NCBI GenBank assembly: GCA_947561715.1
Contig: OX387197.1
Span: 26,314,266 to 26,378,265, forward strand
Direction of reading: 5' to 3'
From: Ascidia mentula
Lineage: Eukaryota > Chordata > Ascidiacea > Phlebobranchia > Ascidiidae
Length of the DNA: 64,000 nt
Under the pieces are notes generated by a model, which saw only the letters and a program-made list of their open reading frames with translations, did not search any database and was not told where the DNA came from. Numbering within the stretch: position 1 is the first letter of the stretch; each line of letters begins with the position of its first letter. Position numbers and translations under genes: made by a program. Below, one piece after another: positions 1 through 64,000 of the stretch.

Positions 1-37
1 TGGTTTTTTTGATCCAGATTTGATTTACTAATCACAT
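1..37 (+). repeat. 3' end of an interspersed repeat cut by the window edge
   Basis: Bases 2-37 match, with one or two changes, the 3' end of the 244-bp insertion in the second acetyltransferase gene (about 3,970-4,005). The distal copy of the duplicated block lacks it at the matching place near 18,630, so it is a second insertion of the same element, mostly outside the window. Confidence 0.6.
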
Positions 38-723
38 CTTATCGTTCAGGTGTTATTGCTGCTTGCAACAATTCCATTCCTTTTATTTTATGTTTAAATT
101 ACTTTCTACTGTTTTCCCCCCAGACATTTTGACGCCTTTTTACTTATTGTTATCTCATTTTGCCTAGTCCTTGTCGACTAAACCAAATACTAGAAAACAC
201 GGCGCAAAAACTTCTTGAAAAAGTATAGGCCCACCATTATGGGTCGTTCCTGTTTAGTAATATTGTGCTGAACAGAGGTAACTCGCTTAACTGAACGTCT
301 GTATTAAAACTTGACTTGCCTTTGGTTTGGAATCCTGTTTCCCCAAGAATAGCGATGCCGAATTTTGAAAGTTTTAAACCGTTGTTGGGGGGGATATAAT
401 ATTCAATACTGGTAACATCGGTCCGTAAACGCCTGACCCATATCTAAACGAAGACCAGATCGGCATTCAAGGCCAGGATATCAACAGTTAGAAACTGCTC
501 TGTGTTTATGTGATATATATGAGGCATATACCTATATATAGCACAAGAAGCAAAATACCGCAGGTGCTATTCAGATAACAGAAGGGTTTTTCAAACAGTG
601 GAAAGTTGCCTTCGAATCTCAACAATTTCTTCATCTAACCAGGCTCACTTTACATTATATTCCAGCTGTTGTTTCCATATTTCATCATTGACGAAATAAA
701 CTGGTTACAAATTGGCGAGGGGA

Positions 724-887
724 ATTTTATCCTGAAAAGCGGATTTAAAAACTACAAGAAGGTTTTGTACAAGGATTACAAAGATCCAATGAGCGGTGAA
801 AGATTATTCAAGAATATTCCACCACCACACAGTGGCGCTGTTCTCTGCTATAGCAATTTACAATTACAAATGAAGCACAAGCTATAA
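724..887 (+). pseudogene. Orphan last-exon fragment of a GNAT acetyltransferase
   Basis: The frame ending at 887 reads FILKSGFKNYKKVLYKDYKD and then a PPPHSGAVLCY block, nearly the same as the last exon of the gene at 1,539-3,104. No acceptor, upstream exons or catalytic half are present. The distal duplicated block has lost this piece: near 19,360 the sequence jumps from the start of the fragment to downstream spacer. It is a relic of an additional tandem acetyltransferase gene. Confidence 0.75.
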
Positions 888-1538
888 TTCATGCACTTTT
901 GTGCGCACATATTGCCTCAAAGATTTACTGCGACACATAAAGCTTAAATTTATTTTTTAATATTTTTGTCAATCTTTACAACATGTTTTGCGAACCTAGT
1001 TATTACATTCAGTCAGGAAAGTACTGTTGATTTGTGTTGTTTGTGGCATTGATCACCAACTAGAGCCACGCTTGTCATAACAATTCATAACAGAAAACCA
1101 CCTTGCGTTATAAGTTGCTTGTATGAGGTGCAGCAACATTTAGGTTTTATTGAAATTGCTATTTGACGTTTACAGTCGTACGCATTCACAGCTCGACAAC
1201 ATGCGGTTAATAATTAAATCGCCAGTTGTAAATGCTGTCAATTACAACTTGTCGGAAGGGTGTTTCGCCAACAAGTGCAGGTCTTGGTGCTTTACGTTCA
1301 TCAGTATATGTGCAAGGAGTGCATCACACAAAGCAATTACGTTATGTCAGATTGAAAGAGGGACAAGAAAAGTTATTTAAGTGCCAAGGGTTGTATTTTG
1401 CTTACATCAGTTCCAGATTATAACTCACTCATCTTGTAGTATGTTTCAACATGCTTGGGTATCAACAGTTCACGTAAGCCCTGACGCACGAGTCTGAACA
1501 AAATACTTATTTTGACAAACAGAACACACAAGTAGAAA

Positions 1539-3104
1539 ATGAACTGGTATATTCGGGTATTAACAGCAGAAGATCAAGAGGATTTAAAGAAGTTATTGCT
1601 TCTTTACTGGGAAGAAGAAGCTACTGCAAAATGTCTGAAACTTACACCACAGGAAAAAGAAGTTTTGTTTAAGTGGTACATAGAGGTAAGGCCTGTCTTA
1701 ACATTGTAGCAACAGTAAATTTATATTTTAACTCTTGGTGTGTTAATTTATCACTAACTCAAAGCTATAGTTGGGACTCAGCTAATGATTAGCATATCAA
1801 ATATTGACAATGACCTACCACTATTGCAATTTCACGTTACGACCAGCCATTCAGTACGTCTAAAAGGGGATTTGGATGGCTCATGCAAAAAAGTTTAAAC
1901 AGTCTCAGTGAATTTAACAGAAAGAGGTCGCTCATAATGCGGCTCCGTGTTTCCACAGCAAATACAATTCAGCAACCTTGCTATTGACTCACGCAGCTGG
2001 TCTCCAGATAAATTATTAAACTATGTTGTGAGTCCAGGTGATTCTGTCACAAGGATTAACACTGGGAGTTTTTGAAGCAACATCCGATGAGATGTGTGCT
2101 TGTTGTTTCATTGCAAACGGAATCGAACATTTGGAACCGGAAAGTTTGGATTCCAGCAAAGAGGCCCAAAGTTTTGCTAAAGTGACTGCGGTTGGTTTTA
2201 TGTTTTTTTTTTGTTGACATCCTTCCACAATCCAGGATTTTTTACATTTACTTGTTAATGAGACAAATACAACTCAAAGAAATAATGAAAATAGTCTTTG
2301 GCATGAGTGTCACGATTTCAATATCGAAATATGAAAGAAATGTATCGTGGTTGAGTTTACGATTTTAGCAATTATTTTCCGCGCATTGCAGTTTGACTTT
2401 GAAATGGTTAAAGATGTTCCAAACATCGCGAAGAATCAACTTTACCGACATCTCGAAACTTGCTTTGTCCTTCCCAAGTATCGCAGGATGGGTATCACAG
2501 TCGAGATTATAAAAAGGTTACATATCAGCTGCATCATTTCTCACAATAAATGAACAGAGAAAACCTGAATATTCATCTAGTATTGTAGCAGCTAACTATA
2601 CTCTTATGAATATTACCAAAGTTTTTCTATGATCCAGTGCTGGAACTCGAGTATTTTTTATTGTGATTCTATGTAGAGTTGATGCAGAGAAGTTTAACAG
2701 AACACGTTTTCAGTGCGTTCACGTTGTAGGTTAAAGTACAACAATTTCTGTCGCAACCGCGTTTTTCGTCATTTTTCGTTATAAACCTCCCCAGAAGAAA
2801 AAAATACTCGAATACATTATCAACACCTTGCTTTTTTAAAGTAATTAATATTTTGCCCCTTGAACTATACAGAAGTGAGGAAATGGCAATTGCGGCTGGC
2901 TGTACGATGTTGACATCTGTTGGTAACTCAGTGGCTGGACGAGGTGCATTGATCTTGAAAAGCGGATTTAAAGAATACAAGGAGGTTTTATACAAGGATT
3001 ACAAAGATCCAATGAGCGGTGAAAGAATATTCAAGAATATTCCACCACCACACAGTGGCGCTGTTCTCTGCTATAAGCAATTACCGATGAAGCACAAGTT
3101 ATAA
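1539..3104 (+). CDS. GNAT-family N-acetyltransferase, copy 1
   Basis: Four exons: 1539-1685, 2038-2190, 2392-2516 and 2873-3104, joining in frame to 218 aa. The start MNWYIRVLTAEDQEDLKKLL is the usual GNAT beta1-alpha1 opening. Exon 2 gives the central strands (TLGVFEATSDE, then the IANGIEHLEPE stretch). Exon 3 carries the acetyl-CoA loop PKYRRMGIT. Exon 4 holds the C-terminal strands and ends PPPHSGAVLCYKQLPMKHKL. The family moves an acetyl group from acetyl-CoA to an amine; the acceptor cannot be told. Compared with the two sister genes, the loop reads RRMGIT instead of RRMGLA, and HPKY has become LPKY, so cofactor binding may be weaker. The exon 2 donor (GTTGGT) is poor but is the only one that keeps phase. 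Confidence 0.75.
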
Positions 3105-3482
3105 TTCATGCACTTTTGTGCGCACATATTGCCTCAAAGTTTTGCTGCCATACAAAAAGTTAAAAAAAAAATCAATCCTTAAATTTTTGTTTGTCAGTAT
3201 GTGTAAATATTTTTTGTCAACATTTACAACATGTTTTGCGATCCAGATTGTAACTTAGTCCTCTTACAGTATGTTTCAACATGCTTGAGTATCAACAGTT
3301 TGCTAACGGTCAATACAGGTTTCTGCGATTCGTCTCAAACAGCTTATTCTTATTTTCCTATTTAAATATTTCTTATTTATTCTAAACACCTATTCAACCC
3401 CTATACGCACAATTCGGAAGGTTATGTCCACGTAAATTTCAACTAAATACTTATATTGACAAACAGAACACACAAGTAGAAA

Positions 3483-4957
3483 ATGAACTGGTACATACGG
3501 GTATTAACAGCAGATGATAAAGAGGGTTTAAAGGAGTTGTTGCTTCTTTACTGCGAAGAAGAAGCGACTGCAAAATGTCTGAAACTTACACCACAGGAAA
3601 AAGAAGTTTTGTTCAAGTGGTACATAGAGGTAAGAAATAGAAAAATGATCATGCACTCTTTGCATGTATGGAAACCTCAAATGTATTTTGAAACTCTTTA
3701 TGTGACAAGTACATAAATTTCTGAAAGCGAGAAATATTGATTAGCTAATGATTGTCAGATAAAACAACCTTTTTGCGTTAGATTCTTGACTTTTTCCTTT
3801 CTGTTTTTCCTTTTTGGCAGTTTTGGTAAATGGAGAAACTGATGATGCCGTTTTAGGCGAAATATATTTTTCTCTCAATAAATCGATCTGAGCTGTCTAC
3901 AGATCGCTGTTTTGGGATTTTAATACATTATTATTGATACGGTGTGCGATCGACAGCCTGCCAGGGGCCTTTGGTTTTTTGATCCAGTTTTGATTTACTA
4001 ATCACATTGGTCAGATAAAACATTGACAATAAGGCTAAATTATTAAACTATGTTTTGAGTCCAGGAGATTCTTCCACAAGGATTAACACTGGGAGTGTTT
4101 GAAGCAACATCCGATGAGTTGTGCGCTTGCGGTTTTATCACAGACGGAATCGAACATTTGAAACCGGAAAGTTTTGATCCAAATGAAGAGACCTCAAACC
4201 TTGCTAAACTGACTGCGGTCGGTATATGTTTGATATACCGTTGTACGTTTTCATGCTCAATAAGTAAACAGTAATTAGACAAATCAAAGATAAGTATCGT
4301 TATTAGGAAGAAATAGATCGTATCGTATTTGGATTGGCGATTTCAACAGTATGCCCTTCCTTTTTACTGTAGTTTGACTGGGAGATGATCAAAGATGTTC
4401 CAAACATCGCGAAGAATCAACTTCACCGACATCTCCATATTTTCTTTGTCCATCCCAAGTATCGGAGGATGGGGTTGGCGACAAAGATCGAGGAAAGGTA
4501 TTTTTAAATACTCGTGTGAATTTTTCATTAAGAAAGACAAGTTTAAACAAAATATTTTGAATCCGATATTTACTTGTAGTGACGACTTAATCTATTAAAA
4601 CTCTTATAGATACAATTGAGTACAAATACTCGTCACAAGTTTGTCGTGAACAAAATTAACATCGTCCGTGTGCATGCAAAAACATTTGAGTAAATTAAAT
4701 CTGGAACATATTTTACCCCAACTTAAAGGTGTGAGGAAATGGCGCTTGCAGACGGATGTACGATGCTAACAACTGTGGCGAATGTGGTGGCGTCGCGCGA
4801 AGCGAGTTTGAAAAGAGATTTCAAAATTCACAAAGAAGTTTTCTACAAAGATTATAAAGATCCAACGAGCGGTGAACGGATTTTCAAGAATATGCCACCA
4901 CCACATAGTGGCGCTGTTCTCTGCTATAAGCAGTTGTCAGAAAAGCAGAACCTGTGA
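3483..4957 (+). CDS. GNAT-family N-acetyltransferase, copy 2
   Basis: Exons 3483-3629, 4065-4217, 4373-4497 and 4729-4957 join to 217 aa. The product has the full GNAT layout: N-terminal MNWYIRVLTADDKEGLKELL, a central sheet in exon 2, the motif A segment VHPKYRRMGLATKI (R-x-x-G-x-A loop that holds acetyl-CoA pyrophosphate) in exon 3, and a long last exon ending with the PPPHSGAVLCY block. AATAAA signals at 5,003-5,012 lie about 50 bp after the stop. Intron 1 contains a 244-bp insertion with a hammerhead-type motif. The gene is most like the copy at 19,966. The substrate is unknown; arylalkylamine-type acetyltransferases have a similar layout, but I see nothing that fixes this. Confidence 0.82.
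3766..4009 (+). mobile_element. 244-bp non-autonomous insertion (retrozyme- or Penelope-LTR-like)
   Basis: The insertion sits in intron 1 of acetyltransferase copy 2 and is flanked by a 12-bp target duplication gtcagataaaac (3754-3765 and 4010-4021). The paralogous intron near 20,240 holds one uninterrupted copy of that site, so the empty allele is visible. The insert has no coding capacity and carries a hammerhead ribozyme motif at 3833-3874. Its 3' end matches bases 2-37 of the window. Small, hammerhead-bearing elements with target duplications are known as retrozymes and as LTR-like parts of Penelope elements; assignment to either is inference. Confidence 0.75.
3833..3874 (+). ncRNA. Hammerhead ribozyme motif, type I, short stem III
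   Basis: In order: stem I GAGAAA (3833-3838), core CTGATGA (3839-3845), stem II GCC/GGC with a short loop, core GAAA (3859-3862), a two-base-pair stem III, a U at 3868 as cleavage base, and the stem I partner TTTCTC (3869-3874), an exact reverse complement of GAGAAA. All conserved core bases are present. Minimal type I hammerheads with very short stem III are known from Penelope-like elements and retrozymes. Confidence 0.68.
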
Positions 4958-5017
4958 CAAGAAAAGCAAAACTGAGATGTAGTTATGGTTGTGTGCAATT
5001 GTAATAAATAAAGTTTC

Positions 5018-6420
5018 TGCGCAAAACATGCATATTTCCCACTTCCTTAAATGTATGCCTGTGCGTGCACTGCATTTTAACGATTCAAGTTCTATAATTT
5101 TTTGTTTGTCGGTCTGCGTAAATAAATTTGTCAACATTTACAACATGTTTTGCGAACCTAGTTATCACATTCAGCCCAAAATATCGTTGATTTGTGTTGT
5201 TTATGGCATTGGTTAACAACTACAGCCACGCTTGTCACAAAAGTTCATAACAGGAAACACAACTCGAAAACATGCAGTTAATAATTATGCCGCCAGTTGT
5301 AAATGCTGTGAATTACAACTTGCAACTAAATATATTTTGAAGAACTGTTTTGAATTAATTCAGATATACATAGTTAACTTTTCTTAAATTGTGCGTTGTT
5401 ATGTGGCAGATTTGTTATCTACATGAGAAAATACGGGTAAACAGTCCGCCCCTGTCTGAATTTAATAATTTTGTGAACAATCTACGTAATTTTGAACTAT
5501 GCATGGCAAAAACTAAAAAATCTTTGGACCTTCATAAAAAGTTTCACTGCTGGCAGAGATTTAGTCTCAAGTCTGGTTTGTTCGCGGGGAATCCCCAAAT
5601 AGATTTTACGCAGTGGTGGCGCAATGAATCGAGTTACGCTTTGGGCGACGACATCGAAGCGAGGAGAAGCAAAACAGACACAAATAGCGTCATTTCGACT
5701 TAATGGCATATGGCGGTAAATTAGCATGGCGAACTCAAATCGTTATCTTGTAAGCTGGAATCAGTGACAAGCAGTGAAGGCGCACAGAACCCCAAGAAAT
5801 ATTATTTAGTCCTTCATTCGAAAGGTATTGGAAGCAATTTGTTGTTGCTGCGCTTAGTTAATAAGTGGATTGTTTTGTAACCACAGTTTTATTTAACTAT
5901 CGTGTTTTGGGCGGACCATTAGCGGTAAACAGGCAGTAGGAGAAGTGTGTCGTGGCATGAACAAAGGTGGTAAGGTTTAAATAACCCGAGGTGAATAGGA
6001 GGCTACTCGAGTTACGTTTGGGGTTCTTCGCTAAATTGAGTTGATTATGCGTTGTAACGTATCGGGCAGGTGGCTTCAGGGTATAATTTCAACGGGATTT
6101 CCAAGCTTGACGGTTTAAACAGTAGTGGTTTACATTATTCTGCGAAGGACGGAAATTTCTAAGTGAAATTAACTTGCAAAAGTAGTGTCTGGAAAGTGCA
6201 TTTCTGGTTGTTTGAAATCTAAGGTTTGGAAGCGATTGAAAACTATTCCAATTCCTATCTTGCTGAGGTTTGAAGGAATACGAAAAACGCTTATGGCGGT
6301 TAAACTCTTGAGACTTTAGAACAGTAATTTTGAAAAACTTTAAAACTAATTAGAAGTTGCAAGGAAAACTTCTCTGAGTTTGTACCGAGATTGCGTGCAT
6401 TTCTTGGGACGATGCGAAGT
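5018..6420. other. Spacer conserved in both duplicated blocks
   Basis: No gene model is supported. Both copies (here and about 21,230-22,720) keep a reading frame of about 55 codons around 5,530-5,703, ending NTDTNSVIST or TDTNSVIST, but the start is shifted in one copy and there is no clear splice site. It could be a relic or chance. Confidence 0.4.
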
Positions 6421-6425
6421 TGAGT

Positions 6426-6560
6426 GTTGCAACTGCTAGCTGTTATGCATGCCAATCACAAAACACCAGCTGCTTGCACGACACATTTCCTGTTGTGTGG
6501 ATTGGGTGACGTCATTTTTCTAGGATCAGCTGGGATAAGTTAGCGGACGTCGTCACGCAT
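6426..6560 (+). promoter_or_regulatory. Conserved upstream module with a CRE/ATF-type site
   Basis: A GCAACTGC start, a CAATCACAAAAC stretch and a full TGACGTCA (6507-6514) occur 400-530 bp upstream of the rolling stone-like start. The module is repeated at 22,727-22,860, and in diverged form near 12,000-12,080 and 28,390-28,510 upstream of the Ly6-like genes. A promoter or enhancer role is inference from position and conservation. Confidence 0.4.
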
Positions 6561-6959
6561 GGTTTGTTGTTGCATTCGAGGTGCTCTTACAAGCAGTTTA
6601 CGCGAGACAGTACGCTTTAAAGCTGTTGCTAGGGTAGACACATTCGGTTCAGATATACTTGCGTGCATTCCAACCAATATGTTTTGCAGGCGAAAAGTTA
6701 TGACAAAACTTTGTCACGCTTATAAATGGCCAAGGCTACCACCTCTTTCAAGTACAAAGCTTGTCCGTATTGACATTTGATGAGAAAGTAAACTAGACGA
6801 TCAAATAAAACATTTTCCCTACTTAACGTCCAAAGCAAATTGAAAAAAAAAAACAAAAAAAAAGGTTTATTTGTCAAGAAGTGTAAACAGTTGTTATTTT
6901 ATTACAGGTATGTAAACAAACCAATGTAAATACGTTATTATGAATGCACAGATGACGCA

Positions 6960-8473
6960 ATGACAACTAAAATTCGAGAGTTTTTACAAGAAGAATTTCA
7001 ACTGCGCCGCTTTGGATTTGTCGATTGTAGTGCTGAGGATTTTGCTCGCCTAAAGGTAGACTTCAATGCGTTTCACACACTATTAACTATTGCATCGCAA
7101 TATAAACTGTTTTAAATTTCACGCAACGATTTTAAATAAATTATTTATTCAGGGTATGCTAATGTTTAAAATCCGCCATTTGTTTACAGTGGACAGGTCG
7201 TCTTTCTCTGGTTCTGACTTATCGTATCCTGGTAGCTCTCTACTGCCTCGCGTGGTTCATTGCTGACATCGTGCTTAATAGAGACCCGTTGTATCTTACA
7301 TTCCTCACGCATTGGGGTGAAGTTGTGATGTGTCTGTACTTCGGTGAGATGTTTGAACATTACAAATCAAGAAAATGGATTGTAGATGCAATTTTGGGAT
7401 TGGTGCAGATATGGAGTCAACCTTATTACGTAACTTGAACAGTTTTTATCTGAAAAATAAAAATCATGTTCTAAAAATTTATGATTGCTGAGTATGATTC
7501 GTTCTACGCAAACTGAGGATTTATGTGTTTCTGTGAATTAAGTCGCATGATTTTGATCGAATTCGAGGTTTTCAGAGTTGAAAAACGTTAATGACCATTT
7601 GATGTGCTTTACTCCTTACTCCTAAATAACACTTACTTATTTGTTAAGTCATGGCCATATACTGCGTTGCAAAACCCACAAACTCCGGAGTCTTTAACCC
7701 TCTACCGGCCAGATCGCCTCGCAATTCACCGTCGCTAGGTGTGCGCGTGAGCCAAGAGAACAACAACCAAGACAACACCAACAGCGGTAAATTGTTGGAT
7801 TACAAATGTTTGCATTGCCCGGGTTTTAGCAAGTAATCAAATGTAGTTCTTTAAGCATGCAATGGCGTCAAGGTTTTTTACAAATTTTAATCCATACTTT
7901 GCTTTGAACTGTTCCACAGTCTCAACCTCGCTACGATGGTGGCACAAAGTCACGTGGGTACTTCTGAATCTCAACGCTGATCTGGCCTTTTTTGTCAGCA
8001 TTCTTTATTGGATCGGAGTCACACACAACCTTGTTGAGGCGTCGCCTTCCTTACTAGCGATCAACATCCACGTGCACGCCATCAACAGCGTCCTCCTCCT
8101 CATCGAGCTCCTCCTCAATGATCTTCCCATCCGCATCCTCCACTTCCACTTCTCGCTCATCTTCGGTTTGGCCTTCATCTTCTTCACGCTCATAATACAC
8201 TGGGCGGACGTGACGTCAACTGTGTATCCGGTGTTGGATTGGCGGGAAAGTCCGGCAAGAGCTGTTGGATTTGCTGTTGCCGCCCTAGCTTGCTGTTCCC
8301 TAGTGAGTCATGCTCTGGTTTACACAATTTTCGCAACAAAAACTCTGCTTTATCGAAACTACGCTTCCACTGCGCCTCCGGTGGTAACAGTTCAGGTGGT
8401 AAATTCTCGCGTAAATGGCGGTAAAGAGCAGTTAGATTTCGAAAGAGATGTTCAAGAAGCTACTTCTGTATGA
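6960..8473 (+). CDS. Rolling stone-like multipass membrane protein, copy 1
   Basis: Exons 6960-7055, 7190-7343 and 7920-8473 give 267 aa. The ATG at 6960 is chosen because the nearby upstream ATG runs into a stop at once. The N-terminus EEFQLRRFGF followed by a WTGRL strand and about six hydrophobic spans (roughly residues 37-60, 68-88, 94-115, 125-148, 154-178 and 197-228) match the rolling stone family, including the LTHWGE element, the HAINSVLLLIELLL span and the YPVLDWRESP loop. Drosophila rolling stone acts in myoblast fusion at the plasma membrane; the tunicate role is unknown. The C-terminus is cytosolic and acidic. An AATAAA lies about 55 bp after the stop. Changes against the copy at 23,260 are few and mild, which suggests that both are functional. 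Confidence 0.9.
7640..7836. repeat. Intronic repeat sharing a CGCTAGGTGTGCGCGTGAGCC core
   Basis: Intron 2 of the rolling stone-like gene holds a stretch with this core (about 7733-7765). It recurs at 8,788-8,815 after the gene, and in the distal block near 24,027 and 25,068. The short open frame across it is not convincing as a gene because the same core occurs out of frame elsewhere. The family is not recognised. Confidence 0.4.
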
Positions 8474-8732
8474 ACTTGCATGCGTGTGATTCTACACTGT
8501 GAAACTTTTAGGTTTTATACTTTCAAAAAAATAAATGCCTTTCTATGCTTTGTGTTATTTTATGATCCCTTATTCCGCAGTAGAATGGGCGAGGTTTGTT
8601 TCGTCATGAAAGGTATGGAAGCAGAGCAGTATCGGTTGCTGAATGTGTTTTATCTTTTTCATGAAAAAGTTAACAATATTCTGCATGAACGAAATTTTCC
8701 ATTGCTTGTGTTTGTGATGAAAGTTAGTAAAA

Positions 8733-8790
8733 AATCCAATGAACGGTGGACAAATTTTCAAGGATATTTTTCCATCATTGTCGCTAGGTG
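8733..8790 (+). pseudogene. Short relic of a GNAT last exon
   Basis: The stretch AAAAATCCAATGAACGGTGG followed by ATTTTCAAGGATATT matches the last acetyltransferase exon around its KDPMSGERIFKNI codons, but no frame is kept. The distal block has the same relic at 25,027-25,068. Confidence 0.5.
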
Positions 8791-9756
8791 CGCGCGTGAG
8801 CCAAAAGAACAACAATCGGAGATTTCGCGCACGAAATCAAAACTCCTGTATATTCGTTAATAAAGCAGTCAAATACTCCCTAACAAAACATCTTCATCAC
8901 TTCTGTTCTCGGTGTTAAGGTTTTAAAACGCACACTTACTGAAACGCTAAGAAGATATGGAAACTTCAATTAAATGCTTCATTGAAAACCCGAGGTTTGC
9001 CTTCATGAGTCTTAAGCATAAGAAGATATTTTACATATGTTACATAAATGAAAAAAGGAGAACCTAACAGCAAAGTGTTTTTATTGATAATTTTGATTTT
9101 ACAAAGCGAAATGAAGGCATATGTTTACAACATTTACACGTATTACGAGTCATGCAGTAAGAGTTTTGGAGACAGAAATGTTCACTGTATCTCCCTTTCA
9201 TCTTTCTTAATAATGCAGCCACATATGTCCCTGAAAGGGGAGTTATTTTTGCATTAAAACAGTTTCCATAAAATTTAAAAAACAAAGCAACTTTAGGTTC
9301 GTTGACGCACAAAAAGTTTTATTCTCAGCAAAAATCCTACTTCCCCGCCTGTTTTACTATTTTCAAACTTTGTGGAAACTCCCTCTCTTTGTTACGCATT
9401 TTAGCAACACGACCCTGCTTCCCTATGTTTTACTATAAGGCAGATGTGTGAGGATTGAAACTTTGTTAATCTGTGGTTACGTTCCATATCATGGTTGTTC
9501 TATCTGTATAAGTATTGAGATCAATATTCATTTTATCACTAAAATATTTAACAACAGATCACAATGCTTGGTCGTCACCAGTGAAACAAAATTCACTTTC
9601 GACGAAAACGGGATGAATTTTTGTGATGTTTCTTTGATTCACTTCATACACAAATTCAAGCGTAATCAAAGTTGAAACAGAAACCGTATTTAGTTAAATG
9701 GATGGTAGCAAATATACTTTAATTGTATTATATTATAGTTAGAAACAAACCTTAAC

Positions 9757-9990
9757 TAGCTGGTCTACCAAACTCACGATACCAAACCTCTGCTTTACCA
9801 AAACTACGCCTAAACTGCGCCACCGGTGGTCACAGTTCAGGTCGTAAACTTTTGCTTAGATGGCGGAAAAGAGCAGTCGTTAAGAACATCATTTATTTGG
9901 ATAACCACAATTATATAGGTTCAAATCAATTGTGGCCAAACAACTACTTCTATATGACCTTGAAATGAATGCAATTTTGAAGTGTGAATG
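9757..9990 (+). pseudogene. Degenerate copy of the rolling stone-like gene's 3' end
   Basis: The sequence resembles 8,310-8,500: the codons for KTLLYRNYASTAPPVVTVQV and the GGKEQ stretch are recognisable at DNA level but the frame is broken. The distal block carries the same relic at about 26,060-26,290, so the partial duplication came before the block duplication. Confidence 0.65.
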
Positions 9991-10686
9991 TTTTAGGGTA
10001 TTTTACCAAAATACAGGACACAATCTGTCGGTGTTTCCAAATCATGATGGTTTAGATTCAATTTATTCGATTTGCTGTTCCTTATTTAAAATAAATAAAA
10101 CTAACACAATATAAGATTTTAAGTCTTAAATTTTTTTTTTCTATTATTAAACAACGACACAACACAGTCGTTTTTACAAACCCGACGAATGCTACGCCCC
10201 TTTGCGGGTGTGGTTGCCGAGTCCATTTAATGTACGCACCGGATCCCAAGCATCAAGATCATAAATCTGTTTTGTCACATAAACAACGCAGGTCATAGGC
10301 AACAATGCATGATCATAAAAGGATTTCCGTTTTGTCAAAGTGATCTTATCTTTTACACGCGTGTTATTATCTAGTACTGCTACGTGTCCTTACACAACTG
10401 GTAGTTTGTTGTGAGAAGGGTTGTGTTGCACACAGAGCGTCCTTAAGACAGAGATGAGATTTTAGTAGATGTGCTTTTTTACGTTGTTTTTACAGACACT
10501 AAATGCTTTATAGCGAAATATATTTGTCTCACACGAAACCCAGGAAACATGTTTTCCAAAAACGTCATCAAATAAACGCATACGAAATAAATCGTGTAGA
10601 GATTCTTTATTCTGTATATATTCGGCAGTCATACAGCAATGATATTAGGACACAATATTTGCTGCAGCTGCATCCACTTTCGTCTT

Positions 10687-11646
10687 TTAAACCGCACTTG
10701 TGATGCATGCGACCAGCAATGGAAACAGAATATGAAGAAAACTATTGTTGATGGCGGTTGCTTTGTTGTTGTCATTGCAATAATCTGCAAAATCAAATAG
10801 GAGTCGTAAATGCTATTTTTGTTCCAAGTAGCATTTCTCATCAATCACAATTTACTAAACTGAAAACTAAAAAATACGTTTCGGTATTTCGTAACGGATA
10901 CTGTTTGTGGTGTTTGTGTGGATTTTATTGGTTTAATAAACCTGGTCAAGTGTTAAAAAATAGATACCAGTGAAAGTACCAAGAGATATAGTTTTTATTC
11001 CTACCGGTGGAACACGATTGCTGTTTGTTTCCGAGTTCAAGATATTCTTTAGGATCGCCACAGTCTCGAACCACCTTTTTGGAGATAGCGTACACTAAAA
11101 ATTAACTCTTTAAAAAAAAGTTTTTTTCAGTTGATAAGCAAAAGAAACCTGAATTTATTGTATCAAAAAACAGGTTTGACTGAAACTTTTTAATAATAAT
11201 CGAACTTACGTGATACCCAGTCGGTGAGTCGAAATCGACACGTCTCATTACAGTCCACCACATACGGGGAAAGGGGAGATGGGGATAATTTATCAAATTT
11301 ACATTTCTCGTTGTCAATTTGATCTGTAAAGGAACTTCGAAACCTGGTGTATTGGCAGTTGTAACACTTCAGACCATTTCCTGTAACAAATAATTTATGT
11401 CAAGAATTTTATTCAACTGCAATCCTTTTCACATAAGCAGTTTACGTGGCAACCGATGAACTAGAATGCCAGGCACAGCACTTGCAAAAGCTAACATGGG
11501 AAACAGCATTTGGTTCAAAATTTAGCTTGGTAATTATATGGTCGTTGCAGTACCAAAGTAAGAATTTACCTTACGGTTCTTGCAAACTACTCACCAGAAA
11601 AATTATTTAGAGAAGTGAAAATCAACATCAACATAAACTTGTTCAT
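10687..11646 (-). CDS. Ly6/uPAR-domain GPI-anchored protein, copy 1
   Basis: Exons on the minus strand: 11595-11646, 11210-11380, 11005-11094 and 10687-10784, giving 136 aa. Exon 1 is a signal peptide (MNKFMLMLIFTSLNNFSG). The mature part starts NGLKCYNCQYTRF, the typical LU opening with CxxC, then has the middle cysteines (KCKFD, VVDCNETC), the VVRDCGDP block and the DYCND end, followed by an asparagine and a hydrophobic tail ending CITSAV, as in GPI-anchored members. The late cysteine pair that reads SCCT in copy 2 reads SCST here, so one structural disulfide may be missing. A minus-strand AATAAA lies about 75 bp after the stop. Ligand unknown. Confidence 0.85.
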
Positions 11647-11806
11647 TTTTACTCGATGGAATTTCACGATTAATTGTAGAATAAACCCTGTATTAAACAT
11701 AGAACCGTATATGTTGCCAAATGCAAGTTCTTCAAAGTACTAAAATTAAAATATCGACAATTCAAAAATGGAAATGTCTACATAGGCTACACCGAAGCAA
11801 AACAAC

Positions 11807-12020
11807 TCACAGTGAACCCGCACACAAGCATTTAAATTGGAATTCTGTCGCCGGCGGATACGCTTTTGTTAACGTGCAGCTTTTTCTTTGTTCTCCTTGA
11901 TTTTCAACGGAAATGAGATAAACCGTTTTCCGCGCTTTCCACTGCTCGAAACCTGTATGTTTTCCTTCGCTCTTTGCATAGAACTGCTGAAAGTTGAACG
12001 TTGCAACTGCCAACTATTAC
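11807..12020 (-). other. Possible 5' exon of the Ly6-like gene
   Basis: An open frame here ends ATEFQFKCLCAGSL just before a good donor (gtgagt) about 160 bp upstream of the Ly6 start. Its last 50 codons keep frame in the distal block (28,192-28,410), while the first part is shifted by small indels. A 5' UTR exon is as likely as coding sequence. Confidence 0.35.
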
Positions 12021-12305
12021 CTACGCCAAGCACAAAACACCACCATCTCCTTGTACGACATGATTCTGGTTGCATGTCTTCAATGATTTTGTTTTGTTTT
12101 TGAATGTTGCCATGTACGAAATTGCCGGTGTCTTTTCATTGCGTAAATTTAGTTAAAATGTTCTCAAGACATACTTTGATAAACAATATTATATTTTGAC
12201 TCAATGTTTATGTGTTTACAAGCCCGAATAAGAGAGAAAAAACGAGGAATTGAGAAAGTTTGTGTCAGTAGATGTGGAAATCATAGTTTGTGCTTTTCAG
12301 ATAAC

Positions 12306-12420
12306 TGTTTATAACAGAGAACAGCGCCAATGTGTGGTGACAAAATATTTCGACAAATGTCGTCCACCGCTCATTGGATCTTGATAATCCATGCACAACC
12401 TTCTTGTAAAGTCAAAACCA
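12306..12420 (-). pseudogene. Inverted relic of a GNAT last exon
   Basis: On the minus strand the frame reads GFDFTRRLCMDYQDPMSGG, alignable with RDFKIHKEVLYKDYKDPMSG of the intact genes; the frame is lost after that, although the PPPHSGAV codons are still visible as DNA. No other acetyltransferase exons lie nearby. Confidence 0.7.
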
Positions 12421-12503
12421 ATTGTATCAAAGTAGCTGCGGCGTAGTTCCAAATGCAGCTGGGTTATGGAGATGCCGGGCAATGCTTCCCTCACTCAAAA
12501 CAA

Positions 12504-12725
12504 TTACTCATATCCTTCAAAGGCGTTTCCATCACAAGGTCTCAATTCTATCCCAGCGTCGCTGCTCTGGCCCAGATATTTGGGCACATCTGAAAACATG
12601 GGGTGTGTGAAAGAAGAATCAACATAGAAATACAATAGGCTTGTTCGTCTGTTAATCTGCTTAAGTCTCTGATCTAAGATATTTTTGGTGTCCACACAAC
12701 CAAGAGTTTCTACCCACTCAGTAAA
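12504..12725 (-). other. Unassigned open frame of about 74 codons
   Basis: The frame begins right after a stop, next to a possible acceptor (cgttgag), and ends DGNAFEGYE before a TAA. Composition looks protein-like (FTEWVETLGCVDTKNILDQR near the start) but I do not recognise it, and no partner exon is evident. Confidence 0.25.
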
Positions 12726-12904
12726 CACTCAACGAGACATCAAGTCGTACATGGTTTGTGTAACAACGAACTTGTTCACGGTTTGACGAATCGTGAACCT
12801 TGGTTGGAAAGATTGGGAGAGTTACATACAACGAAGTTGGTCCTTCGGGTTTTATACGTTAGTTCAAAATGTCCAATGTCACTGGCACCGCAGCCAATAA
12901 AAAA

Positions 12905-13515
12905 AGTTTAGTTGTGGTAACAAAACATGCAACATTTTACTGCTGACGAGAAGCTTTCGCTTTTTCGGATGAATTTTGATGAAAGAGATAGAACCGTTTC
13001 CGCAACTTATACAGCTCTAAACGCGTATGTTTTAATACGAAACGGCCCTAAACTATTTAGTTGTGGTAACAAAACATGCAACAAAACAAAACACGTCAAT
13101 TCCAGACAATAACATCAAAGAAATGTGTTTATAACATTTACACGGATATCCTCATCACGAATTCCGATCAGGTTTTCTTTTACGTATTTTGGTCGGGCGC
13201 TTGACCAATGCTGCAAATCACCCGCCTCCTAATGTCATTGTGTCAACCCATCACCTCCCATCAGTGCGACTGGCTGCGATCCTGCGGCAGATTGTGATTC
13301 TCCGTGAGGAAATCAACTTTACATAGGCACCTGACTCAATAACCCTTATGGTTTTATCGGTGCCAATGTTATTTAATGTTTTCGGTTGATGTAACTTTGC
13401 GAACAAAGAAGAGATCTACTTTCTTAACACACCGGGATTTAAACCAAGGATATGCTGGTCACGAATTCCGATCAGGTTTTCTTTTACGTATTTTGGTCGG
13501 GCGCTTGACCATTGT
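12905..13515. repeat. Two pairs of local direct repeats
   Basis: A 27-bp repeat (TTTAGTTGTGGTAACAAAAC core) lies at 12,907-12,933 and 13,056-13,083. A nearly perfect repeat of about 57 bp (core CGAATTCCGATCAGGTTTTC) lies at 13,154-13,210 and 13,456-13,511. No terminal inverted repeats or coding sequence are seen. Confidence 0.6.
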
Positions 13516-13529
13516 TGCCAATCGCCCCG

Positions 13530-14870
13530 AAATAAGAGATCTACTAAAAATTCACGATTTTAAAAGTTGCCCTCTGCCTCTCTCTGGCGATTGCAATCCC
13601 ACATCAGAAAGATGCTTGTGTGCTTTGCTGTTTTCCAGTATCCAGCTGAAATAGGTACATCTATATCGTGTTATATTCCGAGTGACACAGATATAACCCC
13701 TTCTTCAAGCGCACCTGACATGAAAAACCTGTTATCTAATTAAGTGTGTGGAGTGCCCCTGATTTGTTTACTAAGAGTGTTTCTAGTAATCACCAGGACA
13801 CAAGATAGCAAATTTTTCATAACGGAATTTCGCCTAAAATAAAAGGCGTTTCAACGGTTGTTTTTATGCGGGGTATCCCCCATCCACTCGAAACATCGAC
13901 GTTGACGTATCCGACCGAAAACACGTGTTTTTTTTCTAAAAATCAAACACAAAAACTCATATCTTCGTATTATTTTGAAGTGAAAGTAAATCGACGTCGG
14001 ACAGATTGCACGATTATGTTGGAGTACACTTAAAAAAATGGAAGAATGCATGTACGTGGTTCAACTCTTTCGGAAGTGAACGCAGCAAAGTAAGTAACGA
14101 ACATAAAAACGGTTAAAATTGTGACATAATATGACCTTAGCTAACGAAATTATTTTTACATTGTAAATTTAAATGTGAAATTGTGACCTGTGTCACGCAC
14201 AACAAGTGGCGTCGGAAAAAAAATGATTTTGCGAAGAAAATATAAATATTGAACACAGTAACGAGTCATAGTTGTTTGTGATGTAACGATTGCTCGGTCA
14301 TCGAACATGTGGAAATTTCTGTGTGGCCAGAAAAGTGTTTATCATCAACTGTCGTGGCGGGGGCGACATCAATCGTTGTGTCTGTGACGTTGAAGCAATG
14401 TTTTTTTGCCACAAAGACGGAACAAAAAACACACATGCATTTGTAAATGCGAGTAACGCAATATAACTACAACGACCTGATTCAACACTCTGCAAAATAA
14501 GGAACAGCATTTTTTCGACTTGTAAAAACAAAACAATGAAACAATTTTGCATCAGATATATCTACACAACACAACAAAAGTACAATACTCCGCAAAATAA
14601 AACTTTTAACCTGGGATTGACTGAGCGTACGAAGTTTTTTATCATTTCAATATGTCTGTTCCACTCCCGGGTGGTGCCTAGTTTAATAGTAGGCGAAACA
14701 ACGGTGAATCAAATGTATACGTTTGTGTCAGAAGGACAGATTAATTGAATACAATATGCCTGGCAGCAACATAATGCTTTTCCATTCAATTGGCACTTGA
14801 GCCTATAATGGCCAAGAAAAATCCTACGTCGCATTGCAATTGTAACGTCTCCATAGCGCCCTCGGTCGGT
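13530..14870. other. Gene-free spacer
   Basis: Only short frames are present; the longest (minus strand, 84 codons near 14,298-14,552) has no splice context or recognisable family. I see no feature to report. Confidence 0.4.
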
Positions 14871-14877
14871 TATTCCT

Positions 14878-16472
14878 TTATTCCTTTTTGTCTCTCGATT
14901 TTCTTTGGTTAAATACTTTGCGGATGCCGATCACCAGGACAGCTGCAAATACCGAACTCGACCCGACGATACTCAGAGTGTCAGGAATGTCGCGAAGAAC
15001 AATCACCTTCAACAACAACAATTGACGACGTAATAATTAAACAATTCACGACGTCATAATTAAAGAACAAAAATCTTGTGACCACAACCGTTTTTAAAAC
15101 TTGTAACTGAACAGATAGAGCTCTTAAACTATGTATGATAATCTCCCTACAGTCTAATGGACAATAAAGACTTTGTATTTAATTTTTTTAACAAGCCTTT
15201 CTGTTGTTTGAAAATGACTTAGGTTTTCTCTTCAATAACTTTGTAATTGGAATTTTGGACACATCGAAATATCGGATATTGTTAAGGACAAACAATATTA
15301 TCCTTGTAAATGCTTTAAGATTTAATTGCAAACATGTTAATTGTAGCTGCAATTATTATCAATGCAATCATTGACATTTTGCATTGACAATGATTACGAT
15401 CGAAACGTTTGCAAATGTATTGAAAAACAGTTATAAGGTCGCAGAAGTGATAACATGCTTTCGTATAGCAAGGCAGGACCGCCCCACTGCGTTCCTAAGG
15501 ATGATATTCAGTGTTTTAGTGCGCTCTAAACCATCAACTAAAATATAATACAAGGTGAGCTAGAGACAAACTAACCTGCAGGAAAAAAATGATGACTATT
15601 TCAAAAGCCCGGACAACAGCAAAGGTCGCCGCGCGTTCGTATCTGAGACCGACGGCCATTGCAAGTTGAGCCAAGATCCCGTTGGAAGCCATCACGAAAA
15701 TCCACAGAAGATCCATGGCACACGGAACACGGAACGCATCGAGGGCAAAAGTGAACGATATTGTTATCAGAGACCCGAAGAATGAGTAATACACGACGTT
15801 CAAAACCGCTGGTGTGTCGCTCAGTTTACGAAGAACGATGTAAGTTACCGAAATTAAGATAGCTGTTGCGATGGAAAATGCAATCCCGATGAGCGCCTCT
15901 GTGTCAATGACCGTTTTTCCAACGAGAAACGGTGGTTTTGCAAGGAGTACAACGCCCACTAGCGTCAAAACACACAACGCACCGTCGACAAGGGTCAGCG
16001 CCTCTCCGAGGCACATGCAGCCGAATATCATCGTAAATATTGTGTTTGTAAATGATATTGTGACCGCGTCGCCGGCGGACAGACGAACGAGAGCTTGGTG
16101 GAAGAATATCGCGGCGGTTGAGCCCCCTACTCCCCTAAGTACCAGCAGCCAGAATGATCCAGGGGGCCCAGTGATGCTTGTCTTGTTTTTCCAACAGCTG
16201 TAGGTATTGTACGGCAGGATGAGGAGGAGTTGAAGACCACAGCGCGACGCAGTGATTTGAATTGCTTCTATCGACGTTATCAGTTTCACGGCGAGCGATT
16301 GAAAGGAAAATAAAAAACCGGAAACAATTCCAAGCATGATTCCGAAGCCCACAAACGGAGGCTTCAATTTACCCTCTCTCTCATTATCATTTTTTTCAGT
16401 TTCCTTCGATATTTCAATTGTCTTGTTGCTTTCTGTGAGAACAACGTCAATGTTCGCAGGAATTTCCTCCAT
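14878..16472 (-). CDS. EamA/DMT-type transporter, SLC35G-like
   Basis: Two exons on the minus strand, 15576-16472 and 14878-15006, join in phase 0 to 341 aa. After an acidic cytosolic N-terminus of about 38 residues come ten hydrophobic spans arranged as two EamA repeats: the first runs from GFGIMLGIVSGFLFSFQSLA to the GVVLLAKPP end, the second from TEALIGIAFSIATAILISVT to the exon 2 end. The RCGLQLLL, GGSTAAIFF, LSAGDAVTISFTN and CLGEALT stretches are typical of SLC35G-type members. Exon 2 supplies the PDTLSIVGSS turn and last helix, then a basic cytosolic tail. Such proteins sit in the plasma membrane or secretory membranes; the substrate is not known. It is the only single-copy gene here. 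Confidence 0.9.
15395..15500 (-). repeat. Degenerate copy of the sequence at 17,262-17,367
   Basis: On the minus strand, the GCAGTGGGGCGGTCCTGCC start and about 100 following bases align with the minus strand at 17,367-17,262, clearly above chance. It lies in the transporter intron. The family is unknown. Confidence 0.45.
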
Positions 16473-17177
16473 TTTGTTGATGCAGAGTCAATACCACAAA
16501 GTGCTTTCTTCTCATTCACTGCCTTTGGACGATCTTGACTTTTTTCTATTTCATTAAATTTTACATAAGATCACACCCATGGTAATCTACAAGCGAGAAG
16601 GTTGAACTGTAATTTTAAGCATTCGTTTTAAACTACAATGATGCAGCTACCCGAATAACTGAAAATGGATTTACGATGATTTACTCCAATTAAAGTTGAA
16701 AGTTTAAGGTATAAACAAGCTCCACACAATCAATATATCGGTTACATGTATGTTGTATGTTTCGTCAGATACTTCTGCCTCCATCAGCTTAATAACTTGT
16801 GCTGAAAACGTTTTGCTTTGATAGATTCTCATCCACTGTTAACGTTAGTTGCAACTTGCTAAACGCGCTGGGTGAGAATATGATATTTATGAACCACAGT
16901 TATCAATTAATGTCAGTCTAATTTGCCTGCCATTATATGTAAGTTCACACGATCACCAAAAAACTATCACTTTGTGGTTAAAATCAGTCGTATTTAAGAC
17001 AAATATATTTCGATTTGAAAAGCATTGTCAGTGTCTGTAAAAAAACAATACAAAATGGATTGTAATAAAAAGGCTCACCACGCCTTTCAGGTAACTAAAA
17101 ACCAGCCTAAGACCACGGAACACAAACCAGTCAATGACAAAATAGAAAGGCTGACAGAAATTGCACCATTACAACAA

Positions 17178-17507
17178 TTACAACAGACTGTGGTACACAA
17201 CGTCACACAAGCAGACAACTTGACAAAGTTTATCCAACCATAACGACAGATGTTCATGACTGTATTCTTCTTCGCTATCAAACCTTTTGTGCACTTTGAA
17301 CCCATTTAACGCAGCGCAGAAGTAATCCATGTTTTCGCATAACCTAGCAGGATCGCCCCACTGTGCAGGCCCTTTGTACTTGGCAATCTCAGCTTTCGTA
17401 TTCTCATCATTAGGTTCACAGGCTTCGCAGCCAAGGCATTGCAGCCCTGGGCTTGATTTTTCAGATCTCGCTCCGACTTGTCGGGATAAGTGGCTGGTCC
17501 AGCTTGG
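17178..17507 (-). other. Unrecognised 109-codon open frame
   Basis: Open from stop to stop. It includes AEIAKYKGPAQWGDPARLCE followed by NMDYFCAALNGFKVHK, which reads like real protein, but it has no early Met and no clear partner exon. A relic copy lies in the transporter intron, so a repeat-borne coding fragment is possible. Confidence 0.3.
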
Positions 17508-17526
17508 CTACGAAGCCTGTGAACCC
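17411..17526. repeat. Inverted repeat with ~25-bp arms
   Basis: GGTTCACAGGCTTCGCAGCC at 17,412-17,431 pairs with the reverse complement near 17,500-17,525 with one mismatch, around a loop of about 65 nt. It overlaps the unassigned frame. Confidence 0.55.
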
Positions 17527-19965
17527 AATTTAAGGCAGGTAATATTTGCACAGACTGGGTTTCAAGGTGAAGCGGACAAATACAACATTGTGGTGTTAGT
17601 GAACGCTTTGACAAAGACATTACCATGCGACAGTCATTGGTGACTGGTTAAGTGTGCAACCCTGTAGCTTCGAGCTTGTGAAACGTGTGACACCCTCAAA
17701 TCATGGTTAGGGAGCCTTGTTCTATGGTACTTTGCTAGTCCTGAAAGTCCTGTTACAGCCAAAGTTATTCAGGAAAATCCACGCCTGTATGACGACATGT
17801 GCTATCAGTGCTTCCAATTGGCTGACGTTCTTGTTACACAGCGCATACACTTCGTTACCACTGTTCGCTCTAACAACTCTTAATAAAAAAAACTTTGCAA
17901 TACCTCTATTTATTCAAATGCTGTTACCTCTGTGCTCGGGGCACAATTGCTCCAATACTGCGCTATTAGTGGTCACGGATGATCTGTTTGCCTTTTTCGT
18001 AACCCACTGAACCGTAACAACTGTAAAGAGGAGGAAACACTGCGGCAATGCTGCCCTATGTCACTGTATGTTGGTTGCAGTTTTTCATACGGCTACCAAG
18101 ACAACATGAAATAAATACCCTTTATCAAACAGCATGTAGACAATACAAGACACACTTTTTCAAACGACAGCCAGAAAATTTTCTTCAAATTAGTTTTGGC
18201 TTTTTTATTTAATGTTGTTAGCTCCAAGCCTTCCCACACACAAAAGTTGTGCAACTACAACTGGTAACTGTGATTGATGTCTCCTGGAACTACTTGTTCC
18301 TATGTGTAACTTGGTATAGCCGACAACTCAGTAAGTTAATGGTAGCTTTGCTGAAAACACGGCGTTGTATCTTGCAGCACAACAACTTACCAAGCTATAA
18401 CGTCGCCTTACTACGAGGACCGATTGCATAACACAGTCATGCATTTCAGCCATACGCAGGCTATTGCGTCATGCGTGTACACTTCGGTGCCGGTACCTCT
18501 GCACAACGCCGTCTGTTGCCTTTCGCAAACATTTGCTTCCATGATGGCAGAACAAACTGAATGACAGCTTCGGCAACTTCTTAGGTAGGGAAAGGGTCAG
18601 CAGTCGGTTTACAAATTATTCAAAAATGGTAATATCTTGTCCTTCAGGTGTTATTGCTGCCTGCAACAATTCCATTCCTTTTATTTTATGTTTAAATTGG
18701 TTCTTTCAGAATTACTTTCTACTAATTTTTTCGCCCCAGACATTTTGACGCCTTTTTACCTAATTGTTATCTCATTTTGCATAGTCCTTGTCGACTAAAC
18801 CAAAGACTAGAAAACACGGCGCATATACTTCTTGAAAAAGTATACGCTCACCATTCTGGGTCGTTTCCGTTTAGTAATATTGTGCTGAACAGAAGTAACT
18901 CGCTTAACTGAACGTCTGTATAAAAACTTGACTTGCCTTTGGTTTGGAATCCTGTTTCCCCAAGAATAGCGATGCCGAATTTTGAAAGTTTTAAACCGTT
19001 GTTGGGGGGATAATACTCAATACTGGTAACATCGGTCCGCAAACGCCCGACCCATATCTAAACAAAGACCAGATCGGCATTCAAGGCCAGGATATCAACA
19101 GTTGGAAACTGCTCTGTGTTTATGTGAAATATATGAGGCAAATACCTATATATAGCACAAGAAGCAAAATACCGCAGGTGCTTTTTAGATAATGGAGTGC
19201 AGAAGGATTTTTTCAAACAGTTGAAAGTTGGCCTCGAATCTCAACAATTTCTTCATCTAACCAGGCTCACTTTACATTATATTCCAGCTGTTGTTTCCAT
19301 ATTTCTCCATTGACGAAATAAACTGGCTAAAAATTGGCGAGGAGATTTTTATCCTGAAAATTTGTCTTTGTCTGTGGCATTGATCAACAACTACAGCCAC
19401 TGTTGTCATAACAGTTCATAACAGGAAACTGCCTTGCGTTATAAATTGCTTGCATGAAATGCAGCAACATTTAAGTTTTTTTGAAACTGCTAAGACGAAC
19501 AAAAACACAACTCGAAAACATGCAGTTATTAATTAAAACGCCAGTTGTAAATGGTGTCAATTACAACTTGTTGTAAGGGTGTTTCGCCAACAAGTGCAGG
19601 TCTTGGTGCTTCACGTTCATCAGTATATGTGTAAAGAGTACATCACACAAAGCAATTACGTTACGTCAGATTGAAAGAGGGACAAGAGAAGACATTTAAG
19701 TGCCAAATGTTGTATGTTGCTTACACGAGATCCAGATTGTAACTTAGTCCTCTTGTACAATGTTTCAACAAGCTTGAGTATTTGCTAGCGGCCCATAAAG
19801 GTTTCTTGAGATTCGTCTCAAACAGCTTATTCTTATTTTCTTATTTATATATTTCTTATTTATTCTAAACACTCATTCAACCCCTGTACGCACAATTCGG
19901 AAGGTTATGTCCGCGTAAATTTCAACTAAATACTTATATTGAAAGACAGAACACACAAGTAGAAA

Positions 19966-21166
19966 ATGAACTGGTACATACGGGTATTAACAGCAGATGA
20001 TGAAGAGGGTTTAAAGAAGTTGTTGCTTCTTTACTGCGAAGAAGAAGCGACTGCAAAATGTCTGAAACTTACACCACAGGAAAAAGAAGTTTTGTTCAAG
20101 TGGTACATAGAGGTAAGAAATAGAAAAGTGATCATGTACTCTTTGCAATGTATGGAAACCTCAAATGTATTTTGAAACTCTTTATGTGACAAGTACATAA
20201 ATTTCTGAAAGCGAGAAATATTGATTAGCTAATGATTGTCAGATAAAACATTGACAATAAGGCTAAATTATTAAACTGTTTTGAGTCCAGGAAATTCTTC
20301 CGCAAGGATTAACACTGGGAGTGTTTGAAGCAACATCCGATGAGTTGTGCGCTTGTGGTTTTATTGCAAACGGAATCGAACATTTGGAACCGAAAAGTTT
20401 TGATCTAAATGAAGAGACCTCAAACCTTGCTAAACTGACTGCGGTCGGTATATGTTTGCTATACCGTTGTACGTTTTCATGCTCAATAAGTAAACAGTAA
20501 TTAGACAAATAAAACATAAGTATCGTTATTAGGAAGAAATAGATCGTATCGTATTTGGATTGGCGATTTCAACAGTATGCCCTTCCTTTTTACTGTAGTT
20601 TGACTGGGAGATGATCAAAGATGTTCCAAACATAGCGAAGAATCAACTTCACCGACATCTCGATACTTTCTTTGTCCATCCCAAGTATCGGAGGATGGGG
20701 TTGGCGACAAAGATCGAGGAAAGGTATTTTTAAATACGCGTGTGAATTTCATTAAGAAAGACAAGTTTAAACAAAATATTTTGAATCCGTTGTTTACTTG
20801 TAGTGACGATTTAATCGATTAAAACTTGTATAGATACAATTGAGTACAAATACTCGTCGCAAGTTTGTCGTGTACAAAATTAACATGTGCATGCAAAAAC
20901 ATTTGAGTAAATTAAATGGAACATATTTTACCCCAACTTAAAGGTGTGAGGAAATGGCGCTTGCAGACGGATGTACGATGCTAACAACGGTGGCGAATGT
21001 GTTGGAGTCGCTCGAAGCGAGCTTGAAAAGAGATTTCAAAATTCATAAAGAAGTTCTCTATAAGGATTACAAAGATCCAATGAGCGCTGAACGCATTTTC
21101 AGGAATATTCCACCACCACACAGTGGCGCTGTTCTCTGCTATAAGCAATTATCAGAAAACCTGTGA
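19966..21166 (+). CDS. GNAT-family N-acetyltransferase, copy 3
   Basis: Exons 19966-20112, 20291-20443, 20599-20723 and 20944-21166 join to 215 aa. The layout and residues match copy 2: N-terminal MNWYIRVLTADDEEGLKKLL, ACGFIANGIEHLEPK in exon 2, acetyl-CoA loop VHPKYRRMGLATKI in exon 3, and the HSGAVLCYKQLSENL end. Intron 1 keeps the empty site of the element inserted in copy 2. The exon 2 donor is again a weak gtcggt; because all three paralogues keep the same phase and site, it is probably used. AATAAA signals follow near 21,213. Amine substrate unknown. Confidence 0.82.
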
Positions 21167-21229
21167 CAAGAAAAGCAAAACTGAGATGTAGTTATGGTTG
21201 TGTGCAATTGCAATAAATAAAGTTTCTGC

Positions 21230-22720
21230 GCACAACATGCATGTTTCCCACTTCCTTTAATGTATGCCTGTGCGTGCACTGCATTTTAAGGATTTAAATT
21301 GCATATTTTTTTGTTTGTCAACATTTATACTCAGAATTTACAGCATGTTTAGCAAACCTAGTTATCACAATTAGCCCAAACTATCGTTGATTTGTGTTGT
21401 TTGTGGCATTGATCAACAACTACAGCCACGCTTGTCATAACAGTTATTAACAGGAAATTGCCTTGCGTTATAAATTGCTTGTATGAGGTGCAGCAACATT
21501 TAGGTTTTGTTGAAACGACGTTTACAGTCGAACGCATTCACAACCCGACAACATTCAGTTAATAATTATGCCGCCAGTTATATTTATATGCTGTGAATTA
21601 CAACTTGCAACTAAATAGATTTTGAAGAACTGTCCGGAATTAATTCCTATAATACATAGTTAACTTTCTTATATTTTGCGTTGTTATGTGGCAGATTTGT
21701 TATTTACATGAACAAATACGAGTAAAAGAATCCGACCCTTTCTGAATTTAATAATTTTGTGAACAATCTACGTAATTTCGAAATATGTATAGCAAAAACT
21801 AAAAAATCTTTGGACCTTTAAGAAAAAGTTTCAGTGCTGGCAGAGATTTAGTCTTAAATCTGGTTTGTTCGCGGGGAATCCCCAAACAGATTTTACGCAC
21901 TGGTGGCGCAATGACTCGAGTTATGCTTTGGGCGACGGCATCGAAGCGAGGAGAAACAACACAGACACAAATAGCGTCATTTCGACCTAATGGCATGGCG
22001 GTAAATTAGCATGGCGAACTCAAATCGTTTTCTTGTAAGCTGGAATCAGTGACAAGCAGTGAAGGCGCACAGAATCCCAAGAAATATTATTTAGTCTTTC
22101 ATTCGAAAGGTATTGGAAGCAATTTGTTGTTGCTGCGCTCAGTTGATAAGTGGATTGTTTTGTAACCACAGTTTTATTTAACTATCGTGTTTTGGGCGGA
22201 CCGTTACTGGTAAACAGGCAGTAGGAGAAGTGTGTCGTGACATGAACAAAGGTGGTAAGGTTTAAATAACCCGAGGTGAATAGGAGGCTACTCGAGTTAC
22301 GTTTGGGGTTCTCTTGAGTTGATTATGCGTTGTAACGTATCGGGCAGGTGGCTTCAGGGTATAATTTCAACGGGATTTCCAAACTTGACGGTTTAAACAG
22401 CAGTGGTTTCCATTATTCTGCGAACGACGGAAATTTCTAAGTGAAATTGACTTGCAAAAGTAGTGTCTGGAAAGTACATTTCTGGTTGTTTGAAATCTAA
22501 GGTTTGGAAGCGATTGAAAACTATTCCAATTCCTGTATTGCTGAGGTTTGAAGGAATACGAAAAACGCTTATGGCAGTTAAACTCTTGAGACGTTAGAGC
22601 AGTGATTTTGAAAAACTCTGAACTAATAAGAAGTTGCAAAGAAACCTTCTTTGAGTCTGTACCGAGATTGTCATTTCTTAATTGTCATTTTCTGTCATTT
22701 CTTAAGACATTAGGAAGTTG
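21230..22720. other. Spacer conserved with the proximal block
   Basis: Counterpart of 5,018-6,420, with the same short open frame ending TDTNSVIST near 21,990. No gene is supported. Confidence 0.4.
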
Positions 22721-22726
22721 AGTGTT

Positions 22727-22860
22727 GCAACTGCTAGCTGTTATGCATGCCAAGCACAAAACACCAGCTGCTTGCACGACACATTTCCTGTTGTGTGGAT
22801 TGAGTGACGTCACATTTTTCTAGGATCAGCTGGGATAAGTTAGCGGACGTCGTCACGCAT
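22727..22860 (+). promoter_or_regulatory. Conserved upstream module with a CRE/ATF-type site
   Basis: Counterpart of 6,426-6,560. TGACGTCA is kept at 22,805-22,812 even though the flanking bases have changed. Confidence 0.4.
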
Positions 22861-23259
22861 GGTTTGTTGTTGCATTCGAAGTGTTCTTGCAAGCAGTTTA
22901 CGCGAGACAGTACGCTTTAAAGCTGTTGCTAGGGTAGACACATTCGGTTCAGATATACTTGCGTGCATTCCAACCAATATGTTTTGCAGGCGAAAAGTTA
23001 TAACAAAACTTTGTCACGCTTATAAATGGCCAAGTCTACCACCTCTTTCAAGTACAAAGCTTGTCCGTATTGACATTTGATGATAAAGTAAACTAGACGA
23101 TCAAATAAAACATTTTCCCTACTTAACGTCCAAAGCAAATTGAAAAAAAAAAAAAAAAAAAACGGTTTATTTGTCAAGAAGTATAAACAGTTGTTATTTT
23201 ATTACAGGTATGTAAACAAACCAATGTAAATACGTTATTATGAATGCACAGATGACGCA

Positions 23260-24767
23260 ATGACAACTACAATTCGAGAGTTTTTACAAGAAGAATTTCA
23301 ACTGCGCCGCTTTGGATTTGTCGATTGTAGTGCTGAGGATTTTGCTCGCCTAAAGGTAGACTTCAATGCGTTTCACACACTATTAACTATTGCATCGCAA
23401 TATAAACTGTTTTCAATTTCACGCAACGATTTTAAATAAATTATTTATTCAGGGTATGCTAATGTTTAAAATCCGCCATTTGTTTACAGTGGACAGGTCG
23501 TCTTTCTCTGGTTCTGACTTATCGTATCCTGGTAGCTCTCTACTGCCTCGCGTGGTTCATTGCTGACATCGTGCTTAATAGAGACCCGTTGTATCTTACA
23601 TTCCTCACACACTGGGGTGAAGTTGTGATGTGTCTGTACTTTGGTGAGATTTTTGAACATTACAAATCAAGAAAATGGATTGTAGATTTCATTTTGGGAT
23701 TGGTGCAGATATGGAGTCAACCTTATCATGTAACTTGAACAGTTTTTGCCGGAAAAATAAAAATCATGTTCCAAAAATTTATGGTTGCACAGTAAGATTC
23801 GTTCTACACAAACTGAGGATTTTTGTGTTTCTGTGAATTAAGTCGCATGATTTTGATCAAATTCGAGGTTTTCAGAGTTGAAAAACGTTAACAACCATTT
23901 GATGTGCTTTACTCCTTAAATAACACTTACTTATTTGTGAAGTCATGGCCATATACTGCGTTGCAAAACCCACAAACTCCGGAGTCTTCAACCCTCTACC
24001 GGCCAGATCGCCTCGAAATTCACCGTCGCTAGGTGTGCGCGTGAGCCAAGAGAACAACAACCACGACAACACCCACAGTGGTAAATTGTTGGATCAAAAC
24101 TGTTTGCACTGCCCGGGTTTTAGCAAGTAACAAAATACAGTTCTTTAAGCATGCAATGACGTCATGGTTTGTTACAAATTTTAATCCATAATTTGCTTTG
24201 AACTCTTCCACAGTCTCAACCTCGCTGCGATGGTGGCACAAAGTCACGTGGGTACTTCTGAATCTCAACGCTGATTTGGCCTTTTTTGTCAGCATTCTCT
24301 ATTGGATCGGAGTCACACACAACCTTGTTGAGGCGTCGCCTTCCTTACTAGCGATCAACATCCACGTGCACGCCATCAACAGCGTCCTCCTTATCATCGA
24401 GCTCCTCCTTAATGATCTTCCCATCCGCATCCTCCACTTTCACTTCTCGCTCATCTTCGGTTTGGCCTTCATCTTCTTCACGCTTATAATACACTGGGCG
24501 GACGTGACGTCAACTGTGTATCCGGTGTTGAATTGGCGGGAAAGTCCGGCAAGAGCTGTTGGATTTGCTGTTGCCGCCCTAGCTTGCTGTTCCATAGTGA
24601 GTCATGCTCTGGTTTACACAATTTACGCAACAAAAACTCTACTTTATCGAAACTACTCTTCCACTGCGCCTCCGGTGGTAACAGTTCAGGTGGTAAACTC
24701 TCGTGTAGATGGAGGTAAAGAGCAGTTAGATTTCGAAAGAGATGTTCAAGAAGCTACTTCTGTATGA
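23260..24767 (+). CDS. Rolling stone-like multipass membrane protein, copy 2
   Basis: Exons 23260-23355, 23490-23643 and 24214-24767 give 267 aa, identical in length and splice phase to copy 1. Differences are few: K4T near the start, YPVLDW changed to YPVLNW, LLLIEL to LIIEL-type changes, and small swaps in the last span and tail. All six predicted spans, the LTHWGE element and the acidic ERDVQEATSV end are kept. Third-position changes outnumber replacements by eye, so the copy is likely under purifying selection. The function is inferred from the family (cell-surface protein; myoblast fusion in flies). Confidence 0.9.
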
Positions 24768-25026
24768 ACTTGCATGCGTGTGATTCTACACTGTGAAACT
24801 TTTAGGTTTTATACTTTCAAAAAAATAAATGCCTTTCTATGCTTTGTGTTATTTTATGATCCCTTATTCCGCAGTAGAATGGGCGAGGTTTGTTTCGTCA
24901 TGAAAGGTATGGAAGCAGAGCAGTATCGGTTGCTGAATGTGTTTTATCTTTTTCATGAAAAAGTTAACAATATTCCGCATGAACGAAATTTTGCATTGCT
25001 TGTGTTTGTGATGAAAGTTAGTAAAA

Positions 25027-25068
25027 AATCCAATGAACAAATTTTCAAGAATATTTTTCCATCATTGT
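25027..25068 (+). pseudogene. Short relic of a GNAT last exon
   Basis: Counterpart of 8,733-8,790, shorter by several bases. It is recognisable from the AATCCAATGAACAAATTTTC stretch. Confidence 0.45.
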
Positions 25069-26059
25069 CGCTGCGCGCGTGAGCCAAAAGAACAACAATC
25101 GGAGATTTCGCGCACGAAATCAAAACTCCTGTATATTCGTTAATAAAGCAGTCAAATACTGCCTAACAAAACATCTTCATCACTTCTGTTCTCGGTGTTA
25201 AGGTTTTAAAACGCACACTTACTGAAATGCTAAGAAGATATGGAAACTTCAATTAAATGCTTCATTGAAAACCCGAGGTTTGCCTTCATAAGTCTTAAGC
25301 ATAAGAAGATATTTTACATATGTAACATATACGAAAAAAGGAGAACCTAACAGCAAAGTGTTTTTATTGATAATTTTGATTTTTACAAAGCGAAATGAAG
25401 GCATATGTTTACAACATTTACACGTATTACGAGTCATGCAGTAAGAGTTTTGGAGACAGAAATGTTTACTGTAGCTCCCTTTCATCTTTCTTAATAATGC
25501 AGCCACATATGTCCCTGAAAGGGGAGTTATTTTTGCATTAAAACAGTTTCCATAAAATTTAAAAACCAAAGCAACTTTAGGGAAACAGTTCGTCGACGCA
25601 CAAAAAGTTTTATTCTCAGCAAAAATCCTACTTCCCCGCCTGTTTTACTATTTTCAAACTATGTTTAAACTCCCCCTCTTTGTTACGCATTTTATCAACA
25701 CAACCCTGCTTCCCTATGTTTTACTATAAGGCAGATGTGTGAGGATTGAAACTTTGTTAATCTGTGGTTACGTTCCATATCATGGTTGTTCTATCTGTAT
25801 CAGTATTGAGATCAATATTCATTTTATCACTAAAATATTTAACAACAGATCACAATGCACTACAATTGGAACTTGGTCGTCAGCAGTGAAACCAAATTCA
25901 CTTTCGACGAAAACGGGATCAATTTTTGTGATGTTTCTTTGATTCACTTCATACACAAATTCAAGCGTAATCAAAGTTGAAACAGAAACCGTATTTAGTT
26001 AAATGGATGGTAGCAAATATACTTTAATTGTATTATATTATAGTTAGAAACAAACCTTA

Positions 26060-26290
26060 ACTAGCTGGTCTACCAAACTCACGATACCAAACCTCTGCTT
26101 TACCAAAACTACGCCTAAACTGCGCCACCGGTGGTCACAGTTCAGGTCGTAAACTTTTGCTTAGATGGCGGAAAAGAGCAGTCGTTAACAACATCATTTA
26201 TTTGGATTACCACGTTTTTATAGGTTCAAATCAATTGTGGCAAACAACTACTTCTGTATGACCTTGAAATGAATGCAATTTTGAAGTGTG
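26060..26290 (+). pseudogene. Degenerate copy of the rolling stone-like gene's 3' end
   Basis: Counterpart of 9,757-9,990, with no intact frame. Confidence 0.6.
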
Positions 26291-27066
26291 AATGTTTAAG
26301 GGTATTTTCCCAAATGACAGACCACAATCAGTCGGTGTTTCCAAATCATGATGATATGGATCCAATTTATTCGATTTGCTGTTCCTTATTTAAGCTTTTA
26401 AGGGTAGACTGGTTGAATGTGTGCGCGCCTAATGTTTGAATTATAAATAAAACTAACACAAAATGAGATTTTAAGCCTTAAATTTGTTTATTCCATTATT
26501 AAACAACGACACAACACAGTCGTTTTTTACAAACCCGATGTGCAATATACGCCCCTTTGCGGGTGTGGTTGCCGAGCCCGCTTTAATGTACGCATCTGAT
26601 CCCAAGTATCAAGATCAGAAATATGTTTTGTCACATAAACAACGTAGGTCATAGACACCAATGCATAATTTATAAAATGATTTCCGTCATGTCAAAGTGA
26701 TCTTATCTTTTACACGCGTGTTATTATCTAGTACTGCTACGTGTCCTTACACAACTGGTAGTTTGTTGTGAGAAGGGTTGTGTTGCACACAGAGCGTCCT
26801 TAAGACAGAGATGAGTTTTTAGTAGATGTGCTTTTACTCTTTTTTACGTTGTTTTTACAGACACTGAATGCTTTATAGCGAAATATATTTGTCTCACACG
26901 AAAGCCAATAGATTTTAACCCAGGAAACATGTTTTCCAAAAACGTCATCAAATAAACATATACGAAATAAATCTTGTAGAGATTCTTTATTCTGCATATA
27001 TTCGGCAGTCATACAGCAATGATATTAGGACACAATATTTACTGTAGCTTCATCCACATTCGTCAT

Positions 27067-28037
27067 TTAAACCGCACTTGTGATGCATGCGACCAAGAAT
27101 GGAAACAGAATATGAAGAAAACTATTGTTGATGGCGGTTGCTTTGTTGCTGTCATTGCAATAATCTGCAAAATCAAATAGGAGTCGTAAATGCTATTTTT
27201 GTTCCAAGTAGCATTTCTCATCAATCACAATTTACTAAACTAAAAACTAAAAAATACGTTTCGGTTTTTCGTAACGGATATTGTTTGTGGTGTTTGTGTG
27301 GATTTTATTAGTTTAATAACCTGGTCAAGTTTCAAAAAATAGATACCAGTGAAAGTACCAAGAGATATAGTTTTGTTCTTACCGGTGCAACACGATTGCT
27401 GTTTGTTTCCGAGTTCAAGATATTCATTAGGATCGCCACAGTCTCGAACCACTGTTTTGGAGGTAGCGTACACTAAAAATTAACTTTTTAAAAATTTTTT
27501 TACGTTTTTTTTCATTTGATGAGCAAAAGAAACACGAATTTATTTTGTTAAAAGACAGACTTGACTGAATTTTTTAATGATAGTCGAACTTACATGTTTC
27601 CCAGCCGGTGCGTCGAAATCGACACGTCTCATTACAGTCTGCCACATACGGGGAAAGGGGAGATGGGGATAATTTATCAAATTTACATTCCTCGTTGTCA
27701 ATTTGATCTGTAAAGGCACTTTGAAACCTGGTGTATTGACAGTTGTAACACTTCAGACCATTTCCTGTAACAAATTATTTATGTCAAGAGCAGTTTACGT
27801 GGCAACCGATGAAATAGAATGCCAGGCACAGCACTTGTAAAAGCCAACAATGGCGCTGAACAGTGGCAGCACTTAACAGTTCACATGGGAAACAGAATTT
27901 GCCTTATGATTCATAGCTTGGTTATTATATGGTCGTTGCAGTACCAAAGTAAGAATTTACCTGACGGTTCGGGCAAACTACTCACCACACAAAATATTCA
28001 GAGATGTGAAAATCAACATCAACATAAACTTGTTCAT
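27067..28037 (-). CDS. Ly6/uPAR-domain GPI-anchored protein, copy 2
   Basis: Exons on the minus strand: 27986-28037, 27594-27764, 27383-27472 and 27067-27164, giving 136 aa. The signal peptide MNKFMLMLIFTSLNILC is followed by a complete LU domain: NGLKCYNCQYTRF, EECKFD, VADCNETC, VVRDCGDP, then SCCT and DYCND. The last asparagine-rich turn leads into a hydrophobic C-terminus (LHILFPFLVACITSAV), fitting a GPI-anchor signal. All exon joins are phase 1, as usual for LU genes. Three-finger proteins of this kind work at the cell surface as ligands or co-receptors. Unlike copy 1, the full cysteine set is present, so this is the better candidate for a functional protein. Confidence 0.9.
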
Positions 28038-28191
28038 TTTTACTCGATGGAATTCCACGATTAATTGTAGAATAAACCCTGTATTTAACATAGAACCGTA
28101 TATGTTACCACTGGCAAGTTCTTCAAAGTACTAAAATTAAAATATCGATAATTCAAAAATTCAAATGTCTACATAGGCTGCACCGAAGTAA

Positions 28192-28410
28192 AACAACTCA
28201 CTGTGAACCCGCACACAAGCATTTAACATGGAACTCTGTAGCCGGCGGATACGCTTTTGTTAACGTGTAGGTTTTTCTACGTTCCCTATGACCTTCGATG
28301 GAAATGCGATTAACTGTTTTCCGCGCTTTCTTCTGCTCGAAACCCGTATGTTTTTCCTTCGCTTTGCTTGGAACTGCTGAAAGTTGAACGCTGCAACTGC
28401 CAACTGCCAA
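28192..28410 (-). other. Possible 5' exon of Ly6-like copy 2
   Basis: Counterpart of 11,807-12,020. The frame ends ATEFHVKCLCAGSQ before gtgagt. Frame agreement between the two copies is limited to the 3' part. Confidence 0.35.
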
Positions 28411-28845
28411 CTATTACATAGGCCAATCACAAAACAGAACCATCTTCTTCTTAACGACGTGTTTCTAGTTGCGTGACTTGAATAACGTCACCCATTTGTC
28501 TAGAATTAACTGAAGGAAAGATTTGTCTTTGGATGTTGTCATGTACGGTTTCTGTTGAACTTCACCTGACTGGAAGGTTACACACTGCAGGTTGTTACAG
28601 CATTAGATTTGTAAATCTTATTTTTGCCCAAATTGTCACAACTGTGGATATAACGCATACATACCAGTACAGCGACGAATATTGTTGGTGTATATTCGTT
28701 GCGTAACTTTACCTGAAATATGCAAAAGCAATTCTTTGATAAACAACCGTATATTTTGATTCAATATTTGCGTATTTACCCAAGAAAGGAAGAAAATGCA
28801 AGGAGTTGAAGTGATATAGCTCATCATGAACATCACAGCTTGTGC

Positions 28846-28965
28846 TTCACGGGTAATTGCTTTTAGCAGAGAACAATGGCAGTGTGTGGTGGTGGAATAT
28901 TCTTAAAAGTTCGTTACCGCTCATTGGATCTCTGTAATCCTTGTACAAGGTGATAAAATTTAAAA
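28846..28965 (-). pseudogene. Inverted relic of a GNAT last exon
   Basis: The minus strand reads LYKDYRDPMSGNELLRIF, then loses frame within the PPPHSGAV region. It is the counterpart of 12,306-12,420 and keeps more of the original coding sequence. Confidence 0.7.
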
Positions 28966-28969
28966 CCGC

Positions 28970-30110
28970 ACTTTTTTGCTGTTCGTCATCGGTATCGTGT
29001 GATTGACTACAAGGACCATTTTTAAGCCTCTGTAAACGGTATTACTGGTATACGTTACTTTATAAAAAACAATTAAAACGTTGTTACGATGTCAGTGGTT
29101 GTAACGTAGTACGTAAAACATAACTCCGCTATATATTTACATTTAATAAAGGTTCGATGCTTAAGACTCAGTAAATAAACACATCATTACAGGTGTATAC
29201 AACCATACTGTGTTGTTTCGTTCACCAAGTAAATTATTGTGCTTTGTGACTGTCCGCAATTTCTCTGGATGCAATCTGTCAGTTGGTTTACTTACGTTGG
29301 AATTGGTCACCCCTTTTTAGTGTAGATTTATTGCCCGAAATACTCGATGGATTTCTTGGGAAAAAATCTGATCGACTCTTGTTGGTAACTTAACATGGAT
29401 CGCATATTAGAATAATCACCGCACATAATATACAATCTGCTGGCACTAAAGCCAAAAAAGAGCAGGTGGATTTAGCGGCTGGAAGATAATGGGCAATGAA
29501 AGCGCAGTGATTAAAACTAAGATTTTAGTGGTTTGGTTTTGTATTTTAAGGGAATACATGACCATACTCCGTGTAGTCGATTCTGACTGTGACGTAACGT
29601 TGGACAATTTAATATTTACCGCAGAATACATGCATTTTGTCTGTTCGAAAACAAACCTGAAATTCGTCTACTGTAGTTTTGCAATCGTTTGCACTTTTTG
29701 CATCGGTCGTTTTTCTGGGTAAACATTCTTGTTACTGTGTGATGCGCGCTCAAACACTCGAAATTCCCTTTTTCTGACTCGGTTCTATCGCTGACTTTGC
29801 ACTCATCCAGAGATTCTGACGTCACCACGAGTTCATGCACAGCTTAGAAAATAGCTGTTGCGGACTTAAGAATGCGAATGCTGACTACACTGCCCTCTGT
29901 CCTGTCTGTAACGGGAAAAGAACATAAGATACGGGCAGGGTGGTCGCGATATTATTGCAAAACAATGTGTAGATTTGTCCTTGCATCGGTGCATCAGATC
30001 AGTAAATATCACAATGCAAATTAGAAATGAGAGTTTTGATTTCTTTGAATCGCTTTTACATTTTTATAATCTTGTATTACTGTTGGTTAACTGCGTTGTT
30101 GTGTTGTTTT
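28970..30110. other. Gene-free junction between the two halves of the window
   Basis: Only short frames with no splice context. It separates the duplicated acetyltransferase/Ly6 block from the lectin-receptor array. Confidence 0.4.
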
Positions 30111-30114
30111 TTAG

Positions 30115-30158
30115 CGATACTGGTGATGCCTGTAAACACAGGCGAAATATATATGTCG
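30115..30158 (+). ncRNA. Hammerhead-like motif with one altered core base
   Basis: Stem I CGATA (30115-30119), core CTGGTGA instead of CTGATGA, a perfect six-pair stem II GCCTGT/ACAGGC, core GAAA (30144-30147), a two-pair stem III, cleavage-position A, and stem I partner TGTCG with one G-U pair. The architecture equals the motif at 3,833. The altered core A suggests it is probably inactive. Confidence 0.5.
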
Positions 30159-30640
30159 AAAAAATTTTGAACAGACAGACGACTTAGGAATATTTATCAC
30201 AATTGGTGCAAATTAGAAAGATAATAACTTTCAACAGTTGACCGCATTACTAACAAACGCATTATTGATAAACATGTGAAACACAAAAAGTACACACATA
30301 TTTGCCAACTTGCGCGAAAGTTGGGAAACGCTTGTGGCAAATACAAGCTTTGTTGGACTTGTGACGTCAAAAAAGTTTTTATGTTATCGTGAGGGTTATT
30401 ACATCGTACATCTCGAATTTTACAAGTGCTGAATAAAATAAATCAAGTTTCGATTAAGGCAGAACAAATGGAAAGACCGATTTCAACGACACAACGGACA
30501 CACGCCACGTAATCTACGAGCAAGCATATTGGTTTAGGTACAAGGTCGCTATAAAACGTCAGTCATACACCCACAAAAGTGTCCTGGAAATCGATTCGTG
30601 CCTTGAACAAAAGTCATTGAAAGGAACTCATGTCGAACAC

Positions 30641-30680
30641 AGAAGAAAGTGGGTTCGAACCCCGGTCTGGCTATGAACAG
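30641..30680 (+). other. tRNA T-arm/B-box-like sequence, first of three copies
   Basis: GTGGGTTCGAACCCCGG resembles a tRNA T arm (Pol III B box). Copies lie at about 35,371-35,411 and 40,147-40,190, always about 60-90 bp beyond the receptor stop. In the second copy GCCAT and ATGGC can pair around it. No full tRNA cloverleaf is found; a tRNA-derived remnant is likely. Confidence 0.35.
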
Positions 30681-30731
30681 AATTATACCACATTTTAAAT
30701 GCAGGTGAAGATAATCAACAATGAAAACTAA

Positions 30732-31517
30732 CTAGTTGTTTGTTATGGTCACCACGGCGTAAGTTTCATCTGTGACGTCATGGGTTTGATGGACATTGAC
30801 TCAGACACTCTGAACTTTGTGTAATTGATCGTAAGTTTCAGAAACACTTTCGTCAGTCTGTAAACCACTGTAAACTTCTTCTGCTGTCGCCTGATGCTGC
30901 AGTTGATCGTAAGTATCTGTGTCATTATCGGTCAGTTGCAATGTGTTGTATGTTTGTGTGTCTGGTACGGGGTGTTGGAGGTGGTCGTACGTTGTCTGTT
31001 GCTCCACGTCTTGATGAAGTACGTTGTAAGTCTCAGACTCCATTTGAACTTGGTCGTAATTATCCACAGGTTCTACCTCTAGTGCTGTGGCGTATGTTTG
31101 GTCTTTAATCCGCGACACTTGTGGTTGATTAATGTTTTCATCCTGTGCAGTAGTGTATGTTGCACTCAACGCAGTGTCGTATGTAAGTTCTTCAATTTTG
31201 TCATTTTGCTCAAAGTTACCAACTTCTTGTGCTAATCTATACGGATTTTCATGTGGAGTTTGCTCCTCTAGTTTGGCATATGTATCTCCATTCTGCTGGG
31301 CTTTGTGTAAAACGTTGTAACCCTCGTTTTGAAACTTATCAATTTCACTGTAAGGACATTCTTCATCGACTCGATTAACATCTTCTGCAATGGCGTACGT
31401 TTGTGATTCCGGTTTTGTGACGTCATAACCGAGATTGTTGTTCTTTATGATGGTCTCGCTTCCGGATTTTCCTTTTGTCGATTTTATTTTACTTTTACGT
31501 GAAGGATTGGAGGGGTT
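30732..31517 (-). pseudogene. Untranslated remainder of the receptor A tail exon
   Basis: This stretch still reads through most of the tyrosine-rich tail seen in copies B and C (TYNTLQL, TYDQLQH and similar repeats), with in-frame 3-bp changes. It lies behind a stop at 31518-31520, and a second stop removes the last 20 or so codons including the TYAVV motif. The frame kept in between suggests recent loss, or use in a transcript that avoids the stop. Confidence 0.7.
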
Positions 31518-33697
31518 TTATGGTTGAGATTCTGTACCTACGTGGTAACATATGTGGGTTATAACCGCTCCCTATCCATCTACGTTACTACAGTTGAGCA
31601 ATCCTTACACCGAGCAAAGTACGCGACACAATATCTCTGATCACTTGATTACTCTGTAGCTGTGTTAATATAAACCCCAAGCTTTAACTTTGAGGCTCAC
31701 TCAATTACAATTCCTTCCACTCATACCAACGTACATAGATCATTAATGTCAACATAACTAAAAACAATACTTACAAATGTTTTCCACTTTATTAATCGTT
31801 GGGTTTGTCTTGCGTTCAGCACTAAATGGAACAAAAAACTATGTTTATAATCAGCAATCTTAGATAACAAACAGTCCAGCAAAATTGACCTCTAATTAAT
31901 TTTGCTTTGTTTTTAATTGTTTATATTATGGCACATTTTATAAAGTGTTGTTCGTCCTTATTTATGATAAAACTTTTACCGTTTTCTTCTGCGAATGTGA
32001 AACACCATCAGTAGACTGAAGATAAACAGAAAAACTCCAACACCAACCGAAGCAACAATAATGTACAAGTTGTTGTTGGTATTTGGTGGTAAGTTGCCAG
32101 ATGTAGAGTCTAGTTAAGACATACGCTATTTAACATTCATTAAATTCATGCTCAGTCACCAAAACACAAGACACGGTATAATTTATTAAAGCTTATGAAC
32201 ATGGAAACAAAAGCAATCTCCAAAATACAGTTAGGCAAAAACTTCTACTTACCTGTTAAACCAGACGCGGATGAATACGAAGTTGTCGGATTTGTTTGAC
32301 TAAACGTGTCATTATGGTTCGCCGTTTGTCCGAAAGCAGTGGTTTGGACTTGGCTGGTTGCCATGGTAGTACTACGTTTGGTTGTTGCTGTTGCGGTTGT
32401 AGTTGTAGTTATTGATAATGTTGTTGTGCTGGATGTTGAAGTGGTAGCAGGAGTTGTGGTGATCCTTGGTTGTGTTGACGTAGACGTCATAGCTGTGCAC
32501 ATTGTGACATGTTATGAATAAATTTGAACATGTGCATTTATGAAAAGTAAATGCGAGTTTCTTGTGAAGATTTCTATGTTTAACCCAACAAAAAGAAAGC
32601 GCAAATACAACCACTTAGTGTGCGGTGATGCTGATTCAGTGCAGTCGGTGCCTTTGCACAGAGCATTTATTATACATCACATAAATTGCTGTTGTTTCGA
32701 ATAAGGAAGGCTGATTGCTTGCGCACTAAGAAGGAACAGATGTTTTTACAAAGATGACTGCGAACAAAAAAAATATTTTGTATTGATTACCTGAGGGGTT
32801 TCTTTCACAAATGTATCTCGAAGCAAATGAGCAAGGAACATCTCTCCATCTGTATGTTGGATCAAGTTCGTAAACCCATCCCATTATCACACAATCCTCA
32901 TTTCCATCCTTGTTGTTTGGTTCGCCTCCAAACCACTGTCCACTGTCAGCTTTTGATCCATCCGTCCACTTAAAGTTGTTTTTTCCCTGAACTCGTGTTG
33001 CTCCGATGTAGAAAGAGAATGGGAAAGCTTTACAACGATGAGCAAACGCGTTAGGTACGCCATATTATCCTCAAATAATTTTACAATTCGTTTGTTAAAA
33101 GTTACTTCTTTCAGCAAAACTTATTTTGCAATTATTGCTTAAGTTTGAAGCACAAGCTTTAAGATTTACTGAGAATCTGACTGCGATCTAATATTACAAA
33201 TATCCGAGGAATTACCCTGGAAACACATCCATGTAAATTTTTAAAATAAAAGCCAAAAAGTCTTTACTTAACACTAAGTGTACTAAATGCACTTGAGCTT
33301 GTCTATCCCATAAGTAACATAATGTTCACTAATTTTGGCAAAATATTCCCACACTTTCTTCATTTTCCTTAACCTTGTATTTTCATAGAAACGAATTCAT
33401 TTTTAAGTAAATTTATTTCCCGCAAAAAAATCCACAGGTAAGTATCATACAAACAACAAAACTACCTGTAACTGTTCCAATCTTGCCCACGAGGAAGTTA
33501 AATATGGCTGTCTTTTTAACACTGGCGAGAAATGTATTGTGTGCATTGCCTTGGTGTCCACTGCATGCAGTTTCAGCTTCTGTGTATGAATTAACTTGAG
33601 GTCCGATCAAATATTCCCTGTAGTCGTCATACTTGTACCAAGTTTGTCCAAAAACAACAGGAAGCATAAATCCAAGTATTATGGTCAATACTTTCAT
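31518..33697 (-). CDS. C-type lectin receptor A, tail-less
   Basis: Exons: 33466-33697, 32791-33027, 32253-32492, 31980-32109, 31775-31821 and 31518-31537, giving 301 aa. The signal peptide starts at the inner Met (MKVLTIILGFMLPVVFG). The C-type lectin domain spans exons 1-2: WYKYDDYREYLIGP, the TACSG cysteine, a WTDG core, GEPNN, EDCVIMGW, RWRDVPC and RYICE. Exon 3 is a Thr/Ser-rich stalk likely to be O-glycosylated. Exon 4 is a membrane span with no charged residue and an RRRKR stop-transfer. The linker exon reads RAERKTNPTINKVEN. The tail exon stops after TESQP. The product is a surface lectin without signalling motifs. The GEPNN motif is of the mannose-type calcium site, but the usual WND reads WRD. 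Confidence 0.78.
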
Positions 33698-34229
33698 GTT
33701 GCCTGTGCTAATACCAGCAATACACACACATATATATAATAACCTGTATTAATTGTGCAATTACGTAATTGTGTCTCATTAACATTCATACGCGATGTAC
33801 ACAACACACAAGTTTTCAGGATTATTAAAGAAAAATGTCAAGAAGAATTTGAATAGCAGATTTACATCACAATTACCCATTTGTAAAAATAACTCCTAGG
33901 ACATTAATGTGAAACGAAACAATCGGACTTATTAGAACGTATTAGAATCGACATTAAATGTAATTACTCCCACACTGAAACAAAGCACCCAAAGTCGCTT
34001 GTTCATGAAAAAACTCCATGGAAATTATTTGTTTTGTTTTACAATTTACAAGATTCAACAAACTCCTGCTAACTTATGTGAAAATCTACTTTCTTCAATG
34101 TGTTCACAAAAGGCGAATTACACCGGCAAAATCTGAAACACAGCATAAACTTGTGCATCTCGTAAAACTCCATACTGTGAACGATTGTGTAGTTAAACTT
34201 ACTGAGCCTCTGTTAGAGTCACCACTTAC

Positions 34230-34362
34230 GTCTACGTAAGAATATACGTTGTTTGGTTTGACCACAGCGTTATTGACGCAACACCGCCCACATTCGCGTG
34301 GTTCTGATTGATAATCGAAACGCGTCACACGTTGCAGAGAAGGCGCGTAACTACAGTGAAAA
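34230..34362 (-). other. Cys-rich open exon-like segment upstream of receptor A
   Basis: The frame NGFHCSYAPSLQRVTRFDYQ, then ECGRCCVNNAVV, ends at VD just before a gtaagt donor, about 530 bp upstream of the receptor start. It is kept in units B (38,961-39,093) and C (44,231-44,441). Downstream, near 34,165, an ATG CAC AAG TTT ATG run resembles the Ly6 signal exon. It may be a 5' exon or a relic. Confidence 0.35.
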
Positions 34363-35465
34363 CCATTCTATAAAGGAAGCATATGACGTCTGATATTTAT
34401 TTGTGGTGATGGCAGACGCATTATTATTCCATACGGAGAACAATTTGTTTGTTAATTACTAATTTACTGATATTATTTTATTTCATTTATAATTTCTATC
34501 AACCTCTGAACCACGTTTAAAATCCTTGCCACAAAACAATTGCACAACAACCCAACCAGTGACATATGTAACTTTCCTGTTTTCATGGTTAAATGACAGC
34601 AAATCATCGAATTCACATATTCACTAATTTGTCAGATATTCCAAATCACGACAATTTTACCAAAGTAAAAACCGGTCTTTGGTCCAGCTGCAATTCCTCA
34701 TTAACCGAATATTAACAAACACTTGCTGCTGTAGTAAGGCTACATGGCTTAACTAACGTTAGTCCATGAAGCTCATACCTGTGGTTTAACACTTCCTTTA
34801 TAAATTACGTATGTTTATCCGTTTCTGTTCGTGTGGGAAAACGTTACTCCCGGAAAGTTGTGCGGTGGAACAATACCACGCATAAACACACGTTACCTCG
34901 GCTTCTAACAATGTTGTATAGAAGGTATCATGAATAACAATATAATGAAAACTGACTGCAGACAAGTTTCGGATAGTTGCATCAAGCTTTGTGCCCAACA
35001 CTAAATAACACAATGCAAATTAAAAAATAATACCTTTCAACAGTTGACCGCTTTACTAACAAACGTTTTATTGATAAACATGTGATACACAAGAAGTACG
35101 CACATATTTGCCAACTTGCGCGAAGGTCGGGAAATACTTGTGGCAAATACAAGCCTTGTTGGACTTGTTACGTCAAAATGGTTATTATATTATTGTAAGG
35201 GTCATTATATCGTACATCTCGAATTTTACAAGTGCTGAATAAAATAAATCAAGTTTCGATTAAGGCAGAGCAAATGGAAAGACCGATTTTCACGACACAA
35301 CGGACACACGCCACGTTATCTACGATCAAACTTATTCGTTTTGCTTAGTCTTCTTGGAGTAAACAAAAGCCATGAACACCGAAGAATGTGGGTTCGAACC
35401 CCGGTATGGCCATGAACACAAATCACGTTTTAAATGCAGGTGAAGATAATCAACAATAAAACCAA

Positions 35466-38439
35466 TTAGTTGTTTATTTTATTCACCACGGCGTAAGTTT
35501 CATCTGTGACGTCATGGTTTTGATGGACATTGACTCGGACACTCTGAACTTTGTGTAATTGATCGTAAGTTTCAGAAACACTTTCGTCAGTCTGTAAACC
35601 ACCGTAAACTTCTTCTGCTGTCGCCTCATGCTGCAGTTGATCGTAAGTATCTGTGTCATTATCGGCCAGTTGCAATGTGTTGTATGTTTGTGTGTCTGGT
35701 ACGGGATGTTGAAGGTGGTCGTACGTTGCCTGTTGCTCCACGTCTTGATGAAGTGAGTTGTAAGTCTCAGACTCCAGTTGAAGTTGGTCGTAATTATCCA
35801 CAGGTTCTACCTCTAGTGCTGTGGCGTATGTTTGGTCTTCAATCCGCAACACTTGCGGTTGATTAATGTTTTCATCCTGTGCAGTAGCGTATGTTGCACT
35901 CAACGCAGTGTCGTATGTAAGTTCTTGAATTTTGTCATCTTGCTCAAAGTTATCAACTTCTTGTGCTAATCTATACGGATTTTCATGTGGATTCTGCCCC
36001 TGTAGTTTGGCATATGTATCTCCATTCTGCTGGGCTTTGTGTAAAACGTCGTAACTTTCCTCGTTTTGAAACTTATCAATTTCACTGTAAGGACATTCTT
36101 CATCGACTCGATCAACATCTTCTGCAATGGCGTTAGTGTGTGATTCCGGTTTTGTGACGTCATAACCGAGATTGTTGTTCTTTATGATGGTCCCGCTTCC
36201 GGATTTTGCTTTGGTTGATTTTCCTTTACGTTTTCGTGATGGATTGGCGGGGTTTTCTGGTTGAGACTCTGGACCTGCGTGGTGACATATGTGGGTTATA
36301 ACCGCTCCCCATCCACCCACGTTACTACAGTTGAGCAATCCTTATACAGAGCAAAGTACGCGACACAATATCTCTGATCACTTGATTACTCTGTAGCTGT
36401 GTTAATATAAACCCCAAGCTTTAACTTTGAGTCTCCCTCAATGACAACTCATACCAACGTACAGAGATCATTAATGTCAACATAACTGGAAAAATTACTC
36501 ACAATTCGTGTTTTCCACTTCATTAATCGTTGAGTTTGTCTTGCCTTTAGCACTAAATGGAACAAAAAAGCTAAATTTGTTATCAGCAATCTTAGAAAAC
36601 TAACAGCCCAGCAAAATTAACCACTAATTAATTTTGCGTTGTTTTCTATTGTTTGTATTATGGCACATTTCGTAAGTGTTGTTGTTTGACTAAATTATGA
36701 TAAACGTTTACCGTTTTCTTCTGCGAATGTGAAACACCATCAGTAGAGTGAAAATAAACAGAAGAACTCCAACACCAACCGAAGCAACAATAATGTACAA
36801 GTTGTTGTTGGTATTTGGTGGTAAGTTGCCTGATGAAGAGTCTAGTTAAGACATATGATATTTAACATTTACGAAATAGGGTTAAATTCATGCTCAGTCA
36901 GCAAAACACAAGACACGGTATAATTTATTAAAGCTAATTAACATAGAAACAAAAGCGAACTCCAAAATAGTGTTACGCAAAAACTTTCTACTTGCCTGTT
37001 AAACCAGACGCGGATGAATACGAAGTCGTCGGAATTGTTTGACTAATCGTGTCATTATGTTTCGCCGTATGTCCAAAAGCAGTTGTTTGGCCTTGGCTGG
37101 TTGCTATTGGAGAACTACTTTTCATTGTTGCTGTTGTGGTTGTAGTTGCTGGTATTGTTGTTGTGCTGGATGTTGGAGTGGTAGTAGTTGTTGTTGTTGT
37201 TGTGGTTGTAGTTGTAGTTGTTAATATTGTTGAAGTGGTAGCAGGAGTTTTTGTGGTCTTTGGTTTTGTTGACGTAGACGTCGTAGCTGCGCACATTGTG
37301 ACATGTTATGAATAAAACTGAACATGTTTATTTATGAAAAGTAAATGCGATTTTAATTTCTTGTGAAGATTTCTATGTTTAACCCAACAAAAAAAAGCGC
37401 AAATACAATCACTTAGTGTGCGGTGATGCTGATTAAGTGCAGTCGGTTCCTTTGCACAGACAGCATGACATAAATTGCTGCTGTTTCGAAAAAGAAAGGC
37501 TGATTGCTTGCGCACTACGAAGGAACAGATGTTTTTACAATTAAGATGATTGCAAACAAAAAAGTTATTTTGTATTGATTACGTGTAGGTTTTCTTTCAC
37601 AAATGTATCTCGAAACTGATGAGCAAGTAACATCTCTCCATTTGTATGGTGGGCGTAAAAGTTCGTAAATCCATCCCATTATCACACAATCCTCATTTCC
37701 ACCAGCGTTGTTTGGTTCTCCGTTTGTTTGAACCCACTGTCCACTGTTAGCACTTGTACCATCCGTCCACTTAAAGTTGTTTGTTCCCGGAACTCGTGTT
37801 GCTCCGATGTAGAACGAGTATGGAACAGCTGCACGTGGGCAAAAACTTGTTTGTTGAAAGTTACACCTTTCATGTTTTGAATATTTTAATACTGTCACAA
37901 TTAAACGCGTTAAAGCAGTCGAACTGTCGGTGAACAAAAGTTCACGTTTAATCGTGCCATAAGACATAAATACAATATGCCTGGTAGCAACATCAACATA
38001 ACATTTGTTACTTCTTTCAGGTAAAACAATCAGTCAACCAAACAACATACACCAATTCGTTTGTTAAAAGTAACATAATGTTCGTTAATTTTGCCAAAAT
38101 ATTCCCAAGCGTTCTTCATTTTCTTTAACCTTGTATTTTCATAGAAACGAATTCATTTTTAAGTAAATTTATTTCCCGAACAAAAATCCGTGGGTAAAGT
38201 ATCGTACAAACAACAAAACTACCTGTAACTGTTCCAATCTTCCCAACCAGGTAGTTAAACATAGCTGTTGTTTTAACATTTGCGAGATGTGCATTCTGTT
38301 TACTGCATGCTTCTTCAGCTTTTTTGTAAGAATTAACTTTGGGTCCGATCAAATATTCGCGGTGGTTGTCCATCATGTACCAAGTTTGTCCACAAACAAC
38401 CGGAAGTATAAATCCAAGTATTATGGTCAATACGTTCAT
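35466..38439 (-). CDS. C-type lectin receptor B with multi-YxxL tail
   Basis: Exons: 38223-38439, 37583-37828, 36996-37286, 36712-36841, 36503-36552 and 35466-36274; 580 aa, phases consistent throughout. Signal peptide MNVLTIILGFILPVVCG. C-type lectin domain about residues 18-154, with all four core cysteines, NGEPNN and KWRDVTC. Thr-rich stalk about 155-251. Membrane span about 266-288, followed by RRRKR. The tail of about 290 residues has 16 tyrosines, 11 in YxxL/I/V form (YSEI, YDVL, YAKL, YDQL, YNSL, YDHL, YNTL, YDQL, YGGL, YDQL, YAVV). YDQL and YNSL are six residues apart, as in an ITAM; most later pairs are nine apart. It is likely a type I surface receptor signalling through SH2-domain proteins (inference). 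Intron 3 has a GC donor. Confidence 0.87.
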
Positions 38440-38960
38440 GTTGTCTGTGCTAAGACTAACAACACAAACACATATACAACCTGTATTAATGGTACAATTA
38501 CGTAATTGTGTCTCATTAACATTTATACGCGATGTACACAACACACATGTTTTTAAGGATTTTAAAAGATAAATGTTAACGAAAATTTGAATAGCAGATT
38601 TACGTCACAATTACCCATAAGTAAAAATAACTCCTATGATATCAATGTAATAGGCGGGCCTATTAGAACCTATTAGAATCGACATTAAATGTAATTACTC
38701 CCACACAGAAACAATCACCCAAAGTCGCTTGTTCATGACAAAAACTCCATGAAAATTATTTGTTTTGTTTCACAATTTACAAAATTCTACAAACTCCTGC
38801 TAACTTATGTGAAAATCTCCCTTCTTTAATTTGTTCACAAAAGGCGAATTACACCGGCAAACTTTGAAACACAGCATAAACTTGTGCATCTCGTAAAACT
38901 CCATACTGTGAACGATTGTGTAGTTAAACTTACTGAGCCTCTGTTAGAGTCACCACTTAC

Positions 38961-39093
38961 GTCTACGTAAGAATATACGTTGTTTGGTTTGACCACAGCG
39001 TTATTGACGTAACACCGCCAACATTCGCGTGGTTCTGATTGATAATCGAAACGCGTCACACGTTGCAGAGAAGGCGCGTAACTACAGTGAAAA
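38961..39093 (-). other. Cys-rich exon-like segment upstream of receptor B
   Basis: Counterpart of 34,230-34,362. The frame and gtaagt donor are kept, but the motif reads ECWRCYVNN, losing one cysteine. Confidence 0.35.
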
Positions 39094-40244
39094 CCATTCT
39101 ATAAAGGAAGCATATGACGTCTGATGTTTATTGTTGGTGATGGCAGACGCATTTTTATTCCATACGGAGAACAAATTGTTTGTTAATTACTAATTTATTT
39201 ATATTATTTATTTCATTTATAACTTATATCAACCTCTCAACAACTTTTAAAATCCTTGCCATGAAAGAATTGCGCAACAACCCAACCAGTGACGTATGTA
39301 ACTTTCCTGTCCTCACGGTTAAATGACAGCAAATCATCGAATTCACAAATTCACTAATTTGTCAGATATTCGAAATCACGACAATTTTACCTAAGTAAAA
39401 ACCGGTCTTTGGTCGAGCTGCGATTCCACTTTAACCGAAGATTAACAAACGCATGCTGCTGTAGTAAGACTATGGCTTAACTAACGTTAGTCCATGAAGC
39501 ACATACCTGTGGTTCAACATTTCCTTTATAAATTACGTGTAAGAATCGATGCAGGTTCGTTTTTTAATTAATCAAATACTCCTACGTTTGTTTATCCGCT
39601 TTTGTTCGAGTGGGAAAACGTCACACCCGGAAAGTTGTACGGTGGAATGATACCACGCATAAACACACGTTACCTCGGCTTCTAACAATGTTGGATAGGA
39701 ATGTTATGAATAATAACATAATGAAAAACTGACTGCAGGCAAGTTTCGGATAATTGCACCAAGCTTTGTGCCCAACACTAAATATCACAATGCAAATTAG
39801 AAAGATAATAACTTTCAACAGTTGACCGCTTTACTAACAAACGTTTTATTGATAAACATGTGATACACAAGAAGTACGCACATATTTGCCAACTTGAGCG
39901 GAAGTTGGGAAATGCTTGTAGCAAATACAAGCCTTGTTGGACTTGTTACGTCAAAATGGTCATTATATTATTGTAAGGGTGATTACATCGTACATCTCGA
40001 ATTTTACAAGTGCTGAATAAAATAAATCAAGTTTCGATTAAGGCAGAACAAATGGAAAGACCATTTTCCACGACAAAACGGACACACGCCACGTTATCTA
40101 CAAGCAAACTTATTCGTTTTGCTTAGTCTTTCTTGGAGTAAACAAAAGTCATGAACACCGAAGAATGTGGGTTCGAACCCAGGTATGGCCATTAACACAA
40201 TTCACGTTTTAAATGCAGGTGAAGATAATCAACAATAAAACCAA

Positions 40245-43200
40245 TTAGTTGTTTGTTTTATTCACCACGGCGTAAGTTTCATCTGTGACGTCATGGTTTT
40301 GATGGACATTGACTCGGACACTCTGAACTTTGTGTAATTGATCGTAAGTTTCAGAAACACTTTCGTCAGTCTGTAAACCACTGTAAACTTCTTCTGTCGT
40401 CGCCTCATGCTGCAGTTGGTCGTAAGTATCTGTGTCATTATCGGTCAGTTGCAATGTGTTGTATGTTTGTGTGTCTGGTACGGGATGTTGAAGGTGGTCG
40501 TACGTTGCCTGTTGCTCCACGTCTTGATGAAGTGAGTTGTAAGTCTCAGACTCCAGTTGAAGTTGGTCGTAATTATCCACAAGTTCTACCTCCAGTGCTG
40601 TGGCGTACGTTTGCTCTTTAATCCGCGACACTTGCGGTTGATTAATGTTTTCATCCTGTGCAGTAGCGTATGTTGCACTCAACGCAGTGTCGTATGTGAG
40701 TTCTTGAATTTTGTCATCTTGCTCAAAGTTATCAACTTCTTGTGCTAATCTATACGGATTTTCATGTGGATTTTGCCCCTGTAGTTTGGCATATGTATCT
40801 CCATTCTGCTGGGCTTTGTGTAAAACGTCGTAACTTTCCTCGTTTTGAAACTTATCAATTTCACTGTAAGGACATTCTTCGTCGACTCGATTAACATCTT
40901 CTGCAATTACGTACGTCTGTGTTTCCGGTTTTGTGACGTCATGACTGAGATTGTTGTTCTTTATGATGGTTTCGCTTCCGGATTTCCGTTTTGTTGAATT
41001 TCCTTTACTTTTACGTGAAGGATTGGTTGGGTTTTCTGGTTTAGAATCTCGACCTGCGAGTTAATATATGTGGGTTAAAACCGGTCCCTCTCCACCAACA
41101 ATTAAACGTTCCTTATACCGAGCTACGTCACGCACTCATACCAACGTACAGAGATCATTAATGTAAACATAACTGGAAAAATTACTCACAATTCGTGTTT
41201 TCCATTTCATTAATCGTTGAGTTTGTCTTGCCTTCAGCACTAAATGCAACAAAAAATAAATTTGTTATCAACAATCTTATTAAACTAAGGGTGCCTCTAA
41301 ACTGCCATTGTAGGCATCCTAGGCATTGTAGGCATTGAGTCTTGGCATTGTAGGCATTGAGTCTTGGTATTGTAGGTGTCGTAGACATTGTACGCATGGT
41401 GTCTGGGCATTGTAGGCATAATAGGCTTTGTAGGCATTAAATCTATGCCTAGACTCAATGCCTACGATGCCTACAATGCCTACGATGCCTACAATGCCTA
41501 CAATGCCTACGATGCCTACGATGCCTACGATGCCCACAATGCCTACAATGGGTTTTTAGAGCGACCGTTTAAACCAGGGGCGGGCAACTTCTCCAGTCGG
41601 CGGGCCTGATATGAAAAAATGAAGTACTTGGCGGGCCGGATATTTACTGTAAACTCTAAATCTAATTTTAACAGAAAACAAAGAATCTAAAAACACAAAG
41701 AAAACAAAGAACTAAAGAATAACTAACAATCACTATAATTTAACGTAGTAAGCAAGTAGTGGGGGATTGCGGCAGACTGTGGCAGCGGGCCACATTATCA
41801 TGTAAGACCGGAAACTGTCTGCGGGCCGCTCAACATCCCGTCGCGGGCCGTATGTTGCCCGCCCCTGGTTTAAACTAACAGCCAAGCGAAATTGACCACT
41901 AATTAATTTTGCGTTGTATTTTATTGTTTATGTTATGGCACATTTTATAAAGTGCTGTTTGTCAACTTATTTATGATAAACGTTTACCGTTTTCTTCTGC
42001 GAATGTGAAACACCATCAGTAGACTGAAAATAAACAGAAGAACTCCAACTCCAACCGGAGCAACAATAATGTACAAGTTGTTGTTGGTATTTGGTGGTAA
42101 GTTGCCAGATGAAGAGTCTAGTGAAGACATACGATATTTAATATTTACGAAATAGGGTTAAATTCATGCTCAGTCACCAAAACACAAGACATGGTATAAT
42201 TTATAAAAGCTCATTAACGTTGAAACAAAAGCGATCTCCAAAATACAATGACGCAAAACTTTCTACTTGCCTGTTAAACCAGACGCGGATGAATACGAAG
42301 TTGTCGGATTTGTTTGACTAATCGTGTCATTATGTTTCGCCGTTTGTCCGAAAGCAGTTGTTTGGACTTGGCTGGTTGCTATTGGAGAACTACTTTTCGT
42401 TGTTGCTGTTGCGGTTGTAGTTGTTAATATTGTTGTTGTACTGGATGTTGTAGTGGTAGCAGGAGTTTTTGTGATCTTTGGTTGTGTTGACGTAGACGTC
42501 GTAGCTGTGCACATTGTGACATGTTATGAATAAATCTGAATATGTGTATTTATGAAAAGTAAATGCGATTTTAATTTCCTGTGAAGGTTTCTATGTTTAA
42601 CCCAACAATAAGAAAGCGCAAATACAACCACTTAGTGTGCGGTGATGCTGATTAAGTGCAGTCGGTGCCTTTGTGCAGAGCATTATTTTATACCGAACAC
42701 AAATTGCTGTTGTTTCGAATAAGGAAGGCTGATTGCTTGCACACTACGAAGGAACAGATGTTTTTACAAAGATGATTGCGAACAAAAAAAATATTTTGTA
42801 TTGATTACCTGGGTTTCTTTCACAAATATATCTCGATGTAAACGAGCAAGGAACATCTCTCCATCTGTATGTTGGATCAAGTTCATAAAGCCATCCCATT
42901 ATCACACAATCCTCATTTCCACCAGCGTTGTTTGGTTCGTTTGTAAACCACTGCCCACTGTCAGCTTTTGATCCATCCGTCCATATAAAGTTGTTTTTTC
43001 CCTGAACTCGTGTTGCTCCGATGTAGAACGAGTATGGAACAGCTGTACAACGATGAGCAAACGCATTACGTACGCCATATTATCCTTAAATAATTTTACG
43101 ATTCGTTTGTTAAAAGTTACTTCTTTCAGCAAAACTTTTTTTTGCCAAAGTTTGAAACACAAGCTTTAAGATTTACTGAGAATCTGACTGCGATCTAATA

Positions 43201-43700
43201 TTACAAATATCCGAGGAATTAACCCTGGAAACACATCCATGTAAATTTTTTGAAAAAAAAACAAAAAGTCTTTACTTAACACTAAGTGTACTAAATTCAC
43301 TTGAGCTTGTCCATAAGTAACAAAACGTTCGTTAATTTTAGCATAATATACCCACACGTTCTTCATTTTCCATAACCTTGTATTTTCATAAAAACGAATT
43401 CATTTTTAAGTAAATTTATTTCCCGAACAAAAATCCGCGGTAAAGTATCATGCAAACGACAAATCTACCTGTAACTGTTCCAATCTTCCCCACAAGGAAG
43501 TTAAATATGGCTGTTTCTTTAACACTGGCGAGAAATGTATTGTGTGCATTGCCTTGGTGTCCACGGCACATTGTTTCAGCTTCTGTGTATGAATTAACTC
43601 GAGGTCCGATCAAATATTCCCTGTAGTCGTCATACTTGTACCAAGTTCGCGCAAAAACAACAGGAAGCATAAATCCAAGTATTATGGTCTGTACTTTCAT
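40245..43700 (-). CDS. C-type lectin receptor C with multi-YxxL tail
   Basis: Exons: 43469-43700, 42809-43042, 42271-42504, 41988-42117, 41190-41239 and 40245-41053; 562 aa. The domain order equals copy B. Exon 1 is most like copy A (WYKYDDYREYLIGP, HQGNAHNTFLASVK); the signal peptide end is changed (FART). The lectin domain has TNEPNN, EDCVIMGW, RWRDVPC and RYICE. The stalk is the shortest of the set. The linker exon reads RAEGKTNSTINEMENTN. The 268-codon tail matches B nearly residue for residue, adding one tyrosine (QTYVIAEDV) and ending TYAVVNKTNN. Intron 3 starts with GC; intron 5 holds a foldback element and a hAT element. Intact by eye; a type I signalling lectin is inferred. Confidence 0.87.
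41288..41568. mobile_element. Foldback element built of 9-bp repeats
   Basis: The left half is repeats of ATTGTAGGC, the right half the complement GCCTACAAT or GCCTACGAT, so the element folds on itself. Ends AGGGTGCCTCTAAACTGCC and the complement of ACGGTCGCTCTAAAAACCC match at about 13 of 19 bases. An 8-bp duplication TTAAACTA flanks it (41280-41287, and after 41568 where it is split by the next insertion). Unit B shows the empty site. Non-coding; hAT-like non-autonomous or foldback class. Confidence 0.75.
41575..41867. mobile_element. Non-autonomous hAT element (293 bp)
   Basis: Terminal inverted repeats CAGGGGCGGGCAAC and its complement, with a perfect 8-bp duplication GTTTAAAC (41567-41574 and 41868-41875), are diagnostic of hAT. 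Internal GCGGGCC repeats are typical of such short derivatives. It landed within the target duplication of the foldback element, so it is the younger insertion. Confidence 0.9.
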
Positions 43701-44230
43701 GTTGCCTGTGCTAATACCAGCAATACACACACATATATATGATAGAACCTGTATTAATTATACAATTACGTAATTGTGTCTCATTAACATTCATACGCGA
43801 TGTACACAACACACATGTTTTCAGGATTATAAAAGAAAAATGTTAAGAAGAATTTGAATAGCAGATTTACGTCACAATTACCCATTTGTAAAAATAACTC
43901 CTAGGACATTAATGTGAAACGAAACAATCGGACTTGTTAGAACGTATTAGAATCGACATTAAATGTAATTACTCCCACACAGAAACAATCACCCAAAGTC
44001 GCTTGTTCATGACAAAAACTCCATGAAAATTATTTGTTTTGTTTTACAAAATTCTATAAACTCCTGCTAACTTATGTGAAAATCTACTTTCTTTAATGTG
44101 TTCACAAAAGGCGAATTACATCGGCAAACTCTGAAACACAACATAAACTTGAACATCTTGTAAAACTCACTATGCTGTGAACGATTTTGCAGCTAACCTT
44201 ACTGAGCCTCTGTCATAGATTCACCACTTA

Positions 44231-44441
44231 CGTCTACGTAAGAAGCTACGTTGGTTGGTTTCACCACAGCGTTATTGACGCAACACCTCCCACATTCGCG
44301 TGGTTCTGATTGATAATCGAAACGCGTCACACATTGGAGAGAAGACGTGTAACTACAGTGAAAACCATTAAAGGAAGCATATGACGTGTGATATTTATTT
44401 GTGGTGATGGCAGACGCATTTTTATTCCATACGGAGCACAA
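44231..44441 (-). other. Cys-rich exon-like segment upstream of receptor C
   Basis: Counterpart of 34,230-34,362 with a longer open frame (80 codons from a Met at 44,441). It has SLQCVTRFDYQ and ECGRCCVNNAVVKPTN before a gtaagt donor. Confidence 0.35.
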
Positions 44442-45179
44442 TTTGTTTGTTAACTATTAATTTATTTATATTATTTATTACATTTATCATTTCTATCAAC
44501 CTCTCAACAATATTTAAAATCCTTGCTGTAACAATTGCGCAACAACCCAACCAGTGACGTATGTAACTTTTCTGTCTTCATGGTTAAATGACAGCAAATA
44601 AGTGAACAAACAGATTCACTAACTTGTGTTCCAAAACACAACAGTTACCAACTTAGAAACTGGTCTTTGGTCAAGCTGTGATTCCACTTTAACCGAATAT
44701 TAACAAACGCATGCTGCTGTAGTAAGACTATGGCTTAACTAACGTTAGTCCATGAAGCTCATACCTGTGGTTCAACACTTCCTTTGTATCTTACGTGTAG
44801 GTATCGATGTAGCTTCGTTTTATCATTGATCAAATACTCCTACGTTTGTTTATCCGCTTCTGTTCGAGAGGGAAAACGTCACACCCGGAAAGTTGCACGG
44901 TGGAATGGTACCAAGCATAAACACACGTTACCTCGGCTTTTAACAATGTTGTAAAGGAAGTATTATGAATAACAATATAAAAAAACTGACTGCAGACAAG
45001 GTTCGGAAAGTTGCACCAAGCTTTGTGCCCAACAGATGACGGTGATTGTATAATTACCACAAAGACTTTGCTTGGCCGTTTGGTCAGCAAGATCGTCCAT
45101 AGTCACACCAAGCTGCACCGATGAGACCTTTTACGTCGAGCTTGGCCCATGCAAGAGAAAGACACGCAAAATCGTGAAA

Positions 45180-46110
45180 CATTCTTCATTTTAAAAAAAA
45201 GCAGTGGTCATCTGTCTGCAGCGTTTTTTTCCGTAAACGTTTTTTAAATTCTTCTGGCACAAAAATGAAGGCAAGTTGGCAAAATGAAATTGTCCCCCCA
45301 CAACACTGCTCGCAGGAAAAGCAACGCGAGATGTTCTACATACAGTGTACACTGTGTCGAGCTGTTAGACCTTATTAGTTTGACTTCCGCTAGCAACGGT
45401 CCTAGCAGCTAAGCAGCATGGTCATCATGACTTCCACTTTGTGGCTACTTTGCAGTCACCGATACATGCGAAACGCTAGATGGAGAATTCACTGCTCCAA
45501 GCAACAATTTGAACAAGTACTGTCCGGCGGTTTTGCTTTATATAAGCTGTACCGTGAAAAAGAACCAATGAAAATACTTAGTTAACGCAAACTGCACTGA
45601 TGGGACCTACAGGTCATAACAACGTGCATTATATGCAGCTCTTTTATTGGCTCTGTTACTCGACACAAACAAGATGTTATCGACTCAAGGTTACATTTTC
45701 CTATTCCCCAGTCCACAGCAGGAAATAGCGATCTCGTGTATCTGCATATATCATACAATGTACAATTGTAAGTGTGAGTGTCTCGTATGGAAATAAAGAC
45801 GTTGTATACCCTGGCAATACAATGTACACGTCTACGACACATATATACAGTCCGGGTTTGGGGTTTTGTCCAAACAAGACAAATAATTAAAGATGATGTA
45901 TGTTGAATATACAATACAGTATCTTGAGTAAAAACATGCTTGGCACAATTATAAGTCTCACAATTATTGTCGCAAGTAGATGACAACGCTGCCATAATGG
46001 ATTTCGTGAAACGTGAAAGAAGACACATGGACCATGGCACTCGATTTACAACAAAAATAAGAATTAGAACCGAAACAAAACAATTTCTGGGAGTAATTTT
46101 AATTCGCTTG
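45180..46110. other. 3' flank of receptor D, non-coding
   Basis: Repeated after F2 (52,000), E (54,270) and F4 (61,480). The long minus-strand frame here (152 codons) is shortened or shifted in the other copies, so I do not call it a gene. Confidence 0.45.
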
Positions 46111-46114
46111 TTTG

Positions 46115-46169
46115 AAGTTGTCTATAGATATATATACATTTCGCTTGCAGATATATATCTAGACAACTT
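46115..46169. repeat. Near-perfect 20-bp hairpin 3' of receptor D
   Basis: The AAGTTGTCTATAGATATATA arm faces GATATATATCTAGACAACTT around a 14-nt loop, about 175 bp beyond the stop. All four copies of this flank keep it. It may be a structured 3' UTR element or a small transposon relic. Confidence 0.6.
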
Positions 46170-46343
46170 TAAAGATTACTTGTGAGAATTGTTAGAAAAA
46201 CTGTTACTAAATCTTTATTGGCTATAAAGAAAACATGGGATTCAAAGTATACAAACTTTCATTTGAAACAAAACAAAAACAAAGACAGCTTTGATTTAAA
46301 ACATGTAGAAGTGTTGAAATTCCACACAGCACAAGCGATGGTG

Positions 46344-49300
46344 TTACTTTACTCCTTTGTTGACAACGGCGTAAGTTTCGCCTGTGACGTCATGGTTTCG
46401 ATGGACATTGACTTGGACGCTCTGAACTTTATGCAATCTATCACAACTATCGTCAGTCTGTAAACCACTGTAAGCTTCTACTGTTGTTGCATGTTGATGC
46501 AGTTGGTCGTAAGTATCTGTGTCATTATCGGTCAGTTGCAATGTGTTGTATGTCTGTGTGTCTGGTACGGGATGTTGGAAGTGGTCGTACGTTGCCTGTT
46601 GCTCCACGTCTTGATGAAGTGCGTTGTAAGTCTCAGACTCCAGTTGAAGTTGGTCGTAATTATCCACAGGTTCTACATCCAGTGCTGTGGCGTATGTTTG
46701 CTCTTCAATCCGCGACACTTGCAGTTGATTAATATTTTCATCCTGTGCAGTAGCGTATGTTGCACTCAACGCAGAATCAAATGAAAGTTCTTGAATCCTG
46801 TCAACTTGTTGTCCCGAAGAACTTTTTTCAACAACTGGGAATTCTTCAGAGTTGTCACGATTTCCTGGTTGAGATTCTAGACCTGTGGCACAGGCACACA
46901 AACATTATGTGAAACATTAGTGTTTCCAGTGTTGTTCTGGCAAAAAAGTGTTTCTGTTTTCAAAAAATCAGCATTTCTCAACTATTACAGGCGACGAACA
47001 AATTCTGCAGGCGCAATATTCTGGTTAGAATTACTAAACCGCGTTATTGGACAATGGGGGGGTTCCACTGGTAATCAGGCCAAATGACTGAAACACATCT
47101 GCACGCAACAATATTAAGGGGGAAAACAAAACATAGTTCTCACCGTGGACGTTTTCCGTTTGAACATTCGTCGATACGAGTTTGTCCTCAGCTCTAATTC
47201 AAGCAAAAACTTTGTTACAGTTCGGCCAACTTAATACTTTAACCCTGCATTGGGGACAGTGAGATGAACTTTTACCAATTTCATTAATATCCGAATGAAA
47301 CAAAAAGTCTATAGACATGTATGTATTAGATTTTAAGCAATCAGCGCACACCTGTGGTTGCCACAACGTTTTTAGAGGAAATATAATCGTGGACACTAAA
47401 CCAAATAAGGTGGCACTCCGAGGTATGTAAAACTACGTTGTGTTTTCAACTAATAGTTTTCTAGATAAGATTATATAGATTTATGGATAAACATGTATTA
47501 TAATTCAAAACATATCAACACACACTTGACAAGGTGTGACGTAAATGCTTTTACCTCCTTCTTTTGTAAAATATGACACAAACAACGGCGAGACAGAGAA
47601 AACCCCCAACACCAGCTGAAGCAAAAATTATGAAGTTGTTGTTGTTTGGTTTAGAGCTTGGTGGCAATTGATTAGATGAAGTGTCTGCAATCAAATTTCA
47701 GTTTACAATGTCGTTAACCAGGTGATTACATGTTATTCAAATACGTTTATTTTTTCAAGGCATAAGGGATAAAATAACAAAAAATGGGTCGTCGTCAGAC
47801 GGATGCATAACTCAGGAAAATGAAAAGGCATCTGATTATGCTACGAACTTTAATCTAACAAACAAAAACGATTACAAACTTTAAACTTAAAAAAATCTCT
47901 TTTAGCTTTAACCTGGGTAGGTTATTGAATCGTACCATTAGGGAGGGATGTTGTTTCGCTATCTGCTGGTAGGACTTCACTTGTTGTCATAGTTACGCTA
48001 CGTTTGGTGGTGATGATCGATGGTATTTCTGTACTGGTGGTGGTTGTGGATGATTTTGCTCTTCTGGTGGTGGTTGTTGCTGTAGTTGGGGGTATTGTGG
48101 TGGTGGTTGTAGCTGTTGTTGCAGTTGTGGGTGTTGTTCTTTTGGTGGTTGTTGATGTTGTTGTTGTAGTTGGGGCTGTTGTTCTACTAGTGGTGGTTGT
48201 TGTTGTGGATGGTATTGTTGTACTAGTGGTTGTTGTTGTTGTATTGGGGAAGGCAGAAGTGGTGGTTGTGGTTGCCATAGACGCCTTAGCTGTTTAAAAC
48301 ACAACTTATCACCATATTTTCAAAGCCGAACTTTCTTAAGAAAATTATCATCGAGTTTATTCATACGCCTGGTTCGAGGCTAAATTTAAGGAACACGGTT
48401 AAAACTTTTTTGTTGACTTAACAAACACCTATTTAAATTCAGCAGCTTAGTTAGGTCCCTGCACTTGGTAAGGGTTTTTTTTACAACAACGCGGTTTCAC
48501 AGCAAGAAACTTGGATTTTTTAGCAGCCATCTTACCTGATGGGTTTCTTTCACAAATGTATCTCGATGTAAACGAGCAATGAACATCTCTCCATCTGTAT
48601 GTTCGATCAAGTGATTCAATCCTTCCCATTATCACACAATACTCTCTTTTATCTATGTTGTTTGGTTCGCCTTCACTCCACTGTCTACTGTTAACACTTG
48701 ATCCATCCGTCCATGTAAAGTTGTTTGTTCGCGAATCTCGTCTTGCTCCGATGTAGAATGAATACGGGCGTGCTACAATAACGAAAACCAAACAGTTATA
48801 TGAAGAAAAAAATTTTTTTGCCGCTCATGTTGAGGGAGCCGAGTGGTTCGGACACAATAGGACAGAAAAATACATTTGTTTTTGTTATACAACGCAAAGT
48901 TGTTTGTTTTTGTTATACAACGCAAAGTTGTTTGTTTTGTTATTTTTTCACCGAAAGAAAGAACAATCCAGTTGTTGATCGTGTTTTCTCGGTGGTGAAA
49001 CCTAATTTTATGTTTCTGGCGTACTATAATTAACTTATAGCTGTAATCAGCAAGTAAAGGCCTTTTTATTGTTTCTACGTTTGGAAAATTCGATTCAAAA
49101 GGAACTCCACCATTCTAAAAAAATAAATAGAATTATTGGAGGTAATTTACCTTTCACTGTTCCAAATGAAATATCGTTGTTGTTTTAACATTGGCCGGGT
49201 GTGCGTTACTTGTATTGCATGCTGTTTTAGCTTCTGTGTATAAATTAACTTTGGGTCCGATCAGATATTCCCTGTGGTCGTCATACTTGTGCCAAGTTTG

Positions 49301-49353
49301 TGAAGTGTTAACAGGAAGCAAAAATTCCAAACATTACGATCAGTAATTCCATC
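46344..49353 (-). pseudogene. C-type lectin receptor D, first exon damaged
   Basis: Exons: 49151-49353 (damaged), 48536-48772, 47936-48289, 47555-47684, 47144-47193 and 46344-46882. Exon 1 has an extra base within the signal peptide and a gap of about 16 bp near its end compared with copy E, so no signal peptide or N-terminal lectin strand can be read. The other exons are open: lectin second half with GEPNN and RWRDVHC, a long Thr-rich stalk (354 bp exon), a span rich in Gly, Cys and Val, linker RAEDKLVSTN, and a shorter tail of 178 codons with YDQL, YNAL, YNTL, YDQL, YSGL and YAVV. One tail repeat reads YDHF instead of YDHL. A sequencing error cannot be excluded. Confidence 0.78.
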
Positions 49354-49354
49354 T

Positions 49355-50668
49355 TGTTTATGTTTAAGACGTCGACACTCGCTTTTCTAATCACAAATCT
49401 TATTTTATTTTCATTATTTAAATTATTTTCACATAGATTAAAGAGAAAAACAAAACTTTTATGAATACCATTTGCAAAATAGTGATTAAGTCTTAACGTC
49501 TTTCCTTATCTTAAATAGATATTGGATGTGGAGAAATAATATCAAGCGATCTGCAGGAATCAAAATCTTTAAAATCACTTTTGCACTTTTCCCACAAACC
49601 AAACTTTCCTTTAATTACAAATATGCGAGTTCTGTTTTCAAATTAATCAGAACTGGCAAATTATAGTAACAAAGTCTGTAGCCGACCGCTCGCAGTCGCT
49701 CACCACAGTTTGCATCACTATACGTTCTTAACAACTTTGTACTTCCAGCTACAAACAACGTTTGCTTCACCACAGCAGTGGTAATGATGCAGGGCCATCC
49801 ACGTGCATATATCCGTAAGTTTGTTTGTCCAAGCGGCAGCATTGCAATTATCAATAGATATGAAGAGTTTTAACGCTGGGGAAGTATCACTACCACTTAT
49901 TCGTAGGAGTTTCGATGCCACGCAGGGTAAAGCCCTTCATGAATCTACTTTGAAATTCAATTCATTTGGAATTAACAGACGTATAATAAAGTCAGGCAGT
50001 GCAACACCTAGTGGGAATCTCCATTTATATTCTCTTTTTATTGGACACGAATATTGATTAACATGAAAAATTAGTGCCTTAGTTACCGGAAGGAAGGCTG
50101 CGTAGTCATAACCTACATGCTTTCCAAGGACAAAAGTCATTTTACAACACTCTGCCTGTACACCAACACAATAATATTGCATCTATAACTCTCCGTTCAA
50201 ACCTGCAATTGTCGAAATTCTTCAAGTATCTGTCCCTGTGTTCTATGTAACAGGACCCGTACCTGTGATTTCAACACTAACTTCCAATATTACGCATAGA
50301 AAGCGATGCGGGTTCTTCAGACCAATCCCCCCCTCGCCCTGTGAAAGACGTAACGTCATGTTCTGAAAGTTTCTTTGTGATGTGATACAGACAATAAGTA
50401 TAATACGTCACGTTTATATGGTGAAACAATCGACTGTGAAAGTGGAGTAAAAGTTAACAGTAGAAGGAAACTGAGCAACCCTCGCTTCAACTAAGTTTCT
50501 ACTCCGCTGTGATCAAGGAAGCGATGACTTTAGGGCGAATAGAAAAGAAAATCTGAACCTTATTCCAAATACACAAAAGCTTTGGATTTTTTTCAGACTG
50601 TTTAAACCCTTTTTGGGATACCATCACAATAATATGTATTATGGGAGGTATATTTTTGTGCTAACATT
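49355..50668. other. 5' region of receptor D
   Basis: Mostly non-coding. At 49,724-49,860 a minus-strand frame (HCCGEANVVCSWKYKVVKN before a gta donor) lies where units A-C have the ECGRCCVNN segment. The counterpart is at about 59,054-59,180. No other feature is clear. Confidence 0.35.
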
Positions 50669-51486
50669 GGTCGTAAGTATCTGTGCCATTATTGTCTAGC
50701 TCAGTGGTTCTTAACCGGGGAGGCGTCAACCAATTCTCATGGGGGGCGCAAGCTCTATACCAAAACTTCATTTTTTGTAGTGACTTTAATGTCCTATGCT
50801 GTCTGTCATATTTTTCTTACAGTTTCGGAACAAAAATCTTGTACTTTAAATGAAAAATCCGCCTTTGTAGTTTAATTACTGTTACATCACAAAGAAACCA
50901 TTGCGTCACAAAATACCTTTTGTGATGATTCATGTGTTTCGTCACAAACCGTTTATTGGTCCCGTAATTCTAGTTAAAATAAACAAGATTAAATTGATAG
51001 ATATTATGTTTTTATAAAACCTATTTACAGTTTAGGGGGGCGTAAGGCACAAGACCGTTACTAAAAAGGGGCGTGATAGAAAAAGGTTAAGAACCACTGT
51101 TATAGCTGCAATGTGTTGTATGTTTGTGTGTCTGGTACGGGGTGTTGGAGGTGGTCGTACGTTGCCTGTTGCTCCACGTCTTGATGAAGTGTGTTGTAAA
51201 CCACTCCACTGCTGTGGCGTATGTTTGCTCTTTCGATCCTTGATCCTTGCAAACCGTCAATATTGGCGAAATCGTGTGCCAACGCATACAAATGGTCTTC
51301 TGGTTTCGACTCCTGCTGTGCGGTGTATGTTTCAACACCCAACAGGGAATTGCGGGGAATTCGACAATTTTGTCCCGACTAAAGTTCGTAAATTTCACTG
51401 TGCGGCGACAAGACGAATCGTTTTTCCTGTGCAAGGGCATACGTTCGTGATTTCGTGTTGTCATAATTGATGACGTCATTGCTTCT
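50669..51486 (-). pseudogene. Tail-only exon F1, interrupted by a hAT element
   Basis: A receptor tail exon without lectin, stalk or membrane exons. The 3' half matches other tails (YNTLHQD, TYDHLQH, TYNTLQ). The 5' half differs from A-E: SRTYALAQEKR, PHSEIYEL, ETYTAQQESKPEDHLYALAH. One stop follows EIYEL. Insertion of a 398-bp hAT element splits the exon; the remaining end (GGTCGTAAGTATCTGTG on the plus strand) lies left of it. Confidence 0.7.
50702..51099. mobile_element. Non-autonomous hAT-like element (398 bp)
   Basis: Perfect 15-bp terminal repeats CAGTGGTTCTTAACC and complement, flanked by an 8-bp duplication matching at 6 of 8 bases (gtctagct and ttatagct). It is inserted in tail exon F1 and has no coding capacity. 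Confidence 0.85.
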
Positions 51487-51652
51487 GAGGTGTTTTTTCA
51501 TTGAAAACAAAATATATGTTTTGAAACCAATTGACGACAGCACGCGTATTCGTCAGATTAAGGAAACGAAGACATTCGATTGCACATGAGTGAATTAATG
51601 GAACTTATAATCTTCCTGTACAAATGCAAGATTTGACCAATTTTACATATGC

Positions 51653-51995
51653 TTGAGGTGCATTGAAATTAGGTGGAAGAAACTAACACCGCTACAGCCA
51701 GGGTTTGAATTTTCCTTCTCTTGCAGTGGTGAAAAAAAGTTAAAAATTTCCCAAGCCCGACGCGGAAGTTGTTTCATCACAAAGCTACTGTACGTCACAG
51801 TCCACGTGACAAGATGGATCAACCCGGAACTTTTGGCTGCAATCTTTATTAGCGTGAAGTTACTGCGAAACTGTGATCAATCTCTATCCCCAGGTGACGT
51901 AGTAATATGGTGGCAGAGATTGAAAAGGATGCGCGAAAAAATAGTTTTACACTTGTCTACGGACGTTTCCGCTGCTGACCAAAGGGGCTGAAAAC
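51653..51995. repeat. Conserved block X, first of four copies
   Basis: Block X lies upstream (in the minus sense) of each tail-only exon: here, 53,939-54,245, 61,140-61,470 and 63,421-63,727. A plus-strand frame (KKLTPLQPGFEFSFSCSG start) stays open in most copies but not all, and no family is recognised. It could be regulatory or relic sequence. Confidence 0.5.
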
Positions 51996-52840
51996 AAGTT
52001 GGTAAAATGAAATTGTCCCCCCACAAAACTTCTCGCAGGAAAAGCATTGGGAGATGTTCTACATACAGTGTACACTGTTTCGAGCTATTGGACCTCATCA
52101 GTTTGACTTCCGCTAACAAAGGTCTTAGCAGCTAAGCAGCATGGTCATCATGACTTCCACTTTATGGCTATACTTTGCAGTCACCGATACTTGCGAAACG
52201 CTAGATGGAGAATTGTCTACTCCAAGCAACAGTTTGAACAAGTACTGCCCGGCGGTTTTGCTTTATATAAGCTCTACCGTGTAAAAGAACCAATGAAAAT
52301 ACTTAGTTAACGCAAACTGCACTGATGGGACCTACAGGTCATAACAACCATCATTGTATGCAGGTCTTTTGTTGGCTCTGTTACTCGACACAAACAAGAT
52401 GTTATCGACTCAAAGTTACATTTTCCTATTCACCAGTCCGCAGCAGGAAATAGCGATCTCATGTATCTGCATATATTATACAATGTCCAATTGTAAGTGT
52501 GAGTGCCTCGTATGGAAATAAAGACGTTGTATACCCTGGCAATACAATGTACACGTCTACGACACATATATACAGTCCGGGTTTGGGGTTTTGTCCAAAC
52601 AAGACAAATAATTAAAGATGATGTATGCTGAATATAAAATAGTGTATCTTGAGTAAAAAACATGCTTGGCACAATTGTAAGTTTCACAATTATTGTCGCA
52701 AGTAGATGACAACGCTGCCATAATGGATTTCGTGAAACGTGAAAGAAAATACATGGACCATGGCACTCGATTCGCAACAAAAATAAGAAATAGAACCGAA
52801 ACAAAACATTTCCTGGAAGTAATTTTAAGTCGCTTGTTTG

Positions 52841-52895
52841 AAGTTGTCTATAGATATATATATATTTCGCTTGCAGATATATATCTAGACAACTT
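52841..52895. repeat. Hairpin 3' of tail exon F2
   Basis: Same hairpin as at 46,115, with the arms kept. Confidence 0.6.
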
Positions 52896-53069
52896 TAAAG
52901 ATTACTTGTGAGAATTGTTAGAAAAACTGTTACTAAATCTTTATTGGCTGTAAAGAAAACATGGAATTCAAAGTACACAAACTTTCATTTGAAACAAAAC
53001 AAAAACAAAGACAGCATTGATTTAAAACATATTAAAGTGTTGAAATTCCACACAGCACAAGCGATGGTG

Positions 53070-53660
53070 TTACTTTACTCCTTTGTTGACAACGGCGTAA
53101 GTTTCGCCTGTGACGTCATGGTTTCGATGGACATTGACTTGGACGCTCTGAACTTTGTGTAATCTATCACAACTCTCGTCAGTCTGTAAACCACTGTAAG
53201 CTTCTACTGTTGTTGCATGTTGATGCAGTTGGTCGTAAGTATCTGTGTCATTATCGGCCAGTTGTAATGTGTTGTATGCTTGTGTGTCTGGTACGGGATG
53301 TTGAAGGTGGTCGTACGTTGTCTGTTGCTCCACGTCTTGATGAAGTGTGTTGTAAGTCTCCCCACTGCTGTGGAGTATGTTTGCTCTTTCGATCCTCGAT
53401 CCTTACAAACCGTCAATATTAGCAAAATCGTGTGCCAACGCATACGGATGGTCTTTTGGTTTCGACTCATGCTGTGCGGTGTATGTTTCAACACCCAACA
53501 GGGAATTGCGGCGAATTCGACAATTTTGTCCCGGCTAAAGTTCGTAAATTTCACTGTGCGGCGACAAGACGAGTCGTTTTTCCTGTGCAAGGGCATACGT
53601 TCGTGATTTCGTGTTGTCATAATTGATGACGTCATTGCTTCTGAGGTGTTTTTTTTAATT
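53070..53660 (-). pseudogene. Tail-only exon F2
   Basis: The same variant 5' half as F1 (SRTYALAQEKR, PHSEIYEL, ETYTAQHESKPKDHPYALAH) with two in-frame stops, then the common 3' half: ETYNTLHQD, TYDHLQH, AYNTLQL, TYDQLHQ, AYSGLQ, ETYAVVNKGVK. No other receptor exon lies between it and receptor E. Confidence 0.72.
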
Positions 53661-55129
53661 GAAAAAAAAATATATGTTTCAAAACCAGTTGACGACAGCA
53701 CGCGTATTCGTCAGATTAAGGAAACGAAGACATTTGATTGCACATGAGTGAATTAATGGAACTTATAATCTTCCTGTACAATTGGTGGAGCTGGACACTT
53801 TTACATTGCTTTACATATCAAAACAGTGTTAAACAGACGACTCAGGATTATGTGTAGTATTTTGTACCAATCTGTTACTGAGTCTCCGTTAACCATAGCA
53901 ACAACAGGAGATTCAAAGAAAAACAAACTTTTATTTTCTTGAGGTGCATTGACATTAGGTGGAAGAAACTAACACCGCTACAGCCAGGGTTTGAATTTTC
54001 CTTCTCTTGCAGTGGTGAAGAAAAGCTCGAAATTTCCCAAGCCCAACGGGGAAGTTGTTTCATCACAAAGCTACTGTACGTCACAGCTCACGTGACAAGA
54101 TGGATTAACCCGGAACTTTCGGCTGCAATATTTATTAGCGTGAAGTTACTGCGAAACTGTGATCGATCTTTGTCCCCAGGTGACGTAGTAATATGGTGGC
54201 AGAGTTTGAAAGGATGCGCGAAAAAATAGTTTTTTACTTGTCTACGGACGTTTCCGCCTGCTGTCCAAAGCGGCTGAAAACAAGTTGGTAAAATGAAATT
54301 GACCCCCCACAAAACTGCTCGCAGGAAAAGCATCGCGAGATGTTCTACATGCAGTGTACACTGTTTCGAGCTATTAGATCTCACCAGTTCGACTTCCCTT
54401 GACTAACAATGGTCCTAGCAGTTAAGCAGCATGGGCATCATGACTTCCACTTTCTGGCTATACTTTGCAGTCACCGACACATGCGAAACGCTAGATGGAG
54501 AATTGTCTACTCCAAGCAACAATTTGAACAAGTACTGTCCGGCGGTTTTGCTTTATATAAGCTCTACCGTGTAAAAGAACCAATGAAAATACTTAGTTAA
54601 CGCAAACTGCACTGATGGGACCTACAGGTCATAACAATCTGCATTGTATGCAGCTCTTTTATTGACTCTGTTACTCGACACAAACCAGATGTTATCGACT
54701 CAAAGTTCATTTTTCTATTCCCCAGTCCACAGCAGGAAACAGCGATCTCATGTATCTGCATATATCATACAATGTACAATTGTAAGTGTGAGTGTCTCGT
54801 ATGAAAATAAAGACGTTGTATACCCTGACCATACAATGTACACGTCTACGACACATATATACAATCGGGAATAGGGGTTTTGTTCAACAGGACAAATAAT
54901 TAAAGATGGTGTATGTTAAATATACAATACTGTCTCTTGAGTAAAAAAACATGCTTGGCACAATTATAAGTCTCACAATTATTGTCGCAAGTAGATGACA
55001 ACGCTGCCATAATGGATTTCGTGAAACGTGAAAGAAGACACATGGACCATGGCACTCGATTCACAACAAAAATAAGAATTAGAACCGAAACAAAACATTT
55101 CCTGGAAGTAATTTTAAGTCGCTTGTTTG

Positions 55130-55184
55130 AAGTTGTCTATAGATATATATATATTTCGCTTGCAGATATATATCTAGACAACTT
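55130..55184. repeat. Hairpin 3' of receptor E
   Basis: Same hairpin as at 46,115, about 175 bp beyond the receptor E stop. Confidence 0.6.
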
Positions 55185-55358
55185 TAAAGATTACTTGTGG
55201 GAATTGTTAGAAAATCTGTTGCTAAATATTTATTGGCCATAAAGAAAACATGGAATTCAAAGTACACAAACTTTCATTTGAAACAAAACAAAAACAAAGA
55301 CAGCATTGATTTAAAACATATTAAAGTGTTGAAATTCCTCACAGCACAAGCGATGGTG

Positions 55359-58300
55359 TTACTTTACTCCTTTGTTGACAACGGCGTAAGTTTCGCCTAT
55401 GACGTCATGGTTTCGATGGACATTGACTTGGACACTCTGAATTTTATGCAACCTATCACAACTATCGTCAGTCTGTAAACCACTGTAAGCTTCTACTGTT
55501 GTTGCATGTTGATGCAGTTGGTCGTAAGTATCTGTGTCATTATCGGTTAGTTGCAATGTGTTGTATGTCTGTGTGTCTGGTACGGGATGTTGAAGGTGGT
55601 CGTACGTTGCCTGTTGCTCCACGTCTTGATGAAGTGTGTTGTAAGTCTCAGACTCCAGTTGAAGTTGGTCGTAATTATCCACAGGTTCTACATCCAGTGC
55701 TGTGGCGTATGTTTGCTCTTCAATCCGCGACACTTGCGGTTGATTAATGTTTTCATCCTGTGCAGTAGCGTATGTTGCACTCAACGCAGAATCAAATGAA
55801 AGTTCTTGAATCCTGTCAACTTGTTGTCCCGAAGAACTTTCTTCAACAACTGGGAATTCTTCAGAGTTGTCACGATTTCCTGGTTGAGATTCTAGACCTG
55901 TGGCACAGGCACACAAACATTATGTGAAACATTACTGTTTCCAGTGTTGTTCTGGCAAAAAAGTGTTTCTGTTTTCAAAAAATCAGCATTTCTCAACTAT
56001 TACAGGCGACGAACAAATTCTGCAGGCGCAATATTCTGGTTAGAATTACTAAACCGCGTTATTGGACAATAGGGGGGTTCCACTGGTAATCAGGCCAAAT
56101 GACTAAAACACATCTGCACGCAACAATATTAAGGGGAAAACGAAACATATTTCTCACCGTGGACATTTTCCGTTTCAACATTCGTCGATACGAGTTTGTC
56201 CTCAGCTCTAAATCATGCAAAAACTTTGTTACAGTTCGGCCAACTTAATACTTTAACCCTGCATTGGGGACAGTGAGATGAACTTGTAATATTAGTTTTA
56301 ACATTTACCAATTTCAACAAAAAGTCTATAGACATGTATGTTTTAGATTTTAAGCAATCAGCGCACACCTGTGGTTGTCACAAAGTATTTAGAGGAAATA
56401 TAATCGTGGACACTAAACCAAATAAGGTGGCACTCCGAGGTATGTTAAACTACGTTGTGTTTTCAACAAATAGTTTTCTAGATAAGATTATATAGATTTA
56501 TGGATAAACATGTATTATAATTCAAAACATATCAACACACACTTGACAAGGTATGGGATAAATGCCTTTACCTTTTTCTTTTGTAAAATATCACACAAAC
56601 AACGGCGAGACAGAGAAAACCCCCAACACCATGAAGCTGAAGCAAAAATTGTGAAGTTGTTGTTTGGTGTAGAGCTTGGTGGCAATTGATTAGATGAAGT
56701 GTCTGCAATAAAATTTCAGTTCACAATGTCGTTAACCAGGTGATTACATGTTATCCAAATACGTTTATTTTTTCAAGGCATAAGGGATAAAATAACAAAA
56801 AATGGGTCGTCGTCAGACGGATGCACAACTCAGGACAATGAAAAGGTATCGGATTATGCTACGAACTTTAATCTAACAAACAAAAACGATTACAAACTTT
56901 AAACTTAAAAAAATCTCTTTTAGCTTTAACCTGGGTAGGTTATTGAATCGTACCATTAGGGAGGAATGATGTTTCGCTATCTGATGGTAGGACTTCACTT
57001 GTTGTCATAGTTACGCTACGTTTGGTGGTGATGATCGATGGTATTTCTGTACTGGTGGTGGTTGTGGATGATTTTGCTCTTCTGGTGGTGGTTGTTGCTG
57101 TAGTTGGGGGTATTGTGGTGGTTGTAGCTGTTGTTGTAGTTGTGGGTGTTGTTCTTTTGGTGGTTGTTGATGTTGTAGTTGGGGCTGTTGTTCTACTAGT
57201 GGTGGTTGTTGTTGTGGATGGTATTGTTGTACTAGTGGTTGTTGTATTGGGGAAGGCAGAAGTGGTGGTTGTGGTTGCCATAGACGCCTTAGCTGTTTAA
57301 AACACAACTTATTACCATATTTGCAAAGCCGAACTTTCTTAAGAAAATTATCATCGAGTTTATTCATACGCCTGGTTCGAGGCTAAATTTAAGGAACACG
57401 GTTAAAACTTTTTTGTTGACTTTACAAACACCTATTTAAATTCAGCAGCTTAGTTAGGCCCCTGCACTTGGTAAGGGTTTTTTTTTACAACAACGCGGTT
57501 TCACAGCAAGAAACTTGGATTTTTTAGCAGCGATCTTACCCGAGGGGTTTCTTTCACAAATGTATCTCGATTTATACGTGCAATGAACATCTCTCCATCT
57601 GTATGTTCGATCAAGTGGGTAAATCCATCCCATTATCACACAATACTCTCTTTTATCTATGTTGTTTGGTTCCCCTCCAATCCACTGTCCACAGTTAACA
57701 CTTGATCCATCCGTCCATGTTAAGTTGTTTGTTCCCGAATCTCGTGTTGCTCCGATGTAGAACGAGTATGGGGAAGCTACAATAACGAAAACCAAACAGT
57801 TTTATGAAGAAAAGATATTTTTTCGCCACTCCTGTTGATGAGGTAGCCGAGTGGTTCTGACATAAAACGTCAGAAAAATACATTAGTTTGTTTTTGTTAT
57901 ACAACGCAAATTTGTTTGTTTTGTTATTTTTTCACCGAAAGAAAGAACAATCCAGTTGTTGATCGTGTTTTCTCGGTGGTGAAACCTAATTTTATGTTTC
58001 TGGCGTACTATAATTAACTTATAGCTGTAATCAGCAAGTAAGGCCTGCGCTGCCTGACATACATGAAACTCTCGATAAACCTAAAAACAACGGATGAATG
58101 TTGAATCCATGAACCAAATAACATAACATGTAACGCCAGAATGCCACGAATGGAATTCTTCCATTCGCACAAAACATCGAGCATAATTGAAACAAACTTG
58201 TAGACAACAAGCACGCATTGCAGACAAATCTGTGAAGGCAACTACATATGCACGCAGCTTTTTTGTGTTATAATCATGGCAGATAATTTCATGTGATCTT

Positions 58301-58688
58301 GTACCGTCATATTCTGTTCTCACAAAGACCCAGCATTTCACTTTATTTGATTGTCTTGACTAAAAAAGCGTTGTATGAAATTTTTTTTATTGTTTCTACG
58401 TTTGGAAAATTCGATTCAAAAGGAACTCCACCATTCTAAAAAAATAAATAGAATTATTGGAGGTAATTTACCTGCAACTGTTCCAATCTTTCCAACCAGG
58501 AAGTCAAATATCTCTGTTGTTTTAACATTGGCCGGGTGTGCGTTGCTTGCATTGCATTTGGTTTCAGCTTTTTTGTATGAATTAACTTTGGCTCCGATCA
58601 AATATTCCCTGTCGACGTCATACTTGTGCCAAGTTTGTCCAAAAACAACCGGAAGCAAAAATCCAAACATTACGATGAGTAATTTCAT
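55359..58688 (-). pseudogene. C-type lectin receptor E, frameshifted in the membrane exon
   Basis: Exons: 58472-58688, 57540-57776, 56954-57292, 56572-56702, 56158-56207 and 55359-55897. Exons 1-3 are intact: signal peptide MKLLIVMFGFLLPVVFG, lectin domain with GEPNN, YCVIMGW, RWRDVHC and RYICE, and a long Thr-rich stalk. Exon 4 has a 4-bp insertion and a 3-bp loss against copy D (131 instead of 130 bp), so the span is read out of frame and a stop comes at the start of exon 5. As it stands it would encode a secreted lectin with a mucin-like tail. The tail exon itself is open (YDQL, YNTL, YDHL, YNTL, YDQL, YSGL, YAVV) but unreachable in frame. Confidence 0.78.
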
Positions 58689-58689
58689 C

Positions 58690-59640
58690 TTTTTTATGTT
58701 TAAGACGACGACACTCACTTTTCTACTCACAAATATTATTTTATTTTCATTATTTAAATTATTTTCACATAGATTAAAGAGAAAAACAAAACTTTTATGA
58801 ATAACGTTTGCAAAATAGTGATTAACTCTTAACGTCTTTCCTTATCTTATATAGATATTGGATGTGGAGAAGTAATATCAAGCGATCTGCAGGAATCAAA
58901 ATCTTTAAAATCACTTTTGCACTTTTCCCACAAACCAAACTATTCTTTAATTCTAATTATGCAAGTTCTGTTTTCAAAGTAATCAAAACTGGTAAATTGT
59001 TGTAACAAATTCGGTAGCCGACCGGTCGCAGTCGCTCACCACTGTTTGCATCACTATACGTTCTTAACAACTTTGTACTTCCAGCTACAAACAACGTTTG
59101 CTTCACCACAGCAGGGGCAATGATGCAAGGGCCACCCACTTGCATATAGCCGTAAGTTTGTCCAAGCGGCAGCATTACAATCATCAATAAATACGTATGA
59201 AAGTGTTAACGGGTTATTCGTGGGAGTTTCGATGCTACGCAGGGGAAAGCCCTTCATGAATCTACTTTGAAACTCAATTCATTTGGAATTAACAGACGTA
59301 TAATAAAGTCAGGCGGCAACACCTAGTGGGAATCCCCATTTATATTCTCTTTTTATTGGACACGAATTTTGATTAACATGAAAAATTAGTGCCTCAGTTA
59401 CCGGAAGCAAGGCTGCGTAGTCATAACCTACACGCTTTTCAAGTGCAAAAGTTATTTTACAACACTCTGCGTGCACATCAACACAATAATATTGCACCTA
59501 TAACTCTCCGTTCAAACCCACAATAGTCGCAATGCTTCAACTGTATCTGTCCCTGTGTTCTATGCAATAGGAACCGTACCTGTGATTTCAACACTAACTT
59601 CCAATATTACGCATAGAAAGCGATGCGGGTTCTTCAGACC
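58690..59640. other. 5' region of receptor E
   Basis: Counterpart of 49,355-50,323, with the HCPCCGEANVVCSW segment at about 59,054-59,180. No further feature is seen. Confidence 0.35.
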
Positions 59641-59831
59641 AAAAATACCTTTTGTGATGATTCATGTGTTTCGTCACAAACCGTTTATTGGTCCCGTAAT
59701 TTTAGTTAAAATAAACAAGCTTAAATTGATAGATATTATGTTTTTATAAAACCTATTTACAGTTTAGGGGGGCGTAAGGCACAAGACCGTTACTAAAAGG
59801 GGGCGTGATAGAAAAAGGTTAAGAACCACTG
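59641..59831. mobile_element. Truncated copy of the F1 hAT-like element
   Basis: It matches the right 190 bp of 50,702-51,099, including the GGTTAAGAACCACTG end, and starts abruptly at the deletion junction after TTCTTCAGACC. It was inherited through the super-unit duplication, not inserted anew. Confidence 0.85.
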
Positions 59832-60017
59832 TTATAGCTGCAATGTGTTGTATGTTTGTGTGTCTGGTACGGGGTGTTGGAGGTGGTCGTACGTTGCCTG
59901 TTGCTCCACGTCTTGATGAAGTGCGTTGTAAGCCACTCCACTGCTGTGGCGTATGTTTGCTCTTTCGATCCTTGCAAACCGTCAATATTGGCAAAAGCAT
60001 GCCAACGCATACAGATG

Positions 60018-60766
60018 TAGGAACACAACTCACAGGTTTTCTCATAATTCTGAGTATAAATAGACTGGCCCATAACACTGTCATGTTAAAATAAGACGTT
60101 TCGACAAAAACTTATGTCATCATCAGTTTGACTGACGCGATTGGTGTAGCTCCATCATTATAAGGAGTTGACCTGACCGACGTCACAGATAAGGCTCGCG
60201 CGGGTGGTGACGTCATTTTGCTATCGGCCACACACCACTAAGAGGCGGAAAGTGCGCAGTAAGCGACGCAAAATACACAATAAACGGCATAAAACGCAAC
60301 AATCATAACACATTAAATAAAAATAGTGGTGCAGAAGTGCCGTCCACGTTGAGTTGTGGTTGTTGCTGTTGTATGGACAGCGATTCCATCAGTAGGAGAC
60401 GATACCTGTCTCTCGCCAGCGCAAGGATTTGTGGCTCACTAAACTTAACCTTGTGAGTCGGGTGGTCAAGTAGGTGTTTGCACACCTCCGATTTTGGGGA
60501 TCGTTTGTGCTCATCGATCCGCGTGCACAAGTTTCGAGATGTTTGTCCGATGTATGTTTGTCCACATGAACAGGAAAGCTTGTATACCACGAACGAGAGG
60601 TGCAGGGTCTTCTGGCGATCTTTAAATGGGAAGAGGTCAACTCCTTATAATGATGGAGCTACACCAATCGCGTCAGTCAAACTGATGATGACATAATTTT
60701 TTGTCGAAACATCTTATTTTAACATGACAGTGTTTATAACAATATGGGCCAGTCTATTTATACTCA
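60018..60766 (-). mobile_element. 5'-truncated Penelope-like element with inverted ends
   Basis: Flanked by an 11-bp target duplication gcatacagatg (60007-60017 and 60767-60777); copy F1 shows the empty site. Ends of about 125 bp are inverted repeats of each other, each holding a CTGATGA / paired arms / GAAA order like a hammerhead core. The middle encodes only the GIY-YIG endonuclease end of a Penelope protein; the reverse transcriptase is absent. It is a short, old-style truncated copy, younger than the super-unit duplication. Confidence 0.85.
60303..60590 (-). pseudogene. GIY-YIG endonuclease domain, C-terminal part of a Penelope protein
   Basis: The 95-codon frame begins with VYKLSCSCGQTYIGQTSRN, the GIY-YIG core with the CxC insert typical of Penelope endonucleases, followed by the conserved R and EH pair and the later ES residues. 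Without the polymerase part it cannot move by itself. Confidence 0.85.
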
Positions 60767-62322
60767 GCATACAGATGGTCTTCTGGTTTCGACTCCTGCT
60801 GTGCGGTGTATGTTTCAACACCCAACAGGGAATTGCGGGGAATTCGACAATTTTGTCCCGGCTAAAGTTCGTAAATTTCACTGTGCGGCGACAAGACGAG
60901 TCGTTTTTCCTGCGCAAGGGCATACGTTCGTGATTTCGTGTTGTCATAATTGATGACGTCATTGCTTCTGAGGTGTTTTTTTTAATTGAAAAAAAAATAT
61001 ATGTTTCAAAACCAGTTGACGACAGCACGCGTATTCGTCAGATTAAGGAAACGAAGACATTTGATTGCACATGAGTGAATTAATGTAACTTATAATCTTC
61101 CTGCACAATTGGTGGATCTGAACACTTTTACATATGCTTGAGGTGTATTAAAATTAGGTGGAAGAAACTAACACCGCTACAGCCAGGGTTTGAATTTTCC
61201 TTCTCTTGCAGTGGTGAATAAAAGTTAAAATTTCCCAAGCCCAACGCGGAAGTTGTTTCATCACAAAGCTACTGTACGTCACAGTCCACGTGACAAGATG
61301 GATCAACCCGGAACTTTTGGCTGCAATCTTTATTAGCGTGAAGTTACTGCGAAACTGTGATCAATCTCTATCCCCAGGTGACGTAGTAATATGGTGGCAG
61401 AGATTGAAAAGGATGCGCGAAAAAATAGTTTTTTACTTGTCTACGGACGTTTCCGCTGCTGACCAAAGGGGCTGAAAACAAGTTGGTAAAATGAAATTGT
61501 CCCCCTACAAAACTTCTCGCAGGAAAAGCATTGGGAGATGTTCTACATACAGTGTACACTGTTTCGAGCTATTGGACCTCATCAGTTTGACTTCCGCTAA
61601 CAAAGGTCTTAGCAGCTAAGCAGCATGGTCATCATGACTTCCACTTTATGGCTATACTTTGCAGTCACCGATACTTGCGAAACGCTAGATGGAGAATTGT
61701 CTACTCCAAGCAACAGTTTGAACAAGTACTGCCCGGCGGTTTTGCTTTATATAAGCTCTACCGTGTAAAAGAACCAATGAAAATACTTAGTTAACGCAAA
61801 CTGCACTGATGGGACCTACAGGTCATAACAACCATCATTGTATGCAGGTCTTTTGTTGGCTCTGTTACTCGACACAAACAAGATGTTATCGACTCAAAGT
61901 TACATTTTCCTATTCACCAGTCCGCAGCAGGAAATAGCGATCTCATGTATCTGCATATATTATACTGTCCAATTGTAAGTGTGAGTGCCTCGTATGGAAA
62001 TAAAGACGTTGTATACCCTGGCAATACAATGTACACGTCTACGACACATATATACAGTCCGGGTTTGGGGTTTTGTCCAAACAAGACAAATAATTAAAGA
62101 TGATGTATGCTGAATATAAAATAGTGTATCTTGAGTAAAAAACATGCTTGGCACAATTGTAAGTTTCACAATTATTGTCGCAAGTAGATGACAACGCTGC
62201 CATAATGGATTTCGTGAAACGTGAAAGAAAATACATGGACCATGGCACTCGATTCGCAACAAAAATAAGAATTAGAACCGAAACAAAACATTTCCTGGAA
62301 GTAATTTTAAGTCGCTTGTTTG

Positions 62323-62377
62323 AAGTTGTCTATAGATATATATACATTTCGCTTGCAGATATATATCTAGACAACTT
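62323..62377. repeat. Hairpin 3' of tail exon F4
   Basis: Same hairpin as at 46,115. Confidence 0.6.
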
Positions 62378-62551
62378 TAAAGATTACTTGTGAGAATTGT
62401 TAGAAAAACTGTTACTAAATCTTTATTGGCTGTAAAGAAAACATGGAATTCAAAGTACACAAACTTTCATTTGAAACAAAACAAAAACAAAGACAGCATT
62501 GATTTAAAACATATTAAAGTGTTGAAATTCCACACAGCACAAGCGATGGTG

Positions 62552-63142
62552 TTACTTTACTCCTTTGTTGACAACGGCGTAAGTTTCGCCTGTGACGTCA
62601 TGGTTTCGATGGACATTGACTTGGACGCTCTGAACTTTGTGTAATCTATCACAACTATCGTCACTCTGTAAACCACTGTAAGCTTTTACTGTTGTTGCCG
62701 GATGCTGCAGTTGGTCGTAAGTATCTGTGTCATTATCGGCCAGTTGCAATGTGTTGTATGTTTGTGTGTCTGGTACGGGGTGTTGGAGGTGGTCGTACGT
62801 TGTCTGTTGCTCCACGTCTTGATGAAGTGTGTTGTAAGTCTCCCCACTGCTGTGGAGTATGTTTGCTCTTTCGATCCTCGATCCTTACAAACCGTCAATA
62901 TTAGCAAAATCGTGTGCCAACGCATACGGATGGTCTTTTGGTTTCGACTCATGCTGTGCGGTGTATGTTTCAACACCCAACAGGGAATTGCGGCGAATTC
63001 GACAATTTTGTCCCGGCTAAAGTTCGTAAATTTCACTGTGCGGCGACAAGACGAGTCGTTTTTCCTGTGCAAGGGCATACGTTCGTGATTTCGTGTTGTC
63101 ATAATTGATGACGTCATTGCTTCTGAGGTGTTTTTTTTAATT
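62552..63142 (-). pseudogene. Tail-only exon F4
   Basis: Nearly identical to F2 at an offset of 9,482 bp, with the same stops in the variant 5' half and the same common 3' half. It differs in the TYDQLQH and KAYSGLQ repeats, which resemble copies A-C more than F2 does, hinting at conversion between units. Confidence 0.72.
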
Positions 63143-64000
63143 GAAAAAAAAATATATGTTTCAAAACCAGTTGACGACAGCACGCGTATTCGTCAGATTA
63201 AGGAAACGAAGACATTTGATTGCACATGAGTGAATTAATGGAACTTATAATCTTCCTGTACAATTGGTGGAGCTGGACACTTTTACATTGCTTTACATAT
63301 CAAAACAGTGTTAAACAGACGACTCAGGATTATGTGTAGTATTTTGTACCAATCTGTTACTGGGTCTCCGTTAACCATAGCAACAACAGGAGATTCAAAG
63401 AAAAACAAACTTTTATTTTCTTGAGGTGCATTGACATTAGGTGGAAGAAACTAACACCGCTACAGCCAGGGTTTGAATTTTCCTTCTCTTGCAGTGGTGA
63501 AGAAAAGCTCGAAATTTCCCAAGCCCAACGGGGAAGTTGTTTCATCACAAAGCTACTGTACGTCACAGCTCACGTGACAAGATGGATTAACCCGGAACTT
63601 TCGGCTGCAATATTTATTAGCGTGAAGTTACTGCGAAACTGTGATCGATCTTTGTCCCCAGGTGACGTAGTAATATGGTGGCAGAGTTTGAAAGGATGCG
63701 CGAAAAAATAGTTTTTTACTTGTCTACGGACGTTTCCGCCTGCTGTCCAAAGCGGCTGAAAACAAGTTGGTAAAATGAAATTGACCCCCCACAAAACTGC
63801 TCGCAGGAAAAGCATCGCGAGATGTTCTACATGCAGTGTACACTGTTTCGAGCTATTAGATCTCACCAGTTCGACTTCCCTTGACTAACAATGGTCCTAG
63901 CAGTTAAGCAGCATGGGCATCATGACTTCCACTTTCTGGCTATACTTTGCAGTCACCGATACATGCGAAACGCTAGATGGAGAATTGTCTACTCCAAGCA

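Follow-up and report, generated by a model that had tools for sequence, protein, structure and literature searches.

A tandem array of predicted ascidian C-type lectin receptors with chained ITAM-like tyrosine motifs

Introduction

The ITAM-bearing immune receptors of vertebrates, among them CD3 zeta, FcR gamma and DAP12, carry YxxL/I-x6-8-YxxL/I in the cytoplasmic tail, and multi-ITAM signalling has mostly been discussed for vertebrate antigen receptors; ITIM receptors carry [SIVLT]xYxx[LIV]. The C-type lectin receptors Dectin-1, CLEC-2, Mincle and Dectin-2 have a type II orientation and either carry a single hemITAM or rely on an adaptor; those of the NK complex are also type II. C-type lectins that bind sugar in a Ca-dependent manner hold EPN or QPD plus WND.

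For tunicates, the relevant passages of PMC5465252 describe (i) a membrane glycoprotein on the hemocytes of Halocynthia roretzi, which bears two ITAMs and is linked with the aggregation of these cells as well as with phagocytosis and signalling; and (ii) a Botryllus CD94 ortholog and CiCD94-1, which are blood-cell receptors with a C-type-lectin domain. These passages call CD94 type II, in wording that may refer to either the vertebrate or the Botryllus protein, and say that the CiCD94-1 domain does not bind sugar (PMC5465252). Our literature search, which covered titles and abstract openings and reached subscription journals only thinly, returned no account of the tail layout described below, which leaves its absence from the literature unproven.

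In the present study, we analyzed a 64-kb stretch of an ascidian contig, C1 (hereafter the window). Comparison with the described systems revealed that (i) the ascidian tails share with CD3 zeta, FcR gamma and DAP12 the YxxL/I pairs, often with an acidic residue before the Tyr, and a Syk/ZAP-70-type tandem-SH2 kinase in the genome, but combine a ligand-binding head with 7–11 YxxL/I/V motifs in one chain, mostly at x9 spacing and below the cut-off of the Pfam ITAM profile; (ii) the C-type lectin head and YxxL signalling through Syk (here predicted) are common to Dectin-1, CLEC-2, Mincle and Dectin-2, whereas the ascidian models are of type I and end in a long tail; (iii) the H. roretzi glycoprotein is likewise an ascidian membrane protein with its own ITAMs, but has two of them, and is likened by description, not by sequence (PMC5465252); and (iv) no multi-ITAM tail is mentioned for the CD94-like tunicate receptors in the passages that treat them (PMC5465252). 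By this analogy, the H. roretzi protein, as described there, may serve as a precedent for an ascidian receptor with ITAMs of its own.

Results

Gene models and state of the array

Five lectin-plus-tail gene sets lie on the minus strand of the window. The whole six-exon copies among them are B and C:

38223..38439, minus: copy B exon 1, signal peptide and first lectin half (ATG, hydrophobic start, donor G|GTAGTT)
37583..37828, minus: copy B exon 2, second lectin half with EPN and WRD (gene model, Pfam profile)
36996..37286, minus: copy B exon 3, Thr-rich stalk, GC donor (gene model)
36712..36841, minus: copy B exon 4, membrane span (gene model, hydrophobicity)
36503..36552, minus: copy B exon 5, juxtamembrane (gene model)
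35466..36274, minus: copy B exon 6, tail, 16 Tyr, 11 YxxL/I/V (gene model, motif count)
43469..43700, minus: copy C exon 1 (gene model)
42809..43042, minus: copy C exon 2 (gene model, Pfam profile)
42271..42504, minus: copy C exon 3, stalk, GC donor (gene model)
41988..42117, minus: copy C exon 4, membrane span (gene model, hydrophobicity)
41190..41239, minus: copy C exon 5 (gene model)
40245..41053, minus: copy C exon 6, tail, 16 Tyr, 11 YxxL/I/V (gene model, motif count)

A third whole copy, G (C1:26385926-26389297), and another tail (C1:26383213-26383770) lie past the window end, that is to say, the array outruns the given range. The reading frame stays open for 580 codons in B, 562 in C and 519 in G, and each model runs in the order of a signal peptide, a split C-type lectin domain, a Thr-rich stalk, one membrane span and a long tail. 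Their splice borders fit GT-AG, with one exception: in B and C, the stalk exon has a GC donor (GC-AG). The best 19-residue Kyte-Doolittle window of copy B scores 2.76 at the membrane span, followed by the N-terminus (1.78) and 1.07 elsewhere. As judged from hydrophobicity and order only, the models are type I (N-terminal signal-like stretch, head, stalk, span, tail) and lack the type II orientation that marks NK-complex C-type lectin receptors.

The remaining copies are broken: copy A has a TAA six codons into its tail exon, giving a 301 aa product without a tail; exon 1 of copy D has a frameshift and stops; and a 4-base insertion in the membrane exon of copy E shifts the frame. Therefore, two of the five copies in the window are whole. 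Four tail fragments are interspersed among them.

31518..33697, minus: copy A, exons 33697-33466, 33027-32791, 32492-32253, 32109-31980, 31821-31775; TAA ending 31537-31518 in tail exon
30801..31517, minus: copy A tail frame, open downstream of the TAA, probably not translated
46344..49352, minus: copy D, same layout, exons 49352-49151, 48772-48536, 48289-47936, 47684-47555, 47193-47144, tail 46882-46344; exon 1 disrupted
55359..58688, minus: copy E, same layout, exons 58688-58472, 57776-57540, 57292-56954, 56702-56572, 56207-56158, tail 55897-55359; membrane exon disrupted
53082..53381, minus: tail copy, partial
62564..62863, minus: tail copy, partial
51100..51204, minus: tail fragment, short, stop inside
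59832..59936, minus: tail fragment, short, stop inside

An earlier note on this DNA had described five one-strand copies, each with a signal peptide, split lectin domain, Thr-rich stalk, one span and one tail exon. The layout is borne out by the B and C models, and the five lectin and tail sets on the minus strand stand as gene sets but not, in the case of A, D and E, as working copies.

Lectin head

The joined lectin domain of B scored 61.9 bits against Pfam PF00059 (positions 3-107 of 107; 45.7 bits for exon 2 alone) and that of C 50.6 bits (positions 3-107; 45.1 bits for exon 2 alone), so that both pass the 22.6-bit cut-off across the whole domain. EPN is retained in A–E and G, and the WND position reads WRD in 6/6. 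Since EPN is retained, though with WRD for WND, a mannose- or glucose-like sugar would be our first guess at the ligand. A tree of 16 lectin halves, built to compare head relationships with tail class, left 10 of its 13 inner branches open and grouped firmly only D, E and G.

By E-value, the leading PDB matches to the head were Ly75/DEC-205 and mannose receptor, endocytic lectins whose rank is aided by their many domains; langerin, Mincle and CLEC6A (Dectin-2) were also among the matches.

Tail motifs

The tail of B has 16 Tyr, 11 of them in YxxL/I/V form, and 8 pairs at a loose ITAM spacing of x6-12; our recount agrees with the earlier note, and C gives identical figures. That of G has 9 Tyr, 7 YxxL/I/V and 5 such pairs. 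For B, C, G, L055 and L054a (L numbers denote related loci), neither the motif count nor the pair count was reached in any of 5000 tail shuffles, which rejects a chance Tyr-rich sequence; shuffle P for motifs and pairs, respectively, was 0/5000 and 0.0002 in L063, 0.003 and 0 in L054b, and 0.018 and 0.027 in L054c. Six of the 8 pairs in B are at x9 (13 residues from Tyr to Tyr), outside the canonical x6-8. Canonical YxxL/I-x6-8-YxxL/I pairs number two each in B and C and one each in G, L055 and L079, with none in L081, L082 and L083. The Pfam ITAM profile PF02189 (cut-off 22.2 bits) scored 10.5 bits on joined B and 14.4 bits on the B tail frame alone, and lists no match for C or for the L055 tail. 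Thus, the multi-ITAM tail of the earlier note stands as far as the canonical pairs in B, C and G go, and is weakened by the mostly x9 spacing in B and the low profile scores.

In 62 YxxL/I/V motifs pooled from 9 of the 14 tails scored, D/E occupies -2 and T occupies -1 in 36 motifs each, L occupies +3 in 42, and the commonest letters spell [DE]TYDQLQ. The ITIM pattern is matched 0 times in B, C and G and 0–2 times in related tails (two in L054b; one each in L055, L063, L068 and L076). The window family is accordingly closer to ITAM than to ITIM, as had been proposed, and an ITIM reading is disfavoured. The proposed self-contained signalling tail also held up: no sign of adaptor pairing was seen, and adaptor dependence of B, C and G is unlikely because their membrane span holds zero charged residues.

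Tandem Repeats Finder (TRF) found no tandem repeat in the B tail, hence no recent duplication of a 13-residue unit was detected there; in L055, it found a 39-base array of 3.3 copies with 92% matches. An 88-residue stretch of the B tail matched no PDB sequence up to E 10.

Conservation of the tails

When seven tails drawn from three subclusters were aligned (three of the seven being window copies that are nearly identical), 10 columns were invariant, of which 9 fall in or beside YxxL motifs. Of the 15 Y and +3 columns in the window family, 2 are variable, compared with 69 of the 171 others (Fisher P 0.051, with non-independent copies). Tail dN/dS is 0.32-0.73 in 15/15 pairs of A, B, C, D, E and G (B-C 0.40), and values near or above 1 were found for the B-C stalk (1.10) and the membrane exons of A-B (1.09) and A-C (1.06). 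By this sequence measure, the open tail frames are under constraint.

Related tails on the contig

Judged by domain matches, 105 of 150 of which (among those scored) fall at C1 22.4-27.6 Mb, the window array belongs to a larger lectin expansion. Related Tyr-rich tails were found at 38 places, including other clusters of the same contig. A paralogue about 150 kb away carries the canonical ITAM YVNL-x7-YMDL, and its second lectin half is identical to copy A at 63 of 72 positions. A short tail class has 16 matches, and two of the four read lack a full pair; related short tails carry YENM and YVNL or YVNI, and L055 and L063 have YAN sites. Six of seven tails sampled at 25.35-25.65 Mb lack any x6-12 pair, and these six (25.39-25.65 Mb) give weaker shuffle P for YxxL/I/V (0.007-0.056). 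No such tail was found at lectin gene L078 (22.62 Mb; frames of at least 50 aa in 4 kb) or at L080 (27.55 Mb; frames of at least 55 aa in 3.5 kb), a gene that may extend beyond.

Host code and Syk-type kinases

The ascidian mitochondrial code, and with it a tunicate host, is indicated by COX1 on contig C79: AGR codons in conserved stretches come out as glycine under table 13 and as serine under table 5. Two SH2-SH2-kinase genes, each one open frame and 46% alike, lie at C67:7.96-7.98 Mb. For a 587-aa piece of each frame, Syk and ZAP-70 stand foremost among those PDB relatives whose match takes in SH2 as well as kinase. Both genes have the SH2 arginines and activation-loop YY, which we take to be Syk sites, and on these sequence features both are of the Syk/ZAP-70 type.

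Discussion

B, C and G are probably type I single-domain C-type lectin receptors, each with its own activating multi-ITAM-like tail. The lectin head, on a mucin-like stalk, would bind sugar, and the receptors would cluster; Src-family kinases would then phosphorylate the YxxL tyrosines, and adjacent phosphorylated pairs would become docking sites for the Syk/ZAP-70-type kinases of this genome through their tandem SH2 domains, so that several kinase molecules may be held by each tail simultaneously. This model presumes transcription in a suitable cell type and an output that is activating rather than inhibitory.

Alternatively, the tail could be a LAT-like multivalent phosphotyrosine scaffold for mixed SH2 adaptors (PI3K, Grb2, PLC-gamma) more than for Syk. 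The prevalent x9 spacing, the pairless majority at 25.35-25.65 Mb and the YAN sites of L055 and L063 are consistent with this, as are the YENM and YVNL/YVNI of short tails, which suit p85 and Grb2. However, the listed Tyr of B and G include no YxN or YxxM, the +3 L fits Syk SH2, and B, C and G hold canonical pairs, which makes a scaffold unlikely. It is improbable, too, that the tail drives endocytic uptake of sugar-coated particles with YxxL/I/V as AP-2 sorting signals: the AP-2 signal is likewise YxxPhi, and endocytic lectins lead the PDB matches by E-value (a rank helped by their domain number), but uptake needs just one or two sites, which would leave unexplained the 7–11 present here, the 13-residue step between many of them, and their acidic -2 and Thr -1 residues. 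An inhibitory function, in which ITIM-like sites would recruit SHP-type phosphatases, is very unlikely; YxxL/V is common to ITIM and ITAM, and five related tails match the ITIM pattern, but B, C and G do not, and D/E stands at -2 in most pooled motifs. That the array is decaying, with no copy expressed as a full receptor, would fit the broken A, D and E and the scattered tail fragments, but is highly improbable given the open B, C and G with fitting splice sites and tail dN/dS below 1.

Extending the activating-receptor reading, we tentatively propose that a large family of germline-encoded, self-sufficient activating lectin receptors has evolved in this tunicate, and that their signal strength might depend on how many 13-residue ITAM-like units a tail contains. 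Units may be gained by tandem duplication, as in L055, with tails ranging from one ITAM to about eleven motifs, and tail loss, as in copy A, may give decoys. Such a family would be an independent route to T-cell-receptor-like multi-ITAM amplification, served by two retro-type Syk kinases.

With chained ITAM-like lectin receptors, a canonical-ITAM relative and two Syk-type kinases, motif number could be followed as it evolves in animals other than vertebrates. The array would also add a large candidate immune-receptor family to the tunicates, whose recognition receptors are poorly known.

The receptor array

The COX1 gene on contig C79 has glycine at the places compared, which we take to be conserved positions, only if AGA/AGG are read as glycine (table 13), and serine with table 5. 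AGA/AGG encode glycine in the ascidian mitochondrial code; because COX1 fits this code, the host is a tunicate. In this 195.8-Mb genome, the window (C1:26314266-26378265) contains the following receptor array, whose copies are designated A to E:

Window ~30.8-58.7 kb, minus strand: five exon sets, each with lectin, stalk, membrane, and tail exons

Self-comparison of the window shows that the receptor gene copies are tandem duplicates: A, B, and C are 86-94% alike over long stretches, D and E are 94% alike, and the A/B/C and D/E subgroups share shorter matches of 77-89%. Models were built by reading splice borders off the sequence and then joining the exons, and are predictions from genomic DNA. 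The joined models of B (580 aa) and C (562 aa) are stop-free, and G (519 aa; C1:26385926-26389297, stretches L052 and L053), located just past the window, is a further whole copy. The introns are GT-AG apart from the stalk donor in B and C (AG|GCAAGT), which is AG|GTAAGT at the same site in A. The earlier note counted five gene copies; five minus-strand exon sets are indeed present, but only 2 of the 5 (B and C) are whole because (i) in A, a TAA lies six codons into the tail exon, leaving a predicted 301-aa receptor that would have no tail; (ii) D exon 1 is disrupted by a frameshift and stops; and (iii) the E membrane exon has four extra bases relative to D and G. With B exons 1 and 2 joined, the Lectin_C match scored 61.9 bits (45.7 before joining) and filled the profile, which supports the join and the split lectin domain proposed earlier. 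The lectin heads of A-E and G retain EPN, and WND is replaced by WRD in all six.

An insert with inverted CAGGGGCGGGCAAC ends (~41867-41574; window region about 41300-41870), adjoined by a GCATTGTAGGCA-type tandem array (41322-41550), lies in C intron 4 and is missing from the matching intron of A and B. In L052, an open frame (837-1250, minus strand) fuses the start of receptor exon 1 straight to 13-residue tail units, perhaps through unequal recombination. The window also contains a second large tandem duplication (5258-12084 and 21539-28483, 88-95% alike). It carries two copies of a gene, of which the one scanned (7847-8473) matches Pfam Rost (rolling stone); the other is at 24192-24767. 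An EamA-type transporter open frame (317 aa) is located at 15534-16487 (minus strand). Near the receptor copies, a 113-aa frame (60303-60644, minus strand) matches GIY-YIG weakly (20.1 bits, against a cut-off of 22.6) and is perhaps what remains of a Penelope-type retroelement.

Tail motifs and constraint

The tails of B and C extend 285 residues past the basic end of the membrane span, and each contains 16 tyrosines, 11 YxxL/I/V motifs (the counts previously given for B), and 8 pairs at x6-12; the G tail contains 9, 7, and 5, respectively. With 5000 shuffles per tail, none came up to the observed numbers of B, C, or G. The Tyr-to-Tyr distance is 13 in 7 of the 15 steps of B, five of them in the C-terminal-side run of seven motifs. 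Among 62 YxxL/I/V motifs pooled from nine of 14 tails, position -2 is D or E in 36 and position -1 is T in 36. The multi-ITAM tail of the earlier note stands in part: canonical x6-8 pairs occur in B (two), C (two), and G (one), and no motif of these tails matches the ITIM pattern, but the remaining six pairs of B are spaced x9. The tail scores below the cut-off of the Pfam ITAM model, so the likeness is at the motif level rather than one of membership by that model.

The tail dN/dS was 0.32-0.73 in all 15 pairs among A, B, C, D, E, and G (B-C, 0.40; D-E, 0.32; E-G, 0.32). The lectin heads gave 0.33-0.84 (seven comparisons), and the stalk and membrane exons 0.26-1.10 (ten comparisons, three at 1.06-1.10, with some stalks poorly aligned and of high dS). 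Among seven window-family tails, 2 of 15 Y/+3 columns were variable, compared with 69 of 171 others (Fisher P 0.051, with rows that are not independent). Across seven tails from three subclusters, three rows being near-identical window copies, 10 columns are invariant, of which 9 lie within or beside YxxL motifs.

The wider lectin family

This single-genome survey, in which a minority of the lectin genes of the expansion were read, gave at least 150 scored Lectin_C hits among 770 candidates; 105 of the 150 are in C1 22.4-27.6 Mb. The B, L055, and L054 tail queries returned 16, 36, and 14 rows, which merged into 38 places, each of them on C1:

Window array and its continuation: 13 Tyr-rich tail places, fragments counted
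C1 25.35-25.69 Mb: 23 places
C1 27.63 Mb: one place
C1 7.00 Mb: one place

Ten of the 23 were read as open frames, whose lengths may count a few residues encoded by intron. The three in L054 contain 4-6 YxxL/I/V motifs; the other seven contain 4-8, and one of these seven has pairs at ITAM spacing. The L055 tail has 14 tyrosines and 12 YxxL/I/V motifs, and a DNA tandem array of 39-base period encodes its tail unit. A short tail class (about 60-70 aa) gave 16 hits, 15 on C1 and two with a stop. Among the four read, L079 contains a canonical ITAM (YVNL-x7-YMDL) plus YENM, L081 has one x9 pair, and L082 and L083 have no full pair. In its second lectin half, L079 is identical to A at 63 of 72 residues and to C at 60 of 72; thus, nearly alike heads carry different tails. 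This pattern could stem from recombination or from rapid change of the tails, and a tree of lectin halves favored neither. The lectin gene at 22.62 Mb (L078) has no Tyr-rich tail of this type within the stretch examined. At 27.55 Mb, L080 has a lectin domain and next to it a Thr/Pro-rich open frame of 370 residues that consists of short repeats (1774-2883, plus strand).

Syk-type kinases and tunicate precedent

An SH2 search of the genome gave 47 hits, including two SH2 pairs, each encoded together with a tyrosine kinase in a single open frame (646 aa in one case and 605 aa in the other, with 12 kb between them):

C67:7.963-7.979 Mb: two neighboring, diverged kinase genes of the Syk/ZAP-70 type (L056, L057), one open frame each

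The frames are 46% alike. Both have the SH2 arginines and the tandem tyrosines in the activation loop, which we take to be Syk sites. In PDB sequence comparisons with a 587-aa piece of each, L026 ranked Syk first and ZAP-70 next, with an entry named EGFR (9p9u) fourth, and L027 ranked 9p9u first by E-value, followed by Syk and ZAP-70. That both frames are uninterrupted suggests that the genes arose through RNA.

The likeliest mechanism is that the lectin receptor would activate a Syk-type kinase via its own tail, and the motif chain may allow several kinases to bind per receptor. A tunicate immunity review (PMC5465252) describes a hemocyte glycoprotein of Halocynthia that bears two ITAMs, Ciona transcripts encoding proteins with ITIMs and ITAMs, and CD94-like lectin receptors; by that account, tunicates were already known to have ITAM signalling and, separately, lectin receptors. 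No tunicate family of this layout was found in the literature searched. As far as that literature shows, the union of a lectin head and many motifs in one chain, in a large clustered family, is new.
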